From: Lepas anatifera
Taxonomy: Eukaryota; Arthropoda; Thecostraca; Lepadidae
Direction of reading: 5' to 3'
Length of the DNA stretch: 64,000 nucleotides
Assembly (NCBI GenBank): GCA_034440635.1
Contig: JAOTON010000955.1
Span: 1 to 64,000, forward strand
The notes beneath the pieces are model-generated. The model was not told the DNA's origin and searched no databases. It saw nothing but the letters and a program-made list of their open reading frames with translations. This document shows positions 1 through 64,000 of this stretch, piece by piece; positions within the stretch are counted from its first letter, which is position 1, and each line of letters begins with the position of its first letter. The translations under genes and the position numbers were made by a program.

Positions 1-1
1 G

Positions 2-54
<53 letters not shown>

Positions 55-1140
55 ATTTGCCCAGAAGATATCCATTTCCGAATTCATAATTATGTTTCCC
101 TTCTTTACTCATACGAGAGGGTCATGAGTATTTTCACTCCAGTGAAAACAAATAAAAGTGTTATTTAATGTGTCTGATGACGTCACTATCGTTCAAAATA
201 CTAAATACACGACTAGCGTAGACATTGTCATGACTCATACGCGGCACGCTTCACTGTTCCCCTGGATGAGTTGGGGCCTGTAGGTGGCTTCAGGCATTCT
301 GGTGATGCATATATCCAAAGGCATTCTGTGACTCAGCTGTGTGAGAAAACCCAATTTTATGACGTCTTAATATTTGCTTTTCTTTCCCCCAGCTAGCAAG
401 GTATTTCTTTTTGATAGTGAAAATGCATACATACCTATTCAGGTGCATAGCTGTTTACTCTCAAATACCTGCAGGTGAAACTACAGATTTTGTGCATCGC
501 GCCAACGTCGTATAATAATAATGACGTCATAATAGCATCACATCGTTGAAATTGTTATCTCGTTTTATCCGAAAACTACCGGAGACTGTCTAGTTTTGCT
601 TTATAGGCTGCGATAAGCGTACATGATTGACTCATTGGCAGACCGTTACCAAATTACATACATAGCACCCACTATAAGATGCTTATCGATGAACGTCATC
701 ATAATCTGTAATTGCTATATAATCCTGGACTGGCGGCTATATAAGATAAATAGGTTTCGTAGATGCCATCTAAATCCGAACAAAATGTTACAAGAGTCTG
801 GAGTTTAAACTCACGATGTTCTTAGGTTTTTCAATGTTATTTTCTACATTATGACATCATACTTGGTATAAAACCCGTTCTTAATTGTTTTCTCCTTCAA
901 AAATCCATGTTTAAGATAAATTCTAAATGTTGGCAAACTTATTGACTAGATAGCGTAAAATAAGCTACACGATCGGAACCAGCAATTAAAAATCGACCAA
1001 TTGTTTTTGTTTCAGTTGAATTGTTTTTTTCTCCTTTCGAAAACCATGTGCGTGTAAAGCATGATAGAGTGGCACCATGAAAGTACTTTTTCGACATACA
1101 ATTTAATTTAAAAAGTTTAAAAAGTTTAATAAAAAAACTG
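1..1140. other. Non-coding flank with (TA)n microsatellite
   Basis: Opens with an AT dinucleotide microsatellite (about 9-46). The rest is AT-rich with no exon that fits the Dscam reading frame and no recognised repeat. It is probably intron of the plus-strand Dscam-like gene, because the first exon found at 2796 starts in the middle of an Ig domain. Confidence 0.5.
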
Positions 1141-1956
1141 ATGCAGGGATGCAGGATTGTGATAGGCTCTGATGTAACTTGGTTACGATATTGTGATGAC
1201 GTTTTGATCATAGCGCCGCAAGAGCTAAATTTAATATCTAAGCTCAACGATTTAAATAACGTAGAAAGTAAAATTCAGTTCACACTAGAAGAGGAGAATG
1301 AAGGAAAGTTGCCATTTTTGGACGTATTAATAGTTAGGAACGATGAGGAGGTTAAATTTAAAGTCAACAGAAAAACAACTAACAAGGAGGATTATGTTCA
1401 CTACTTATCTGCACATAGCCAAAAAACAAAAACAGGTATAGTCATAGGATTCTTTTTGAGAGCCTTTAGAATTTGCAGCATAGAGTTCCTCAACGAAGAA
1501 ATATGCCATATATTTGAAATTTTTGAAAGGTTAGGATATCCAAAGGCTCTGCTCATTACATGCAAAAATAAGGCTAAACAAATAAGAAAGAAATCAAATA
1601 CTAAAAATAAAAAGGAATATCAGAGAGTAATCACTGTTCCTCAATCCTCACAAACGGAAGCTTTGAATAAAAAACTTAGAGGAGTAAATGTAGTTCTAAT
1701 TGAAAGGTCAGGGAGAAAAATAGGGATATGTTCAGTAGTTACTGCAAGTCAGGAAAATACTCAGGAAAATAGTATAGTCTACAATGTTCCATGTACAGGT
1801 TGCCCGAAATCATATTATGGTGAAACACATAGGGGTTTGAAAATAAGATTAGCAGAACATAGGAGAGATTTTATACATAATAGAGAAAGTAACGCATTAG
1901 TAGTACATAGCATGGATTGTAAACATTTACCGAACTGGGGAGGGCAAAAATTGTAG
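1141..1956 (+). mobile_element. Penelope-like element fragment: reverse transcriptase C-terminal part plus GIY-YIG endonuclease
   Basis: A 271-codon open frame carries the end of a reverse transcriptase and a GIY-YIG nuclease, the combination typical of Penelope-like retroelements. Near the N-terminus the RT catalytic motif reads RYCDDVLI, followed by FTLEEENEGKLPFLDVLI, the usual block after the catalytic loop. The C-terminal third has YNVPCTGCPKSYYGET followed by R-L--R--EH, the GIY-YIG-like core with cysteines and the conserved Arg and Glu-His. The N-terminal half of the RT is absent, so the copy is 5'-truncated. It lies in a presumed intron and is AT-rich (Lys/Asn/Ile-rich), unlike the GC-rich host exons. 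The frame is intact over this stretch, so it may be young. The alternative, a host GIY-YIG gene, is unlikely given the adjacent YCDD motif. Confidence 0.85.
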
Positions 1957-2404
1957 CCAAAAAAATATAAGCAAAAACGCTAGGAAAATCGTAGAAGCTT
2001 TCTTTCATTTTATCAAACAACTGTATCAGACAACGTATGGGTTTCATTAACTTAAGCACTCCGACAGCTAAATTCATTACAAGCTTATACCAGAGTTAAT
2101 TGTTTTGAAATACTTAGAATTATGGTACTATTTTATTCTGAAGTCGCGTTTTTATGGTATGAATGTGTGCATACTGTGGCCTCTGTGCTAATATTCGGAA
2201 AACCTTTTTTGCTGAAGGACTGTTGAAGAATTGTTTCGCATGACATGATTGCGGAAATTCAAAGTTGATGTTTGAATATTACTGTTTCGATTCATACTTG
2301 TATTGTGCTGCATACTGATGAAGTGAATGCGAAACGCGTTTATGTAGTGCAATATAATGTTTTTATAAATTTAGTTTTTGAAATTCGCCTAAACATCATT
2401 GTAA

Positions 2405-2406
<2 letters not shown>

Positions 2407-2476
<70 letters not shown>
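2407..2476. repeat. (TA)n microsatellite
   Basis: An uninterrupted run of TA dinucleotides about 70 bases long lies in the presumed intron upstream of the first Dscam exon. A shorter GT run lies at about 2650-2671. Confidence 0.95.
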
Positions 2477-2477
<1 letters not shown>

Positions 2478-2795
2478 CCTGTTTTTACACGCTCACAATC
2501 ATCAGCTTCAGCAGTATCACCGTCTGTGTGGACAATGAAGCTGTACGTTGTATATCCATCTGTTTTCTGTACTTTTAGGGTGATTAAGCCTTGGATGGGC
2601 TCATTTATACTACGTTTTGGGAAATATGTAATTGATTGCTCGTGTCAGCGTGTGTGTGTGTGTGTGTGTGTGGGATATGAGTCTTTAATGAGTATGAAAT
2701 GGTTTTAATCGATGATACATGTAGTTGTTCCATTATAATAAACATAAAAGTTATTACTGATTTAACTAAGTACCTACAGCCTCTTTCCTCGGCAG

Positions 2796-2947
2796 ACACC
2801 GTGCCCAGACGAGCACCTCCGGAGCTGGTGACGTCACTAGTCAGCTGACGATCCATCAAGTTAGTCTGGAAGATGGCGGGACCTACCGATGTAGCGCAGA
2901 AAATTCTGCGGGTAACGCTTATGACTCGGCAAGGATCAATGTCTACG
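2796..2947 (+). CDS. Dscam: Dscam-like exon: C-terminal half of Ig5
   Basis: Acceptor TTTCCTCGGCAG ends at 2795 and donor GTAGGT starts at 2948. The translation contains TSQLTIHQVSLEDGG and TYRCSAENSAGNAYDS, the E-F-G strands of an Ig domain with the second disulphide cysteine (YRC). It ends in INVYG, the strand leading to the next Ig. It starts in phase 2 and ends in phase 1. The exon with the first half of this Ig domain was not found in the window. Confidence 0.9.
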
Positions 2948-3109
2948 GTAGGTCATTACAAATGCCCAGCAATAAGAACTGGTAGTGACTGAAATCAGTT
3001 TTGACACTTTCATTTAGAAATATCTAAGTAAAAACATACGGTAGGACATAATGGTGGACGAGGATGCTCTCTATCATCAAAACTCATGGGAAATCATAAA
3101 AAAATCATG

Positions 3110-3270
3110 GGACGTTAAACTTTGGCTTCTAAATTAGCCCTCCATTGAGGGAGTTGCTCGTTCGGGTGGTGGGATCAGGCTCTCCGTGACAAGTCCCTTG
3201 ATGACTTTAGTGAGACTCCGACTCCAGCAGCCTTACCAGGAACAACTTGAACAAAATTTATATAAAAAAA
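3110..3270 (+). repeat. 5'-truncated SINE (family A)
   Basis: Shares its body and 3' end with the longer copy at 54648-54927: the GTTAAACTTTGGCTTCTAAAT stretch, the GATGACTTTAGTGAGACTCC core and the AAAATTTATATAAAAA tail. The tRNA-like head is missing here. Confidence 0.75.
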
Positions 3271-3420
3271 CAGTAGGCGTGCCGCTAAATTCCGAAATTG
3301 CAGACGTCTGTTAGTTCGTCGTTTTGCAGCGGCACCTCTCTAGCCCCCACTTCCCAAATTCTAGCATTGCAGTTTAGCTGTTTATCTATACTAACTCCGC
3401 TGCCCCTGACTGTGCGTCAG

Positions 3421-3603
3421 GGCCGGCCTCCGCTCTGCCCCGCCGCTCCGTGACGGTCGCCGCCGGCAGCGCCGCCACCCTGCCCTGCCCCGTCGCCGGG
3501 TACCCGCTCTCCGGCTTCGTCTGGCACCACCGCGGCCGCAGGGTGACGCCGGCGCCGCACCGCGCGCTGTCCAACGGCAGCCTCTCGGCAGAGGCCGCGC
3601 CAG
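3421..3603 (+). CDS. Dscam: Dscam-like exon: first part of Ig6
   Basis: Acceptor CTGTGCGTCAG ends at 3420; the donor is G|GTCAGA. The frame opens with GPASALPRRSVTVAAG and carries the first Ig cysteine in LPCPVAGYPL and the core Trp in SGFVWHH. It closes near ALSNGSLS, which corresponds to the conserved NG-L strand of Dscam Ig6. It is phase 1 at both ends and joins 2947 upstream and 4713 downstream in frame. Confidence 0.93.
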
Positions 3604-4099
3604 GTCAGACCGCTAACTGCAGAAACCAAGCATCACAGCATCAAAATGTTGTCAAAGCATTGTTGTGAGTGTAAGCACCTTAGCCACAGGAACTGTAGAG
3701 ACAGTCTGGGTTGGTTGCTCCTCCTCCCAATATTCTCTGACTGAGACGGCCGTGTCCCTCCCCCTCACCTTGATACTATTTCTTGTAATTCTACATTCGT
3801 GACGTGGAAGGGCTGGCTCTAAAGCCAACAGCTCTTTTGGATTTATGTGTTTTTACCCTTTGCTCCTGGTAATAACTGAAATTTGTATTCTAAAGAATTG
3901 CGGGGTGAAGCCCCTCCCCCTCTCCGGTGCTAGCGCCCCCCCATCTTCCTCCCCTCCCTCACCCATTAGAAGATCTTTCCTGCGTCTCTGCCGGGATTTG
4001 CGCAATGATCGTGAAATCTGCTGTCGAGGTGATCTGGCTCAAGTCTTGGTACACCGTTGCGGTCCATCGGGCGTCTGACTTCGGTATCAGTGTGTCATC

Positions 4100-4372
4100 C
4101 TGCGTGGATCCAGATTTCCTGACCGGGGGTGCTGGGATAGGTGGTGCCATTTGAAATAAAATTGTGTCAATGTTTAGAGGCGTGTTGGAGGACTCCGAAT
4201 CGCATATCGGTGGGCGCTACTGGATGGGGGAAGGGGGAGGGGGAAGGGGGAGTCGGGAAACAGCGTGTCAGCGTGCCAGGAACGTTTGAGGGGTAGTCGG
4301 GGCTCAGCATGGGGGTGTTGATGGTCGATCCGGAAATAATTGTTCCTCCTTGCCGCTTGGATCCGTCCATGC
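4100..4372. mobile_element. Probable decayed short inverted-repeat element
   Basis: The segment begins near GTGGATCCAGATTTCC and ends near CTTGGATCCGTCCATG, an approximate inverted pair around GGATCC. This resembles the ends of the better preserved element at 29184-29429. There is no clear target duplication. It is a weak call. Confidence 0.35.
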
Positions 4373-4712
4373 TTACTATCACGTGTTTTTAGCCCTGCGA
4401 AAAATAGAGAGCTGGGGAAGTCTCTATAAAGTAATATCTAATTAGCAAGACACGAGAAACGAGAAGTCTGACAAGCAAAAATAGTCTGATGGTTTTGTTG
4501 GCGCTGTGTGGATGCCGCAGCGTGGGAGAAGAACACTCGACATCCACACTGCTGATCCGGGCTCAATTATCCGGTTGGGTACTCTCTATTAGCCTTTCCA
4601 ATCTTCACAATACCTTTATGACAGGGTGGGAGTTTGGAGACCATATAACCTCAGTAGTCGGTGTATGGTAAAACCCCGTTGTACTGGGACCCGGTGGCCG
4701 TGTGCTCGGCAG

Positions 4713-4796
4713 GGTTGACGGCAGGCGAGTACGCGTGTGAAGCCACCGGAGGGGACGGGAGCAGCGTCGTTGGCGTAGTCGATGTCGTAGTGGTGG
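4713..4796 (+). CDS. Dscam: Dscam-like exon: end of Ig6
   Basis: Short 84-base exon. The acceptor GTGCTCGGCAG ends at 4712 and the donor is G|GTGAGT. It encodes LTAGEYACEATGGDGSS with the second Ig6 cysteine, then VVGVVDVVVV, the last beta strand. Phase 1 on both sides restores a contiguous Ig domain with the 3421-3603 exon. Confidence 0.9.
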
Positions 4797-4918
4797 GTGA
4801 GTGTACGAGATTTCCTTAGGATAAGAGACTTACCCAATAGGGAACTTGTATTTCAAGGCGATGCAGCGCATCAGCAAGCTGACTTTCCAACGCGTTTGGT
4901 AACACCCAAGTGAAGTTC

Positions 4919-5110
4919 ATCTTCTGCTTATGGGCAGAAAATCCTTATCGGTGGGCTCCAATTTTGCATCCTGGGGGAAGGGGATTGACATTTTAAGGGA
5001 CGCCATCGACCTTTCAGGGGACGTCGTGACCATTTTAGGGGCGCTGAGGGTCGATAGGGGGGACACGTGCCCCCTTGCCCTCCTGGATCAGCCTCGTAGA
5101 TTATATCCAA
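4919..5110. repeat. Diverged copy of the 29184-29429 short element
   Basis: Shares several blocks in order with 29184-29429: CCTTATCGGTGGGC, GCATCCTGGGGG, CGCCATCGACCTTTCAGG and GAGGGTCGAT, then the GGACACGTGCCCCC stretch and a trailing CTGGATC. The ends are degraded and no target duplication is visible. Confidence 0.65.
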
Positions 5111-5511
5111 TGCCATGACGTTATAGGTTCTTGAATCTGTCGACGGCTTGTGGAATTATAAGTATAATATTACTCTGTTCGAACACAGTTAATTAAAACG
5201 AGACTACGCGTGTAATTTTTTATCCATCTGGAATGTGTGTCACAACATCCGAGCGAAAATAAAGGGTGAGTGTGAAAGAAAAGTTAATTTTCCGGAGCCA
5301 GGGCAACAAAGCTCAAGCCGCGGCTGTAACGGTTGGTGTTAAACAATGCTGCTAGACAGTTACGCCGGTCACGACAGGGCCAGTGATTTATTGGAGTGCC
5401 ACCGCTGTGGCCCAGCGAAATATCGCCACACTACGTCTGTGTTCACTGCGACCTCCTGAATGTAATCGCCGCAGTCTTTCTGGTCTCTGACTCTTCTCCG
5501 TGTCTCTGCAG

Positions 5512-5796
5512 AGCCGCCGCACATCTCTCCCTTCTCCTTCCCCTCCTCGCTGGCGGAGGGGAAGCGCGCGCAGGCCTCCTGTCTCATCACTTCCGGCGAC
5601 ATGCCCATCACTATCGTGTGGCTGAAGGACAACGTGACGCTGCCGCGCCACCAGGCGCAGACGGAAATCGTCAGCGGCAGGTTCTACAGTAACCTGGTGT
5701 TCCACCACCTGAGGGAACAGCACGCCGGAGTGTACACCTGTCGCGCCGGCAACAGAGCGGCCACCGTCCAGCACTCGGCGACGCTCAGTGTGCGAG
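5512..5796 (+). CDS. Dscam: Dscam-like exon: complete Ig7
   Basis: A single 285-base exon (acceptor GTCTCTGCAG, donor CGAG|GTCAGT) encodes a whole Ig domain. It starts PPHISPFSFPSSLAEGKRAQ, with cysteines in QASCLITSGDMPI and VYTCRAGNRAATVQ, core Trp in TIVWLKD, and the final strand ATLSVR. In arthropod Dscam1 this domain comes from a large cluster of alternative exons; here only one copy is present. The donor end of this exon is copied many times in the array that follows. Both ends are phase 1. Confidence 0.95.
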
Positions 5797-6250
5797 GTCA
5801 GTGCCGCTACATGAGCAGTGTGCAAGGTCAGTACCACTGCAGCACTCAGTGTGCGAGTTCAGTGCCGCTACATGAGCAGCGTGCGAGGTCAGTACCACTG
5901 CAGCACTCAGTGTGCGAGTTCAGTGCCGCTACATGGTCCATGTGCGAGGTCAGTACCACTGCAGCACTCTGTGTGCGGGGCCAGTGTCACTGCAGCTTTC
6001 AGTGTGCGAGGTCATTGTCACGCTCAGTGTGCGATGGCAGTGTCACTGTAATTATCAGTGTACGAGGTCAGTGCCACGTTCAGTGTGTGAGGTCAGTGCC
6101 ACGTTCAGTGTACGAGGTCAGTGCCACGCTCAGTGTGTGAGGTCAGTGCCACGTTCAGTGTGCGAGGTCAGTGCCACGCCCAGTGTGCGAGGTCATTGTC
6201 ACGCTCAGTGGCGAGGCCAGAGCCACGCTCAGTGAGCGAGGCCAGTACCA
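5780..6250 (+). repeat. 25-bp tandem array built from the Ig7 exon end plus its splice donor
   Basis: The basic unit is about 25 bp, for example GTGCGAGGTCAGTGCC followed by ACGCTCAGT; some units are longer with a CACTGCAGCACTCAGT insert. The first unit is the real exon end and donor (CTCAGTGTGCGAG|GTCAGT at 5784-5802). About nine later copies keep an intact AGGTCAGT donor. The exon frame stays open through the array to a stop near 6138. Confidence 0.92.
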
Positions 6251-6909
6251 ATGCTGCCGCCGAAGAAATCCGAAAGATTACAACCGTAACATTGCAGCCA
6301 CTCATCATGACATGAACCCGTTGAGAACGTTATGACAGAACTCGAGGCATTTTACCCTGTATAGCGGCGAAGATAAGAAGAGAGGGACTGAGCTGGGTTG
6401 GGGGCTCACTATTCGTGACAGTGAGGGACATGAGTACCTGAGAGATCAGTAGGGTAGTGCTAATCTCGTCTGTAAGGAGGTGCAAGCATTGTGGGTGTTA
6501 GTTAATTGTATATGATGTTTTAGCAGCGACGTTGTGACAGTAGCCACAGATGTCATGTGTCTACAGATACGGCCCAGAGATCAAGATGGAAAGAAAAAGA
6601 AAAGAAAATAAAACGCGTATGATTCATTAAGCATGCAGGCTTTTGCCTTCGTTAGAAAAAAATATATATTGACCAGTACAGTCTACGACATTTATAACTC
6701 ATCGCGTTCTATTTTTAATTTACCAGTGTCAAATCTTTCAATACTTGTAGAAAAATTATGTAGTAATGCGTGAAACTCTGATAACCTGATGATGACTATG
6801 ATAGACCATCCAACCCTTGCAGTGCGGCGGTAGCAGACTTGTGAAGCGCTGGAATGTTCTGGACGCAGTAGCGGTGTCCGGTACTGACAGCAGCTCCTGA
6901 CGTGCGCAG
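6251..6909. other. Intron sequence, nothing recognised
   Basis: Non-coding stretch between the donor array and the first Ig8 exon. I see no repeat family, RNA gene or coding motif. Confidence 0.5.
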
Positions 6910-7029
6910 TATCGCCGCGCTGGCTGCGCGCCCTCGCCGACCGGGTGGTGGCGGTGAACGGGGACGTCACGTTCAACTGCTCGGTGACTGCCAGGCCGGC
7001 CGCCACAGTCAGATGGACCTCGGCAGCAG
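6910..7029 (+). CDS. Dscam: Dscam-like exon: first half of Ig8
   Basis: The acceptor CGTGCGCAG ends at 6909; the donor is GCAG|GTCAGG. The frame reads PRWLRALADRVVAVNGDVTF with the first cysteine in FNCSVTARPAA and the core Trp in TVRWTS. Both ends are phase 1. The next exon, 10384-10560, completes the domain at the expected position. Confidence 0.9.
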
Positions 7030-7248
7030 GTCAGGCAGCTGGCGAGCCGGTGCGGACGCCGGCTGGCACGGCCACCGCAGCGGACTCCCGCGCTGGTTCA
7101 GACACTCGGGTGACCACAGTCCTAAACATTTGGAGGCTTCGTGCCTGCCACGCTCCCGACGCAGCAGCAGTGTCCTGGCCATCGTCAGCACACGAGTGTG
7201 AGGCTGGCCAACAATAGGCATACAAATGGTTCTGATAAAAGTATTCAT

Positions 7249-7441
7249 GGGGGAATGGTAGTGGAGTGGTTAGCTCAGCCGACTTGCACGCAGCCGACCC
7301 GGGTTCAAGGCCTGACGACTTCCCTGAAAAAGGGCAAGCTAGCTCCTGAGACACCCTTCCGAGAGGGAAAGGGTTGGTGATTCTGTATGACCCTGGCAGT
7401 TGATGCGTCGCTACGCCTAAAAATTGTTAAATATATTTTTT
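7249..7441 (+). repeat. tRNA-derived SINE (family B)
   Basis: The head has pol III promoter-like boxes: GTAGTGGAGTGGTTAGC (A-box-like) and GGGTTCAAGGCC (B box). The body ends in TTGATGCGTCGCTACGCC and an AT-rich tail. An opposite-strand copy at about 19918-20112 shares head, B box and the GTTGATGCGTCG 3' block. Confidence 0.8.
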
Positions 7442-10383
7442 TCATGTCACTGCAGGAAGGTGTAAATACTACCCTACCCCCCCACCCGCTTTAGATTGGT
7501 TGAGTTTAAACGATCCAAAAGAAATGAATCTCAACTCACTTTTATGTGTGGCCTTTCAGGTCCCTGGCGTGGTGACTAGGCTATAGGGAAATATAACCCA
7601 AACCAGCAGCAACACACTATTTTCACCTATATGAGACCCTCGTGACCGGCGAGCGGACCAATAAGTCGCTAAATGCGCACTCTGGGGCTGAGTAGCTGTT
7701 ATAAGGCACAAGCCGAAGAGGATGATAATGACTCCTTGTTTGTGATGTTGAAACCTCTGGTCGCAAGTCGCCAATACGAGGCGCCTTCCGACTTCCAATT
7801 GCAGTCGTAAGTGTTTGCACATCTCAAACACTATTGAACATTAAAAGTCGGCTGAGGAATAGTTTATCTCGAGTTTACTCAGCTGATTGAGTTTTGCTAA
7901 AAGCGCAGAAAAAAGTACCAGGGTTCTACCGGAATGATTGACCTCAGGCAATCTGAGATTGTATGGAAAAGAGAGTGGTGCCTAATCTGGGGAATGGGGC
8001 TTACCAGATGAAATTCTGAAGCTAGAAAGTCACTGATAATTTTTTACATTTACTGCCGCTTACGAGGTTATGAAATCGGTTGCAGCAAGTGGTATTCGTA
8101 GCGAATTGCTCATTTTGTATTGATAAAAGCTTAAATGTCTCAATCAAAGTGGTAAGTGAAGATCATGTGTAGTCTTGGTAAAGAACTTAATGGCAGACTT
8201 TTTCTCATTTCCATAACCTCTTATTACAAATAGAGGAAACATGAAAGCAGTTACTTATGTATGTTTCTATTTTAGTCACAGATGTGCGTTGATTACGGTT
8301 GTATGCAAGTACGCCGGGAAAGATCCTGTGTAATTTCTGGAAAATTTCATATTTTTCTAATCGTGTTTGCCAGAATCCATTTATGGAAACAAGCGTATCT
8401 TTAATTGATATAGCCCTCTTAAAACTTCGGTTGTTCGTGGTCTGGGCTTCTCCAGCTCCAGTTCAGAAATCATTCCTTTCGGAAAGGGACCGGAACTCGG
8501 CGCTAAGTGCTCTCGTCTGTTAAGCTGGAGGCCGACAAAGACACTGTTCTGTGCCGTAATAGGTGGGCAATACACGGCATGGACCCGACCTATGCCCTTT
8601 TCAGCCACACTCCATTATATGACCACTCTGCAGTAACAGCTTTCTGTGCGACAAAGGGTGAAGGGTAATCGCCCTTTCGTGGAAGTATATTATCGGGTAT
8701 TTTATCAATACAATTGAAGATATAATCTGAAGCAGAGGAAAATTCTGCGAAAAGTCACCGGGCAAGCCTTATTTCTGCTTACTGACCTTCTGTGTTGATT
8801 CGTCGTCTTCAATAAAGATAAATGGGTGCTCTCGGCAAACCATTTTCATTCATTACGGACAACTTTCGACTGCCGCAGAGACGTTTATGCAAACTTATTG
8901 AATGCGCTGGCTCGAATTAAAAGAGCAAGGGATCCCGTTCTAATCCTCGTTGGCTATGCTTACCACAGATGTCTCAAGCATTGTCACAAACTAAACCCTT
9001 CGTAACAAAAAAAACTCAGATTGTATGCACGGACGTCGCCACGAATTTTTACTGAGAACAGACTTCAGACTGGCTATGACAATGGGATGGGAGGCAAAGT
9101 TTGGCTGTCTCTGACAACACTGCCAATACACCTCATGTACAATATAATTTGGAACATTTGCGTCGGTCCATACAGTTAAGAGGAAGATAATACAAAAGAA
9201 CTTAAGATGAGTCCCATGGGTAAGAATGCTTCCGTATCTATCGTTAGTTCTGGATAGTGATGGATCTAGGATTTCGCAATGTGGGACCAAACACCAAGAG
9301 GGCTGTCACATGATAGCGGAGGAAGGAAGTCTCTCCTGCATAAGACCTATCCCGGCGGCAACTGAATGTGTTTTTTAGGGCCGGGTGTTTCAAAAACCTT
9401 GCCGGAATGCAATGCATCTAATTGTATCAGAGATGCGGCCATATAGCTTGCAGCTGACGCTGGAAGAGGGTCTCAATCAAGAACGCCGAGGAAAAGGGCG
9501 CCTCTCCTGAGCCACTCTTCAAAGTGAATTTTAAGTCACATATTCCGCATATTTGAGGCATTTGAAGGCGTTTGGCCATTCATGAGTGGCATATCCAGAA
9601 GAGGAGCCCCGGCACGCCAACCAGAGCTGCCGACCAGGGGCTTGTATGTGGGTGACGGGGTCCCAACGCCGCGCTGTCGACCCGATAGCCTCCAGGACTC
9701 AGTGCACCTCCCTCCTACTGGGAAGTGACCGTTACAATGCCAGGACTGTGTTTTAGTGCGTCACCACTGGAAGCACCTGGGTCGAAGCTGACAGCTGCCG
9801 ACGACAGTCCATCTTGTAGATTGTGGTCGGTCCGAGAAAGGTCCGCTGAACATAACGGTTCAGCGTCGGGGACGGCAAATGCATTTCGGCAGACCTGATA
9901 AGTTTTCTCTATGATTTGTATAAGGCCTAAGGACGCGTGATGTATGTTTTTAAGCGTGAGCTTACCTAGAGCTTTACTTCTGGGTAATCTCGTTTTAATT
10001 GAGTAAGATTGTTAAAAGCGGAAGCTCCACGCTCTCTAAAATCAGACCTTCTATAACTTCAAAACCTAAAATAATATCTCTATTCCAAAGTTCCAAAACC
10101 TAAAATTGTATCTTTTTCCCCAAAAGGACCAAATTTTAGTCGTTTTCCTTTAGAAATACCATGATTTTGCGATTTTTCTCGATTTAGCCCCCAAAACGTA
10201 GGTTGGGACCCCTCCAAAAGTCTCTCCGGCCCCCTCCAAAAGTTGCTCCTGAATCCGCCAATGATAGAAGCTGTCCCAGTCTTAGTGCTTTCTTCAATAG
10301 GAACCCGTACCACCTGTTCCCAGTTCACGTTCAGACCAGTGGAGTATGCGTGCGATTGACTCTGCGCCTGCCCCGCGCGGCAG
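7442..10383. other. Long intron inside the Ig8 domain
   Basis: Between SINE B and the second Ig8 exon I see no credible exon, RNA gene or intact transposon. Short frames in this stretch have no recognisable domains. At about 10030-10260 an AT-rich, low-complexity segment containing the phrase AAAACCTAAAAT twice looks like old repeat debris. Confidence 0.5.
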
Positions 10384-10560
10384 GGAAGGGCCCGGCCGTG
10401 CCCATCCGCAGCTCGGCCGACGGCCGCATCGTCGTCGACGCAGGCGCCGGCACGCTGACGCTCCGGGGGGTCGTCGTCTCCGATGCCGGCAGCTACTCTT
10501 GCCGTGCCTCCAACGGCGTGGGCGTGCCCCTGCAGCGAAGTGCCCGGCTCACCGTCACGG
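10384..10560 (+). CDS. Dscam: Dscam-like exon: second half of Ig8
   Basis: Acceptor CCGCGCGGCAG ends at 10383 and donor GTCAGT starts at 10561. It encodes KGPAVPIRSSADGRIVV, then TLTLRGVVVSDAGSYSC with the second Ig cysteine, and NGVGVPLQRSARLTVT. The alignment to family Ig8 is gap-light across the junction with 7029. Both ends are phase 1. Confidence 0.93.
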
Positions 10561-10809
10561 GTCAGTAGGGGAGGGAGCAGTGTACAGAGCAGGTGTAGTT
10601 CTGGTCAGGGCTGAATGTCTGGCCAGTGTGGAAATTATGCCTTGTAGAGCCCTGCAGAGTACTGTAATCATGGTGCTGAGTGTTTAGTGCTTATCTGCGT
10701 AGTGCTTTTGGTAGTATCACTTCATTTCCGCGCTGAGCACATGATATCCCCTATCCAGTTAGCGGTGCATCACATTCTTTGTTATTTCATTCATCCTAGC
10801 CTTGTTCAG

Positions 10810-11095
10810 CTGTCTAGCGTCAGTGGTCGCCACGCCACCGACCAGAGGGTCCCTGCACCGTTTGTGTTCGCCTGTCTAGCGTCTGTGGTCGCCGCGGCGT
10901 CTCTGTACTGTTGGTGTTCGCCTGTCTAGCGTCAGTGTTCGCCGCAGCGTCTCTGTACTGTTGGTGTTCGCCTGTCTAGCGTCAGTGTCGCCGCAGCGTC
11001 TCTGTACTGTTGGTGTTCGCCTGTCTAGCGTAAGTGTTCGCCGCAGCGTCTCTGTACTGTTGGTGTTCGGCTGTTCAGCGTCAGTGTTCGCCGCG
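10810..11095 (+). repeat. About 50-bp tandem array ending just before the Ig9 acceptor
   Basis: Four to five units of TGTTGGTGTTCGCCTGTC, TAGCGTCAGTGTTCGCCG and CAGCGTCTCTGTAC. The last degenerate unit runs into CGCCCCTCTATTGCCAG, the real acceptor at 11125. In the repeats the matching position reads CGTCTCTGTACTGTTGG, so the acceptor AG is lost in the copies. Confidence 0.85.
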
Positions 11096-11125
11096 GCACT
11101 GACCGCAGCGCCCCTCTATTGCCAG

Positions 11126-11378
11126 TCCCGGTCCGGTTTGAGCAGCACCAGCGCAACGTCTCGCTGCCGCGCGGCTCACGTCTGCGCCTGCGCTGTGACC
11201 CGACCGGTGACCGGCCGCTGCAGCTGACCTGGTACCGGCACGGCCACCTGGTGACCACCTCTGACCCGGCGCTGCTGGAGGTGGCCGAGGTGGGCCGGGA
11301 GGACGCCGGCACCTTCACCTGCATGGCCACCAACAAGCACGGGGACGACAGCGCCTCGTGGCGAGGTGGTTGTGACAG
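11126..11378 (+). CDS. Dscam: Dscam-like exon: complete Ig9, with one extra base
   Basis: The acceptor CCCCTCTATTGCCAG ends at 11125 and gives the family-typical start V-PVRFEQHQRNVSLPRG. Cysteines lie in RLRCDP and FTCMATN, the core Trp in LTWYRHGH, and DAGTF is the typical E-F loop. The exon is 253 bases where 252 are needed. After DDSASW the sequence must drop one base (about 11362) to give EVVVT and end in phase 1 at the strong donor ACAG|GTGAGA, matching the next exon. This is an assembly error, an allele-specific lesion or a real frameshift. An acceptor at 11108 was rejected because it gives the wrong phase. Confidence 0.88.
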
Positions 11379-11993
11379 GTGAGACCAACGGTTTGAGTGC
11401 TGTGGCTAAAACACCTTTTGTGTGTCCAGAATCCGTAAGATCTCAGAAAGGTATAATTTAGTGAAGAATGCAGGTTTTGGTTTTGGTAACGGTGCTGTTT
11501 AGAGGTGCTTAGATAATCCATGGAGCAAGCGAAACATGTTTGTGAAACGGGTTAACCTCTGTGATCCAAATGGCAGGTTCAGAATATATGGGTTAAGCTG
11601 TTTTTTTTTGACGAGCAACAACAGCATTTTGCAGCGAAAAGGAACCTGTAATAACCTGACGCAACACTCAAACTCGTTGCGAAAGTTTTAACAAGTAACC
11701 GTAGCCACAATTCATATAAGGCGAGCTGGAAAACCATGAAGGATGTCCTCGTACCCTTATTAAAAGTGAGCGTCGGTTACCGTAACATTGCCCACGGTTT
11801 ACCACCTCGTGGAGTTCTTCAACGCATAAAGCTCTTCGGTTGGTGTCATTTCGTCAGAGATACTGAATAATGAAATCTTAGGAGGGCTTCAGATTCAGCA
11901 TCTCTATCTTTCTACCACGAAATGTATGGTTATGATCATGTACTATATCAGCCTCCTTCCTTCACATATACACATTCGATCGGTTGTCACCAA

Positions 11994-12449
11994 TTAAAGG
12001 GAATGTGGCACCTTGGTCGGATCCAGGAATTTAGCGTAACAAGGGGTATTTTTAGCCGAAAATCATGAAAACGTCCATGATTTTTCTGAAAAATGTACAA
12101 TGAGTTCAATATTTTGATCTTTAAAATGCTCCTCTAAGGTAAAAAGAAACCTATACCTGCGGATGACGTCATGATGTGGCAACTGCTACCATATTCAATA
12201 GGATTCAAGGGCTTCAATTGGCTGATTACTCACCATGACGTCAGCTCTGTCGTCACACCAGCAGCTGACAACTGTGGCCGCCTGGCTTGGGTACATGTGG
12301 GGTACATTTCAGGTAGGTGTTTAGCTTTATTCCACGGAAATTTTGAGTTTCAAGACAAATGATATCTTGAGTACCGGGTTCTCCGACATGTTTTACAACT
12401 TGGCGATGTCAGTTAAAATCACGTTATAGAGGTGCCACATTTCCTTTAA
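11994..12449 (+). mobile_element. TTAA-flanked MITE, copy 1
   Basis: An element of about 450 bp with terminal inverted repeats AGGGAATGTGGCACCTT at the left and AGGTGCCACATTTCCT at the right, flanked by TTAA on both sides. Two more copies lie at 53164-53622 and 58170-58628 in the same orientation. TTAA duplication is typical of piggyBac-type transposition. There is no coding capacity. It ends 50 bases before an exon. Confidence 0.9.
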
Positions 12450-12499
12450 GCACCCGGTGCCCACATAACTGGGCGGCGCGGCCGTGTGCGGCGTTGCAG

Positions 12500-12696
12500 A
12501 GACACCCGAGGCTCCCGTGTCACCCCGTGTCGTCTCCGCCCACTCCCGGTCTGCCCTGATCACCTGGGAGCCGCCCTACGACGGCAACAGCGCCATCACC
12601 CATTACGTCATACAGTACGCCTTGACGACACCGTACCGACACGCTGAAAGGGAGGACGCTTCTACTGGAGATGGAACTGAGCGCGACATATGGGAG
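12500..12696 (+). CDS. Dscam: Dscam-like exon: first part of FN3-1
   Basis: The acceptor GCGGCGTTGCAG ends at 12499; the donor is GAG|GTAATG. The frame reads ETPEAPVSPRVVSAHSRSA, then LITWEPPYDGNSAITHYVIQ, a classic fibronectin type III start with the conserved Trp and the DGNS-I--Y turn. It starts in phase 1 (joining the frame-corrected Ig9 exon) and ends in phase 0. Confidence 0.92.
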
Positions 12697-13619
12697 GTAA
12701 TGTCAATTGGTTGGATTTGGTCAGTGCTCCGACTTTTATGTGACTTTCTATGACTTTGAAATAAAGCAGAACCCGTTGTACCTATGTTATATCATCAAAC
12801 ATGGTTTTGCTCATAGATACCCTACAATGTTTTGGATTTCATCCTTCAAATGTGTGGAGTGTAAGAGGGCTTCGATTGATTCCATGCTTGCCTCGGCTCA
12901 CGGCTAAGGTCAGCTGAGGGAAGGGTTAGAAAAAATACACTCAAAACGCCATATGATTGAATCAGTGTAAGACTTGTGACTGTAGGTTTATCATTGGCCC
13001 GCAAATAATTCACATATAGCGTACTAATGTATGATAGAGAAGGTTCCATACTGAGTTGTATTCCTTACTGGGTTGTAACAAATTTGTTAGATACTTCTCT
13101 AGCAGAGTGGAAGCTGTTTTTCTTTCAGATAACTTAGAAGCGTATAAGGTAGAAACATAGTATACATTAGTAGTACAGTATAGTAGGTATAATGTAAAAA
13201 AATTTTCGAACAGCTCGAATAACCTCAAGTAATGCTCCTCTCACACCTTATTGATCAAAGTTAATTGCAATACGACTAATCCCATTCGTGCTGTTGGTTT
13301 ATGTGTAAAGACCTAGCTCTCAACTCTATTCAGATGATCCCTATTGAAAAGTGCTCTCCGCTGAACTGGTCGGGCAGTTTTGAAAGGCGTTAACGGTGTG
13401 GTGAACCACCGACGTACTGAGCCTTCCTCAGACTTCAGAGGCTCTGGAAAGTTGGAAGTTAAGTTTTGCTCTCCTGGCTTCTAGCCGTGAGCGTGAGTTG
13501 GGACTTTGGTGCGTTTTAGACTTCTGCCGGTGTCGGCATAGGCGGTAAAGCGGTCGAGTATCAGAACACAGCCAAAGCAAAGGCTACAAAGGGAATGTCC
13601 CAAAGTATCTTACTTGAAG

Positions 13620-13935
13620 TTTTGGGGTCAAGGTCATTGACCTATGATTTCACAGTATAGTGTATTTCCTATAATGAACATTTTAACTAGCACTATTGCA
13701 ATCGTTGGGCGGTAAATGAGGATTGGCCTTGACCCAGGACCTTGACCTTTCAATTATGACCTTTGACCTTGGCCTTGATTTACTTTAACAATGACGTTCA
13801 ATAATATACGTCATACTGGGTAATGCAATTTGACCGGAGGTGCTAGGGCCAATTACCTTGAAAATGTTTGTGTGACCTTGACCCAATGACCTTCGACCTG
13901 GACTTTGATATTCATGTGAGGTGACCTTGACATAT
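13620..13935 (+). repeat. Dispersed repeat rich in TGACCTTGA words, copy 1
   Basis: Homologous in block order to 22585-22905: clustered TGACCTT words, then GACGT...ATACGTCA, a TTTGACCGGAGGTGCT block, and a second TGACCTTGA cluster with TTCATGTGAGGTGACCTTG. TGACCTTGA is the complement of the TCAAGGTCA monomeric nuclear-receptor site. Whether any is bound is unknown. Confidence 0.7.
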
Positions 13936-14096
13936 AATCTCGTTTATATGGTGTTAGGATATCACCACTCGGTCTCCAATGAACTGGTTCGACCACGTGA
14001 TTGAGGCGATCTCAAAATATAGGTTTGACTTTGAAAGCCTGTAAGTAAAAAAATTCGACCGATTTTCAAATTTTAAATGATCGGAGATCAAATAGC

Positions 14097-14138
14097 CGGG
14101 GCTGCGACCCAGCTGATCACAGCTGGGTCGCGGCCCCG
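14097..14138. other. Strong hairpin
   Basis: A 19-base arm (CGGGGCTGCGACCCAGCTG) and its complement are separated by the four-base loop ATCA. There is one mismatch, which is G-U compatible in RNA. No T-run follows, and no known RNA family is recognised. Confidence 0.8.
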
Positions 14139-16294
14139 TCGCTCTGTCTCAGGTACGCGGGTGAGCCGCCCTGAAGTCTAGAGATCTAAAAACCACAGTT
14201 TATCGCTTTAAATTGTTAGGAACAAAAATATACCCCTCCTTGTTACAATTTTTGTCGTCATGAAAATAACTATTTTCATCGTACGCACAAATTAATATTG
14301 ATTACAGTTAGTTGATCTTGATCACCTACGCCACACAATCGATTTACACTGGAGCCAATTACCGTACCATCGATTTTCCATTTTAAACTTTATTTTTCCT
14401 TTGACATTCATAACAAGGTAAGGATGGCAAGAGCATTAGCCCATTTCCGCCCAGCGGGTCATTTTTGTCCTCTGACTTTGACAGGCTGCAGAATCGGTAC
14501 CAGTGAAGTGATCTTCATGTTTATGATATGGATGTCTTTTTCAGTGCGTGAAAAAACTGGAAACTGTATTTCTAAAATCCTAGGTTTTTATGGGACGATT
14601 TTGGTGGAACTTATTTTGGCGAGGTTTTGGCCAACGTGAGATAGCTTTACAAATTGTGTTGCTCGCAATAACATATGGAAAGCCGAAAAGAGTTTGCATG
14701 CTTTACATTAAGCCAAGACCACTAGGAGTCAGGTGGTGAAGAAACAGTAAAATTTTCTTGAAAGGCTTTGCCATGAGACATCGTCAAATATGAAGCGGAC
14801 AAAAATGGCCCGCTGTGCGTTGCGGACATCTGTGGGCCGCTGAAAAGGAGGAAAAGGATGTGTCCTGTTCTCCCGTTTGGTGGGTTAGGTGCATGGTGTT
14901 ACCTAGAGGGAAGGTAGGCATTGTGGGGCCTGCGAATTCAGGGTTGCCAGTTAAGAGGTTTTTCATTAAATCTGAAGATTTTTAGTGCAATGCCGATAGC
15001 TTTAGGAACTTTCAAAGTTCTTGAAATGCTTCCCAACCTTTTCAGTGTCTGTCTTATTTTTGGAATGATTATCAAATATTTTTAACGGAAACATGCAAGA
15101 TGGTTCCGGTGTTTTCTGAAGGCGTTATTAAAGACAATTTTCGGGGTTTTGAAAACTTATCGAAATATTAGCACTGATTTCGCTCTTAAACTAGCAGAGC
15201 TTTGTCTTTTCCCCTTGATGGATTGTGTGTAGTGGATAGAGAGGATAGGGAACAGTGACGGATTGAGGACTTCATTGAGTGGGAGGGGGGTTAGGGGTCT
15301 CGAGCCTTCCCCACCATTGCCTCGGAACAGCTCTTAGCTATGCATTTACTATAGGCACAATGACATTTTGGTGCGGGAGGGGTTGCTTGAGCCTTCCTTC
15401 TCCCCCTTGTGTTCACCACTGATTGAAAGCCAATCACGAGCTGACAAAATGAGTTGGGAATTATTGCGGCCGCTGCGCTGGTTTGTTGTGACGAGATGGT
15501 GCAGTGTAAAACGTCCAGTGCAGTATAAAAGGGGCGAAAGCATGGGAAATTCTAGAACTTCTGTCTATAACACAGTTAGCACTGTCGCGGCTTGGTTCTA
15601 GTCAAGAGCAACAACGATGAGTGAACATCCCGGGGGTTACGGGAGGGGTCTAGACCCGCCTGGATTTTTGGCCTCCCACAGAATTTGTCTAGGGCTTGCA
15701 CTGCAGTGCCAGCGTTAAACCATCCAGAACCCCTCCTGGATCGAGAACAAATCTCCAGCCTTGGAGACATGAATATCTAAAGCATAGTTGTTAGCAATGC
15801 AACAAATCAAATGTTTTTTTTGGAGCTAAAGAAGCAAACTAAGTTGTTTTAAATGCGCAAGATAGCGGAGCGGATCATGTGGATATCATGGTTATTCCAT
15901 CACAAAAATATATTAGTGATGTTGAGAAAGATGTGTGCTAACCAGTGTTGCAATGACCAGTAGCGTGCCTGGAAATGTGTAGATTCACATTGATGCAACT
16001 ATGGAGCGCGCTACTTGCTCCAAAGAAAAGTTGGAAAGATGGAAATGGACCCGTTTGCAGATTTGGAGATTAATCGAACTAATGTACACCACGTAGGGAA
16101 AGATAACGGATTGAGTTTCTAAAACGTTTCATCTGTATGCTGGACATAGGCGTAGGAACCGGGGGGCCAGGGGGTCACTGCCCCCCCCACTTTTCTGTGG
16201 TGGGCCTCCCGCAACGGAGATAAAATATTGGTAACTGTAATATCAAACAAAAAAACCAAACTGACCAGATAGCTTGCCTGGAAAACCTCTTAAG

Positions 16295-17535
16295 CTTACC
16301 TGTGCCCTTGATTGATCTGAGGTCTTATGAGTCTATTTTAAGGCCCCTGAGATGTTCGGGGCCCCTGACCTGACCTCTGATGCTATATGAGCTAATCTGG
16401 GGTCCCTTGAGCTGGTCAAAGCCCCTATACTCGCCGACCGTGGGGGCCCCTGAGCTGGGACCGCAAAGTTGATACTGGCCCCTGAGCTAATCTGGGCCCC
16501 CTGTGCTGCATGAGAGGCCCTAAACTAATCTGGGGCCCCTGCTCAGTAATAGGGCTCCTGAGCTGAGCTTTGGGGTCATAAGCTTTAATATGACCCCTGA
16601 ACTGTTTCGAAACCCTATTTAAGCCGACAAGGGGCCCCTTAGCTAAGCCGGGGTCTTAAGTTTATCTGATCATATGAGCTAATAAGGGCCCCTGCGTTGA
16701 ACTGAAGGCCCCTGAGATGGTCTGGGACTCTTTATAAGGCTTTACAGCTACTGACCTGGGGGCTGTAAGCTTGAATGGCCCCCTGGGCTGTTCTGAGAAC
16801 CTATATCAGCCGACCTGGGGGCCCGTGAGCTGAGCTGAGCCCCCAAAGCTAGTCTGGGCCCTAAGCTAATCTGGGGACCCAGTGCTCAACTGGGCGGCTC
16901 CTAAAATGGTCTGGGCCCGCTGAACAGTTGTGCTTGCTCCTCAGCTGAGCTGGGGGCCATGAGCTTAAATGGTTTCTTGAGCTGTTCTGAGACCCTATAT
17001 AAGCCACACTGGGCTCCCTAAACTGAGCTGGGGCTAATCAGGTAACCCCCGTGCTTAACTGGGGCCTCTGAGCTGGCATGGGGCCCTGAAATCTTTTAAG
17101 GTCTCTGGGCTAAGCTGGGGACCGTGAGCTTGAATGAAGCCCCTTGAGCTGGTTTAAGACGATACCCTTCAGCCAATCTGGGCGCCCCTGAGCTGAGCTG
17201 GGCCTTCAAAGCTAATCTGGGGCCCTGAGCTTAGAGTCACTGAGCTAAGATGGGATCCGTGAGCTTGGACAGGCTTCTTGAGCTGTTTTGAGACCTATAG
17301 AAGCCGACCTGGGACCTCTGAGCTGAACCGGGCCCCTAAGCTAATCTGGGCCCCTGTGCGAATCTGGGGCTCCCTATGCTAAGCTTCTAGGGTCCCTGTG
17401 CTTATGTGGGATCCCTTGATAAGCTGGTCTCGAGAACCATGAACTGGTTTGGGGCCACATGAGCTGATTATTTGGGTTCCTGAGCCATGGTTTGGGTCTT
17501 GGGGGCCTCTAAGATGATTTGGCGGCCTCTGAGCG
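16295..17535 (+). repeat. Degenerate GGGCCCCTGAGCTGA-type array
   Basis: Dozens of imperfect 20-50 base units containing variants of TGAGCTAATCTGGGGCCCC. They are spaced irregularly and heavily diverged. The array fills the left interior of the element at 16145-20722, between the two copies of its left terminus. Confidence 0.85.
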
Positions 17536-18479
17536 GCATAGGCATAGAAACAGGGGACCAGGGGGCTACTGCCCCCCCCCCACTTTCCTGTGGTGGGCCC
17601 CGCAACCCATATACAAGTACTAGCAACTGTAATATAAAAAAGAAACCCAAACTACCCCGATAGCTTGTCTGGGAAAGTTCCAATCCCGTAGTACGCCCCC
17701 TGCAAGTCCCTGGATGGAGAGCGCTTCGTGGAAAAGGCCAACACACCTACTACCCGACTGTTTCCAAAAGAGCCCCGAGAATTGAACCCAATAAAACTCC
17801 GTCCCATATCGCTCCCAACACAAAGAATGAATTTGGGCCCACACCCCGCACCAAATGCCGAGCAACAGCCGTCCCTCCGCCATCAAAAGGTGTGATGAGA
17901 TCGGCCGCCTTCTGCTACGAAATTGAAAAAAGCTACACGGAACTATCAAATGAAAAAACGGCAGGAAAGCACGTAAGAAGTCATGTATGAAAATATCTAG
18001 TGCATGTTGGTGGTTGTGCCAATATATGAAAAATTGGGAAGTGAGATTTTGCCCCACGATTTCCAGTTCCATTGTGGTATATTAAACAATAGTCAAAAGC
18101 AAAAACTGGTTAAAGCTTTTATACCTATCCCGTTATCGACTGAAAATGCATCTTTAGGTTTTTGGGGGCATTTAAACCTTTTTCACCAAGTGCATGTTTC
18201 CTTATATTTGCAGATGTTTCGGCTTTTACCGCATTTGCAAAATAGGAAACAATATTCAGAACACCACAGAGAGTGCCTTAATATCAAACTATCACACTTC
18301 TCTATGCCTAGTTAGCTCTGAATCACCTATTTCGTGACACAAACGAGAACCACTATTCAGGTAAATACGGACTCCTTTTTTAGAGCAGTAGGGATTGATT
18401 CAGGCAAAGGATGGTCACAATAAGTCTTACTGTATTTCGAGGCCTTAAATACAGAGTTTCCGATTAATTGCAAGTTCTT

Positions 18480-19160
18480 TTTACTTCATGGCGAACTTTG
18501 TGATGCCGAGGAGGTCCTGCTTGCTGTTGATCCTGGGCATCAGTTTCGCGAGCTGGGCCCATCGTCCGATAAAACAACCCCTCTTTCAGCACGAGAGACA
18601 TAACTGGCGGCTGTCATTTGCTTTACAGACGTGGCAGCTAGAGCCAGCTCCATGGCCTGCGTGTGGTAGACGGAGTGCTCTCTACCTCCATGGGCTTCCC
18701 CATGAACCCTGGGAACTTGGATTTGATCAGGCTGCAGGTGATGATAGGCTCGGTGGCCCCGTCTCAGTCAACCATCTTCTTGAGGGTGGTCATCTGTGTG
18801 CTGACGTAGGGCAGCGCCCGCAGCCTGAGAGAGGTGTTCCCCACCTCCTGTTCCCCTCCAATAGAGATGATCTTGTGGAAGTTGATCCTCCTCTCCTCCT
18901 CGCTGCAGAGCATGCCATGATCATCAGGATCTCCTCGGAGTGAGTGAACCAATCAGAGGAGCACACTGTCAGCATGGCAGTCAATTGCGCCCTCTAAGGC
19001 TGTATCCTGGGGAAGGAGAGCTAGAACAGGACGTTTCTGGGACTGTCTACCAACTTGTTGCTAATCTTCATCTGGAGTCAGTAGGCAAATTGGAACTCGG
19101 TAATGAAGGTGACGAGCTCCTTGAGTCTCGCCGGCAGCTTGCGCTGTAGTCCACGGTCTC
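18480..19160 (-). pseudogene. Degraded coding remnant, family not recognised
   Basis: On the minus strand several frames carry protein-like stretches broken by stops. One is ERRINFHKIISIGGEQEVGN followed by TSLRLRALPYVSTQ, and another is KLPARLKELVTFITEFQFAY. Their composition suggests a former gene, probably belonging to the surrounding mobile element or captured by it. I do not recognise the family and assign no function. Confidence 0.4.
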
Positions 19161-19917
19161 AGCACAAAAGCGGCGAAGCGTCAGATTCAGATATATTCAA
19201 ACAAGGTCCACACAAGAGGGCTTTTCACTTGTCTACGTCGACATGATAAAACAATAAAAGATGACGTAAAAGACATAAAATCAACACCTATGCACTCTCA
19301 CATCACGCAGCACCAAAACACACATCACATCAGCCCAACCATGCCGGAGATTTTATAAAATTCCTAAGACTGGTCTTAAAATGCGGATCACCCGGCAGAA
19401 GCCCACTCTGGATTTAATACTGCCACCCCACGATAGGACAGACGCCGGCGGCCGGACTCCGTGCGTATCAAAGGGAGTGTCCACAATGCGGCGCCGCGAG
19501 TGTCATGTTGGTGCAATCAGTGTGCCGACCAACAACTCCAGGGGCCTGATGTCACGAAGCGCAGACATTTCGGTGACAGTAGTGTCCACTATTAGAGAGT
19601 CCAGTCGCGTGGAAAGAAATCACTCCAGGCAGGTTCTATCACCAGTCACAAGCGCTCAGATTTCTCACTTAGTCTAAGAACTTGCACACCAAACACCACT
19701 GCACACAGGTTCACTCAGGGCACACACTCAGTCCTCTGTCCTCGCAGCCATAACACAACTCGGGATAGTGGGCAAGGTGGTTAGGAGAGCCGGGAGCGTG
19801 TGCGACCCTCGGCGCGGCGCCGACCCGACTATTGCGACCCGACAATGCGGCGCCGACCCGAGTCTTGCACATCAAACTCGTGCCAAGGATCAACAGCGAG
19901 CTGGACCTCGTCGGCAT

Positions 19918-20112
19918 AATAACAATACATTTTGGGGCTTATCGACGCATCAACTACCACGGTTATATGGCATCGCTAACTCGTTGCCTGTTGGAAGGGC
20001 TTCTTGGGAGCCAAATTGCTCCTTGCTCAAGGAATCTGCTGGGCCTTAAACCTGGGTCGGCCGCGTGGAAAGCAAGGTTGCTACCCACTAAACCACCATG
20101 CCCCCACCTCCT
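19918..20112 (-). repeat. tRNA-derived SINE (family B), reverse copy
   Basis: Reading the minus strand: GTGGTTTAGTGGGTAGC head, CCCAGGTTTAAGGCC as a B-box variant, CCCTTCCAACAGGCAACG in the body and GTTGATGCGTCGATAAGCCC near the 3' end. These match the plus-strand copy at 7249-7441 block by block. It is inserted within the 4.6-kb hAT-like element. Confidence 0.75.
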
Positions 20113-20730
20113 CGGCATCACAAAGCTGGGCATCAAGTACTTTGCACTTGCAGTCGCACTGGAACTCTACATTTTAGGCATCGAAATTCAGCTAGATGGA
20201 TTGATTGTGACCACCCTTTAGCTAAATCAATATATAATGCTGTAAAGAAGGGATCCGTACTAAACTAAATAAATGTTTCCGTTTTTTGTCATTAAATAAG
20301 AAATTAAAAGTTGATTAGGCATAGTGAAGTGAGGCCATTTGGTATCAAAACATTGTTTATAGTTTTCTAAACACTTTTTATTTTTTAAATATGAAAAAGG
20401 CGTAAATATCTGTAAATATAAAAACACGTTTTTGGTAAAAAAAAACGATTAAAATCGTCCGAAAGAGCTTAAAGTGTATTTTGTATTAAAAAGGGTATAA
20501 GTAAGAAGCCCGAAGCCTGTTTTCTATGATTTATTATATCATACGGCAAAATTCAATATATCAATGTCATATCTTGACTACCTAGTGTACTTGCATGCCT
20601 TATCGACACCAAACGAGCTATTTAAAACTGTTTTTAATAATGAGCCCCCGTGGGCTGAGGCCCCCTTAGGTGGGCCCCTCTAAGGTTGGCCCCCCACTTT
20701 TCAAACCATTCCTCCGCCCCTGATGCTGGA

Positions 20731-21517
20731 TATTACGATTACTCGTTGAAAGCTCAGTGAGCATCAGTCACAAAGTCAGGGAGACGGAGGAGGAAGTGGG
20801 TAGAGACAACGGAAACGGTGTCCCAAAACCTTGAATATTAATCAATATTCTTAAAATACTATGATTTTCACAATTTTAGTCCATCCCCCGCAATCCATCA
20901 GTCTAGGTAAACCACTGTTGTATACTATTAGCAAATATGCAGCTAGTGTTGTCTATAATTAAACCTGGGGAGCATAAAACTGTCTAAACATTTTACTATG
21001 GCCAATATAAAAGAGGAAATACAAACACTTCACGAAACTGCAGTAAAAGCGATGAGCATTGGGCCGCTGAGTGCGGTGACTGCGCCGCCCGGGAGCCGGC
21101 TGCGTCGTGCCAGCCGATGTCCCAAACGCCCAGTGGGTCATTTTTGTCCGGTGCCATATCTCAGAATCTAAAAGTGTTATCGGTTTAAAACTTTTGTAAC
21201 ATCTTATTTGGCATCTTCTAAAAATAGAAAAACATTTGTTTCATCAATCTGAAAGCTGGAAGTAGGTGCGGGCGTTAATGGGTTAATTTTTCTTTTGAAC
21301 ACAAGAAAATACTCTACCGCCACTGATGGAAACCGGAAAATGTTCCAGCATTAATTAAGACAACTGCCCCTAGCTGTCTTTACTATCGGAAAGCTGCTCA
21401 TTGTCTCTGCAATATTTCTTTTCTGCCGTGGATAGATCTTAACCAATGGCCCAGGAGCAGCAGTCTTCACAGTACACGTCCGCTTGCAAAGCAGTGTGAC
21501 CCGTGTGATCCCGGCAG
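20731..21517. other. Intron sequence, nothing recognised
   Basis: Right part of the FN3-1 intron after the hAT-like element. No exon, RNA gene or clear repeat is seen. Confidence 0.5.
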
Positions 21518-21742
21518 AGGGCGTCGAATGAGACCGTATCGGGCCGCCAGCGCAGCATACTGCTCGCCGGACTCCGGCCAAGCGCAGCCTACCGCATGCG
21601 CACCTTCGCACTGAACCGACACGGCAGCAGTGTGGCCAGCGCCGTTCTCAAGGTCAACACGCAGGCAGAGCCACCTGGTGGCCCTCCGCTGAACCTGAGA
21701 CTCGCCCCGGTGTCGCCCCGCCAGCTGCGCCTCAGCTGGAAG
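21518..21742 (+). CDS. Dscam: Dscam-like exon: end of FN3-1 and start of FN3-2
   Basis: The acceptor GATCCCGGCAG ends at 21517; the donor is AAG|GTATTG. It encodes LLAGLRPSAAYRMRTFALNR (FN3 F strand with its Tyr) and HGSSVASAVLKVNTQAEPPG as linker. FN3-2 starts with PLNLRLAPVSPRQLRLSWK. Both ends are phase 0, which fits the GAG|GT donor at 12696. The exon border at SWK is the family position. Confidence 0.93.
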
Positions 21743-22584
21743 GTATTGCCTGGGAAGCTGAATGTTAAGACTGGCGAAGATAACGGCGTACAATATTCCT
21801 GTTGATCGAGCGAGTTATTACCGGAAAAATGTCCAGTGTTGAGAAGTTATTATAAGGCATTAAGCAAGTGATTTTCCGCTGGAGGTAAATTATGATTTCT
21901 ACTGAAATGGAGCGCTTGAAATGACGGTGAAGGTGATTCTTAAGTATGAATTAAAAGTACCGTCCGAAGAACGAATGTAAACAGACAATTCCAAGCATTA
22001 GGGAAAGACATCTCTCAGAAAAACATCTGTCTGATCAGGAAAGCTAAGAGCGCAACGCGAGGAATATCACAATTAACAACCAGCATTGTCATATCTTAAG
22101 CATCAATCAGGTTGTTGTATTTTTTATCTGGTAGACTTTTACACATGCTAATCGAACACCATGTGTGTATGTGTCAGGGCAATGTCTCAGACTCTGATTG
22201 CATCTGATGGAACTTTTCATAGACATTTTAGACTTGATGTTGTAGCTTAAATATAGCTCTATCCCAAGCAGTTTTTTAGGGCAAATCTATTTTTGATAGT
22301 TTTACAGGTAGGAAATGGCTCATAACATTTGTACAGGTAGGGGTTTTGAAGTTCCCCCTCCTGTAAGGTCTCAGAAACAAAGGCTGTAAAAATTCCTGCT
22401 TAGGGTTTCTTAGGGACTATAATGATCTGTGTTATAGAGGACGAGACCGTAAAGGTCAGATCTGAGCGAGGCCTTGCAGCTATCTCGAAATGCCACGATT
22501 GTGCGGAAAAATCACAAATGCACCATAAAAGGATTGGGGGTCCTAGAGGGTTGGTCCAATGAAATGCTTTCTTATAGATTGTAC
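21743..22584. other. Intron sequence, nothing recognised
   Basis: AT-rich intron DNA without coding or repeat structure that I could identify. Confidence 0.5.
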
Positions 22585-22905
22585 TGCCAAGGTCATTTAA
22601 GATCATTGCCCTATGAAATCAAAATACGATATTTTCCCTATAGTGTGCGCTATAGCTGATACTGAAAAACCCGTTGAGCTAGAAATGAGGGTTTGACCTT
22701 AACCCAAGACCTTTGACCTTCACATTTGACCTTGGAATTAACCTCAGGTAGATTCCATTATGACGTCATAACAAAACATACGTCACACTGAGCTACGTCA
22801 TTTGGCCGGAAGCACTGAGGTCAATAACACTGAGAAGTACGGTATGACCTTGATCTCCAATCTTTGAACTTGAAATTGGCCTTCATGTGAAGTGACCTTG
22901 GGGCC
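22585..22905 (+). repeat. Dispersed repeat rich in TGACCTT words, copy 2
   Basis: Second copy of the family at 13620-13935. It has clustered GACCTT words including GACCTTTGACCTT, then GACGTCATAA and CATACGTCACACTG, a TTTGGCCGGAAGCACTGAGG block, and a terminal TTCATGTGAAGTGACCTTGG. Confidence 0.7.
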
Positions 22906-22950
22906 TGAGGATGCTCAGTGATGATTATTGTGATGATTATTAGGCGTGAA

Positions 22951-23412
22951 GCTCTCAACAGTGGCAGATCTAGCCGGTTGGTGGGGGGGGGGCAAACCAA
23001 AGTCGCAAGGCAAGAAAACACATCACGCGGTGAAAAATTCGCCATGATTTAATGTGAATAGTTTTTGCCATAATAAAATAAATGCTATATGTAACAAACA
23101 GAATGGGGGAAAATATAAGTCTAAAAGCAAAAATATCATGGGGGTGAGAGATGTGGCCGCAAGATGCTTGATTCTGCTATCCACGGATAATTCACTCAAA
23201 GGCGATTTTAAATATCAAGAGGGCCAAGGTCCAATGTTTACACTGAAGTTGACTGGTTCAGATGAAATACAAAAACCTTGTCGTAGGTGCACTAAAAAGG
23301 AGCCGGGACAAAAGGCCGACAGCTTTGGGGAGGGCAAAAACATTATTTTGCCTCGAGCTTTTTGTTTGGGGGAGCAAATGCCTTCCCTCCTAGATCTGCC
23401 ACTGGCTCTCGA
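22951..23412 (+). mobile_element. hAT-like MITE with 8-bp target duplication
   Basis: The 446-bp element (22959-23404) has inverted ends CAGTGGCAGATCTAG and CTAGATCTGCCACTG. The flanking 8-mers are GCTCTCAA (22951-22958) and GCTCTCGA (23405-23412), one mismatch. It lies in the intron between the two FN3-2 exons and contains no transposase. Confidence 0.85.
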
Positions 23413-23605
23413 ATCTACAAGCCTGGAAGGATCAACACCCGAAGATAGGAACGATGGTTAATGTGAAGCAGACTATACGCTATATTGTTCAACATGTCTC
23501 TACACTCTCCGGGTATACCTACCCGAGCTGTACATACATGAATATCGGCCCAGTCATACTGAGCCAATTTGGGCACGTTTTTAACGGTTGTGGTCTATGC
23601 TTCAG

Positions 23606-23692
23606 GCACCACCTCCATCCCTCATCAACGGAAAGATTCTTGGCTACAAGATTACCCGTCTATCGGCATAGTGACAAGGACATAATTACTAG
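23606..23692 (+). CDS. Dscam: Dscam-like exon: middle of FN3-2, with one extra base
   Basis: The acceptor TATGCTTCAG ends at 23605; the donor is AG|GTAGGT. It encodes APPPSLINGKILGYKIT, the NG-I-GY-I turn of FN3-2, then VYRHSDKDIIT only after skipping one base in ATTACCCGTC (23655-23657). Without the skip, TAG follows LSA. The length is 87 bases where phase 0 to phase 2 needs 86. The lesion is therefore a single-base insertion in a CCC run. An assembly error is likely, because the rest of the gene is intact. Confidence 0.82.
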
Positions 23693-24027
23693 GTAGGTGG
23701 CTGAAAGTTTTATTTGTTTCAGTGTCATGCTCCAGCAATCTAAAACTTTGTGAAAGCGCCTTTCATATGACATAAAACATAATAATGCGGCAGAATATGT
23801 GGATGAAGCCAGATTATTCGAAGTATTTTATGCCGTTTTCTTCCAGAAGAAATCCATGGGGCAATCAACCATGCCCATCCTACACAGCTCTAAAACAGTG
23901 ATGCATTGCCTGGATGGTTTGCCCTGCAGCTCACATCCGCAGAGGAGAATCGGCGTCGCTGCCCGCCCGGAGAGTGTCCCGGATGTCTTTGATCACGTGC
24001 GCTCCCTGTTGCCCGGTGTCTCCGCAG

Positions 24028-24167
24028 TGTGGTGCGTCGGCCGGAGCTGACGGTGCGACTGCGGGGACTCCGGCCGGCCACGGCCTACTCTGTGTCAGCG
24101 CGCGCCTTCAACGTGGCCGGGGACGGTCCATCCAGCGCCGATGTCTCCGCCTCCACGCCGGAGGCCG
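24028..24167 (+). CDS. Dscam: Dscam-like exon: end of FN3-2
   Basis: The acceptor GTGTCTCCGCAG ends at 24027. It encodes VVRRPELTVRLRGLRPATAY and SVSARAFNVAGDGPSSADVS, the FN3 F-G strands with the typical GDGPSS turn. The donor G|GTCCGT at 24168 is weak but gives the required phase 1. If it is not used, an in-frame TAG follows at 24174-24176. Confidence 0.87.
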
Positions 24168-24403
24168 GTCCGTAGCTGACGCTGTAGCTGGCTCAGTCTG
24201 ACACAGAGCTCAATGGTGGATTCTGGCGGATTCAGGATCGGAGTGTTTCGCCCTCGAGAACCAGATTCCTGCGAGGGGTGTTTCAAAAATATGATCCCAG
24301 TATTCTAGTCATTATGTATACTGAACTGTATGACGATCACCAAAGCGTAAAGATGTCGCCCTATAAACATTTTCTTTTCTTGTCGCTCTCCATGTCCATG
24401 TAG

Positions 24404-24550
24404 TTCCTGAGGAGCCGCCGCAGGAGGTCCGCTGTGAGCCGCTCTCCGCCACTCGCGTGCGCGTGACCTGGAGAGTGGTCAGCGAGCTGGAGGCTGGGGG
24501 TCGGATCAACGGATACCACCTCATCTGGAGACGCAGTGTTCTCAGGGAGG
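24404..24550 (+). CDS. Dscam: Dscam-like exon: first part of FN3-3
   Basis: The acceptor CTCCATGTCCATGTAG ends at 24403; the donor is G|GTCAGT. It encodes V-PEEPPQEVRCEPLSATR, then VRVTWRVVSELEAGGRINGY with the conserved FN3 Trp, and HLIWRRSVLREG. Both ends are phase 1. Confidence 0.92.
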
Positions 24551-24774
24551 GTCAGTAAATAGCAGCCGCGGGACTGAAAAGTGAAAGATTTCAAAGCTTT
24601 CTCTTGTGTTCATCGGTGAATTAAACGCATGAGTGCTGTTATTAAATTTTGGCACTTCCCGTAGCTCGGAATAATTGGAAGCAGTTGCTCCACTGCATCC
24701 AATAGAGTAATATAAGTCTTTTAACTTTAGACAGGCTAGCCATTGGTAGACCAGCGTCACTATAGAGACTCTGA

Positions 24775-25979
24775 GAAGGAACGCGGCACCTCAGCGCTCG
24801 TCCCTTCACAGGTGACACTACTGATACTCTGGAAGGAGAAGGGAACCTCAGTAATCACCCCCTTCATAAGTGACACTATTTAGACTCTGAAGAAATATGG
24901 CACCTCAGTAATCGCCCCCTCAACAGGTGACAGTATTGAGACTCTGGAGAAGAGGGTCACCTCAGTAATTGCCCCTCCACAGGTGACATTATTGAGACTG
25001 AAGGAGAGGTGTACCTCAGTAATCGCCCCCTCCACAGGTGACAGTATTGAGACTCTGGAGGAGTGGTGTACCTCAGTAATTGGCCCCTCCACAGGTGACG
25101 TTATTGAGACTGAAGATGAGGGTCACCTCAGTAATCGCCCTCTCCACAGGTGACACTATCGAGACTCTGAAGGAGAGGGTCACCTCAGTAATCGCCCTCT
25201 CCACAGGTGGCAGTATTGATACTCTGGAGAAGATAGTTACCTCAATAATGCCCCCTCCACAGGTGACACTCTGGAAGGATAGGGGCACCTCAGTAATCAC
25301 CCCCTCCACAGACGAATGTATTGAGACTCTGGAGGAGAAGGTCACCTCAATAATCGCCCGCTCCACAGGTGACAGTATTGAGACTCTGGAGAAGAGGGTC
25401 ACCTCAGTAATCCTCTATTGAGACTCAGGAGGAGAGGGTCACCTCAGTAATCGCCCCCTCCACAGGTGACAGTATTGATACTCTGGAGAAGAGGGTCACC
25501 TCAATAATTGCCCCTCCACAGGTGACACTATTGATACTCTGGAAGGAAAGGGGCACCTCAGTAATCACCCCCTCCACAGACGACAGTATTGAGACTCTGG
25601 AGAAGAGGGTCACCTCAATAATCGCTCCCTCCACAGGTGACAGTATTGAGACTCTGGAGAAGAGGGTCGCCTCAGTAATCGCCCTCTCCACAGGTAACAC
25701 TATTGAGACTCTGGAGGAGAGGGTCACTTCAGTAATCGCCCCCTCCGCAGGTGACACTATTGAGACTTTGGAGGAGAGGGTCACCTCAATAATTGCCCCC
25801 TCCGCAGGTGACACTATTGAAACTCTGGAGGAGGGGGGTCACCTCAGCAATCGATCCCTCCACAGGTGACACTATTGATACTCTGGAAGGAGAGGGGCAC
25901 CTCAGTAATCACCCCCTCCGCAGACGGCAGTTTTGAGACTCGGGGGAGAGGGTCACCTTAGTAATCGTCCCCTCCACAG
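24775..25979 (+). repeat. 57-bp tandem array carrying the FN3-3 splice acceptor and the start of the next exon
   Basis: About 20 units of 57 bp. Each consists of about 38 exon-like bases (GTGACACTATTGAGACTC, then TGGAGGAGAGGGTCACCT) and an intron-like end (CGCCCCCTCCACAG). The last unit flows into the real exon at 25980, which begins GTGACGTTATTGAGACTC. Units are 70-95% alike by eye. As 57 is 19 codons, much of the array is open in the exon's own frame (for example 25522-25869). Confidence 0.95.
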
Positions 25980-26132
25980 GTGACGTTATTGAGACTCTGG
26001 AGGAGAGGGGCACCTCGGTGACGCTCTCCGACCTGTCGCCCTACACCCACTACATGGTTTTGGTGGCGGTGGTGGGGGTGGTCGGTCGGGGACCGTACTC
26101 CAGCGCCGTCTCCTGCAGAACCGACACGCAAG
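25980..26132 (+). CDS. Dscam: Dscam-like exon: end of FN3-3
   Basis: The acceptor CCCCTCCACAG ends at 25979; the donor is CAAG|GTCTGC. It encodes DVIETLEERGTSVTLSDLSP and YTHYMVLVAVVGVVGRGPYS, the FN3 E-F-G strands, then SAVSCRTDTQ. Phase 1 at both ends fits 24550 and 26893. The first 38 bases are the motif repeated in the upstream 57-bp array. Confidence 0.92.
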
Positions 26133-26892
26133 GTCTGCCTTCCCACCTCCAGTGTCGTGAGAATGGCTGCACGCTAACTTGCAGTGTATATTTCTGTGTA
26201 CGCTTCTGGTTTCTTGAAGAACTGTCTATATTCTAAGGCTATAAGTGTGTTGTTTGCATTTTTCCGAGTAAAAGAATTCAGAATCTTCAGAATCTTTGTT
26301 TACTATTCGATCCCGTGGATTGACCTCAAAGGAGAGGCTATTTCTTCACATTCTCCAAGTAAACGTATTTTTACTTCCATTATGTCCCTCGCTGGAGCTA
26401 CATACCTAAATGAACACGGTCACTCCGTGGGCCACGCAAGTCGGGTTCAGAACCCGGGCACATTTCCAAAATACGATTCTCTCAGATTCAACGCTAACCT
26501 TACAACTAGTTGCACGTTAACGCAGCCGAATAAAATCCATTGTTTATGCATGGTATTCGGAATAAGTGGAAGCCAAATTACTTTATGATCATATAAACAA
26601 CTTATTTATCAGAATCTTCTCAATTTGACAGCTTTATTAGGGGATATAAGACATGGCATGCAAGGTACAAAACAAATTTCCCGAGTAAACATCCAAATTA
26701 TAGATTCCACATTCACCTTCAGTCGTCAAAGTCCGAGTACCGATAACACACGAAAACAGAAAGGCGCTTGTCTGGCAGCTGTTTATGAAATAAAAACAAT
26801 CTGTATGCATCCCTAATGGTTTTATTCTCACACATTAAAACTGTGCGACCCCAACGAGTGCAGAGCACGGATCTGACACCACCCACCCGCAG
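26133..26892. other. Intron sequence, nothing recognised
   Basis: Intron between FN3-3 and FN3-4. No exon or clear repeat is seen apart from a short CGGGTTCAGAACCCGGG palindrome near 26450. Confidence 0.5.
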
Positions 26893-27032
26893 TTCCCGGG
26901 CCTCCCAGCGGCATCAAGCTGATCTCACTGTCGGCCACGTCGATGCTGGTCTCGTGGCTGCCCCCGGAGGAGCCCAACGGCGTCGTCACGCGCTACGGCA
27001 TCTACCATCGAACCAGAGCCACTAACCAGCTG
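26893..27032 (+). CDS. Dscam: Dscam-like exon: first part of FN3-4
   Basis: The acceptor CCACCCGCAG ends at 26892; the donor is CTG|GTGAGA. It opens with V-PGPPSGIKLISLSATS, the hallmark VPGPP linker before Dscam FN3-4, then MLVSWLPPEEPNGVVTRYGI. It runs from phase 1 to phase 0. Confidence 0.94.
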
Positions 27033-27381
27033 GTGAGAGGCTGGCTATGGCTTCGATATTGTACTTAATCATTGATCCGTATCGATGTGTGTTTTAATGC
27101 AATGATCCGCATTCAGAGTAGACAAGTAAACAAGCTAACAAACACACCGGACCAATTGCCGTATGGGAGCCAGTCGTTGACCACTGCAGAGGCATGGCAT
27201 TTCTGTCCAAACTGGCTTTATCAAGGGTGAACGAACAGGGTGACTCCGAACAAATTGAACGAAACATATGCATCCTCAACAATTTACGAAACCATACTTA
27301 TCCTCCAGCACCTCCCAAATTTTCTAAAAACATATACCTTCTCCAGACAAAAGCGTCTATGCCCTGAGTTAGATATGACGA

Positions 27382-27605
<224 letters not shown>

Positions 27606-27756
27606 CGGCGGATCGAGTGCTCAGCAGAGCGGCGCCTGGTGTGGACGCTCGATCACCTGCACCATAACCAACGCTACCAAGTGTGGGCCACAGCACTCAA
27701 TTCAGCCGGCGAGGGTCCGCCCTCCCGAGTGCTTACCTACAAAGGACACGAGAACA
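27606..27756 (+). CDS. Dscam: Dscam-like exon: end of FN3-4
   Basis: The acceptor is at the end of the long CT tract; the donor is ACA|GTGAGT. It encodes RRIECSAERRLVWTLDHLHH and NQRYQVWATALNSAGEGPPS, with the FN3 F-strand Tyr and the SAGEGPPS turn, then RVLTYKGHEN. It starts in phase 0 and ends in phase 1. Confidence 0.94.
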
Positions 27757-28255
27757 GTGAGTACTTTCAAACATGTTGGCATACATGTGAAGGTTCGAAA
27801 CCAACTAGATGTTGTGCGTCAGGTAATGTGCTCCATGGCCTACGCGCGCCTATTGAACACAGACGTCGAACGGCTCGAACAAACCACAAAAAGTCATACG
27901 AATCTGCATTAATCTTATGAAATGGTTCGTTCAAGTGAAGGACCACTGCAATTGTACACATATTTGGTAAGGGAATGACATAGAGGAAAATCACAACGTC
28001 CGTGGATACCTTAATATTCAAAAGCGCTTCTCTCTTGTTTGGAGATTTTCACATAGATTCCACCGCTCTCCCTTTGCTCCCTCCCGTGCAAATTTAGGTC
28101 CAGATCCACCTCAGAACCGTGCTTGGTAGTTTGACTCCCTCACTAGCTTTTCCTTAAGAAATACACTGAGTAAATGGTATGCGTCAGTAAGAACCACACA
28201 TTGAGAGTTGATTTGCCTGCGGCCGAGACATCAGCGACACCTCTGCGGCCGGCAG

Positions 28256-28439
28256 TCCCGGCGCGGGTCGTCTCCTTCTCCCGGCGCGTCACCTCGCGGC
28301 CTGGACAGCCCCTGAACGTCGACTGCGTCTCGCTGGGGGTGCCGAAGCCGGAGGTGGAGTGGAGCTCCGACGTGCCGCTGGCCGGGCTGGGCACGCAGAG
28401 GAGAGAGAACGGCAGTCTCTACATCAGCCGCGTCACCAG
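28256..28439 (+). CDS. Dscam: Dscam-like exon: first part of Ig10
   Basis: The acceptor GCGGCCGGCAG ends at 28255; the donor is AG|GTACAA. It encodes PARVVSFSRRVTSRPGQPLN, VDCVSLGVPKPEVEWSSDVP (first cysteine and core Trp) and ENGSLYISRVT. It runs from phase 1 to phase 2. An Ig domain lying between FN3-4 and FN3-5 is diagnostic of the Dscam architecture. Confidence 0.94.
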
Positions 28440-28887
28440 GTACAAGCACCGCTCTCGGCGTTGGAAAATGCTACCTGCACATAGAGCACCCGTGTTCTGC
28501 ACCCATCCACGTTTATCTGTCACAATTTCGAAACGCATGGGCGTATGTTTCACTTTTGCACATGAGTTTTCTCCGTACATGAGTTTACCCGTCCTCGTAC
28601 GTAGAACCTAGTCCGGACTGGGAGAACCCTCGTTATCATTGTTATAATTTCCATTCCCAAAGTATGTCCCCACCTACCAGCAGGACAAAACCCATACTCC
28701 TCATCAGACACATGGAAATGCAATGAGGCAATGCGCGTCACATATGATGCTCCCCGCCCCGCTGTGGCGTATAGCTTTGAGCAGTCATTGATACCTGCTT
28801 CACAGAGACGTAACACCATGAGCTGGAATGGTCAGATGACGTCGTGTCCTCCGCCTGCCGGCCAGTCCAGTGACCTGTGGCCGGCAG

Positions 28888-29066
28888 GGAGCACCAGCGG
28901 AACTGGACCTGCACCGCCGATAACTTCTACGGCCGGGACTCGGCCACGGTGCGGCTGCACGTGCACCACCTGCCGCTGGTCACGCCGCCCACCGTGGTGG
29001 ACACGACCGCCTCCCAGCTGAGGCTGCGCTGGCAGCTGCTCGACTCCGGAAACGCTCCTCTGCAGG
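28888..29066 (+). CDS. Dscam: Dscam-like exon: end of Ig10 and start of FN3-5
   Basis: The acceptor GTGGCCGGCAG ends at 28887; the donor is G|GTAGGG. It encodes EHQRNWTCTADNFYGRDSAT with the second Ig10 cysteine, RLHVHHLPLVTPPTVVDTTA, and the FN3 start QLRLRWQLLDSGNAPLQ. It runs from phase 2 to phase 1. Confidence 0.93.
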
Positions 29067-29175
29067 GTAGGGTGGTCACTGAACCGGCGCCGTGTACATA
29101 ACAATGCCTGGGACTCTACCCTTGGCGCCAATGTTTACTATGTTACACAATTGTAAAAAAAATGGCGTACCTATC

Positions 29176-29437
29176 GCCTGAGCCATAGGCGGATCCAGGA
29201 TTGCCGATCGGAGGGGGCACCTTCCCGGGGGGCGCCATCCGGACCAGGGGGCGCCACTTATGACCGGCAAAACCTATCAGGTGGGCGCCAAATCCTATCG
29301 GTGGGCGCCGACTTTCGCATCCTGGGGGGGGTGGGAAGCGACATTTCAGGGGGGCGCCATCGACCTTTCAGGGGGCGCCGAGGGTCGATCGGGGGGCACG
29401 TGCCCCCCTTGCCCCTGGATCCGCCTATGGCCTGAGC
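29176..29437 (+). mobile_element. hAT-like MITE with perfect 8-bp target duplication
   Basis: The 246-bp element (29184-29429) is bounded by CATAGGCGGATCCAGG and its exact complement CCTGGATCCGCCTATG. It is flanked by GCCTGAGC at 29176-29183 and 29430-29437. Its interior is G-rich with repeated GGGGGGCGCC. A related decayed copy lies at 4919-5110. Confidence 0.92.
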
Positions 29438-29587
29438 TGATACTGAAAGTTAACGGAAACGCCCACAGGTATATGTAGCCAGGTTCAGAAGTTTTTTTTC
29501 AACTTAATGAAGGATCTCTTATAGGAGTGAGAGGTAGGAAATATTCCTACTGATCGTCTGTGATGAGGTCCGGTGTCTCCGCGGCAG

Positions 29588-29773
29588 CGTTCCACGTTCG
29601 CTATCGAGCCGGCAACGGGCCCGCCCTTCAGACGACCTTGTTTGATCTCCGTTCAGAGGTCACCCTCTCCCGGCTGCTCTGCGGTACAGAGTATGCTGTG
29701 ACAGTGTCAGCTGAAAATAGCCTGGGAGATGGACGGGAGAGTGAAAAGATCTTCATATCAACTCAGGGCAGCG
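29588..29773 (+). CDS. Dscam: Dscam-like exon: end of FN3-5
   Basis: The acceptor TCTCCGCGGCAG ends at 29587; the donor is GCG|GTAAGT. It encodes FHVRYRAGNGPALQTTLFDL and TLSRLLCGTEYAVTVSAENS, with the CGT-Y motif typical of Dscam FN3-5, then LGDGRESEKIFISTQGS. Both ends are phase 1. Confidence 0.94.
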
Positions 29774-30500
29774 GTAAGTATGTGAGTGAAATCCTACTCT
29801 CGTCTGAATAAGGACGGCGTCAGAAATAAGACTCATCCGATCAAGGTGAGGTCAGATATCCCCTTTAGAAGCATGGGTCGCGTTCGAATACGCGCTGTTC
29901 TCTCATTCCATGACTGTCTGAGTTAGTATAGGGCTCTATTACCCTGGTATAGGGTAGCCTCGGGCGAGGGTGTCGTGCCAGCCAACTGGCTCATACGGTG
30001 GTGCCATCTGTGGATGTCCAGCGGAATTGCCAACGATCTGAGTTATCTCCAGTGACACTTTGCAACAGTTGAGTTTGGTGGAGCACTATTTCCAGCTTGT
30101 TTTAGTGCAGGACTGTCGTTCTTTCAAATCAGGTTAAGTGAGATTTGGTCGCTGCTCGGCTTATTGGGGTAAGATGTCTATTATGCAGCGAACGGCAAAC
30201 CGGCAGAGCTTTCAAAGGCCGAGAGTGGGCTGAAAAAGGTGTTTGAAATAGGTTTGTTTTGTTATCAGTGACAGAGAATGCATCTAAATTAAATAAAAAG
30301 GTCAAAACTGGCCAGTCTATACATCAATAATATCCCAGTGGTGAGCTTGTGCAAATATGCCACGTTTCCAGTAATCCGCTGTGTGCAGATATTTAAAACC
30401 CAATTAGAAACCACAATCCCATTGCTGCACCACCCAATCAGCTGTTTCCCCTGCTTCTTGCAATAACAAGCAGTAGCAGTTTACAACGGTTCCACTGGTT
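29774..30500. other. Intron sequence, nothing recognised
   Basis: Intron between FN3-5 and the 33-bp array before FN3-6. No coding or repeat signal is seen. Confidence 0.5.
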
Positions 30501-30830
30501 CAATGTCACGTCTGCCGTATGGTTCACCTGGTTCAGTGTCACGTCTGTCGTGTGGTTCACCTGGTTCAGTGTCACGTCTGCCGTATGGTTCACCTGGTTC
30601 AGTGTCACGTCTGTCGTGTGGTTCACCTGGTTCAGTGTTGCGTCTGCCGTATGGTTCACCTGGTTCAGTGTCACGTCTGTCGTGTGGTTCACCTGGTTCA
30701 GTGTCACGTCTGTCGTGTGGTTCACCTGGTTCAATGCCATGCCCTGTGTGTTTCACCTGGCTCAGTGCCACGTCTGTCGTGTGTTTCACCCGGTTCAGTG
30801 TCACGTCTGCCGTGTGGTTCACCTGTGTGA
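30501..30830 (+). repeat. 33-bp tandem array upstream of the FN3-6 acceptor
   Basis: About ten units of GGTTCACCTGGTTCAG plus TGTCACGTCTGCCGTAT, with CTGTCGTGT and CTGCCGTAT variants partly alternating. Each unit contains a pyrimidine-poor TTCACCTGGTTCAG, an acceptor-like CAG. The array ends about 35 bases before the real acceptor at 30864. The 33-base unit keeps several frames open. Confidence 0.93.
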
Positions 30831-30864
30831 CTCTGGACAGCGCCCCAGCCGCTGCCCACCTCAG

Positions 30865-30960
30865 CACTATTCTCCAACGCCACCTGCATCAGCCTGCGAC
30901 TGTACGCCTGGCCGTCAGCCTGTGAGGTCACAGGCGTCAGCGTCCGCCTGCGGCCGGCAG
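30865..30960 (+). CDS. Dscam: Dscam-like exon: first part of FN3-6
   Basis: The acceptor GCCCACCTCAG ends at 30864; the donor is GCAG|GTAACC. It encodes LFSNATCISLRLYAWPSACE and VTGVSVRLRPAG, the start of FN3-6 with Trp and the C-E-VTG turn. The exon is short (96 bases) and phase 1 at both ends. The acceptor was chosen on phase. Confidence 0.87.
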
Positions 30961-31383
30961 GTAACCCAACACAGTGTACCCTGGCACGGTGTGATCTGTT
31001 CAGCCTGGCTGCGCCTGCGGGTGTGGGGTCATTACATCGGGGATATGTCGGAATGTGAGGCCATAATCTACGAAGATGAAAAAAATTCGCACCAGTATCT
31101 GAAAACGCCAAGAGAATACATTAGATATGTTCCAACGTACTCACTTGGTGCCATCACATTTCATTTTTTCCGAAAGAAATAATAGCGAGATCTCTTTCCG
31201 GATTATCAACCGGGATTCAAGTCCCGGAAGTTTGTCTGAATAAGATATAATCTGACATCAGTAGCATGCCAACAGTGAGAGTTGGTGCTGTAATGACCTG
31301 AGGGATACCTCAGAGTGAGAGCTGGTGATGTGATGTGACCTGAGCGGCTGGTGCGACGTCCCACCACCACGACGATCCCTCAG

Positions 31384-31551
31384 GCAGCAGAAGCGGCTGG
31401 TCGCGGCGGGGTCCGCTGGGAGCTGCCGAGGACCTGGCGGAGCTGTGTGACCTCCTGCCTGGCACGGTGTACGAGGTCAGGGTGAGGGCGGAGAGCGAGG
31501 CAGGCGCTACCGAGTCCGGCCACAGCGTGGCCACACTCACCGCCGACGGAG
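31384..31551 (+). CDS. Dscam: Dscam-like exon: end of FN3-6
   Basis: The acceptor CGATCCCTCAG ends at 31383; the donor is GGAG|GTAGGC. It encodes AAEDLAELCDLLPGTVYEVR and VRAESEAGATESGHSVATLT, the last FN3 strands, then ADG. Both ends are phase 1. Among the several CAGs here, only this acceptor keeps the frame. Confidence 0.9.
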
Positions 31552-31786
31552 GTAGGCACCGCCAGGCTGGCCCTGGTCACAGGCGGCATGGCGGCCACGT
31601 GTACATTATGCACCGATGTGGGTTTCCGGGCAGCACGAGGTGGTGTTCCGGACAGATGTGTGTGAGGAGAACTGTTTGCTGTCTTTATTTCTTCTGCAAT
31701 GCGCCATAGGTTGGATATTTACGTGGATCCCCAACCCTGTTGGCAGATTCTGTTAGACAGGATATTCCAGAGAACTAGGATTGCTT

Positions 31787-33072
31787 CCAATCTGCATAAG
31801 CGTCGCCACCGGCAAAAAAGTGGGGGGGGCAGCCAAACTTAAAACAGACGCTGACAAAAAACTTTCCACGTTAGGACCAAATACTGTTCGAATTTGGGCT
31901 CTTCGTTGCAGGGTTGGCAAATTTAAGCCATGTTCTGGTTTAAACCGGTTTAAACCATGGATTAAACCGGCTGGCATAAATTAATTTATGCCACCCTGGT
32001 TTAAACCACTTATCATAAAAATAATAAAAGCCACTCACTTAAGTTCTCGCGAGAACTGTTTTTCATATTTTCAAAAATAATATGGAACTTAAAGTATAAA
32101 TACCATATTCATGTTCATAATTGCTTACTGATCTTAAACATATATTTTTGGAGTGTCACAAATGCTAACAAAAACCCTAGCACAAGCTAACCTATCATTA
32201 ACATTTCAACAAATACCTTTGCATTCCAATAACCATGCACCAAATGATATTGGCCAACATCCACTAAAAGACCACCAAAAAAGCATGATAGAGTAAATGG
32301 CCTAAGTTTGAACAGGGCCAAAATTCTAACCACCAACTTTCAAAAGCTGTCTTTCAAAGCTGTCTTTCTGGCACAGTGCCCTGCGCGGCCGTCATTAAAC
32401 CGACATGATGCAGTCAAGCAATGTGATATGTTGCTGCTCAATGAATGTTTTTTTGTATAGTAATTTGTCACGCTTTGTGTGAGACCAATACAGTTTTGCC
32501 TTGTTTTGGAATTGTTTTAATGACTATGTAAAGTCCATATATCAAACCAACCATAATAGTGAAAGAATATGTGACCTATCTCCACATCCAGGTAAAATGT
32601 TGTGATTATGTGAACTGTGGAAACAGTATCACATTCACCTGTGTCGCAACAGTATGCTCCAGCTTGCCATTATAAATCAAAATTGCCTTTGTGCTCAGCC
32701 AACTTGATGGATGACATTCTCAACTCAAATTCTTCAAACAATATGCAAATTGATAGTATTGTGCAGTTCTGACCTATCTATCTTTGATATGAAAGGGATT
32801 GAATTGAATGGGTCTTTCATTGATTCTGAATTTAAGCCGGCTTTTATTAATTTAAGCCGGTTTAAGCCGGCTTAAATCAATAAAAGCCACTGGCTGGCAT
32901 AAATTCAATTTAAGCCGGCTTTTTTCCAACCCTGCTTCGTTGCCTTCTGCAGCGGCTGGTTATAAGAATGTCCGGTTTCTCCCATTTTGACTGAGATCAG
33001 GAAATTTTTGGCCAAAAAGTGGGCGGCAGGTCCCCCTGCCCCCCCACCGGTGGTGACGCCCCTGCCAATCTG
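31787..33072 (+). mobile_element. Outer hAT-like element with 8-bp target duplication, host of a nested element
   Basis: The ends are CATAAGCGTCGCCACCGG (31795) and, inverted, CAGGGGCGTCACCACCGG (ending 33064). The flanking 8-mers are identical: CCAATCTG at 31787-31794 and 33065-33072. Removing the inner element at 31909-32942 leaves a MITE of about 236 bp with G-run interior, similar to the element at 29184-29429. Confidence 0.87.
31901..32942 (+). mobile_element. Inner hAT-like MITE, 1026 bp, with perfect 8-bp target duplication
   Basis: The element 31909-32934 starts CAGGGTTGGCAAATTTAAGCC-like and ends with the inverted TTTTTTCCAACCCTG. It is flanked by CTTCGTTG on both sides (31901-31908 and 32935-32942). 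Both subterminal regions carry short palindromes of GGTTTAAACC or TTTAAGCCGG type. No long open frame is present. Confidence 0.93.
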
Positions 33073-33156
33073 GATGTGGATTTAGATTCCAAGATCGGTT
33101 AGTTGAGTGTCACCATGTCGCTGAGGTTATTCCCGGTGTGACGCATTCCCGGTTCC

Positions 33157-36104
33157 TGTACAGTAGGGTGCCTCATTTTGCACCGACCATGCAAATTGTT
33201 GGGTGGCGGTGGTTTTTCCCATTGTTTGAGACTCCTGAATCCAATGGTACCAAAATTATACAAATCCAAAAATTTCTAGGGGTCGCGGATTGGATTTGAA
33301 ATTCTGAATTTGTAAAAAAATGGTAAAAAAGCCTGTTTTGACGCCAAAGAGATATAGCTCTTCTGTTCAGAGCCAAGAAACCGAAATCCACCGGTCGTTT
33401 GCCATTATCCTGTTAATTTGGAACGTATTTGGTTGAATTTAGATGCCAGATTACTCTTAATATTAAGTTAACCATCATATTTTAGCAAAATGTAGGCATT
33501 TGCATGCCTATTTCGATGTGTATTTTAGTTAGTACGCACTCTGTGTACCATACATTGTGAGTGAGTTACTTTGGTCACGTGAGGAGCATTTATAACACTT
33601 TGGTTGGTAAAAATGGCAAAAACTGTGTCAAAAATGGATGTTCATAAGGCTAAACTGATAAAGAATGTGTGAGATTCGCTCACATGTTTTATCCCGAACA
33701 TGAACTATACCATGTTTAGATTCTGCCTCAATAAGCCGCATTCCACCACCCCACACTAAGTACCTTTCCAATATGTACGCTCTGATTAAAAATAAACGTT
33801 TATGAATAATTAAGCAATAATAATAATTAATTAATTAATAATGATATTAATTAGTTGATAATAATTAGCAATAAGGCTCGCGGCTACAATATCACAATAG
33901 TCAGAAGATCATGTTACTAATTGATAACCGCAATGATCTTCCACGGATCTTTTTCTTATTCCTGTGAGAGTCTCTTATAGTTTTTGTTCAGCTCAATCAC
34001 TGTTTAAGTTATGGGAACAGATGAAAATGACCCTGGCCAGTCAACAAATACGGGCGAAGTACCGGGGACTCGATCCACTGCCCGCGTCCATCTCGTAGGG
34101 CCTTCCTCCTCAATTACAGGGACCAAGTTTCCAACATCACGGACAATTATAAAGTATTTCTTTCACGTGGCTCATGATTGTGATGACAGACAAGAGACCT
34201 ACAAAAAGGCTGTAGAAAACGCTCTCCCATTCTGGCACATGGCTAGAATAAATACCGTCAGTGAGCGGAGCTGCCGGTGTAGACTAGAAAATCTGCGGGA
34301 AGAGTGACAGAAACTCTTAAAAAGGCTGGAGCGAACCATGTCAGAAGAATGTATAAAAATTTCAGTTCAGTTTATTTCATAACACACCTGCCGATTTGGG
34401 AGAACAAGGCAATCTCCAGCTTCTATGCTGGCAGGTGCTCGAAGGATGTGCCGTGGTAGTTGAACGGGTAAGTTCTCGGCGTGACGCTTCGTTATGCACG
34501 TCGCAGACTCAGTCTCCACAGCTTCCTCGTCGGATTGCACATTGTACATTTCTTCTTCAGCTGAGCTTGCTGTCGAGTATTCATCCTCAAGTGCGGTACC
34601 AGCCGAAGAACTTTCCGCTGCTCTTCTTTGTGCCGTCTGTCACGCGTTCTGCAGTCGTTTCTTTCCAGCGAGATTTTTTCATTACCGCTCGTGGTCCCTT
34701 ACCTGGCGCCACGCTGGTCAGCGTAGAACACGATGTCTTCTTCCTTGTAATTAGATGTTAGTAGGTGGCTCTGTTGTAGTTCAACAATCACGTTTGGTGG
34801 TTATATGTCCCTTAGATTGTCCAACACTAAAGGAAATTTTTCTACATTTTTCTTACATGGATGGCTCCGGCTTATTGGAGTTTCCGCCACTCTTCCCACA
34901 GATTTTTCTCTTCTAGTCTATGCCGGTAGCTCCAATCACTGATGATATGTATTCTAGCCATATGCCAGAGCGGGAGTTTTTTTCTACAGCCTTTTCGTAT
35001 GCCTATTGTCTGTCATCACTATCATAAGCCATGTGAAAGAAATACTTGAGGACCTGTCGTGCTGTTAGAAGCTGACTCCTGTAATTGAGGAGGAAGGCTG
35101 ACCTACGTAAAAGACGCGGGTAGTGGAACGAATCGCCGGCAATTTGATTGTCTTTGATTGGCCAGCAATGGTGGATCCAAGGTGGGGGGAGGGGGCTCAG
35201 GCCTCTCCCCCGAAATGTCCGAGTTCCTATAGTTTATAGATCTTCTGTATCCATAACTTAGCCTGTGATCAAGCTGAACTAAAATTATAAGAGTTTCTCA
35301 CCGGAATAAGAAATAGATCCGTGGAAGATCACTTCGGTTATCAATTAGTAACATGATCTTCCGAAAAACTGTGTTATTGCAGGCCCGAGCCCGGCTACGA
35401 TATGGCAGTTTTCCTGAACATTTGAAGATGCTGCATTTTACTTCATTATTCATAAACTTTTATTTTTAATCTAAGCGTACATATTGGAAATGTACTTAGT
35501 AATGTGGTGTGGTGGAATGCAGCTCATTGAGGCAGAATCTAAAGATGGTATAGTTCATGTTCGGGATAAAACATGTGAGCGAATCTCACACATTCTTTAT
35601 CAGTTTAGTCTTATGAACATCCATTTTTGACACAGTTTTTGCCATTTTTACCAACCAAAGTGTTATAAATTCTCCTCACGTGACCAAAGTAACTCACTCA
35701 CAATGTATGGTACACAGAGTGCGTATTAACTAAAATACACATCGAAATAGGCATGCAAATGCCTACATTTTGCATAAATATGATGTTTAACTTAATATTA
35801 AGAGTCATCTGGTTTCTAAATTCAACCAAATACGTTCCAAATAAACAGGATTTATGGCAAACGACTGGTGGATTTCGGTTTCTTGGCTCTAGACAGAAAA
35901 TCTATATCTCTGTGGCATCAAAACAGGTTTTTTACCATCTTTTTACAAATTCAGAATTTCAAATCCAATCCGCGACCCCTAGAAATTTTTGGATTTGTAT
36001 GATTTTGGTACCATTGGATTCAGGAGGTCTCAAACAATGGGAAAAACCACCGCCACTCAACAATTTGCATGGTCGGTGCAAAATGAGGCACCCTAATGTA
36101 CAGT
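33157..36104 (+). mobile_element. 2.9-kb foldback transposon with inverted arms of about 1.2 kb
   Basis: The left arm runs from 33165 to about 34362 and the right arm from about 34835 to 36096, inverted and diverged by substitutions and small indels. The ends are AGGGTGCCTCATTTTGC and, inverted, TTAGGGTGCCTCATTTTGC. The flanks carry TGTACAGT at 33157-33164 and 36097-36104, so the duplication is 8 bp if two extra end bases are accepted, or TA otherwise. The arms contain matching copies of a short coding stretch. The middle of about 470 bases is unique. Confidence 0.88.
34011..34307 (+). CDS. Short ORF in the left arm of the foldback element, unknown function
   Basis: A 98-codon frame: MGTDENDPGQSTNTGEVPGT at the start, TIIKYFFHVAHDCDDRQETY in the middle, and KKAVENALPFWHMARIN towards the end. 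The right arm holds a diverged inverted copy (KYFFHMAYDSDDR-like, minus strand, about 34880-35130). It is probably the N-terminal piece of an ancestral transposase or a DNA-binding domain. I do not recognise the family. Confidence 0.45.
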   Translation: MGTDENDPGQSTNTGEVPGTRSTARVHLVGPSSSITGTKFPTSRTIIKYFFHVAHDCDDRQETYKKAVENALPFWHMARINTVSERSCRCRLENLREE

Positions 36105-36129
36105 GTCCCGTACTTTTGCCTGACTGGTG

Positions 36130-36640
36130 CCCCTTGGCCCGTCCCACTGCCCATCTAACACCCCGTGCTCCGCACTGCTTCCCGGCTGACGCTCCGTGTC
36201 CCCACTGCTCTCATCTGACGCTCCGTGTCCCCACTGCTCTCATCTAACGCTTCGTGTCCCCACTGCTCTCATCTGACGCTCCGTGTCCCACTGCTCATCT
36301 GACGCTCCGTGTCCCCACTGCTCTCATCTGACGTCCGTGTCTCCACTGTCTCATCTGACGCTCCGTGTCCCCACTGCTCTCATCTGACGCCCGTGTCCCC
36401 ACTGTCTCATCTGACGCTCCGTGTCCCCACTGCTCTCATCTAACGCTCCGTGTCCCCACTGCTCTCATCTGACGCTCCGTGTCCCCACTGCTCTCATCTG
36501 ACGCTCCGTGTCCCCACTGCTCTCATCTGACGCTCCGTGTCCCCACTGCTCTCATCTGACGCTCCGTGTCCCCACTGCTCTCATCTGACGCTCCGTGTCC
36601 CCACTGCTCTCATCTAACGCTTCGTGTTCCGTATAGATTT
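36130..36640 (+). repeat. 29-bp tandem array (left block upstream of the TM exon)
   Basis: About 16 units of CATCTGACGCTCCGTGT plus CCCCACTGCTCT, with small deletions in some units. It is continuous with the related second block at 36641-37091. Confidence 0.93.
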
Positions 36641-37091
36641 CTGACTGCTGACCGCGTTCCGTACCGCTGCCCCGCTGACGCCCCGTGTCCCGTACCGCTG
36701 CCCAGCTGACGCCCCGTGTCCCGCCGTGCAGTTAACGCCCCGTGCCCCATTGCCCAGCTGACGGCCCCTGTTCCGTACCGCTGCCCAGCTGACGGCCCGT
36801 GTCCTGCACCACTGCCCCGCTGACGGCCCGTGTCCCGCACCGCTGCCCAGCTGACGCCCCGTGTCCCGCTGCTCAGCTGCCCAGCTGACGCCCCGTGTCC
36901 CGCTGCTCAGCTGACGGCCTGTGTCCCGTACCGCTGCCCCGCTGACGGCCTGTGTCCCGTACCGCTGCTCAGCGGACGCCCTGTGTCCCGTACCGCTGCC
37001 CCGCTGACGGCCAGTGCCCAGTACTGCTGCACAGCTGACGGCCAGTGCCCAGTACCGCTGCACAGCTGATGTCCCATGTCCCGCTGTGCAG
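36641..37091 (+). repeat. About 31-bp tandem array ending at the TM-exon acceptor
   Basis: Units are variants of CCGCTGCCCAGCTGACG followed by GCCCGTGTCCCGTA. The last unit reads CCGCTGTGCAG and is the real acceptor, with exon bases CGACCGTCTC continuing where copies have CTGACGGCCC. So most units carry an acceptor-like CAG at the same place. Confidence 0.92.
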
Positions 37092-37239
37092 CGACCGTCT
37101 CTCCTGTGCTGGTTCCGGAGAAGTCGATGGACCCGGCGACGGCGGCGGGCTGGCACCCCCACCAGGTGGCACTGGTGGTCTCTGCTGTCGTCTGCGCCAT
37201 CTGCCTCTGCGTGTGTCTGATCGTGCTCGTCAGGCGACG
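37092..37239 (+). CDS. Dscam: Dscam-like exon: juxtamembrane and transmembrane segment
   Basis: The acceptor CCGCTGTGCAG ends at 37091. It encodes TVSPVLVPEKSMDPATAAGW and then the hydrophobic segment VALVVSAVVCAICLCVCLIV, followed by LVRRR. This is a single-pass membrane anchor with a basic stop-transfer, placed right after FN3-6 as in Dscam. The phase 1 start fits 31551. The end is ambiguous: a donor CG|GTAACG at 37240 (phase 2), or reading on through CGG to TAA at 37241-37243. In the first case the tail is elsewhere; in the second the receptor has almost no cytoplasmic part. No alternative TM exon was found. Confidence 0.9.
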
Positions 37240-37243
37240 GTAA

Positions 37244-39680
37244 CGTCGCTGTGATGGGCCGAGAATAGTGCTGTAAGCCAATGGTCAGTGTTATGAACTT
37301 CCTGATGACGGGTACACACAGGTGGCAACGTGCTCTTATTCAGGTGTCCCCGTGTTTTAGTCCTTTTACGCAACCCTTCTTCAATATCCCTTTTAGGACT
37401 TTTACACTGTTACGTTTACTCAGAGAGCATGGGCCGACCTTTTTCTTTCACTTTAAGGTAAGAAATTCCGCTTCTAATTTCGTGGAATTTTTTCTACGAA
37501 TTTTGAAGGGACTCTTCCTCCAGACCTCTCACATGCCCACGCGCCTCACATCAGCTCGAAACGAAGCACGCATGTTTTGAGGACACCAGTGTGAATTCCG
37601 TCATCCACATCGCCGTTTCCACCGTGTGTCACGTACTGAACACTTATCGTCAACGCCCCTGTCATCTGGTACCGCGGTGCCATTCATCAGAGTTCATGTT
37701 TAGCGGTGTCACGCGCACGTGTTCTTGCAGAAAATTAGGTATGTGGGCTTAATTCCTTCCCATTGGACTTTTTCTTCGCCATTCCATTGGCTATTTAATT
37801 TGACTTTATAATCCAGAATAAGTGAATACAAGGCCTAAAGAAGTCGAGTCTACAAGAAGTAAAGTTGTCCATTTTGTGAAAACTGAAGAGCCAGCACCGA
37901 AGTGGCTAAGAATGATTTGCTCCAAGCTTACATGAATGTGTGTTGCATGCGTATGCCTCGAGACGAGGATGACCAGGCAGCAGCGACCGTGCAGGTATGG
38001 CACGTGGTCACAGCGGCGCCAGGGATGGCGTGCTGGGGAGGTACAAACGGACCATTCAGAACGCCGCCGCGGGTTCCAGGGCGCGCCACCTCACAGTCAT
38101 CCGGCGCCGCCAAACCCCGCCCCGGCGTATACATGGGAGAGATGCGAGGCTTTTGTAAACTGACCGAAGAGAGAACGGCATGGTCATTTTTATAATAAAT
38201 GTTTCAAATGCCGGGAAATTTTCATTGAAGTCAAAATAAGAAGCCAAAGCAACTTTCATCTGTCATTTTAATTAAAAAATAAACATTTCTGGTATGTTTG
38301 CACACACATAACCATCGTTTTATTATCATTCAACATGACAATTATGTTAAATGTGTGTTATGTGAGGATTTGAACCAGCAGCACTGTGCCGGCCGAGATG
38401 GGCGCAGCACTATTCAGTTACCCATTACCGTGCGCACGATTGAGAACGGCATTCCTCGCGGCGCAATGGCGTGTTTTGTCTGTGATGCCGTACTGTTTTG
38501 GCGTTGTGTAAAGGACCAAACTGGTATAGGCACTGCTAAAGCCAATATGTCTGTATGAATGTCATCTCTCACGCAAGAAAGTGGAACGTACCAGAAATAT
38601 ATGTGTACAACAGCCTGGGATTTAAAGAAGCACATCGATACCATTATTTCACACTGGTATATTCCGGGAAATCACAGCTAGATAGTGCCTCAGCGCTACA
38701 AAAATAAGGATGACAGGCACGCCTCAGAAGGATCTGGCATGCGAGGAGCACATCCGAAACCTATCCATGATTAATGATTGTTTGATATTATACACCAGCG
38801 CAAGCTTACTGACAGGCTACCAGCGAATTTACTTACCATGAACCAGCAAGGCGGCAATCGGATATGCCCGCACGGCTCGTTCATGCTACACCGTGTGGGC
38901 AGCGCGCTAATGACCGAAATGGCAGCAAGACAGCCACCTGTGAACAGAGTGATTCCCCATCGATACAGTCCGGATGTGCCAGAGGCATGCCACTTTAAAC
39001 ATGACCAGCAGTACCACATCCCTGTCCTCTTCAGACAGACGCCGCATACCTTCCTGCTATTAAAGGCAAAGCTTGCTACGTAAGAGCGCAGAGACGGCCG
39101 CTCCACAGACTTGGGGCCCCGGCGCGCCACACTCGACAATAAAACACGTCACTCAGCTCTGGGAACTCTTCGCGGCTCCCACCGGCGTATGGCTCAAAAG
39201 TGGACCTGGCCACATTAGCCTCTGCTTCTGTTAAACAAGAAAAACACGACGCGGTATCGCGACACAGTATCCCCCAGGTTTCGACGGCAACGGCGATACA
39301 TCAAACCACACACGAGAGGAAATGAGCCCAGTTAGCCTATTCAACCAGGGGTGGCTGGTGGCAAAGCACTATTGACAGATATCCCAGCCAGGCAAACATA
39401 TTAGAACACTGTTTAAACACTGTTCAAGAACCGGCCGTCTTGGGCTTCTTCACTGAAGCCAGTTTGCAGTATGTATGAGTGATAGCCATATACATATCGT
39501 GCTACACGTTAACATCAAAGCGCAGCTCACAGACATCGGCGGGGACTGTTGTGTGTATGCACGACGAGGCGCAAGCGAGTGATCAACACTGGCTGGAAAT
39601 CGGAGCCGTCGGTACCTGACCCATACCTTATAGCCTGCGCACGACAGCAAAGCGGCCGCATCAACGTCAGCCGAGTGACA
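37244..39680. other. Region after the TM exon, no tail exon recognised
   Basis: I looked for Dscam cytoplasmic motifs (basic juxtamembrane run, Ser/Tyr-rich tail) on the plus strand and found none. Short frames here have no recognisable domain. At about 38340-38410 the minus strand has a tRNA-like GGTTCAAATCC box with a GTAACTGAATAGTG head, possibly a SINE remnant. Confidence 0.45.
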
Positions 39681-39684
39681 GGAC

Positions 39685-39860
39685 CCAGCGCACGCATCGC
39701 GCCACATCGAGAGACCAAGACGACTCCAACACACGCCCCGCGCCACATCGAGAGACCGAGACGAGTCCAACTACGCCCGGCACATCAGAGACCGAGACGA
39801 GTCCAACTCACGCCTCGCGCCACATCGAGAGACCGAGACGAGTCCAGAACACGCCTCGTA
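39685..39860 (+). repeat. About 44-bp tandem array, four units
   Basis: Units of CGCGCCACATCGAGAGACC plus GAGACGAGTCCAACTCACGCC, one of them shortened. Confidence 0.85.
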
Positions 39861-40702
39861 CCAACACCAGTTACAACTCAAAACTGACCTTCCAATCACA
39901 GGCCTATTTAGGCGCAGTCACGTACAAGGATGTTCTCGCTGACAGAAAGCTACTTACAGGGCCGCGACGATACGACCTAACGACGTTAATATACACAACA
40001 CTCCAATGTATGTTATATCCAAGCATCACGATTGCCACCAAAAAATTCAAAGGAAAAAATTACAAAGTGAGTGCCCTCGAGAAACAGACATTCGCACTCT
40101 GCTTTCCGAAAATGACTGCCCTGCTCTCTACCCTTACAGGGTAAACTCCTGACACTTTTACAGAACACACTGATGAATCTTGCCGTTTTACAAAGTGAAT
40201 ACATTTCCCACATTTGGAGATTCCCGGTAGTTACTTTTAATTTTGAGCGGTATCAGGGCACATGGTATCATTTCGGCCCGGGACATAAAATTCCGTCATT
40301 TTTCAACTTTATTTTCTTGGCAAAGCTAATTATCCCTGTAGTGAACAATATATTCATTGCTTGTATTCAAGTAAGAAACCAGTCTGGGTGATAAAGCCAA
40401 ACCCTTGCACACACCCTGAGTCTTTTGTTCCAGTCAAACATAGGTAGCGATGACAAGAAGCCTAGGTTGCTGGAACCAACCTTTCACAATATGAAAGTGT
40501 GGTTTCCCGTTGGCCATGTGCGGCAAGACGGTGGTACGGTAGCCTATCCTCGGCCTTACTAAGCATCTCATTCCACAAGCACGGCTGGCACGAATGTGCT
40601 TTGTGTTCTGCTCTCCGGAGAAATTTCTGCAATTTCCACCTTTACAACGGACATACAACAGAACTGTCGTTCACGAATATGGCCGCCTCGGTTCTCAGTT
40701 CT

Positions 40703-41670
40703 GGCGGACAAGGACAGACCCAGCAGTGAGCCGGGGCCGCGCTCCCTCGCGTCAGTGACAGAAGTCACTCACCCACGCAGACAAGGACAGACCCCAGCAG
40801 TGAGCCGGGGGCCGCGCTCCCTCGCGTCAGTGACAGAGGTCACTCACCCACGCAGACAAGGACAGACCCCAGCAGTGAGCCGGGGGCCGCGCTCCCTCGC
40901 GTCAGTGACAGAGGTCACTCACCCACGCAGACAAGGACAGACCCCAGCAGTGAGCCGGGGGCCGCGCTCCCTCGCGTCAGTGACAGAAGTCACTCACCCA
41001 CGCAGACAAGGACAGACCCCAGCAGTGAGCCGGGGGCCGCGCTCCCTCGCGTCAGTGACAGAGGTCACTCACCCACGCAGACAAGGACAGACCCAGCAGT
41101 GAGCCGGGGGCCGCGCTCCTCGCGTCAGTGACAGAGGTCACTCACCCACGCAGACAAGGACAGACCCCAGCAGTGAGCCGGGGGCCGCGCTCCCTCGCGT
41201 CAGTGACAGAGGTCACTCACCCACGCAGACAAGGACAGACCCCAGCAGTGAGCCGGGGGCCGCGCTCCCTCGCGTCAGTGACGAGGTCACTCACCCACGC
41301 AGACAAGGACAGACCCCAGCAGTGAGCCGGGGGCCGCGCTCCCTCGCGTCAGTGACGGGTCACTCACCCACGCAGACAAGGACAGACCCCAGCAGTGAGC
41401 CGGGGGCCGCGCTCCTGCGTCAGTGACGAGGTCACTCACCCACGCAGACAAGGACAGACCCCAGCAGTGAGCCGGGGGCCGCGCTCCCTCGCGTCAGTGA
41501 CAGAGGTCACTCACCCACGCAGACAAGGACAGACCCCAGCAGTGAGCCGGGGCCGCGCTCCCTCGCGTCAGTGACAGAGGTCCACACACACACACGCAGA
41601 CAAGGACGGACCCCCAGCAGTGGCCGGGGCCGCGCTCCTCGTGTCAGTGACAGAGGTCACACTCACACAC
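40703..41670 (+). repeat. 75-bp tandem array in the region between the two genes
   Basis: About 12-13 near-identical units: GTGACAGAGGTCACTCACCC, ACGCAGACAAGGACAGACC, CCAGCAGTGAGCCGGGGGCC, GCGCTCCCTCGCGTCA. The unit is 75 bases, 25 codons, so open frames run through it. They encode low-complexity sequence and are not taken as genes. Each unit has an inverted pair GTGAC-AGAG-GTCAC. Unit divergence is very low apart from single-base deletions, pointing to recent homogenisation. Confidence 0.95.
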
Positions 41671-41684
41671 GCGGCGGAGCAGTG

Positions 41685-41765
41685 ACTAGGATTGGGATTG
41701 AACCTGTGACGGCCAGTGTTCTCACCACTCAGCGGGCTACAGCGGATGCACCGCACCGGCGAGAC
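41685..41765 (-). repeat. tRNA-like fragment, probably SINE head
   Basis: The minus strand reads GTAGCCCGCTGAGTGGTGAG and then CAGGTTCAATCCC, resembling A and B boxes with tRNA-like spacing. I could not form a convincing cloverleaf, so it is treated as a tRNA-derived remnant. It directly abuts the 75-bp array. Confidence 0.4.
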
Positions 41766-42335
41766 CACAGAACGCCGCCTCAACCATAGCACGGCCTCTG
41801 TCCACCGACCAGGCTACACCCCTCCCTCACGGACAGTTGGTGGGACAAGACATAGCTCGGAACTCTGCTGCCGACAACGTGTGGGCGGGATCAATTATTA
41901 CACAGCAACAGCTGATAACTCCGTATATAACTGGAACATACATTTCCGGGCATGTGTGTTAGTTGCCATGTGTGTGCACTGCGTAAAGCAATTGCAGTTA
42001 GATCAGTTAGATCAGATCTTCGCGTGAACAGGGCAGCAACGTAATGTGGTGGTTCCTGGGACTTCGTTCGGGGTACAACAATGACGCTGACATCTGTCTC
42101 AATTCTGGCCTGCGTGCGCCCCACTAATACGTCAAAACTTGAAACTTCTTAGCATAGCCAACGTTTCCATTGGTACACTGTCACTTGCATTGTTTACACT
42201 CTCCACAAAAGTCCCATCATTCTAATCGACAACGATGGCTAGAAACCATAGCCCTCAATTAGGAGACAGGATACCCCCTGGTGGCCATCTCTAACCCTAG
42301 GAAGGCCGGGAGCGGGAGCGGCCGGCGGCCTGCTC

Positions 42336-42559
42336 TCACGACAGGTAGGTGCGCACGGTGCCTTTGATGGGTTGCCTGCAGAGTGGACAGTCGCGCAGCG
42401 CCGGAGCGCAGTTGACGCAGGTGATGAGGTGACCGCACGGCAGAAACACCACGCCCACCTCCTCGTCCATGCACACCTTGCACTGTTTCTGCTCCTTCAG
42501 CCGCTGGTTCTCCTCCTCTAGCGACGACTCCACGCCGGCGGCAGTCACCTTCGGTAGAC
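42336..42559 (-). CDS. Iap: IAP exon: C-terminal RING finger
   Basis: The acceptor CTCCTGCGTCAG precedes 42559 on the minus strand. It encodes a coiled, acidic lead LEEENQRLKEQKQ, then the RING: CKVCMDEEVGVVFLPCGHLI, TCVNCAPALRDCPLCRQPIK, ending GTVRTYLS and stop TGA at 42338-42336. The ligands C-x2-C, C-H, C-x2-C and C-x2-C are all present, and the GT-R-YLS C-terminus is the typical IAP dimerisation tail. This is an E3 ubiquitin ligase module. Start phase 1 fits the linker exon at 43454. Confidence 0.97.
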
Positions 42560-43078
42560 CTGACGCAGGAGGGGTGGGTCAGCGGGGCCCGGCACCACAA
42601 TGCTGTCAGGGCGGGTCAGCGGGGCACGGTACCACAAGGCTGTCAGGGCAGGTCAGCGGCGACGCACCACAGGCCACCAGGGCGGGTCAGCGGCGCCGCA
42701 TCATAGGGCTGTCAGGGCGGGTCAGCGGCGACGCACCACAGGCCACCAGGGCGGGAGAGCGGCGCCGCACCACAGGGCTGTCAGGGCGGGTCAGCGGCGC
42801 CGCACCACAGGCTACCAGGGCGGGAGAGCGGCGACGCACCACAGGGCTGTCAGGGCGGGTCAGCGGCGACGCACCACAGGCCACCAGGGCGGGAGAGCGG
42901 CGCCGCACCACAGGGCTGTCAGGGCGGGTCAGCGGCGCCGCACCACAGGCCACCAGGGCGGGAGAGCGGCGACGCACCACAGGGCTGTCAGGGCGGGTCA
43001 GCGGCGACGCACCACAGGCCACCAGGGCGGGAGAGCGGCGACGCACCACAGGGCCATCAGGGCCGATCGGTGCCTCAT
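42560..43078 (-). repeat. 34/35-bp tandem array carrying acceptor-like sequence before the RING exon
   Basis: On the minus strand two half-units alternate: CCTGTGGTGCGGCGCCGC + TGACCCGCCCTGACAG, and CCTGTGGTGCGTCGCCGC + TCTCCCGCCCTGGTGG. There are about 14 half-units. The half-unit ending GCTGACCCGCCCTGACAG parallels the true acceptor GCTGACCCACCCCTCC-TGCGTCAG, so the array multiplies the 3' splice-site region. Confidence 0.93.
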
Positions 43079-43453
43079 TTAATTGAGTGCGATTAAGAAA
43101 CACCAGTTGTGTTGCCACTGATTAGATGATGTTGGGTGCCTAAGGGTTGAACTCGAGCAATGGTGTCTAAATTTAGCTCAAGAAAATTTCTTTCGTAACC
43201 AGACATATTGAATCAGTTCAAATAGCATTTTGGACGTCATTCAGACCTGCACCGTATTTATCAACTTTCAGCCTCTTAAATATGCATTGAGTCCACATTT
43301 GAACCGGAGATATTCTATCACCACACAGTGGTACAAAGATAACAAGTCACACAAAAACAACAGGATATTTCCTGCCTCAGCCAATGAGCCTCAGCATCGG
43401 CGGCCATTGCGGCCACGTTTGCGCCATCAGCGGGGCGCCAGCGCTCAGCTCAC

Positions 43454-43581
43454 CAGCACTGGGCGACAGCACTTTGGGCGTGTTGTTGCCGCTGCCGCTG
43501 CTGCTGCTGTTGGTGAGGGTGGAGGTGGTGGACTCGTGGCTCAACTGGGTCGACATCTGCACGTCCGCCGGCGCCGGCTCA
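43454..43581 (-). CDS. Iap: IAP exon: Ser/Thr-rich linker B
   Basis: Minus-strand acceptor GGTCTGTGCTGGCAG, donor GCTG|GTGAGC. It encodes EPAPADVQMSTQLSHEST and TSTLTNSSSSGSGNNTPKVL followed by SPSA. It is low-complexity and polar, probably a disordered linker between UBA and RING. At 128 bases it joins phase 2 upstream and phase 1 downstream exactly. No array precedes this acceptor. Confidence 0.85.
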
Positions 43582-43961
43582 CTGCCAGCACAGACCAAAG
43601 GGGTTACACGGGGCACGGACATGTGCGGGAGCCCTGCGCCGTAGGGATCTACTGAGTGCTATACGGCTTTTGAGGGAGGGTGAGGACGTTTGCTGGGTGA
43701 GTGTTTTACTTCACCGTGAAGTGACAGAGACCGGATACGGCACAAGACAGGACATCCCGCCTAACAGTGAAAGCTCCAAAACCTTTGGACATTTATATGG
43801 AACATTTACAAGAACTTCAGTTCCCAAAATAATGAAACAGACGGCAGAACACCACCGCCTTTTAAAAAGCTCTCGGGAATTACCGCTCGACCCCATCATC
43901 CACCCACTTCCCAGTCGTCCCCCAAGCGCCCGTGATCCCGGGGAGTGAGGTGGTCACGTAC

Positions 43962-44090
43962 GGCTCTTCGCTGACGTCTATGTCGCTCTGTTGGCTGTGG
44001 GCGTCCTCCATTCCGGAGTCGCCGCCGCTGGAGGCAGCTGACAGTGTGGAGCCGGCCCGCACGTGACTGGGCCCCGCCACCTCCGGGCCG
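43962..44090 (-). CDS. Iap: IAP exon: linker A
   Basis: Acceptor GTGTGTTTCAG just above 44090; donor CC|GTACGT below 43962. It encodes GPEVAGPSHVRAGSTLSAAS, SGGDSGMEDAHSQQSDIDVS and EEP, acidic and Ser-rich linker sequence. At 129 bases it is phase 2 at both ends, joining YLPPS upstream and EPAPADVQ downstream. Function is inferred only from position. Confidence 0.83.
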
Positions 44091-45310
44091 CTGAAACACA
44101 CATACACTGGTGTTACGCAGGGACATATCCCGGGCCGCTGAAACACATACATACACTGGTGTTACGCACGGACATATCCCGGGCCGCTGAAACACATACA
44201 TACACTGGTGTCACACACGAACATTTCCCGGGCCACATACATCCTGGTGTCACACACGGACATTTCCCGGGCCGTTGAAACACACACCTACACTGGTGTC
44301 ACACACGGACATTTCCCGGGCCGCTGAAACACACACATACACTGGTGTCACACACGGACATTTCCCGGGCCGCTGAAACACATACATCCTGGTGTCACAC
44401 ACAGACACTTCCCGGGCCACATACACCCTGATGCCACACACGGACATTTCCCGGGCCGTTGAAACACACACCTACACTGGTGTCACACATGGACATTTCC
44501 CGGGCCACATACATCCTGGTGTCACACACAGACATTTTCCGGGCCGCTGAAACACACACATACACCGGTGTCACACACGGACATTTCTCGGGCCGCTGAA
44601 ACACACACATACACTAGTGCCACACAGACATTTCTAGGGCCGCTGAAACACACACATACATCCTGGTGTCACACACAGACATTTCCCGGGCCACATACAC
44701 CCTGATGCCACACACGGACATTTCCCGGGCCGTTGAAACACACACCTACACTGGTGCCACACACAGACATTTCTCGGGCCGCTGAAACACACACATACAC
44801 TGGTGTCACACACAGACATTTCTCGGGCCGCTGAAACACACACATACACTAGTGTCACACACGGACATTTTCCGGGCCGCTGAAACACACACCTACACTG
44901 GTGCCACACACAGACATTTCTCGGGCCGTTGAAACACACACCTACACTGGTGCCACACACGGACATTTTCCGGGCCGCTGAAACACACACATACACTGGT
45001 GTCACACACGGACATTTCTCGGGCCCTGAAACACGCACATACACCCTGATGCCACACACGGACATTTCCCGGGCCGTTGAAACACACACCTACACTGGTG
45101 CCACACACAGACATTTCTCGGGCCGCTGAAACACACACATACACTGGTGTCACACAGACATTTCTCGGGCCGCTGAAACACACACATACACTGGTGTCAC
45201 ACACAGACATTTCTCGGGCCGCTGAAACACACACATACACTGGTGCCACACACAGACATTTCTCGGGCCGCTGAAACACACACATACACTGGTGTCACAC
45301 ACGGACATTT
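44083..45310 (-). repeat. 49-bp tandem array carrying a full splice acceptor and the first exon bases
   Basis: About 25 units. On the minus strand each reads GTGTGACACCAGTGTATG, TGTGTGTTTCAG and CGGCCCGGGAAATGTCC. The real acceptor and exon start (GTGTGTTTCAG|CGGCCCGG) is the array's last unit. Most copies keep the pyrimidine tract and AG, a set of about two dozen potential acceptors. Because 49 is not a multiple of three, open frames cycle through all phases. Confidence 0.96.
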
Positions 45311-46967
45311 CCCAGGGCGCGTCTGACCTGACCTTAGAACTGCATTTTTGCAGTTAGATTTGTATGGAACTGATAAGACTTCTGGCCTCCCAACGAGAAC
45401 GTGTACCATACGAGAACGTGTTCGGTGATAAACAATAACCACTAACCCATGAATTTATTTTACTTTATTTATTCATTTTTCCTTGACTCTTTTTATGTTT
45501 TTCCGAGCGTTTACCATCTGTCGCTCTTACAAAAAATATGTTGATACCATAATAATAAAAATAAAATTTGGCATAAAACGAGCATGACCTTCCAGTAAAT
45601 TTTTTTTCTATGCTTTGGCGCGGTGCTTTGGCATTGCAAATTCATTTAACGAGTTACATAAAACCTAAAATATTTTTCAGTTATTTTTTCAGAGTTTTTT
45701 GCATAATCAACACAGACAAATTTACTCCAGAGCCCTATCTAAGCTTCCCATTCCCAACCCAACTTTTCTCGCCCAACTTCCCAACTTTTCTCGCCCAATC
45801 GCCCAAAGTTGACTGAGTACAAATAAAACTACATTAAAAAGAATGCAATTGAAAAAATGCGGGACAGGTGGGGCATGCATCTCGGCTTGTACCTTCCACC
45901 TATGCTAATTTCAAGTCAGTTGTAAAAAAAATTGGAAAGACAACGACGAGACCGGCCACAAGGGGAGTGTTGGATTCTAAGTATATGTATGTATATGTAA
46001 GTATAGTATATATGTTCTACTTCGTCAACAGCTTCCTTCCAGACATTTCGTGAAACATTAGCAATCACAAAGCTGACGCTTTTGATCCACGAGGCGGCTG
46101 TGCAGTCTACCGATAGGGCAGCTCGTCTTATCACAGAGACAAGGACTGCCTTTATCGTCCCAGTCCATCGTCACATCAGCCTCACATGCGACTCCGCGGG
46201 AGACGCCGATAGCGAATACAAGGAAGGAGCAAGGCTATTCCGCCTTCTGAGAAGTTCCTCGTGCATTCACGGTGCACTTCACACAATCGTCTGCGGCCTC
46301 ATACGTAGCGGAACGACCAAAGGGCACAGATAGCCACGCATCGCTGTAGCCTTACAACACATGTTTAATTTGATAGCCACGCATCACTGTAGCCTTACAT
46401 GCTTAATTTATCAAGATTTCATACCGCGACACAACACGCAAAACAACAAAAGTGAAGTGCAGTCATAGGAAAAGCCCCTCTTCAAATACGTTCCTTGACG
46501 GACACGACATAAATAATCATGGTCTGATCATAGTATAAGTGGCAGCAATTGAAAACCAAGGCCTCTGTTGCTGAAAAAGTAGTTGATGCCCGCCTTCTAT
46601 CTTCAAATTTAGCTGTTTATTGGAATATCGAAATTGTGCCTAAATAGAAACGTCCGTACGGTCGGCTCACTATTGCAGAAAAGCCACCTGAGCCAAAATC
46701 GTTCCGACATGACACGTCACAGTTTGCGCTGGCGTATTATCTATATCAGTTTCCACGGCACAGTGCAGCACTATTGAAAGCAGCAAAAGGGCAACAATAT
46801 TTCGGGCGACGTAAGTATGACGAGTCGGGTACACGGCCAGGGCCAGACGATGCCGGCGATGCACCAGTGTTCTGATTGTGCTGATCTCGTTAGGTCAGGT
46901 TTGCGGAGTTATTACCGAAAGCTAACAACCGGGAACGCGTGCGCCGTGGCAGAGCGTTCTCTCTCAC
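45311..46967. other. IAP intron, mostly unremarkable
   Basis: AT-rich intron sequence. A 40-base block (GATAGCCACGCATCGCTGTA and following) is duplicated in tandem at about 46330-46410. I see no other feature. Confidence 0.5.
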
Positions 46968-47116
46968 CTGCTGGGCGGCAGGTAGGTGGCGTGTGTGTGG
47001 TTGAACGCCATCGCGAGCACAGAGCTGAGGTCGGTGAAGGGTAGGCCTGTCGACTCCAGACGCTGCTTCAGTACGCGTTTCACCGCCTCCCGCGCCACCC
47101 CCAGCTCCACTGCCGT
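46968..47116 (-). CDS. Iap: IAP exon: UBA-like helical region
   Basis: The minus-strand acceptor GTGTGCCCGTAG precedes 47116; the donor is CAG|GTGAGA. It encodes TAVELGVAREAVKRVLKQRL, ESTGLPFTDLSSVLAMAFNH and THATYLPPS. With the end of the previous exon (LTDEELESMMENAICK) this forms the three-helix ubiquitin-binding region seen between BIR and RING in cIAP/DIAP2-type proteins (A-ELG-----VK--L---L---G--F-D). It runs from phase 0 to phase 2. Confidence 0.9.
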
Positions 47117-47129
47117 CTACGGGCACACC

Positions 47130-47640
47130 TGGTGTCAGCGAGAGCTCCGCCTCTGGCAGTGTTCCACCGTAGAGGCACTACGCAGTGCTCCGCCATAGAG
47201 CCACTGGGCAGTGTTCCGCCATAGAGGCACTAGGCAGAGTTCCACCATAGAGGCACTAGGCAGTGCTTCCCCACAGAGCCAATAAACAGTGCACCGCCAC
47301 AGATACATTACACAGTGCTCCGCCACAGAGCCACTAGACACTGCACCGCCACTGAGCTACTACACAGTGAACGCCACAGAGCCAATAGACACTGCTCCGC
47401 CACAGAGCCACTAGGCAGTGCTCCGCCAGAGCCACTAGACACTACACCGCCACTGAGCTACTAGACATTGCTCCGCCATAGAGCCAATAGACACTGCTCC
47501 GTCGCAGAACCACTACACAGTGCTGCGCCACATAATCACTTCAGACAGTGCTCCGGCACAGAATCAGTTCTGACAGCGCTGCGCCACAGAACCACTTCTG
47601 ACAGTGCTCCGGCACAGAATCACTTCTGATAGGGAACAAA
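47130..47640 (-). repeat. About 29-bp degenerate array upstream of the UBA exon
   Basis: About 16 units, on the plus strand CAGTGCTCCGCCACAGAG + CCACTAGACA, with many variants. It ends about 15-30 bases from the UBA exon acceptor. The units do not contain an obvious copy of that acceptor. Confidence 0.88.
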
Positions 47641-48427
47641 CCGCGCATGCCCCCCAGTCAAGCGAGGTCCGGCACATAATGACTCCAGACAGAGCTCACA
47701 ACCAACCTGGACATTTTCTTCCAAAACAAGTCTTCAAAAAAATAATAGTCCGAATTTGAGACTTCCTCTGCTGAAAATAAAGCCCTTCAGATTGCAGCAC
47801 GCGCAAAAGCGCCAACTAATAATCGTTCAAGCGCGACAGAGACTGCAAAAGTGGTGTCATGAATTCATGCAAAGGAAAAAGCCCCTGGTATCGCAGGCTA
47901 GTCCCGTTTACCTTGACAGGGCACGTACAAAACGGACGCCGCGTGATCTCATCCCCCTGCACTCCAATAAAAGACTCGCAGTCAGCGAGGGCTTAGTACC
48001 GATAGCGCTGATACCGCGGCTCTGTAGCGGCTAAGAAGCAGAAATGGCGCATGCAACATTCGAACTACAGACGCAACAGACTTTGTTTAATCAGCGAAAG
48101 GAACTTACTCAGCGACATAGCAGGTCATTAAAGTCGCAGTGGTCGATGTGGTAGGACCGGTTGGAATAAAATATTGGCGCATAACGGTATTACACTTCCA
48201 ATAAAAAACAATTTATGGAATTTCTGATACGTCTACGTCTAATATCTACTCCATGCCAAAAGACAACATCACAATCTGGAGCCCGCCAAAAAAAACCATA
48301 CGAGATAGTGCAATAAAGTTCAAATCAGACTTCAAACGCATCAACGGGTTACAAATAAAACAAACCGTCACACATTAAGGCAGTTATAAGCGACTTTTTG
48401 TCGTATCTCAGTCCCGCTACAACGCAC
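47641..48427. other. IAP intron, nothing recognised
   Basis: Intron between the UBA exon array and the second BIR exon. No coding or repeat signal. Confidence 0.5.
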
Positions 48428-48709
48428 CTTGCAGATGGCGTTCTCCATCATGCTCTCCAGCTCTTCGTCGGTGAGGGGGCAGCGTTTGACGGCCGTGTCA
48501 TCTGCACCCGGCTGCTGCTGCATGGCCAGAGCGGGCGCCTCCTGGGGGTGGGAGCGCAGCACGCCCTGCACGAACTCGTCGCCCTTCACCAGCTGCACGA
48601 AGCCGCAGCGGCCGAACCAGCGGGCGTGCTCGGTCCAGGGGTCGTCCGCCGGGCACCCAGTTGCGCAGGCCGCCGTCGCAGTGGAAACATTTCACGTGGT
48701 CCGAGACGC
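48428..48709 (-). CDS. Iap: IAP exon: second half of the BIR domain plus start of the UBA region, with one extra base
   Basis: Minus-strand acceptor GCGTGCCCTCAG, donor AAG|GTGCGT. It encodes VSDHVKCFHCDGGLRNWVPG and, after skipping one base at 48646/48647, DDPWTEHARWFGRCGFVQLV, KGDEFVQGVL, then a linker and PLTDEELESMMENAICK. The zinc ligands are CFHC, His in EHARWF and Cys in GRC. GGLRNW with the E-H--W segment forms the IAP-binding-motif groove of a type II BIR. The length is 282 where 281 fits phase 1 to phase 0. The lesion changes GTCGTCGCC to GTCGTCCGCC on the plus strand. Confidence 0.9.
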
Positions 48710-48817
48710 CTGAGGGCACGCAGAAGCCAGGGTTACAGCGGCCGGGCAGTAGAAACATTTCACGTGGTCCGAAACGCCTGAGGGCACGCAGGAGCCAGGG
48801 TTACAGTGGCCGTGCAG
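48681..48817 (-). repeat. 68-bp tandem duplication of the BIR exon start with its acceptor
   Basis: The block GAAACATTTCACGTGGTCC + GAGACGCCTGAGGGCACGCAG (plus strand) occurs twice, offset by 68 bases. The lower copy is the true exon start and acceptor. The upper copy repeats about 25 exon bases, the CTCAG acceptor and the intron end with only a few changes. Confidence 0.9.
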
Positions 48818-51000
48818 TTGGTAGACACTGTGGCTCTATGAGCTGTTCAAATGGGATAAATCTACGGGTGAGAAGACGTAACCCGGCTACAAAAGTGGAT
48901 GCATACCACGACAGTTTTACATATCTTAGTTAATCTTGCATAGGGCATTTAAACTGCGCCAAAAACAAACAAAACACCAGAAACGGACGGTATATGGCTG
49001 AGGGAAGCGGATAGTGGGACCATGGCGTGAACGGTAATGACATCTAACGTCAAGTTTCTATATTTTAAGAGTAAGAACCGCACCAGCAAATAAGACCCGC
49101 TCATATGTGTGCCCATTCTGTAATCCGCATTAAGCCGTGAGCTGGTTTGACCCCACGGTACCAACAGGCCTTCGCCCGGGAGACGACCCACCCGGTGCAA
49201 GGTCACCAAGCATGACGTGCTCGCGTCCTCGCGCGATCCGCTTACATCGAACGGCTGTGCTTGCGACGCACCGCACCGCACGCGAGCAGAAATGTGTGGG
49301 ACCGCCACCTGTTGTTATCAAAGGTAAATGTACCGCACCCTGAACGTGGGCGCGGCCCCCGACAAACATTCCGCTTTAAAACTTCACTCTATGATATTTT
49401 GAATACCCTGCTGTTTTTCTAGTCTAACAAACCAGACTGGCGTTATTCCTCGGTCTCCCACCTCCTGAGAATGTCTTGAACGTGGTTTTCGAGTTCAGCA
49501 AAAGTAACAGCCCATATACAAATTGGTAATTTCCACTTCCCTTGGAACATAAGCTGAAGAATCGGCGAAACAGTAACTCCTACCATTAAGACCTCTCCTT
49601 CCACTAACATTTTCTCCGATTTCGGTCCCGTTTGGATCTAAAGGTTATTCCGATGCGTCACAGAAGTGATATAGCGGAGTCTATCCTTCTCGGCAACTCA
49701 TAGCAAATATATCCAAATAGTCAGTAACGTACAGTACCCCTTCTTTCCAGACCGCGGACGCCATTGACGTGTCATGGGCGACAAAATTCTAGTAATACAG
49801 GTTTGGGGGTGTTGATTCGAATCTGAAACAGATATGGAAGAAGACTTTTCTGCATCACATACCTCGTAAGTATGTGTCCTGACATATAAGCACGGGGAGG
49901 GGGCGGTAAAGTACCTGCGGAAAAGCACTTCCTTATGCGGCTCCAAAGCGAGCCGATTCTGAACTAATTCGTCGTATGGGTGATTACCCAAGCCCCTCCC
50001 CTCCCCCTCCCCCGATAATCATCTCAGAACGACCCTGTCAGGGTGAATGCCTCTCTCTGCGCAATACGCCATTCATCTTCGCTTTCAGGATATGATCTAC
50101 TAAATATTATGAAATTTAGAAAACAAGTTGGGTTTTTAGACAGGTTATACCGGTAAGCAGTAGGTAAGCGACAGCGTTTCAGCTGCGGGCACCGACGGGG
50201 CACCGCAGTTTGATCTTATCCCCACACTGAGAGGTGGGGCAGGGGGTCAGGACGGATCAATGGGACAGAAGCTGTGACTCAGAGCGCCCAGTTCGAGAGT
50301 GATCAACATCTGCGCCTTCAGTACTGATATCGCACAGCCGCTCTGATCTGCCACTGCATGCGCTGACTGGTCGGACGCACGTGACAAAACAAGTTGCGCA
50401 ACCCCTCATATCGCGCAACGGCATTCTAGGTAGTCGCAACTGATAGACATACTCTCGATTCACTCTGATCAACGATCCTCCCCAGCCACGTGGCCAGTTC
50501 CATATAAAGACCTTTCCATACGTGACCTGCTGGGTCACGTGCAGTGACACGTAATGGAGGTAAGACACAAGATAATTCAACACCCCAACGCCGCCGAGCC
50601 GGAACCCAGCGTTCAAAGCCATGGAAAGTCGGGACTATCTATAAATCAGATCCAATGGCGAACCCGACGAACATGTAGTTCAGCGCAGTTCGATCTTGAG
50701 CTGTGACTCATCAAAGCGACTGGATCGGACTACCCTGGTGTGTAAACAAGTCCCACGCCGCCACATTCCAGAAGCACGCACCTAACCTTGCCGCGGGCGC
50801 GCCGCTCACGCCGGCGCACGCGTTCTACAGAAGCGAGCCTGACCCTGCGCTAAGGTGAAAGCCCAGCTGACCGGTGTAAACTGGTCGGAACTTCAGTCAG
50901 ACCCACCATTATTGGAAGTGGTCGATATAAACAGACTGCCGTTCACGGAACTGCTCAATCATAGCTTTCGATAGAAATTGTACATAGGGTTCCACCAGGG
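48818..51000. other. Large intron inside the BIR domain, left part
   Basis: No exon-like motif on either strand. The sequence is mixed composition without recognised elements. Confidence 0.45.
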
Positions 51001-51480
51001 GTTTAAGCTGGAGGACAGGAGGACACACTCAAGGGGACCTCCACTTATGGGGCATCCTCCAGTGGCGAATCTAAGGCAGGGGTTCTGTGGGCTAATTTGT
51101 ATCTCAGGGACCTCCATGATAATTTCAGTGGCCTCCTTTTTCCTGGGTTGTGCACCCACCAAACCTATTTCGTTGTGGGCCTCCTACAACAGCTCAATAT
51201 CTTTGCGCGCTGGTCAAGGTGCCTCCTCTGTCCCAAAAAAATTTTTGCTATTAGGGGTGTCTCTGCCTTTTAAGAGCATCTTAGTTTACCTAACGTTCTG
51301 ATATGTGTGAACTTGCAGCGCCTTTGACACCTCCCAGAACAGCTAAGAGTCCCCCTGCACTGGTCTTGGGGCCCAATACCATTAGCGGGGCCTCCTGCAC
51401 GATTCCAATGTTTCCTGTTTAATCCTTGTGACTTAATTTCATTGGTTTGGTGGCCCATTTTGCCCTCGTAAGGATCTGGT
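51000..51480. repeat. Degenerate GGGCCTCC-rich low-order repeat
   Basis: Irregularly spaced variants of GGCCTCCT and AGGGACCTCC across about 450 bases, reminiscent of the GAGCTG array at 16295-17535 but a different motif. The repeat is old and highly diverged. Confidence 0.5.
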
Positions 51481-51836
51481 ATGCAAATCTCGCTGGGGGA
51501 GGGGGCGTCAGATAAATTCAGGCCCCCTTTTCCAACCTTGGAACCCCCATCCCATCTTAAAGGGAATGCGACAGTTCCATAATAGGATTTTAACTGAGGT
51601 AGTCATATGATAGCGCATGCCGCTGGGCCTCCATTAGGGCTGCATGGGCAATGCCCATTGGGCATCCATGAAAGTTGAGGGACGGTGGTGGGACTGTCCC
51701 CCTCGGCCAAATTGATGGGACGTCCCCCGTCCCCATGTGGCGGAACCCCTGATTTTTGCAGCTTTCCAGTCAATTTGCAGGGCCTCATTTTTTCCGGTAA
51801 GAATAGAGTTCCTCCACTTGTAAACAAGGGTGTCGC

Positions 51837-53163
<1,327 letters not shown>

Positions 53164-53622
53164 TTAAAGGGAATGTGGCACCTTGGTCAAATCCTGGAAT
53201 TTAGTGTAATGAGGCGTACTTTTAGCCGAAAATAATGAAATCACTCATGATTTCTCTGAAAAAATGTACAATAAACTCAATATTTTTATTTTTTAAATAC
53301 TCCTCTAGAAAAAGAAATAAATATCAGCCTGTGGATCATGCCATGATCTGGCAACCCCTACTATACTTGCAACGCTTCAAGGGCTTCGATTGGCTGATAC
53401 TCATCGTGACTTTAGCATATGTCGTCACACCAATAGCCATGACAACTGTGGCCTGCTGCTAGGGGTACAGGAGGGGTACATTGCAGTTAGGTTTTAGTTT
53501 TTTTCTACGGAAATCTCGAGTTCCAAGACAAATGGTATATTGAGTAACGGGTTTTCCGACTTGCTTTACAACTTGGCTATCTCAGTTAAAATCGCGTTAT
53601 GAAGGTGCCACCTTCCCTTTAA
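53164..53622 (+). mobile_element. TTAA-flanked MITE, copy 2
   Basis: Same family as 11994-12449: TTAA, AGGGAATGTGGCACCTT, an internal body with GGCTTCGATTGGCTGAT-like block, and the inverted end AAGGTGCCACCTTCCCT followed by TTAA. Confidence 0.9.
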
Positions 53623-54647
53623 AGGCAACACTTGGTTCGGCGTTCTAAAAATATAGAAGTTGAGCCCAAAGGATTTTTCCATTCTTTTACTTTTAAATTT
53701 TAAATTACTCTTGAAATTTTCAACTTTGAATAACCACTTTGAATTACCTTAAGTTTTGAAAGCTATTTTGGTTTTTTATATAGCCTTCAGCAACCTTTAA
53801 AGCCTTTAACTTGCAACGAAAACAGTCTTTGAACTTATCAGTATCTTAACAATACGATTTTCTAATATCACCAAATTTTCAGTGTTTTAATAGATTAGCA
53901 AAACTAACAAAAAAATGAGGTTTGAGCCGTTTTTGGTTATGCAATATGACACAGACTGGCCTCGTTCTCAAAATCCAATTTTAGTGCATCAGTGCCGTAT
54001 AATCAGATAAATCTTACTTATAATTTTGGTGATGGACGCTTTTCAAATCTGAACCTAAAAATAACAGTGTTTATTTCGGGAACTAAAATGTTTAAGCCGG
54101 AACCTAAAAATAACAGTGTTTATTTCGGGAACTAAAATTTTTAAACCAGACTTATTACACAGGCTTTTTACTATTCAATTTACTTACACTTTGTACGGCT
54201 TTAAATTTTTACACGATAAAATTTCATTGGGACTAAATAGGCATGAGGGTAGTTTTCACCGTATATGTTGAAAGGAAATAAAGTCAGTGAAAAAATCAAA
54301 ATTTTAGAACGTATTTCCCGGAATATCCGAAATCCGAACCAAGTTTCGGCATGCCTGGGTCCATGGCTTTCACGCATAAAAGTTCCAATCCACTGGTATA
54401 GATCCCATTATGCTCTACGCCATTGATAACTCAATTCGCAACCGAAGAAAGCGCAATATTTTTAAGGATACGTAAGCCAATTTCTCGCTTTGGAAGTTAA
54501 ACCAACGTTAACTGACACAAGCCGGCAACCCGAGATATTTCATATACAGATTGACCAAAACTTAATCACGACCAAAATATGTTTAAATCTGATGGTCTGC
54601 AGCTTTTCAAGAAACATACCCTTCTTTTCCCCGACCTTCTTTTCGCC
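53623..54647. other. AT-rich intron DNA
   Basis: Contains a 50-base tandem duplication at about 54052-54148 (GAACCTAAAAATAACAGTG and following). Nothing else is recognised. Confidence 0.5.
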
Positions 54648-54927
54648 GCCCCGGTAGCTCAGTTGGTAGGCGTTGGGCTCCGGCCCGTGCTCGAGCATGC
54701 AGTGGCAGTGCATGTCTGGTGAGGGGCAACTGACTGGGGGGGTGACCTGAGCGGGGCGGCCGTCCTGTGCTTTGTGGGCGTTAAACTTTGGCTTCTAAAT
54801 CACCCTTCATTGTGGGGTTGCTCGTTCGGGTGGTGGGGTCGAGGTCTCCGTGCAAGTCCATTGATGACTTTAGTGAGACTCCGACTCCAACAACCGAACT
54901 GAGAACTGGACAAAATTTATATAAAAA
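54648..54927 (+). repeat. tRNA-derived SINE (family A), long copy
   Basis: The head GCCCCGGTAGCTCAGTTGG resembles a tRNA 5' end and A box. The body shares GGCGTTAAACTTTGGCTTC, GTTGCTCGTTCGGGTGG and the GATGACTTTAGTGAGACTCC core with 3110-3270, and it ends AAAATTTATATAAAAA. Confidence 0.82.
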
Positions 54928-56974
54928 GTCCGGATTTAACTTTTTTGTCACGATGGAAATTCTGCCCACATATTATGCTTTACGGAATATACCTTAAATG
55001 GTTCGCAAAAGGCCTTTGAAATTTTCTGAAATATACAACCAAATCGGGCAGATTCCCCTGAGAGTTTTTAAAAAATATACATTTAACAGGGGTATGGCTC
55101 GGTATTTAGGGAGGATCTACTAACAAACCGAGCATTATTGTGTGCGGTGCGTTCTTCGCTTATAACGAAGTCTATAACGGATCGCTGTTGGCCCTAACAA
55201 AAGCGTGACCACAGCCTGGGCCCACCGAGAGAAAGGGCGGATGCTGGCAGTACAGTTCCATCCTGCGCTATCACCGCATTGGCATCCGTTTCGTCATTAT
55301 TGGCAGCTGACCAGTGTTCAGGAATATTCCGAGCATCTTTGGAGTGAATACCCATACAGAGAATATCCATTTAGAATGAATGACATCCACGACGACAAGG
55401 TGGCAGCTGGAACAGCAGCAGAAGACTCGTGGCCTTGGGCCGTCCCGCGCCTGGAGAGGCCTGGGAGACCACACGCCCCTCCTTCCCAAAACTTGTGACC
55501 TCAGACAGAAGCCCCTCCACCCTGACAGCGGGGCGCCCACCAGGGGCGGCGATGTTTCCTTCTTTGGCTCGGCCGCCGTATTTGTAATGTAGGCGGGCAG
55601 CGCGCCACCCTCAGTGCAGGACAGCGCCATATCTCGCTCCACTGAGCAGTCCCTGAGTGGACGTCTGACCAATGGTGAACCCAGGTACGCATCAGATCAG
55701 CATGTCCACTTCAGTCAAGATTCCGTCTACATCACTTTCCGGGGCATGATTGCCACCTAGGTCGGCCGTGAGCGCTCCCCTCGCCCGGTTCGTGGCCGCG
55801 TGCCTCCGGCTGGCAGCGGGCCTGCCCCGGTGTGGGAGCCGGGGAACGGCGTCACCTGAGCGCCCTCCACCCGGCCAGGGCCGCCGCTGCGGCACACAAC
55901 GCCACCACATTCCACGCTCCGCCGCCGGACGCAGCGGCGCGCTCAGCCACGCTACCGCTCGGCGCGCCCGCGACAACAAACCGGCCACACACCGCTTCAG
56001 ACGATCGACAACACCGTCTGGTTGGTGGGAGGTTCCTCCAGTGCATGACCTCCCAGACTGCTGCACCACGACACGCCCCTGCCCCGTCGCACTACAAAGA
56101 GCCGTGTCGCAGCCGGCAGCGCAGTGCCTGCCGCCTGAGGTTTCAGCGGCGCCGTTACCGGTTTCGAAACACGCTGAGGGGGCAGGTGCTGCGGTGCGCG
56201 CCGACTGGGGGGGGCGGTGCGGGTCGTATTTGAAGCGTCCTACATTTCCGAGAGGCGTAATTGGGACATGCCTGAGAATCGGTCCGCCTGAGTAGGTCTC
56301 AGAGTGAACCGGTCAATGCCGGTCTGTGGTAGCATCACCATCCGATTCCTATCAGCGGCCAACAGCGAGGCCAGCCGAACACCGGCCGGCGGCTCAGGAA
56401 GGACAACAGAGCCAGTCCGAAACGCTTCACACCAAACGTGAACTGATGCTCTTCTACTACACTGAAACACGAACACTGTACAGGAAATAGAAAGGAAACC
56501 AACAATGAAACTATCACACAAAAACCTGATCAGCTAGATTAGGAATCGTGTGGCAAACCGCGGTGTCTACGCAAACACGAGGTGTTCTTCCGCCAACAAA
56601 TGAGATTAGACAAGGATGAACTCAGCATCATATGACGGTACAAAGACCAGTTTACGATACCGCCACCGTGATAATTCAAACGAAGCAGGCAAAGAGCCAA
56701 AAAAGGCAATCGTGGGACAGAGGTTGATTTGCACGATTTGCAAGGTCCTGATTTTTCATTTTCGTTGACGGGTTTCATTCCAAAAGCGAATTTACAGTCC
56801 GTAGTTTTCTATATGAGATTTAGTACGATAAAGTCGTAGTGACACCTAATGCCCCGGATAAACAAAAACTGTAAGAGCAGGGGATTTAGGAATTAGTCAA
56901 GGCATATGCCGCATTCTTTAAAGAGTGGCTTACTTTTATGATGGATTTTGAACGAATAAAAGTTTTGTAAAGCG
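54928..56974. other. IAP intron with a CpG-rich patch
   Basis: Between about 55740 and 56230 the DNA is GC- and CpG-rich with long open frames on both strands but no recognised domain. It could be an unannotated exon, a promoter-like island or compositional noise. The flanking sequence is ordinary. Confidence 0.4.
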
Positions 56975-57348
56975 TGTCGAAAAAACCACTTTGGGAACAT
57001 TTCATTTCACCCAAAACCTCGCTGTATCAAATTTTTCTCACGCTTTAAACTTAAAAATAAAGGGGGTATTCAACTATTTTAAGCGATAAAGGATTTCCTT
57101 TCCACCTGACAGCGCATGTCACGTGATATACGTTAACAAATAACATCGCCTCCGCGATGTTATACAACGCAAGAAGCCAGATTGGTAACGACACGTGTTG
57201 TCAACCCATCGTAGCACAAGGCGATATTTCTGTTTTGGGCGACTGAAGCGGAAACGAAATGTGGTTTCCTGACTTTCACACCTATTTTGTCCATAAATGG
57301 TTATTTTTATAATTTCCCCAAAGTGGTCTCCCTTTCAGCACACCCGCT
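56975..57348 (+). mobile_element. Probable MITE with imperfect inverted ends
   Basis: The left end is GTGTCGAAAAAACCACTTTGG and the right end, inverted, is GTGTGCTGAAAGGGAGACC followed by ACTTTGGGGAAATT. The termini are related but gapped. No clear target duplication was found. Confidence 0.55.
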
Positions 57349-58169
57349 CCGTGAATAATCCAGTTTTTTTCTTTTTTCTTGGCTCATTTACCCTAGCTAT
57401 TGGATCCAACTGAAAAATGCACTCAATTATCAAGTGTTCAGAAATGAAGAAAAACAGTGAAAAATGTCACCATCACCCCAGACTTTCACACATATATCCG
57501 TCAGCTGTACTTTGGTGGTCTACAGCAGACGTTTAAGGCTCTGCGGCGAATGAATCATGTTCTGGTACTGATACGCTCTTGACAAATTCAGCTCGGCTTA
57601 AACGAGGCCGTGACGATATTGTCGCCGGGCGCCGGACCAGCACGATTGTTACTGTTCCACATGGCGCAGTTAAGGAGGTGACTCAGCGTCACGGGCGGAG
57701 CGTCCGAGGTCGCTTCAGCGCTCTGAAGTGCAACGGGAAGTTAAGCACGAGACACAGAGCCACTGCAGGCGAGTTCAAACTCCAACCCAGCTCGGGGATA
57801 ACGACAAAGCTGTTGTAGCAGACCTGCAGTTTCAAAACAGGCAGGCTACGACGAAACAAATCGTCTCATTTCGGGCGCTATTACATGATGCACAAACTTA
57901 GCTTATATCGTCTTGCCACGCATTTGTGCTGGTACCAACTTCTAGGATGTGGTTGAGGTTGGGCGGATTCCTTAACGCCCACGTCTAGCAGAACTTCCGC
58001 GCACTTATGGATGTGACAGTCAAAGTCCGCTTGACTACGCGCAGTATACAGAACGCGTTTTGTGCCACATTTCCAGGATCCGTACTTTGCACTGCCGAGT
58101 TTAAAACACGTTCCAAGTTGCACTGGTAACGGACAGGCCAGGTTCAACAAGATTGTCGACGAAACTTCA

Positions 58170-58628
58170 TTAAAGGGAATGTGACACCTTGGTCGAATCC
58201 TGAAATTTAGTTTAATTAAGGGGTACTTTTAGCCGAAAATCATGGAAACATCCATGATTTCTCTGAAAATGTACAATAAGCCCAATATTTTGATTTTTAA
58301 AATGCTCCTCTAGGGGAAAGAAATAGATATCTGCCTGTGGATCATGTCATGATCTGGAAACCACTACCATATTCAAAACACTTCAAGGGCTTCGATTGGC
58401 TGATACTCATCGTGACGTCAGCATATGTCGTCACACCAACAGCCATGACAACTGTGGCCTGCTGCTAAGGGTACATGTAGGGTATATTTCAGGTAGTTTT
58501 TAGCTTTTCTCTTCGCAAATTTTGAGTTTCAAGACAAATCATAAATAAAGTACCAGATTTTCTGGCATGCTTTACAACTTGGCTATCTCAATTAAAATCA
58601 CGTTATAAAGATGCCACATTCCCTTTAA
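58170..58628 (+). mobile_element. TTAA-flanked MITE, copy 3
   Basis: Third copy of the family: TTAA, AGGGAATGTGACACCTT, shared interior, inverted end AAGATGCCACATTCCCT, TTAA. By eye it is most similar to copy 2. Confidence 0.9.
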
Positions 58629-59285
58629 TGATCAAGCATTCTTAAGCACACTTGCTTAGACGCCAGAGCAAAGATAAATTGTGAAAAAGCGCCTGAATTT
58701 TCTACCAACTACCTACCAGGAAAGAGAAAGGGGGTCCTCTCACGGCATGAAGATTAATGGCGATGTGACGGCGCTAGTAATAAAAATGTGTTTCATAAAT
58801 AAACGAGCCAAATCCATTGTTTTGTGATAAAGGAAATCCGAGTTCCATGGAAACTCAAACATTTTCCCTTCGGGGTAAGAAGATTTGGATTCTATGAGGT
58901 TCTTTCGTCTAATGATAACGAAAGGGGTTTATTTTGGAAGTATAAACGCCCAAACGTTTCTTCTGATCCTTGAGATCTCCTGATCATCGTCATCTGCTAG
59001 GATTTCGAATCTTCAATCAGTTTCAAAGTTCATATTTCCAGCTGAACCATTATTCTAATATTATCGTGGCGGAGAAGGTATGGCAGCGACGTCATAATGA
59101 CAATATTATTCAAATATTGGGGACACCCTCTGAAATCCATGACAGGTTTGTCCAGTGATTAACTCATCGATGTTAGAACTTTCAGTTTTTTTTACCCAGC
59201 ATTATTCTGGCAAACCTGCTCTACATACATTAAAGCTAAAATGAAAAGTCATTTTCGGAAGGAAGGCAGCATTTTTATATAAACG
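58629..59285. other. Intron sequence, nothing recognised
   Basis: No coding motif, RNA gene or repeat is evident. Confidence 0.5.
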
Positions 59286-59674
59286 TACAGCCGGTTCCAC
59301 ACTGATTGGTAGGTATTTATGTCAATATTCTAAGAAATATTTAAAAACGATTACACTTCTCACAAAAGATTGCGTCTCTAGTTATGTATATTGACGAGCT
59401 CTTTACATATGGGCCCCTGCGAACTGCATGAGACGTCAATTTGGAAAATTATAAGACAAAAACTGTTTTCACCGATCGCGATGGTTTTCTGTGTCCTTTC
59501 TCAATTGCTTCCGAGTTTTGGACTCAATGAAATATTTTTGCACGTCAGTTCAGGCACCCAGTTAAAACGCAGCAAGTGAGGCCACAATGATGTCGGCAGG
59601 AAACATCACTTGAGAGATATTTCGCAAAGACGACCGCGGCCTAATACCTACCAACCAGTATGGAACCGGCTGTA
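59286..59674 (+). mobile_element. mariner-like MITE, 385 bp, TA-flanked
   Basis: The element 59288-59672 has inverted ends CAGCCGGTTCCACACTGAT and (inverted) CAGCCGGTTCCATACTGGT, continuing as TGGTAGGTATT on both sides, about 30 bases in total. It is flanked by TA. The size, TA target and CAG start suit a Tc1/mariner-type non-autonomous element. Confidence 0.82.
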
Positions 59675-61654
59675 CATATCCGCGCTTTAGCTCAATTTCG
59701 AGGTATTTCAACATAAAACTCGTGACTTGGCCCATAGTTTTATGAACAAAATATCGCCAAAACTTGTATGTAGCCAGCATACGCTTATTTTCGACAGACA
59801 ACTACAAAACATTATGTCTAGGTCTCTCTCAATTCAAATATTACCACAAATCGGTTTAAATTAGTAAAAATTTGGAACAAGGCGAGACATTTAATTGTTG
59901 TATCATTAATTTCAAGAGATATGTCATGGGTGAACTTCCCAGATAACTCCCGGAGCTCATGTGAGGAGAGCGGGGTGACGCGATGACCTGAGGAAATTAC
60001 AGAGAGGGGATGTGCCAAAAGACCGAGCTTGTCTAGTCGGCAAAGAATCAACATCAACATGGTTTGGGAAGTTCCAATGTGGTATGTTACGACACATATC
60101 AAAACAACATGCGTCAGAGCGCATCTAAGCACAACATACTCACCAAGCTAACACCAAGCACGTGACCGCGCGGCCAACTTTGGCTCCCCAGGACAAACAA
60201 CACACAGTCAGAGGTTCGGCCTGTTGGCACCGGCGCCTGGCAGCCTTCCCGACCTCCATTCCGGCGAGAAGATTTGAGGATCACGTCAAACCAGAGAGAT
60301 TGGCAGATGGTTTTACCAACAGCGGACTGGTCACAGGCTAACAAAAAAGACTATATACAAGGGGCGTGCGTTTCCCCGAGGCCCTGCAACACCCTGCGAA
60401 TAGGGCTGTTGAGAAGTTTGAACGCTGGAAAACTATCTATTCGCGGCCGAATACGTGTTAGCTCTGAGAAACCGATCTGTACTTTCGAAAAGCTCCAACA
60501 CTGTTGTTGATGGAGATTAAACCAAAGAATCCATTGGTTTAGAAAGTTCAAAAGGAAAAATTATATCCATTCTTCCCTAATTACTTTCCTGCCGACCTTT
60601 CTATCGTGTTTCATGCCATTTCGTAAGTCGTTCATTTATCGCAGCTGGACTTCCTGTACGATTTCCTCGCGTTTTTTTTTCAAGAATAAAGATAAGCGAT
60701 CTAACAAACAATACGGCAACCTTTACCATCGGTCTTGAAAAAACATACGCCCAGTTCTCACCAATAAAGACATTTACTTGTTCCCTACCGAGGTCCCCCT
60801 ACATATAGATAGAATATCCCATACGAGCAGCCCCGGCCAACTATCAGGCTGACGGAAAGCCATAACTGCACAATTGAACTGTAACCTTACTGTAACTATA
60901 TACCAGGGATGTTCGTTTCTCAGTGACCTTACAAAACCCTCTAGACATGGATTTTGAAAAGTTTCAAAGCTTGAAAAACGAAAAATCGGTAGCCAGAATG
61001 CATATGAGCTTTGAGAAAAGGGCCTGCATTCCTTGAGGAGGTGTTTCACAGCAGCTGAGTACGATTATACTGAAAACCTAATCTATTCAGAGAGCGTACA
61101 GGAAAAATAGCAACAGATTCGAAGAGAATCCTGTACTAAAGCATAAAATGAACATTCATTTTACTACATCCTAAAAATAAAAGTGCTACAACATTGAGAT
61201 TTACTTTTAATGTATCTTTTAGCAGCGCCACTTTGAGAAAAAACACTCGCTCCAGTCTTTCTTTGAAAGACTATTTCAAAGTTTCATTTCTTTGAAATAA
61301 AATTATACCAAAATGTAAATGAAGCTGGCAAATCACCCAAATAACGTGGAGTAACGCTAATTAACATGCTCCAACTTTCCAGCTAATACAATATCGCGGT
61401 AGAGTTCAAAATAGACACATCTAAAGAATCACCAGGTTAGGTCAACAGTCGATGTCTTCCCATTTGAAATAACCAAAAAAGTCGAGAAATAAAAATATTA
61501 GGTACCCTCTTTGTGGACAAGACGCTTTATGAAGTCTCCATTATCAAGGATGGATTAAAGCCGTCCAGCCATGCCCAAACTATCGCACCTCCTACCGAGC
61601 CTAACCACACAGCATCATCCCATCATGAGATTTTTCTCCTCCACGGCGGCTGAC
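59675..61654. other. Intron sequence between the mariner MITE and the first BIR exon
   Basis: Segments at about 60385-60510 and 60920-61050 look like diverged copies of one another (TTGAGAAGTTTGAACGCTGG and TTGAAAAGTTTCAAAGCTTG). Nothing else is recognised. Confidence 0.45.
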
Positions 61655-61873
61655 CTGCATAAAAGAAGCCGGCCTCTGCCAGCTGCTGCGGCTTCTGAGC
61701 CAATGCCGGCGGCCAAAACTGGTAGCTGCGCAGCCGCGACTCGACTGTGGCGTAGCTGGGGTGCACCGGCGCGTAATGTTCGGAAATGCCCAGCTGGGAG
61801 AGGTCGCTGGTGTGCGCCGCGCCGTGAGGCGTCCGCACGTTCAGGTTGGTCGAAGTCAGCCGGCCCCGCCGAT
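61655..61873 (-). CDS. Iap: IAP exon: first half of the BIR domain
   Basis: The minus-strand acceptor CTGTTGGGCAG precedes 61873; the donor is GCAG|GTCAGC. It encodes RLTSTNLNVRTPHGAAHTSD, LSQLGISEHYAPVHPSYATV, ESRLRSYQFWPPALAQKPQQ and LAEAGFFYAG. HPSYATVESRLRSYQFWP with the AEAGFFYAG close is the classic N-terminal half of a BIR fold. Both ends are phase 1, joining VSDHVKCFHC in the next exon. The first 20 or so exon bases resemble the unit of the 55-bp array that precedes it, so the exact 5' border is slightly uncertain. Confidence 0.9.
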
Positions 61874-62665
61874 CTGCCCAACAGGGGAGCACGTGAGATA
61901 ATGCGATATATAAGCCCGCCCCGCCGATCTGTCGAACAGGGGAGCAGGTGAGATAGTGCGAGATGTAAGCCCGCCCCGCCGATCTGCCGAACAGGGGAGC
62001 ACGTGAGATAGTGCGAGATGTAAGCCCGCCCCGCCGATCTTTCGAACAGGGGAGCACGTGAGATAGTGCGATATGTAAGCCCGCCCCGCCGATCTGCCGA
62101 ACAGGGAAGGCTGTGAGATAGTGCGAGATGTAAGCCCGCCCCGCCGATCTGCCGAACAGGGGAGCACGTGAGATAGTGCAAGATGTAAGCCCGCCCCGCC
62201 GATCTGCTGAACAGGGGAGCACGTGAGATAGTGCGAGATGTAAGCCCGCCCCGCCCATCTGTCGAACAGGGGAGCACGTGAGATAGTGCGAGATGTAAGC
62301 CCGCCCCGCCGATCTTCCCAACAGGGGAGCACGTGAGATAGTGCGAGATGTAAGCCCGCCCCGCCGATCTTTCAAACAGGGGAGGTCGTGAGATAGTGCG
62401 ATTGTAAGCCGCCCCGATCTCCAAGGGAGCACGTGAGATAGTGCGATATGTAAGCCCGCCCCGCCGATCTGCCGAACAGGGGAGCACGTGAGATAGTGCG
62501 AGATGTAAGCCCGCCCCGCCGATCTTCCCAACAGGGGAGCACGTGAGATAGTGCGAGATGTAAGCCCGCCCCGCCGATCTTTCAAACAGGGGAGCACGTG
62601 AGATAGTGCGAGATGTAAGCCCGCCCCGCCGATCTGCCGAACAGGGGAGGTCTGAGATAGTGCGA
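61855..62665 (-). repeat. 55-bp tandem array carrying acceptor, exon start and an E-box
   Basis: About 14 units. On the minus strand: ATCGGCGGGGCGGGCTTAC, ATCTCGCACTATCTCACGTG and CTCCCCTGTTCGGCAG. The true exon follows the last CAG with ATCGGCGGGGCCGGCTGAC, so each unit is acceptor plus about 20 exon-like bases. Nearly every unit has CACGTG. Units are highly similar; one near 62400 is shortened. Confidence 0.95.
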
Positions 62666-62689
62666 GATGCTGGGAGGCATCCGACCTGG

Positions 62690-63999
62690 GCCCCGTTTCA
62701 TAAAAGTTGTACAAATGCGGCGTGTTTTACACCACATTCACCTGCAAAGTTACGCCGTACTCAGAATCACGTTTCACAAAGAGCGGTGACATTCACGCGA
62801 AAGCGGCGTAGATATCAAATGCAGCGTGAATTACGCCCAATTCCAGAATGGAATTATCGCTTTCAAATATGGCGTATAACTGATTTATTAACATTAAAAA
62901 TGGCGTATATATTTTTTAATAAATTATTTGAATGAAAATTATTGTACTTATTTGCTCTTATTCGATTTTTAAGTTTCTAATGCACTTTTACAAATACTGC
63001 GGCGGAAGATGTACTATCAGCTGACGCAAAAAAATACGACGTATTTGTTTTTGGTCGTACCTCATTTTTTAGGTAGTTGCTGTCAAGAAGGTCCTAAAAA
63101 GTTTATTGTGTTGTTGTGCGAGTGTAGTTCAGTAGAATTTTAGGTGAATTGTGTTTACTTATCTTGAGTGAACTGTGAAAGGTCTGTGAACCTTATAATT
63201 TCGTGAAACTGGGAAAGGAATAATGAGTAAACATCTTTGAAGAATAACAAGATCAAGATGCTGGTACTTAGGTACCTAGGTATATCATCATTTTCGCCAG
63301 AGGCCTCAGTAGAGATACTTGGATTTTGTTGGTGACAGATACCTTAAATTGAATTTTTACCCTCTATAGACTCCATATAACACTTTGTCAGTGTGAGCCT
63401 ATCTTGGGTTCTGTCCTCGCTAGACTGTAAGATAACAGTAATGGCAGAAAGTCTAAAGTAAAAATCAATGTCAGCTTTCCTGTATATTTGCATCAATAGC
63501 TATCATCATTTTTTGGCATACCAAATGGCCATAGAACTCTAAATATCAGCTCAATTTGGCATGTGCAACTTGCACTTTATACCTGTGCAAGGAAAAACTT
63601 GCACACTTGCATTTTAAGTTTATTTTACATTCATGACTCTTTTTGTCCTTCACTACACTACCTAATTTTGCTTCAGATTCAAAATTCCATAAGAAATTAT
63701 ATATATTTCATGTTTTGCTTCATTGTCTGATAAATGTTACACTGCTTTATCTTGCATAGCTTTTCAGGAGTGTTTTACATAATCAACGTACATCTTGTCT
63801 GCTATATGAAACAATATTGGCAATATTCTACGCTGCATTCCAGTACAGCGTAGTTTAGAGCAGCGTAACTTTGCAAGTAGTTGTATTTTACGCTGCATTT
63901 TTGTGAAACAAGATTGTGGTACATTATTCACTTTCTACGCTGCATTATGCTACTTCTGCGCTATAAGCATAAGTTAAGCCTTTTATGAAATGGGGCCCT
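62690..63999 (+). mobile_element. DNA element of about 1.3 kb with GGGCCCC-TTTCATAAAA inverted ends
   Basis: The left end is GGGCCCCGTTTCATAAAAG and the right end, inverted, is GGGCCCCATTTCATAAAAG. Subterminal blocks are also inverted copies (ATTCTACGCTGC-like and GCAAAGTTACGC-like). The interior is AT-rich without a clear open frame, so the element is non-autonomous. The right flank lies outside the window, so any target duplication cannot be checked. Confidence 0.82.
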
Positions 64000-64000
64000 G

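Follow-up and report, generated by a model that had tools for sequence, protein, structure and literature searches.

The window, that is the whole 64,000-nucleotide stretch of DNA that was analysed, contains a Dscam-like gene on the forward strand and an IAP gene on the reverse strand, in which 26 exons were modelled by hand (Table 1). Exons were joined by reading-frame phase and homology, and their borders were hand-picked from AG and GT dinucleotides, chained phase and homology. The Dscam-like model lacks at least one exon between D9 and D10, and we read its exon D20 as a transmembrane exon; the D10-D20 half, used as a homologue query, returned three matches that were uninformative. The IAP gene (I1 to I6) encodes a BIR domain divided between two exons, a UBA-like exon, two linker exons and a RING exon, the UBA-like character of I3 being our own reading, without a Pfam hit. 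The predicted IAP and that from the barnacle Pollicipes match at 91 of 120 aligned positions, and therefore the window is not from amphioxus. At the border between I2 and I3 the Pollicipes protein continues straight across, support that is confined to the model of this one border. Homology does not fix the 5' border of I1, and its acceptor is presumed. A tRNA scan and an Rfam scan (gathering threshold) of the window found nothing.

Table 1. Genes and repeat features of the window
Feature	Position	Strand	Description
Dscam-like gene	2796..37239	+	20 exons modelled, D1-D20
D4 array	5784..6250	+	covers donor of exon D4 (5512-5796)
D7 array, 50-bp	10849..11094	+	stops 31 nt before D7 acceptor (11126)
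D12 array, 57-bp	24758..26016	+	covers acceptor of exon D12 (25980)
T39(TC)81 microsatellite	27404..27603	+	polypyrimidine tract of D14 acceptor (27606); not counted as minisatellite
D18 array, 33-bp	30488..30825	+	stops 15 nt before D18 acceptor (30841)
D20 array	36143..37083	+	two related sub-arrays (29 and 31 bp); stops 8 nt before D20 acceptor (37092)
41-bp array	39691..39855		between gene models; nearest known junction 2452 bp away
75-bp array, 96% matches	40707..41660		between gene models; nearest known junction 899 bp away
IAP gene	42336..61873	-	6 exons modelled, I1-I6
I6 array, 69-bp	42607..43063	-	upstream of acceptor of RING exon I6 (42559)
I4 array, 49-bp	44083..45318	-	covers acceptor of exon I4 (44090)
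I3 array, 26-bp	47157..47629	-	stops 40 nt before I3 acceptor (47116)
I2 duplication, 68-bp, two-copy	48678..48818	-	acceptor of BIR exon I2 (48709) plus 32 exon bases
I1 array, 55-bp	61858..62669	-	covers presumed acceptor of BIR exon I1 (61873); 14 copies found

Twelve tandem arrays of at least 100 bp were counted, with overlapping TRF rows merged and microsatellites excluded; thus the (TA)n and (AT)n tracts and T39(TC)81 were left out, as was a 94-bp duplication at 54051-54144. Ten of them adjoin splice junctions, nine at acceptors and one at a donor, across the two genes, and the remaining two are located between the gene models. The basic unit of the junction arrays is 25-69 bp, for which TRF also gives longer, higher-order periods. 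All the arrays listed in a preliminary description of this DNA were present close to where it had placed them, the one exception in kind being the array at the D14 acceptor, which is a microsatellite. Note that the gap separating the D7 array from its acceptor is weakly array-like itself (its score was reached by 8 of 500 controls), and that the I6 array has a degenerate continuation to about position -12, some 12 nt from the acceptor.

An edge of 10 of the 12 arrays lies within 50 bp of a splice junction, compared to a mean of 1.82 under uniform placement, where none of 20,000 placements reached 10; leaving aside the presumed I1 acceptor, nine do so (mean 1.79; 0 of 20,000). These figures come from two genes in a single window, picked for looking odd, and in this sample they bear out the preliminary description, which had judged chance overlap unlikely. 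Moreover, when the ten arrays were placed with at most 40 bp of exon overlap the mean fell to 0.78, and none of 5,000 trials reached 10. Plain overlap with a junction was a weak measure, since randomly placed arrays come to span entire exons: six arrays overlapped, against means of 3.3-3.4, and at least as many did so in 666 of the 8,000 circular shifts and in 1,698 of the 20,000 uniform placements. With a 50-bp margin the overlap count rose to 10, which just 5 of the shifts and 2 of the placements attained.

Could this proximity have no tie to splice sites? GC-rich minisatellites might arise in any GC-rich DNA, and exon edges are GC-rich. The composition of the window fits this idea, with a GC content of 67% in the modelled exons, 45-46% in the introns and 52-75% in the arrays, and matching of the flanking GC lifted the expected number of near-junction arrays from 1.82 to 3.83 of 12. 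However, the observed ten still exceeded the GC-matched null (55 of 200,000 placements reached it). Arrays were also found at 9 of 26 acceptors versus 1 of 25 donors (Fisher P = 0.011; 8 of 25 acceptors and P = 0.023 without I1), despite the similar GC of the 150-bp flanks, which is 0.51 upstream of the 16 array-free acceptors and 0.49 downstream of the 26 exon ends. We consider it unlikely that GC content explains the pattern.

The preliminary description had also offered, as one of two alternatives, that exon borders seed local amplification. The large arrays are indeed border-biased, but this did not extend to 43 hand-selected small tandem repeats, examined as possible early stages of arrays: five lay within 50 bp of a junction versus 4.47 expected, so no enrichment was seen. 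Similarly, 5 of 52 exon ends (the 51 splice borders plus the stop end of I6) were self-copied, compared with 13% of other positions. Self-copied borders do not rise above this background because the arrays fill 12% of the window; outside arrays, 2% of positions are self-copied. The self-copy count was consequently dropped as a measure in favour of edge distance and of tests at the level of the unit. The small repeats and the self-copy frequencies count against a general seeding bias at borders.

At the level of the repeat unit, five arrays have units that cross the border, where 0.38 were expected (P = 5e-5), or four without I1 (P = 6e-4). These arrays, which carry exon sequence, are D4 at a donor and D12, I1, I2 and I4 at acceptors. 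The D4 unit comprises approximately the last 15 exon bases followed by GTCAGTG, and 16 copies were found; that of D12 comprises the pyrimidine tract, CACAG and up to 48 exon bases, in 21 copies. In the D4, D12, I2 and I1 arrays exon sequence recurred more strongly than in any control, since for each of them the score was reached by none of 300 non-coding and none of 103-107 exon controls. I1, whose border is not homology-fixed, and I4, whose exon match is short, are the weaker cases. The I4 unit reads TTTCAG/CGGCCCG (the slash marking the border), with an exon match of just 9 bases; this match begins with the first base of the exon (9 of 9), at a score also reached by 4 of the 108 exon controls and 24 of the 300 non-coding ones, and the 27 matches of the unit consist of 22 in register and 5 that are degenerate or out of register. 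The D7, D18, D20, I3 and I6 arrays abut the border, with no exon copy above chance. Thus, exon sequence was not repeated above chance at 36641-37091 or 42560-43078, where copies had initially been reported, and of the five IAP acceptors (out of six) described as affected, all have an array within 50 bp and just I1, I2 and I4 have a copied border.

The preliminary description knew of no named class for such structures, which had already been named mirages in amphioxus (PMC3902484). Passages of two reports describe them in lancelets as minisatellites in Adh3, in the globins BflGb6 and BflGb9, and in PGBD5 and troponin C, with length polymorphism, somatic instability and normal splicing (PMC3087553, PMC3902484), and give a unit range of 10-160 bp (PMC3087553). 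As in the amphioxus cases so described, the units found here are tens of bp long, within that range, and are repeated in tandem across exon-intron borders, at both 5' and 3' borders (one donor and four acceptors) and in several genes of one genome, and AG or GT is kept in many, not all, copies. They differ in the barnacle-like host, in that nine of ten cases are at acceptors, and in that half of the arrays only abut the border. The strict definition of a mirage, a unit that spans the border and contains exon sequence, fits five arrays; the five abutting ones fall outside it, and therefore we do not class them as mirages.

Array units differ from intron to intron: in a partial comparison, which took in the first 200 and 400 bases, two among 78 array pairs were more alike than 40 shuffles, these being the two halves of the D20 array and D4 with I4. 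The arrays thus appear to be locally derived. Introners resemble them as repeated intronic sequences that carry splice signals, but are unlike them in this respect.

Intron gain by tandem genomic duplication, the model of Rogers as cited in one of the amphioxus papers (PMC3087553), likewise involves a segment with a splice signal that is duplicated locally and in tandem; potato RdRp is a reported case (PMC4974935). The arrays might accordingly be steps of intron gain, in which an AGGT segment duplicated in tandem gives new introns, as was put forward for the amphioxus globins (PMC3087553). AG/GT (AG directly followed by GT) does occur in 16 of the 20 upstream D12 copies, but it is absent from the border units at I1, I4 and I2. 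Moreover, both intron ends should then be copies of one duplicated segment, and the far ends of the nine array-bearing introns matched the units no better than shuffles (42 to 200 of 200 reached the score). Since these far ends are not unit copies, the arrays look added to existing introns, and intron gain is a very improbable account of them. The same juxtaposed AG/GT would be needed if every unit were a ratchet point from which the intron is removed stepwise by recursive splicing. The D12 copies would suit this (15 of 20 even with a stricter pattern); yet D12 is the only one of the four border-copying acceptor arrays to have the motif, and we give recursive splicing almost no credence.

Many copies retain splice signals. 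AG is present in 20 of 21 copies at D12, 14 of 14 at I1 and 2 of 2 at I2, the real site included, and sites scoring at least as high as the real one were found in 4 of 20, 5 of 13 and 1 of 1 other copies, respectively, and in 16 of 26 at I4. The multiplied sites might therefore be used, either for protein variation or to lower expression through unproductive splicing. In favour of this, 4 of the 13 upstream copies at I1 would stay in frame and open, as would two downstream donor copies at D4, which lie at +30 and +270 and both have GT. However, none of the upstream matches at D12 (0 of 20), I4 (0 of 26) or I2 (0 of 1) is in frame and open, so that, judging from the sequence, use of an upstream copy there would break the frame, an argument that leaves unproductive splicing unaffected. 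Signals have also been lost: of the 22 in-register I4 copies, 17 have AG and 5 AA, and GT is found in 11 of the 16 D4 copies and absent from 5, while the excess conservation of AG at D12 was marginal (P = 0.047, from rounded column frequencies). We regard use of the copies as improbable. Of the two options initially offered for multiplied splice sites, tolerated or used, tolerance fits these data; use for protein variants does not at three of the four border-copying acceptor arrays, I1 and the two D4 donor copies being where it would be compatible with an open frame.

Taken together, we think it probable that the arrays are mirage-type minisatellites grown within pre-existing introns, and that productive splicing uses the exon-adjacent copy. 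A segment of about 25-70 bp straddling a splice border or lying just inside it, nearly always at an acceptor, would have been duplicated in tandem and then amplified inside the already existing intron. Growth would be possible toward the intron only, because selection acts on the coding side. To yield productive mRNA, the spliceosome would take the single copy that adjoins the complete exon, and the remaining copies would be skipped in vivo as decoys, neither clearly purged nor clearly retained.

Whether splice acceptors are genome-wide hotspots of minisatellite growth in this arthropod lineage is a more tentative matter, and on balance we lean against it. A break in the nucleosome-poor pyrimidine tract next to a GC-rich exon may be mended by a short duplication, which then expands. 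The strong acceptor bias, if general, would suggest that some mutational or chromatin property of the 3' splice site lies behind it, and acceptor hotspots, if true, would mean that mirages arise repeatedly from gene architecture in distantly related animals and are no peculiarity of lancelets.

Nothing on border arrays appeared in the passages searched of papers about Daphnia repeats and about two barnacle genomes, and no arthropod border minisatellite was found among the matches listed (titles and starts of abstracts) in the border-minisatellite and barnacle literature. Mirages were described in lancelets (PMC3087553, PMC3902484), and if two genes of a barnacle-like genome carry them as well, they would be a feature shared by the genomes of distantly related animals. 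Arrays of this kind offer natural tests of spliceosome choice, in which one acceptor is taken among some 20 similar ones. They may also lead gene annotation astray: the IAP record of Pollicipes is a partial one, and by our reading its start is sequence of intronic type.

Our analysis bore out the claim of the preliminary description that large arrays coincide with exon-intron borders. With Tandem Repeats Finder, rows merged and microsatellites excluded, twelve arrays of at least 100 bp were obtained, and in ten of the twelve a splice junction lies 7-48 bp from an edge. Since the other two lie between the gene models, every array in or touching those models sits at a junction; the remaining pair may adjoin unseen 3' exons of either gene. 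An array was present at 9/26 acceptors versus 1/25 donors (Fisher P = 0.011; P = 0.023 without exon I1), and this strong acceptor bias warrants a genome-wide test.

Coordinates of the gene models and tandem arrays (D, exons of the Dscam-like gene; I, exons of the IAP gene)
Feature	Position	Strand	Description
Dscam-like gene, 20 exons D1-D20	2796-37239	+	Ig and fibronectin III domains
IAP gene, six exons I1-I6	61873-42336	-	BIR over two exons, UBA-like exon, two linker exons, RING
D4 donor array	5784-6250		border-spanning
D7 acceptor array	10849-11094		abutting
D12 acceptor array	24758-26016		border-spanning
D18 acceptor array	30488-30825		abutting
D20 acceptor array	36143-37083		abutting
I6 acceptor array	42607-43063		abutting
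I4 acceptor array	44083-45318		border-spanning
I3 acceptor array	47157-47629		abutting
I2 acceptor array	48678-48818		border-spanning
I1 acceptor array	61858-62669		border-spanning
Array	39691		between gene models; 2452 bp to nearest modelled junction
75-bp-unit array, 13 copies, 96% matches	40707-41660		between gene models; 899 bp to nearest modelled junction

With uniform placement, an edge no more than 50 bp from a junction would be expected for 1.82 of the 12 arrays, while ten were reached in 0/20,000 trials; with both flanks GC-matched, the expectation was 3.83 and ten were reached in 55/200,000 trials, all of this for one window, chosen for its odd appearance. When exon overlap was capped at 40 bp for the ten arrays, the mean was 0.78 and ten were reached in 0/5,000. 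Plain junction overlap was far weaker (6 seen versus about 3.4). Border-crossing units, counted where 5 bp or more lay to either side of the border, numbered five against 0.38 expected (P = 5e-5), or four without I1 (P = 6e-4). On the other hand, small tandem repeats were not enriched at junctions (5/43 versus 4.47 expected), and exon ends showed no excess of self-copies (5/52 versus 13% of other positions). The bias is an anchoring of large arrays at borders.

The preliminary description treated such arrays as an unnamed class, which is wrong: the structure is that of the mirage, a minisatellite whose unit spans the exon-intron border, described in amphioxus. Mirages are described in an amphioxus globin study (PMC3087553), and a second paper adds PGBD5 as a case and cites troponin C (PMC3902484). 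Compared with the amphioxus mirages, the five border-spanning arrays share the structural class, whereas the five abutting ones fall outside the strict definition. No arthropod border-array case was found among the entries listed from open-licence papers, the lists being partial for some searches. Within the literature searched, mirages would be new to the phylum, provided that the window is barnacle.

The D12 unit consists, in order, of a pyrimidine tract, CACAG and at most 48 exon bases, and the AG is retained in 20 of the 21 copies found, the real site counted. It is also retained in 14/14 copies at I1 and in both copies of the I2 duplication. At I4, where the exon match is only 9 bases, beginning at the first exon base, 22 of 27 matches are in register (17 AG and 5 AA). 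The D4 donor units retain GT in 11/16 cases. The D12 AG showed a slight excess of conservation (P = 0.047, from rounded frequencies), with no counterpart at I4. Exon sequence above chance was sought in the D7, D18, D20, I3 and I6 arrays, and none was repeated. The I6 array continues, degenerate, towards its acceptor (0/500 controls reach the score); the D7 continuation, also degenerate, is weaker (8/500).

Use of an upstream acceptor would break or stop the frame for 20/20 copies at D12, 26/26 matches at I4 and the single copy at I2. At I1, 4 of the 13 upstream copies would leave the frame open, and at D4 the downstream donor copies at +30 and +270 (5797-6250) have an intact GT and would give an open-frame extension of the exon. 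These outcomes imply that productive mRNA mostly needs the exon-adjacent copy, which would presumably be chosen since it is joined to a complete exon and its donor; the rest are apparently tolerated decoys. On the minus strand, two frames (61618-62726; 360 and 367 codons) are open through the I1 array, and thus some upstream acceptor copies would produce in-frame inserts.

Units were alike in only 2/78 array pairs, one of which comes from within the D20 array (its two halves), and comparison of the far ends of nine array-bearing introns with the units revealed no copies. Since the units are intron-specific and the far ends are not copies, each array probably rose locally, inside an intron already present. 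Pyrimidine tracts are nucleosome-poor, and the acceptor bias might stem from breakage there.

The two genes lie tail to tail. Exon borders were hand-chosen at AG and GT, except that I6 ends at the stop codon. FN3_DSCAM-DSCAML_C (Pfam, E 4.8e-33) was found in the Dscam-like gene, the top PDB relative of D1-D6 is 3dmk (an eight-Ig Dscam chain), and D20, the last modelled exon, was read as a transmembrane segment. The UBA-like IAP exon is likewise a reading, without a Pfam match. Phases chain throughout both genes save at D9-D10, where an exon is missing; in D7 (11126-11378) and I2 (48428-48709) they chain only with one base discounted. These one-base frame losses occur despite conserved flanking domains, and a Pollicipes protein is continuous across the I2 region; they are either assembly errors or real mutations.

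This partial protein from the barnacle Pollicipes pollicipes is the closest named IAP relative, identical at 91/120 aligned positions (76%) and continuous across the I2|I3 border. For I1-I3 it was the top match, at 79% across 65% of the query; a beetle protein came next among the named ones (59% over 48%). For I3-I6 the missing RING places it only 82nd of 92 by E-value, yet its identity, 87% across 22% of the query, was the highest among the matches listed. We read the window as barnacle or as coming from a close crustacean relative. The I1 exon is present in two ENA proteins (81% identity); both begin at a methionine about 11 codons farther in, leaving its 5' border without homology support.

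Finally, at the D14 acceptor the polypyrimidine tract is itself a T39(TC)81 microsatellite (27404-27603). An open frame at 1081-1956 resembles the C-terminal portion of a Penelope-like retroelement whose end is of the GIY-YIG type. Intronic 4903-5115 and 29157-29475, compared by eye, have similar translations carrying GGCGCC-type motifs, and are perhaps copies of one dispersed repeat.
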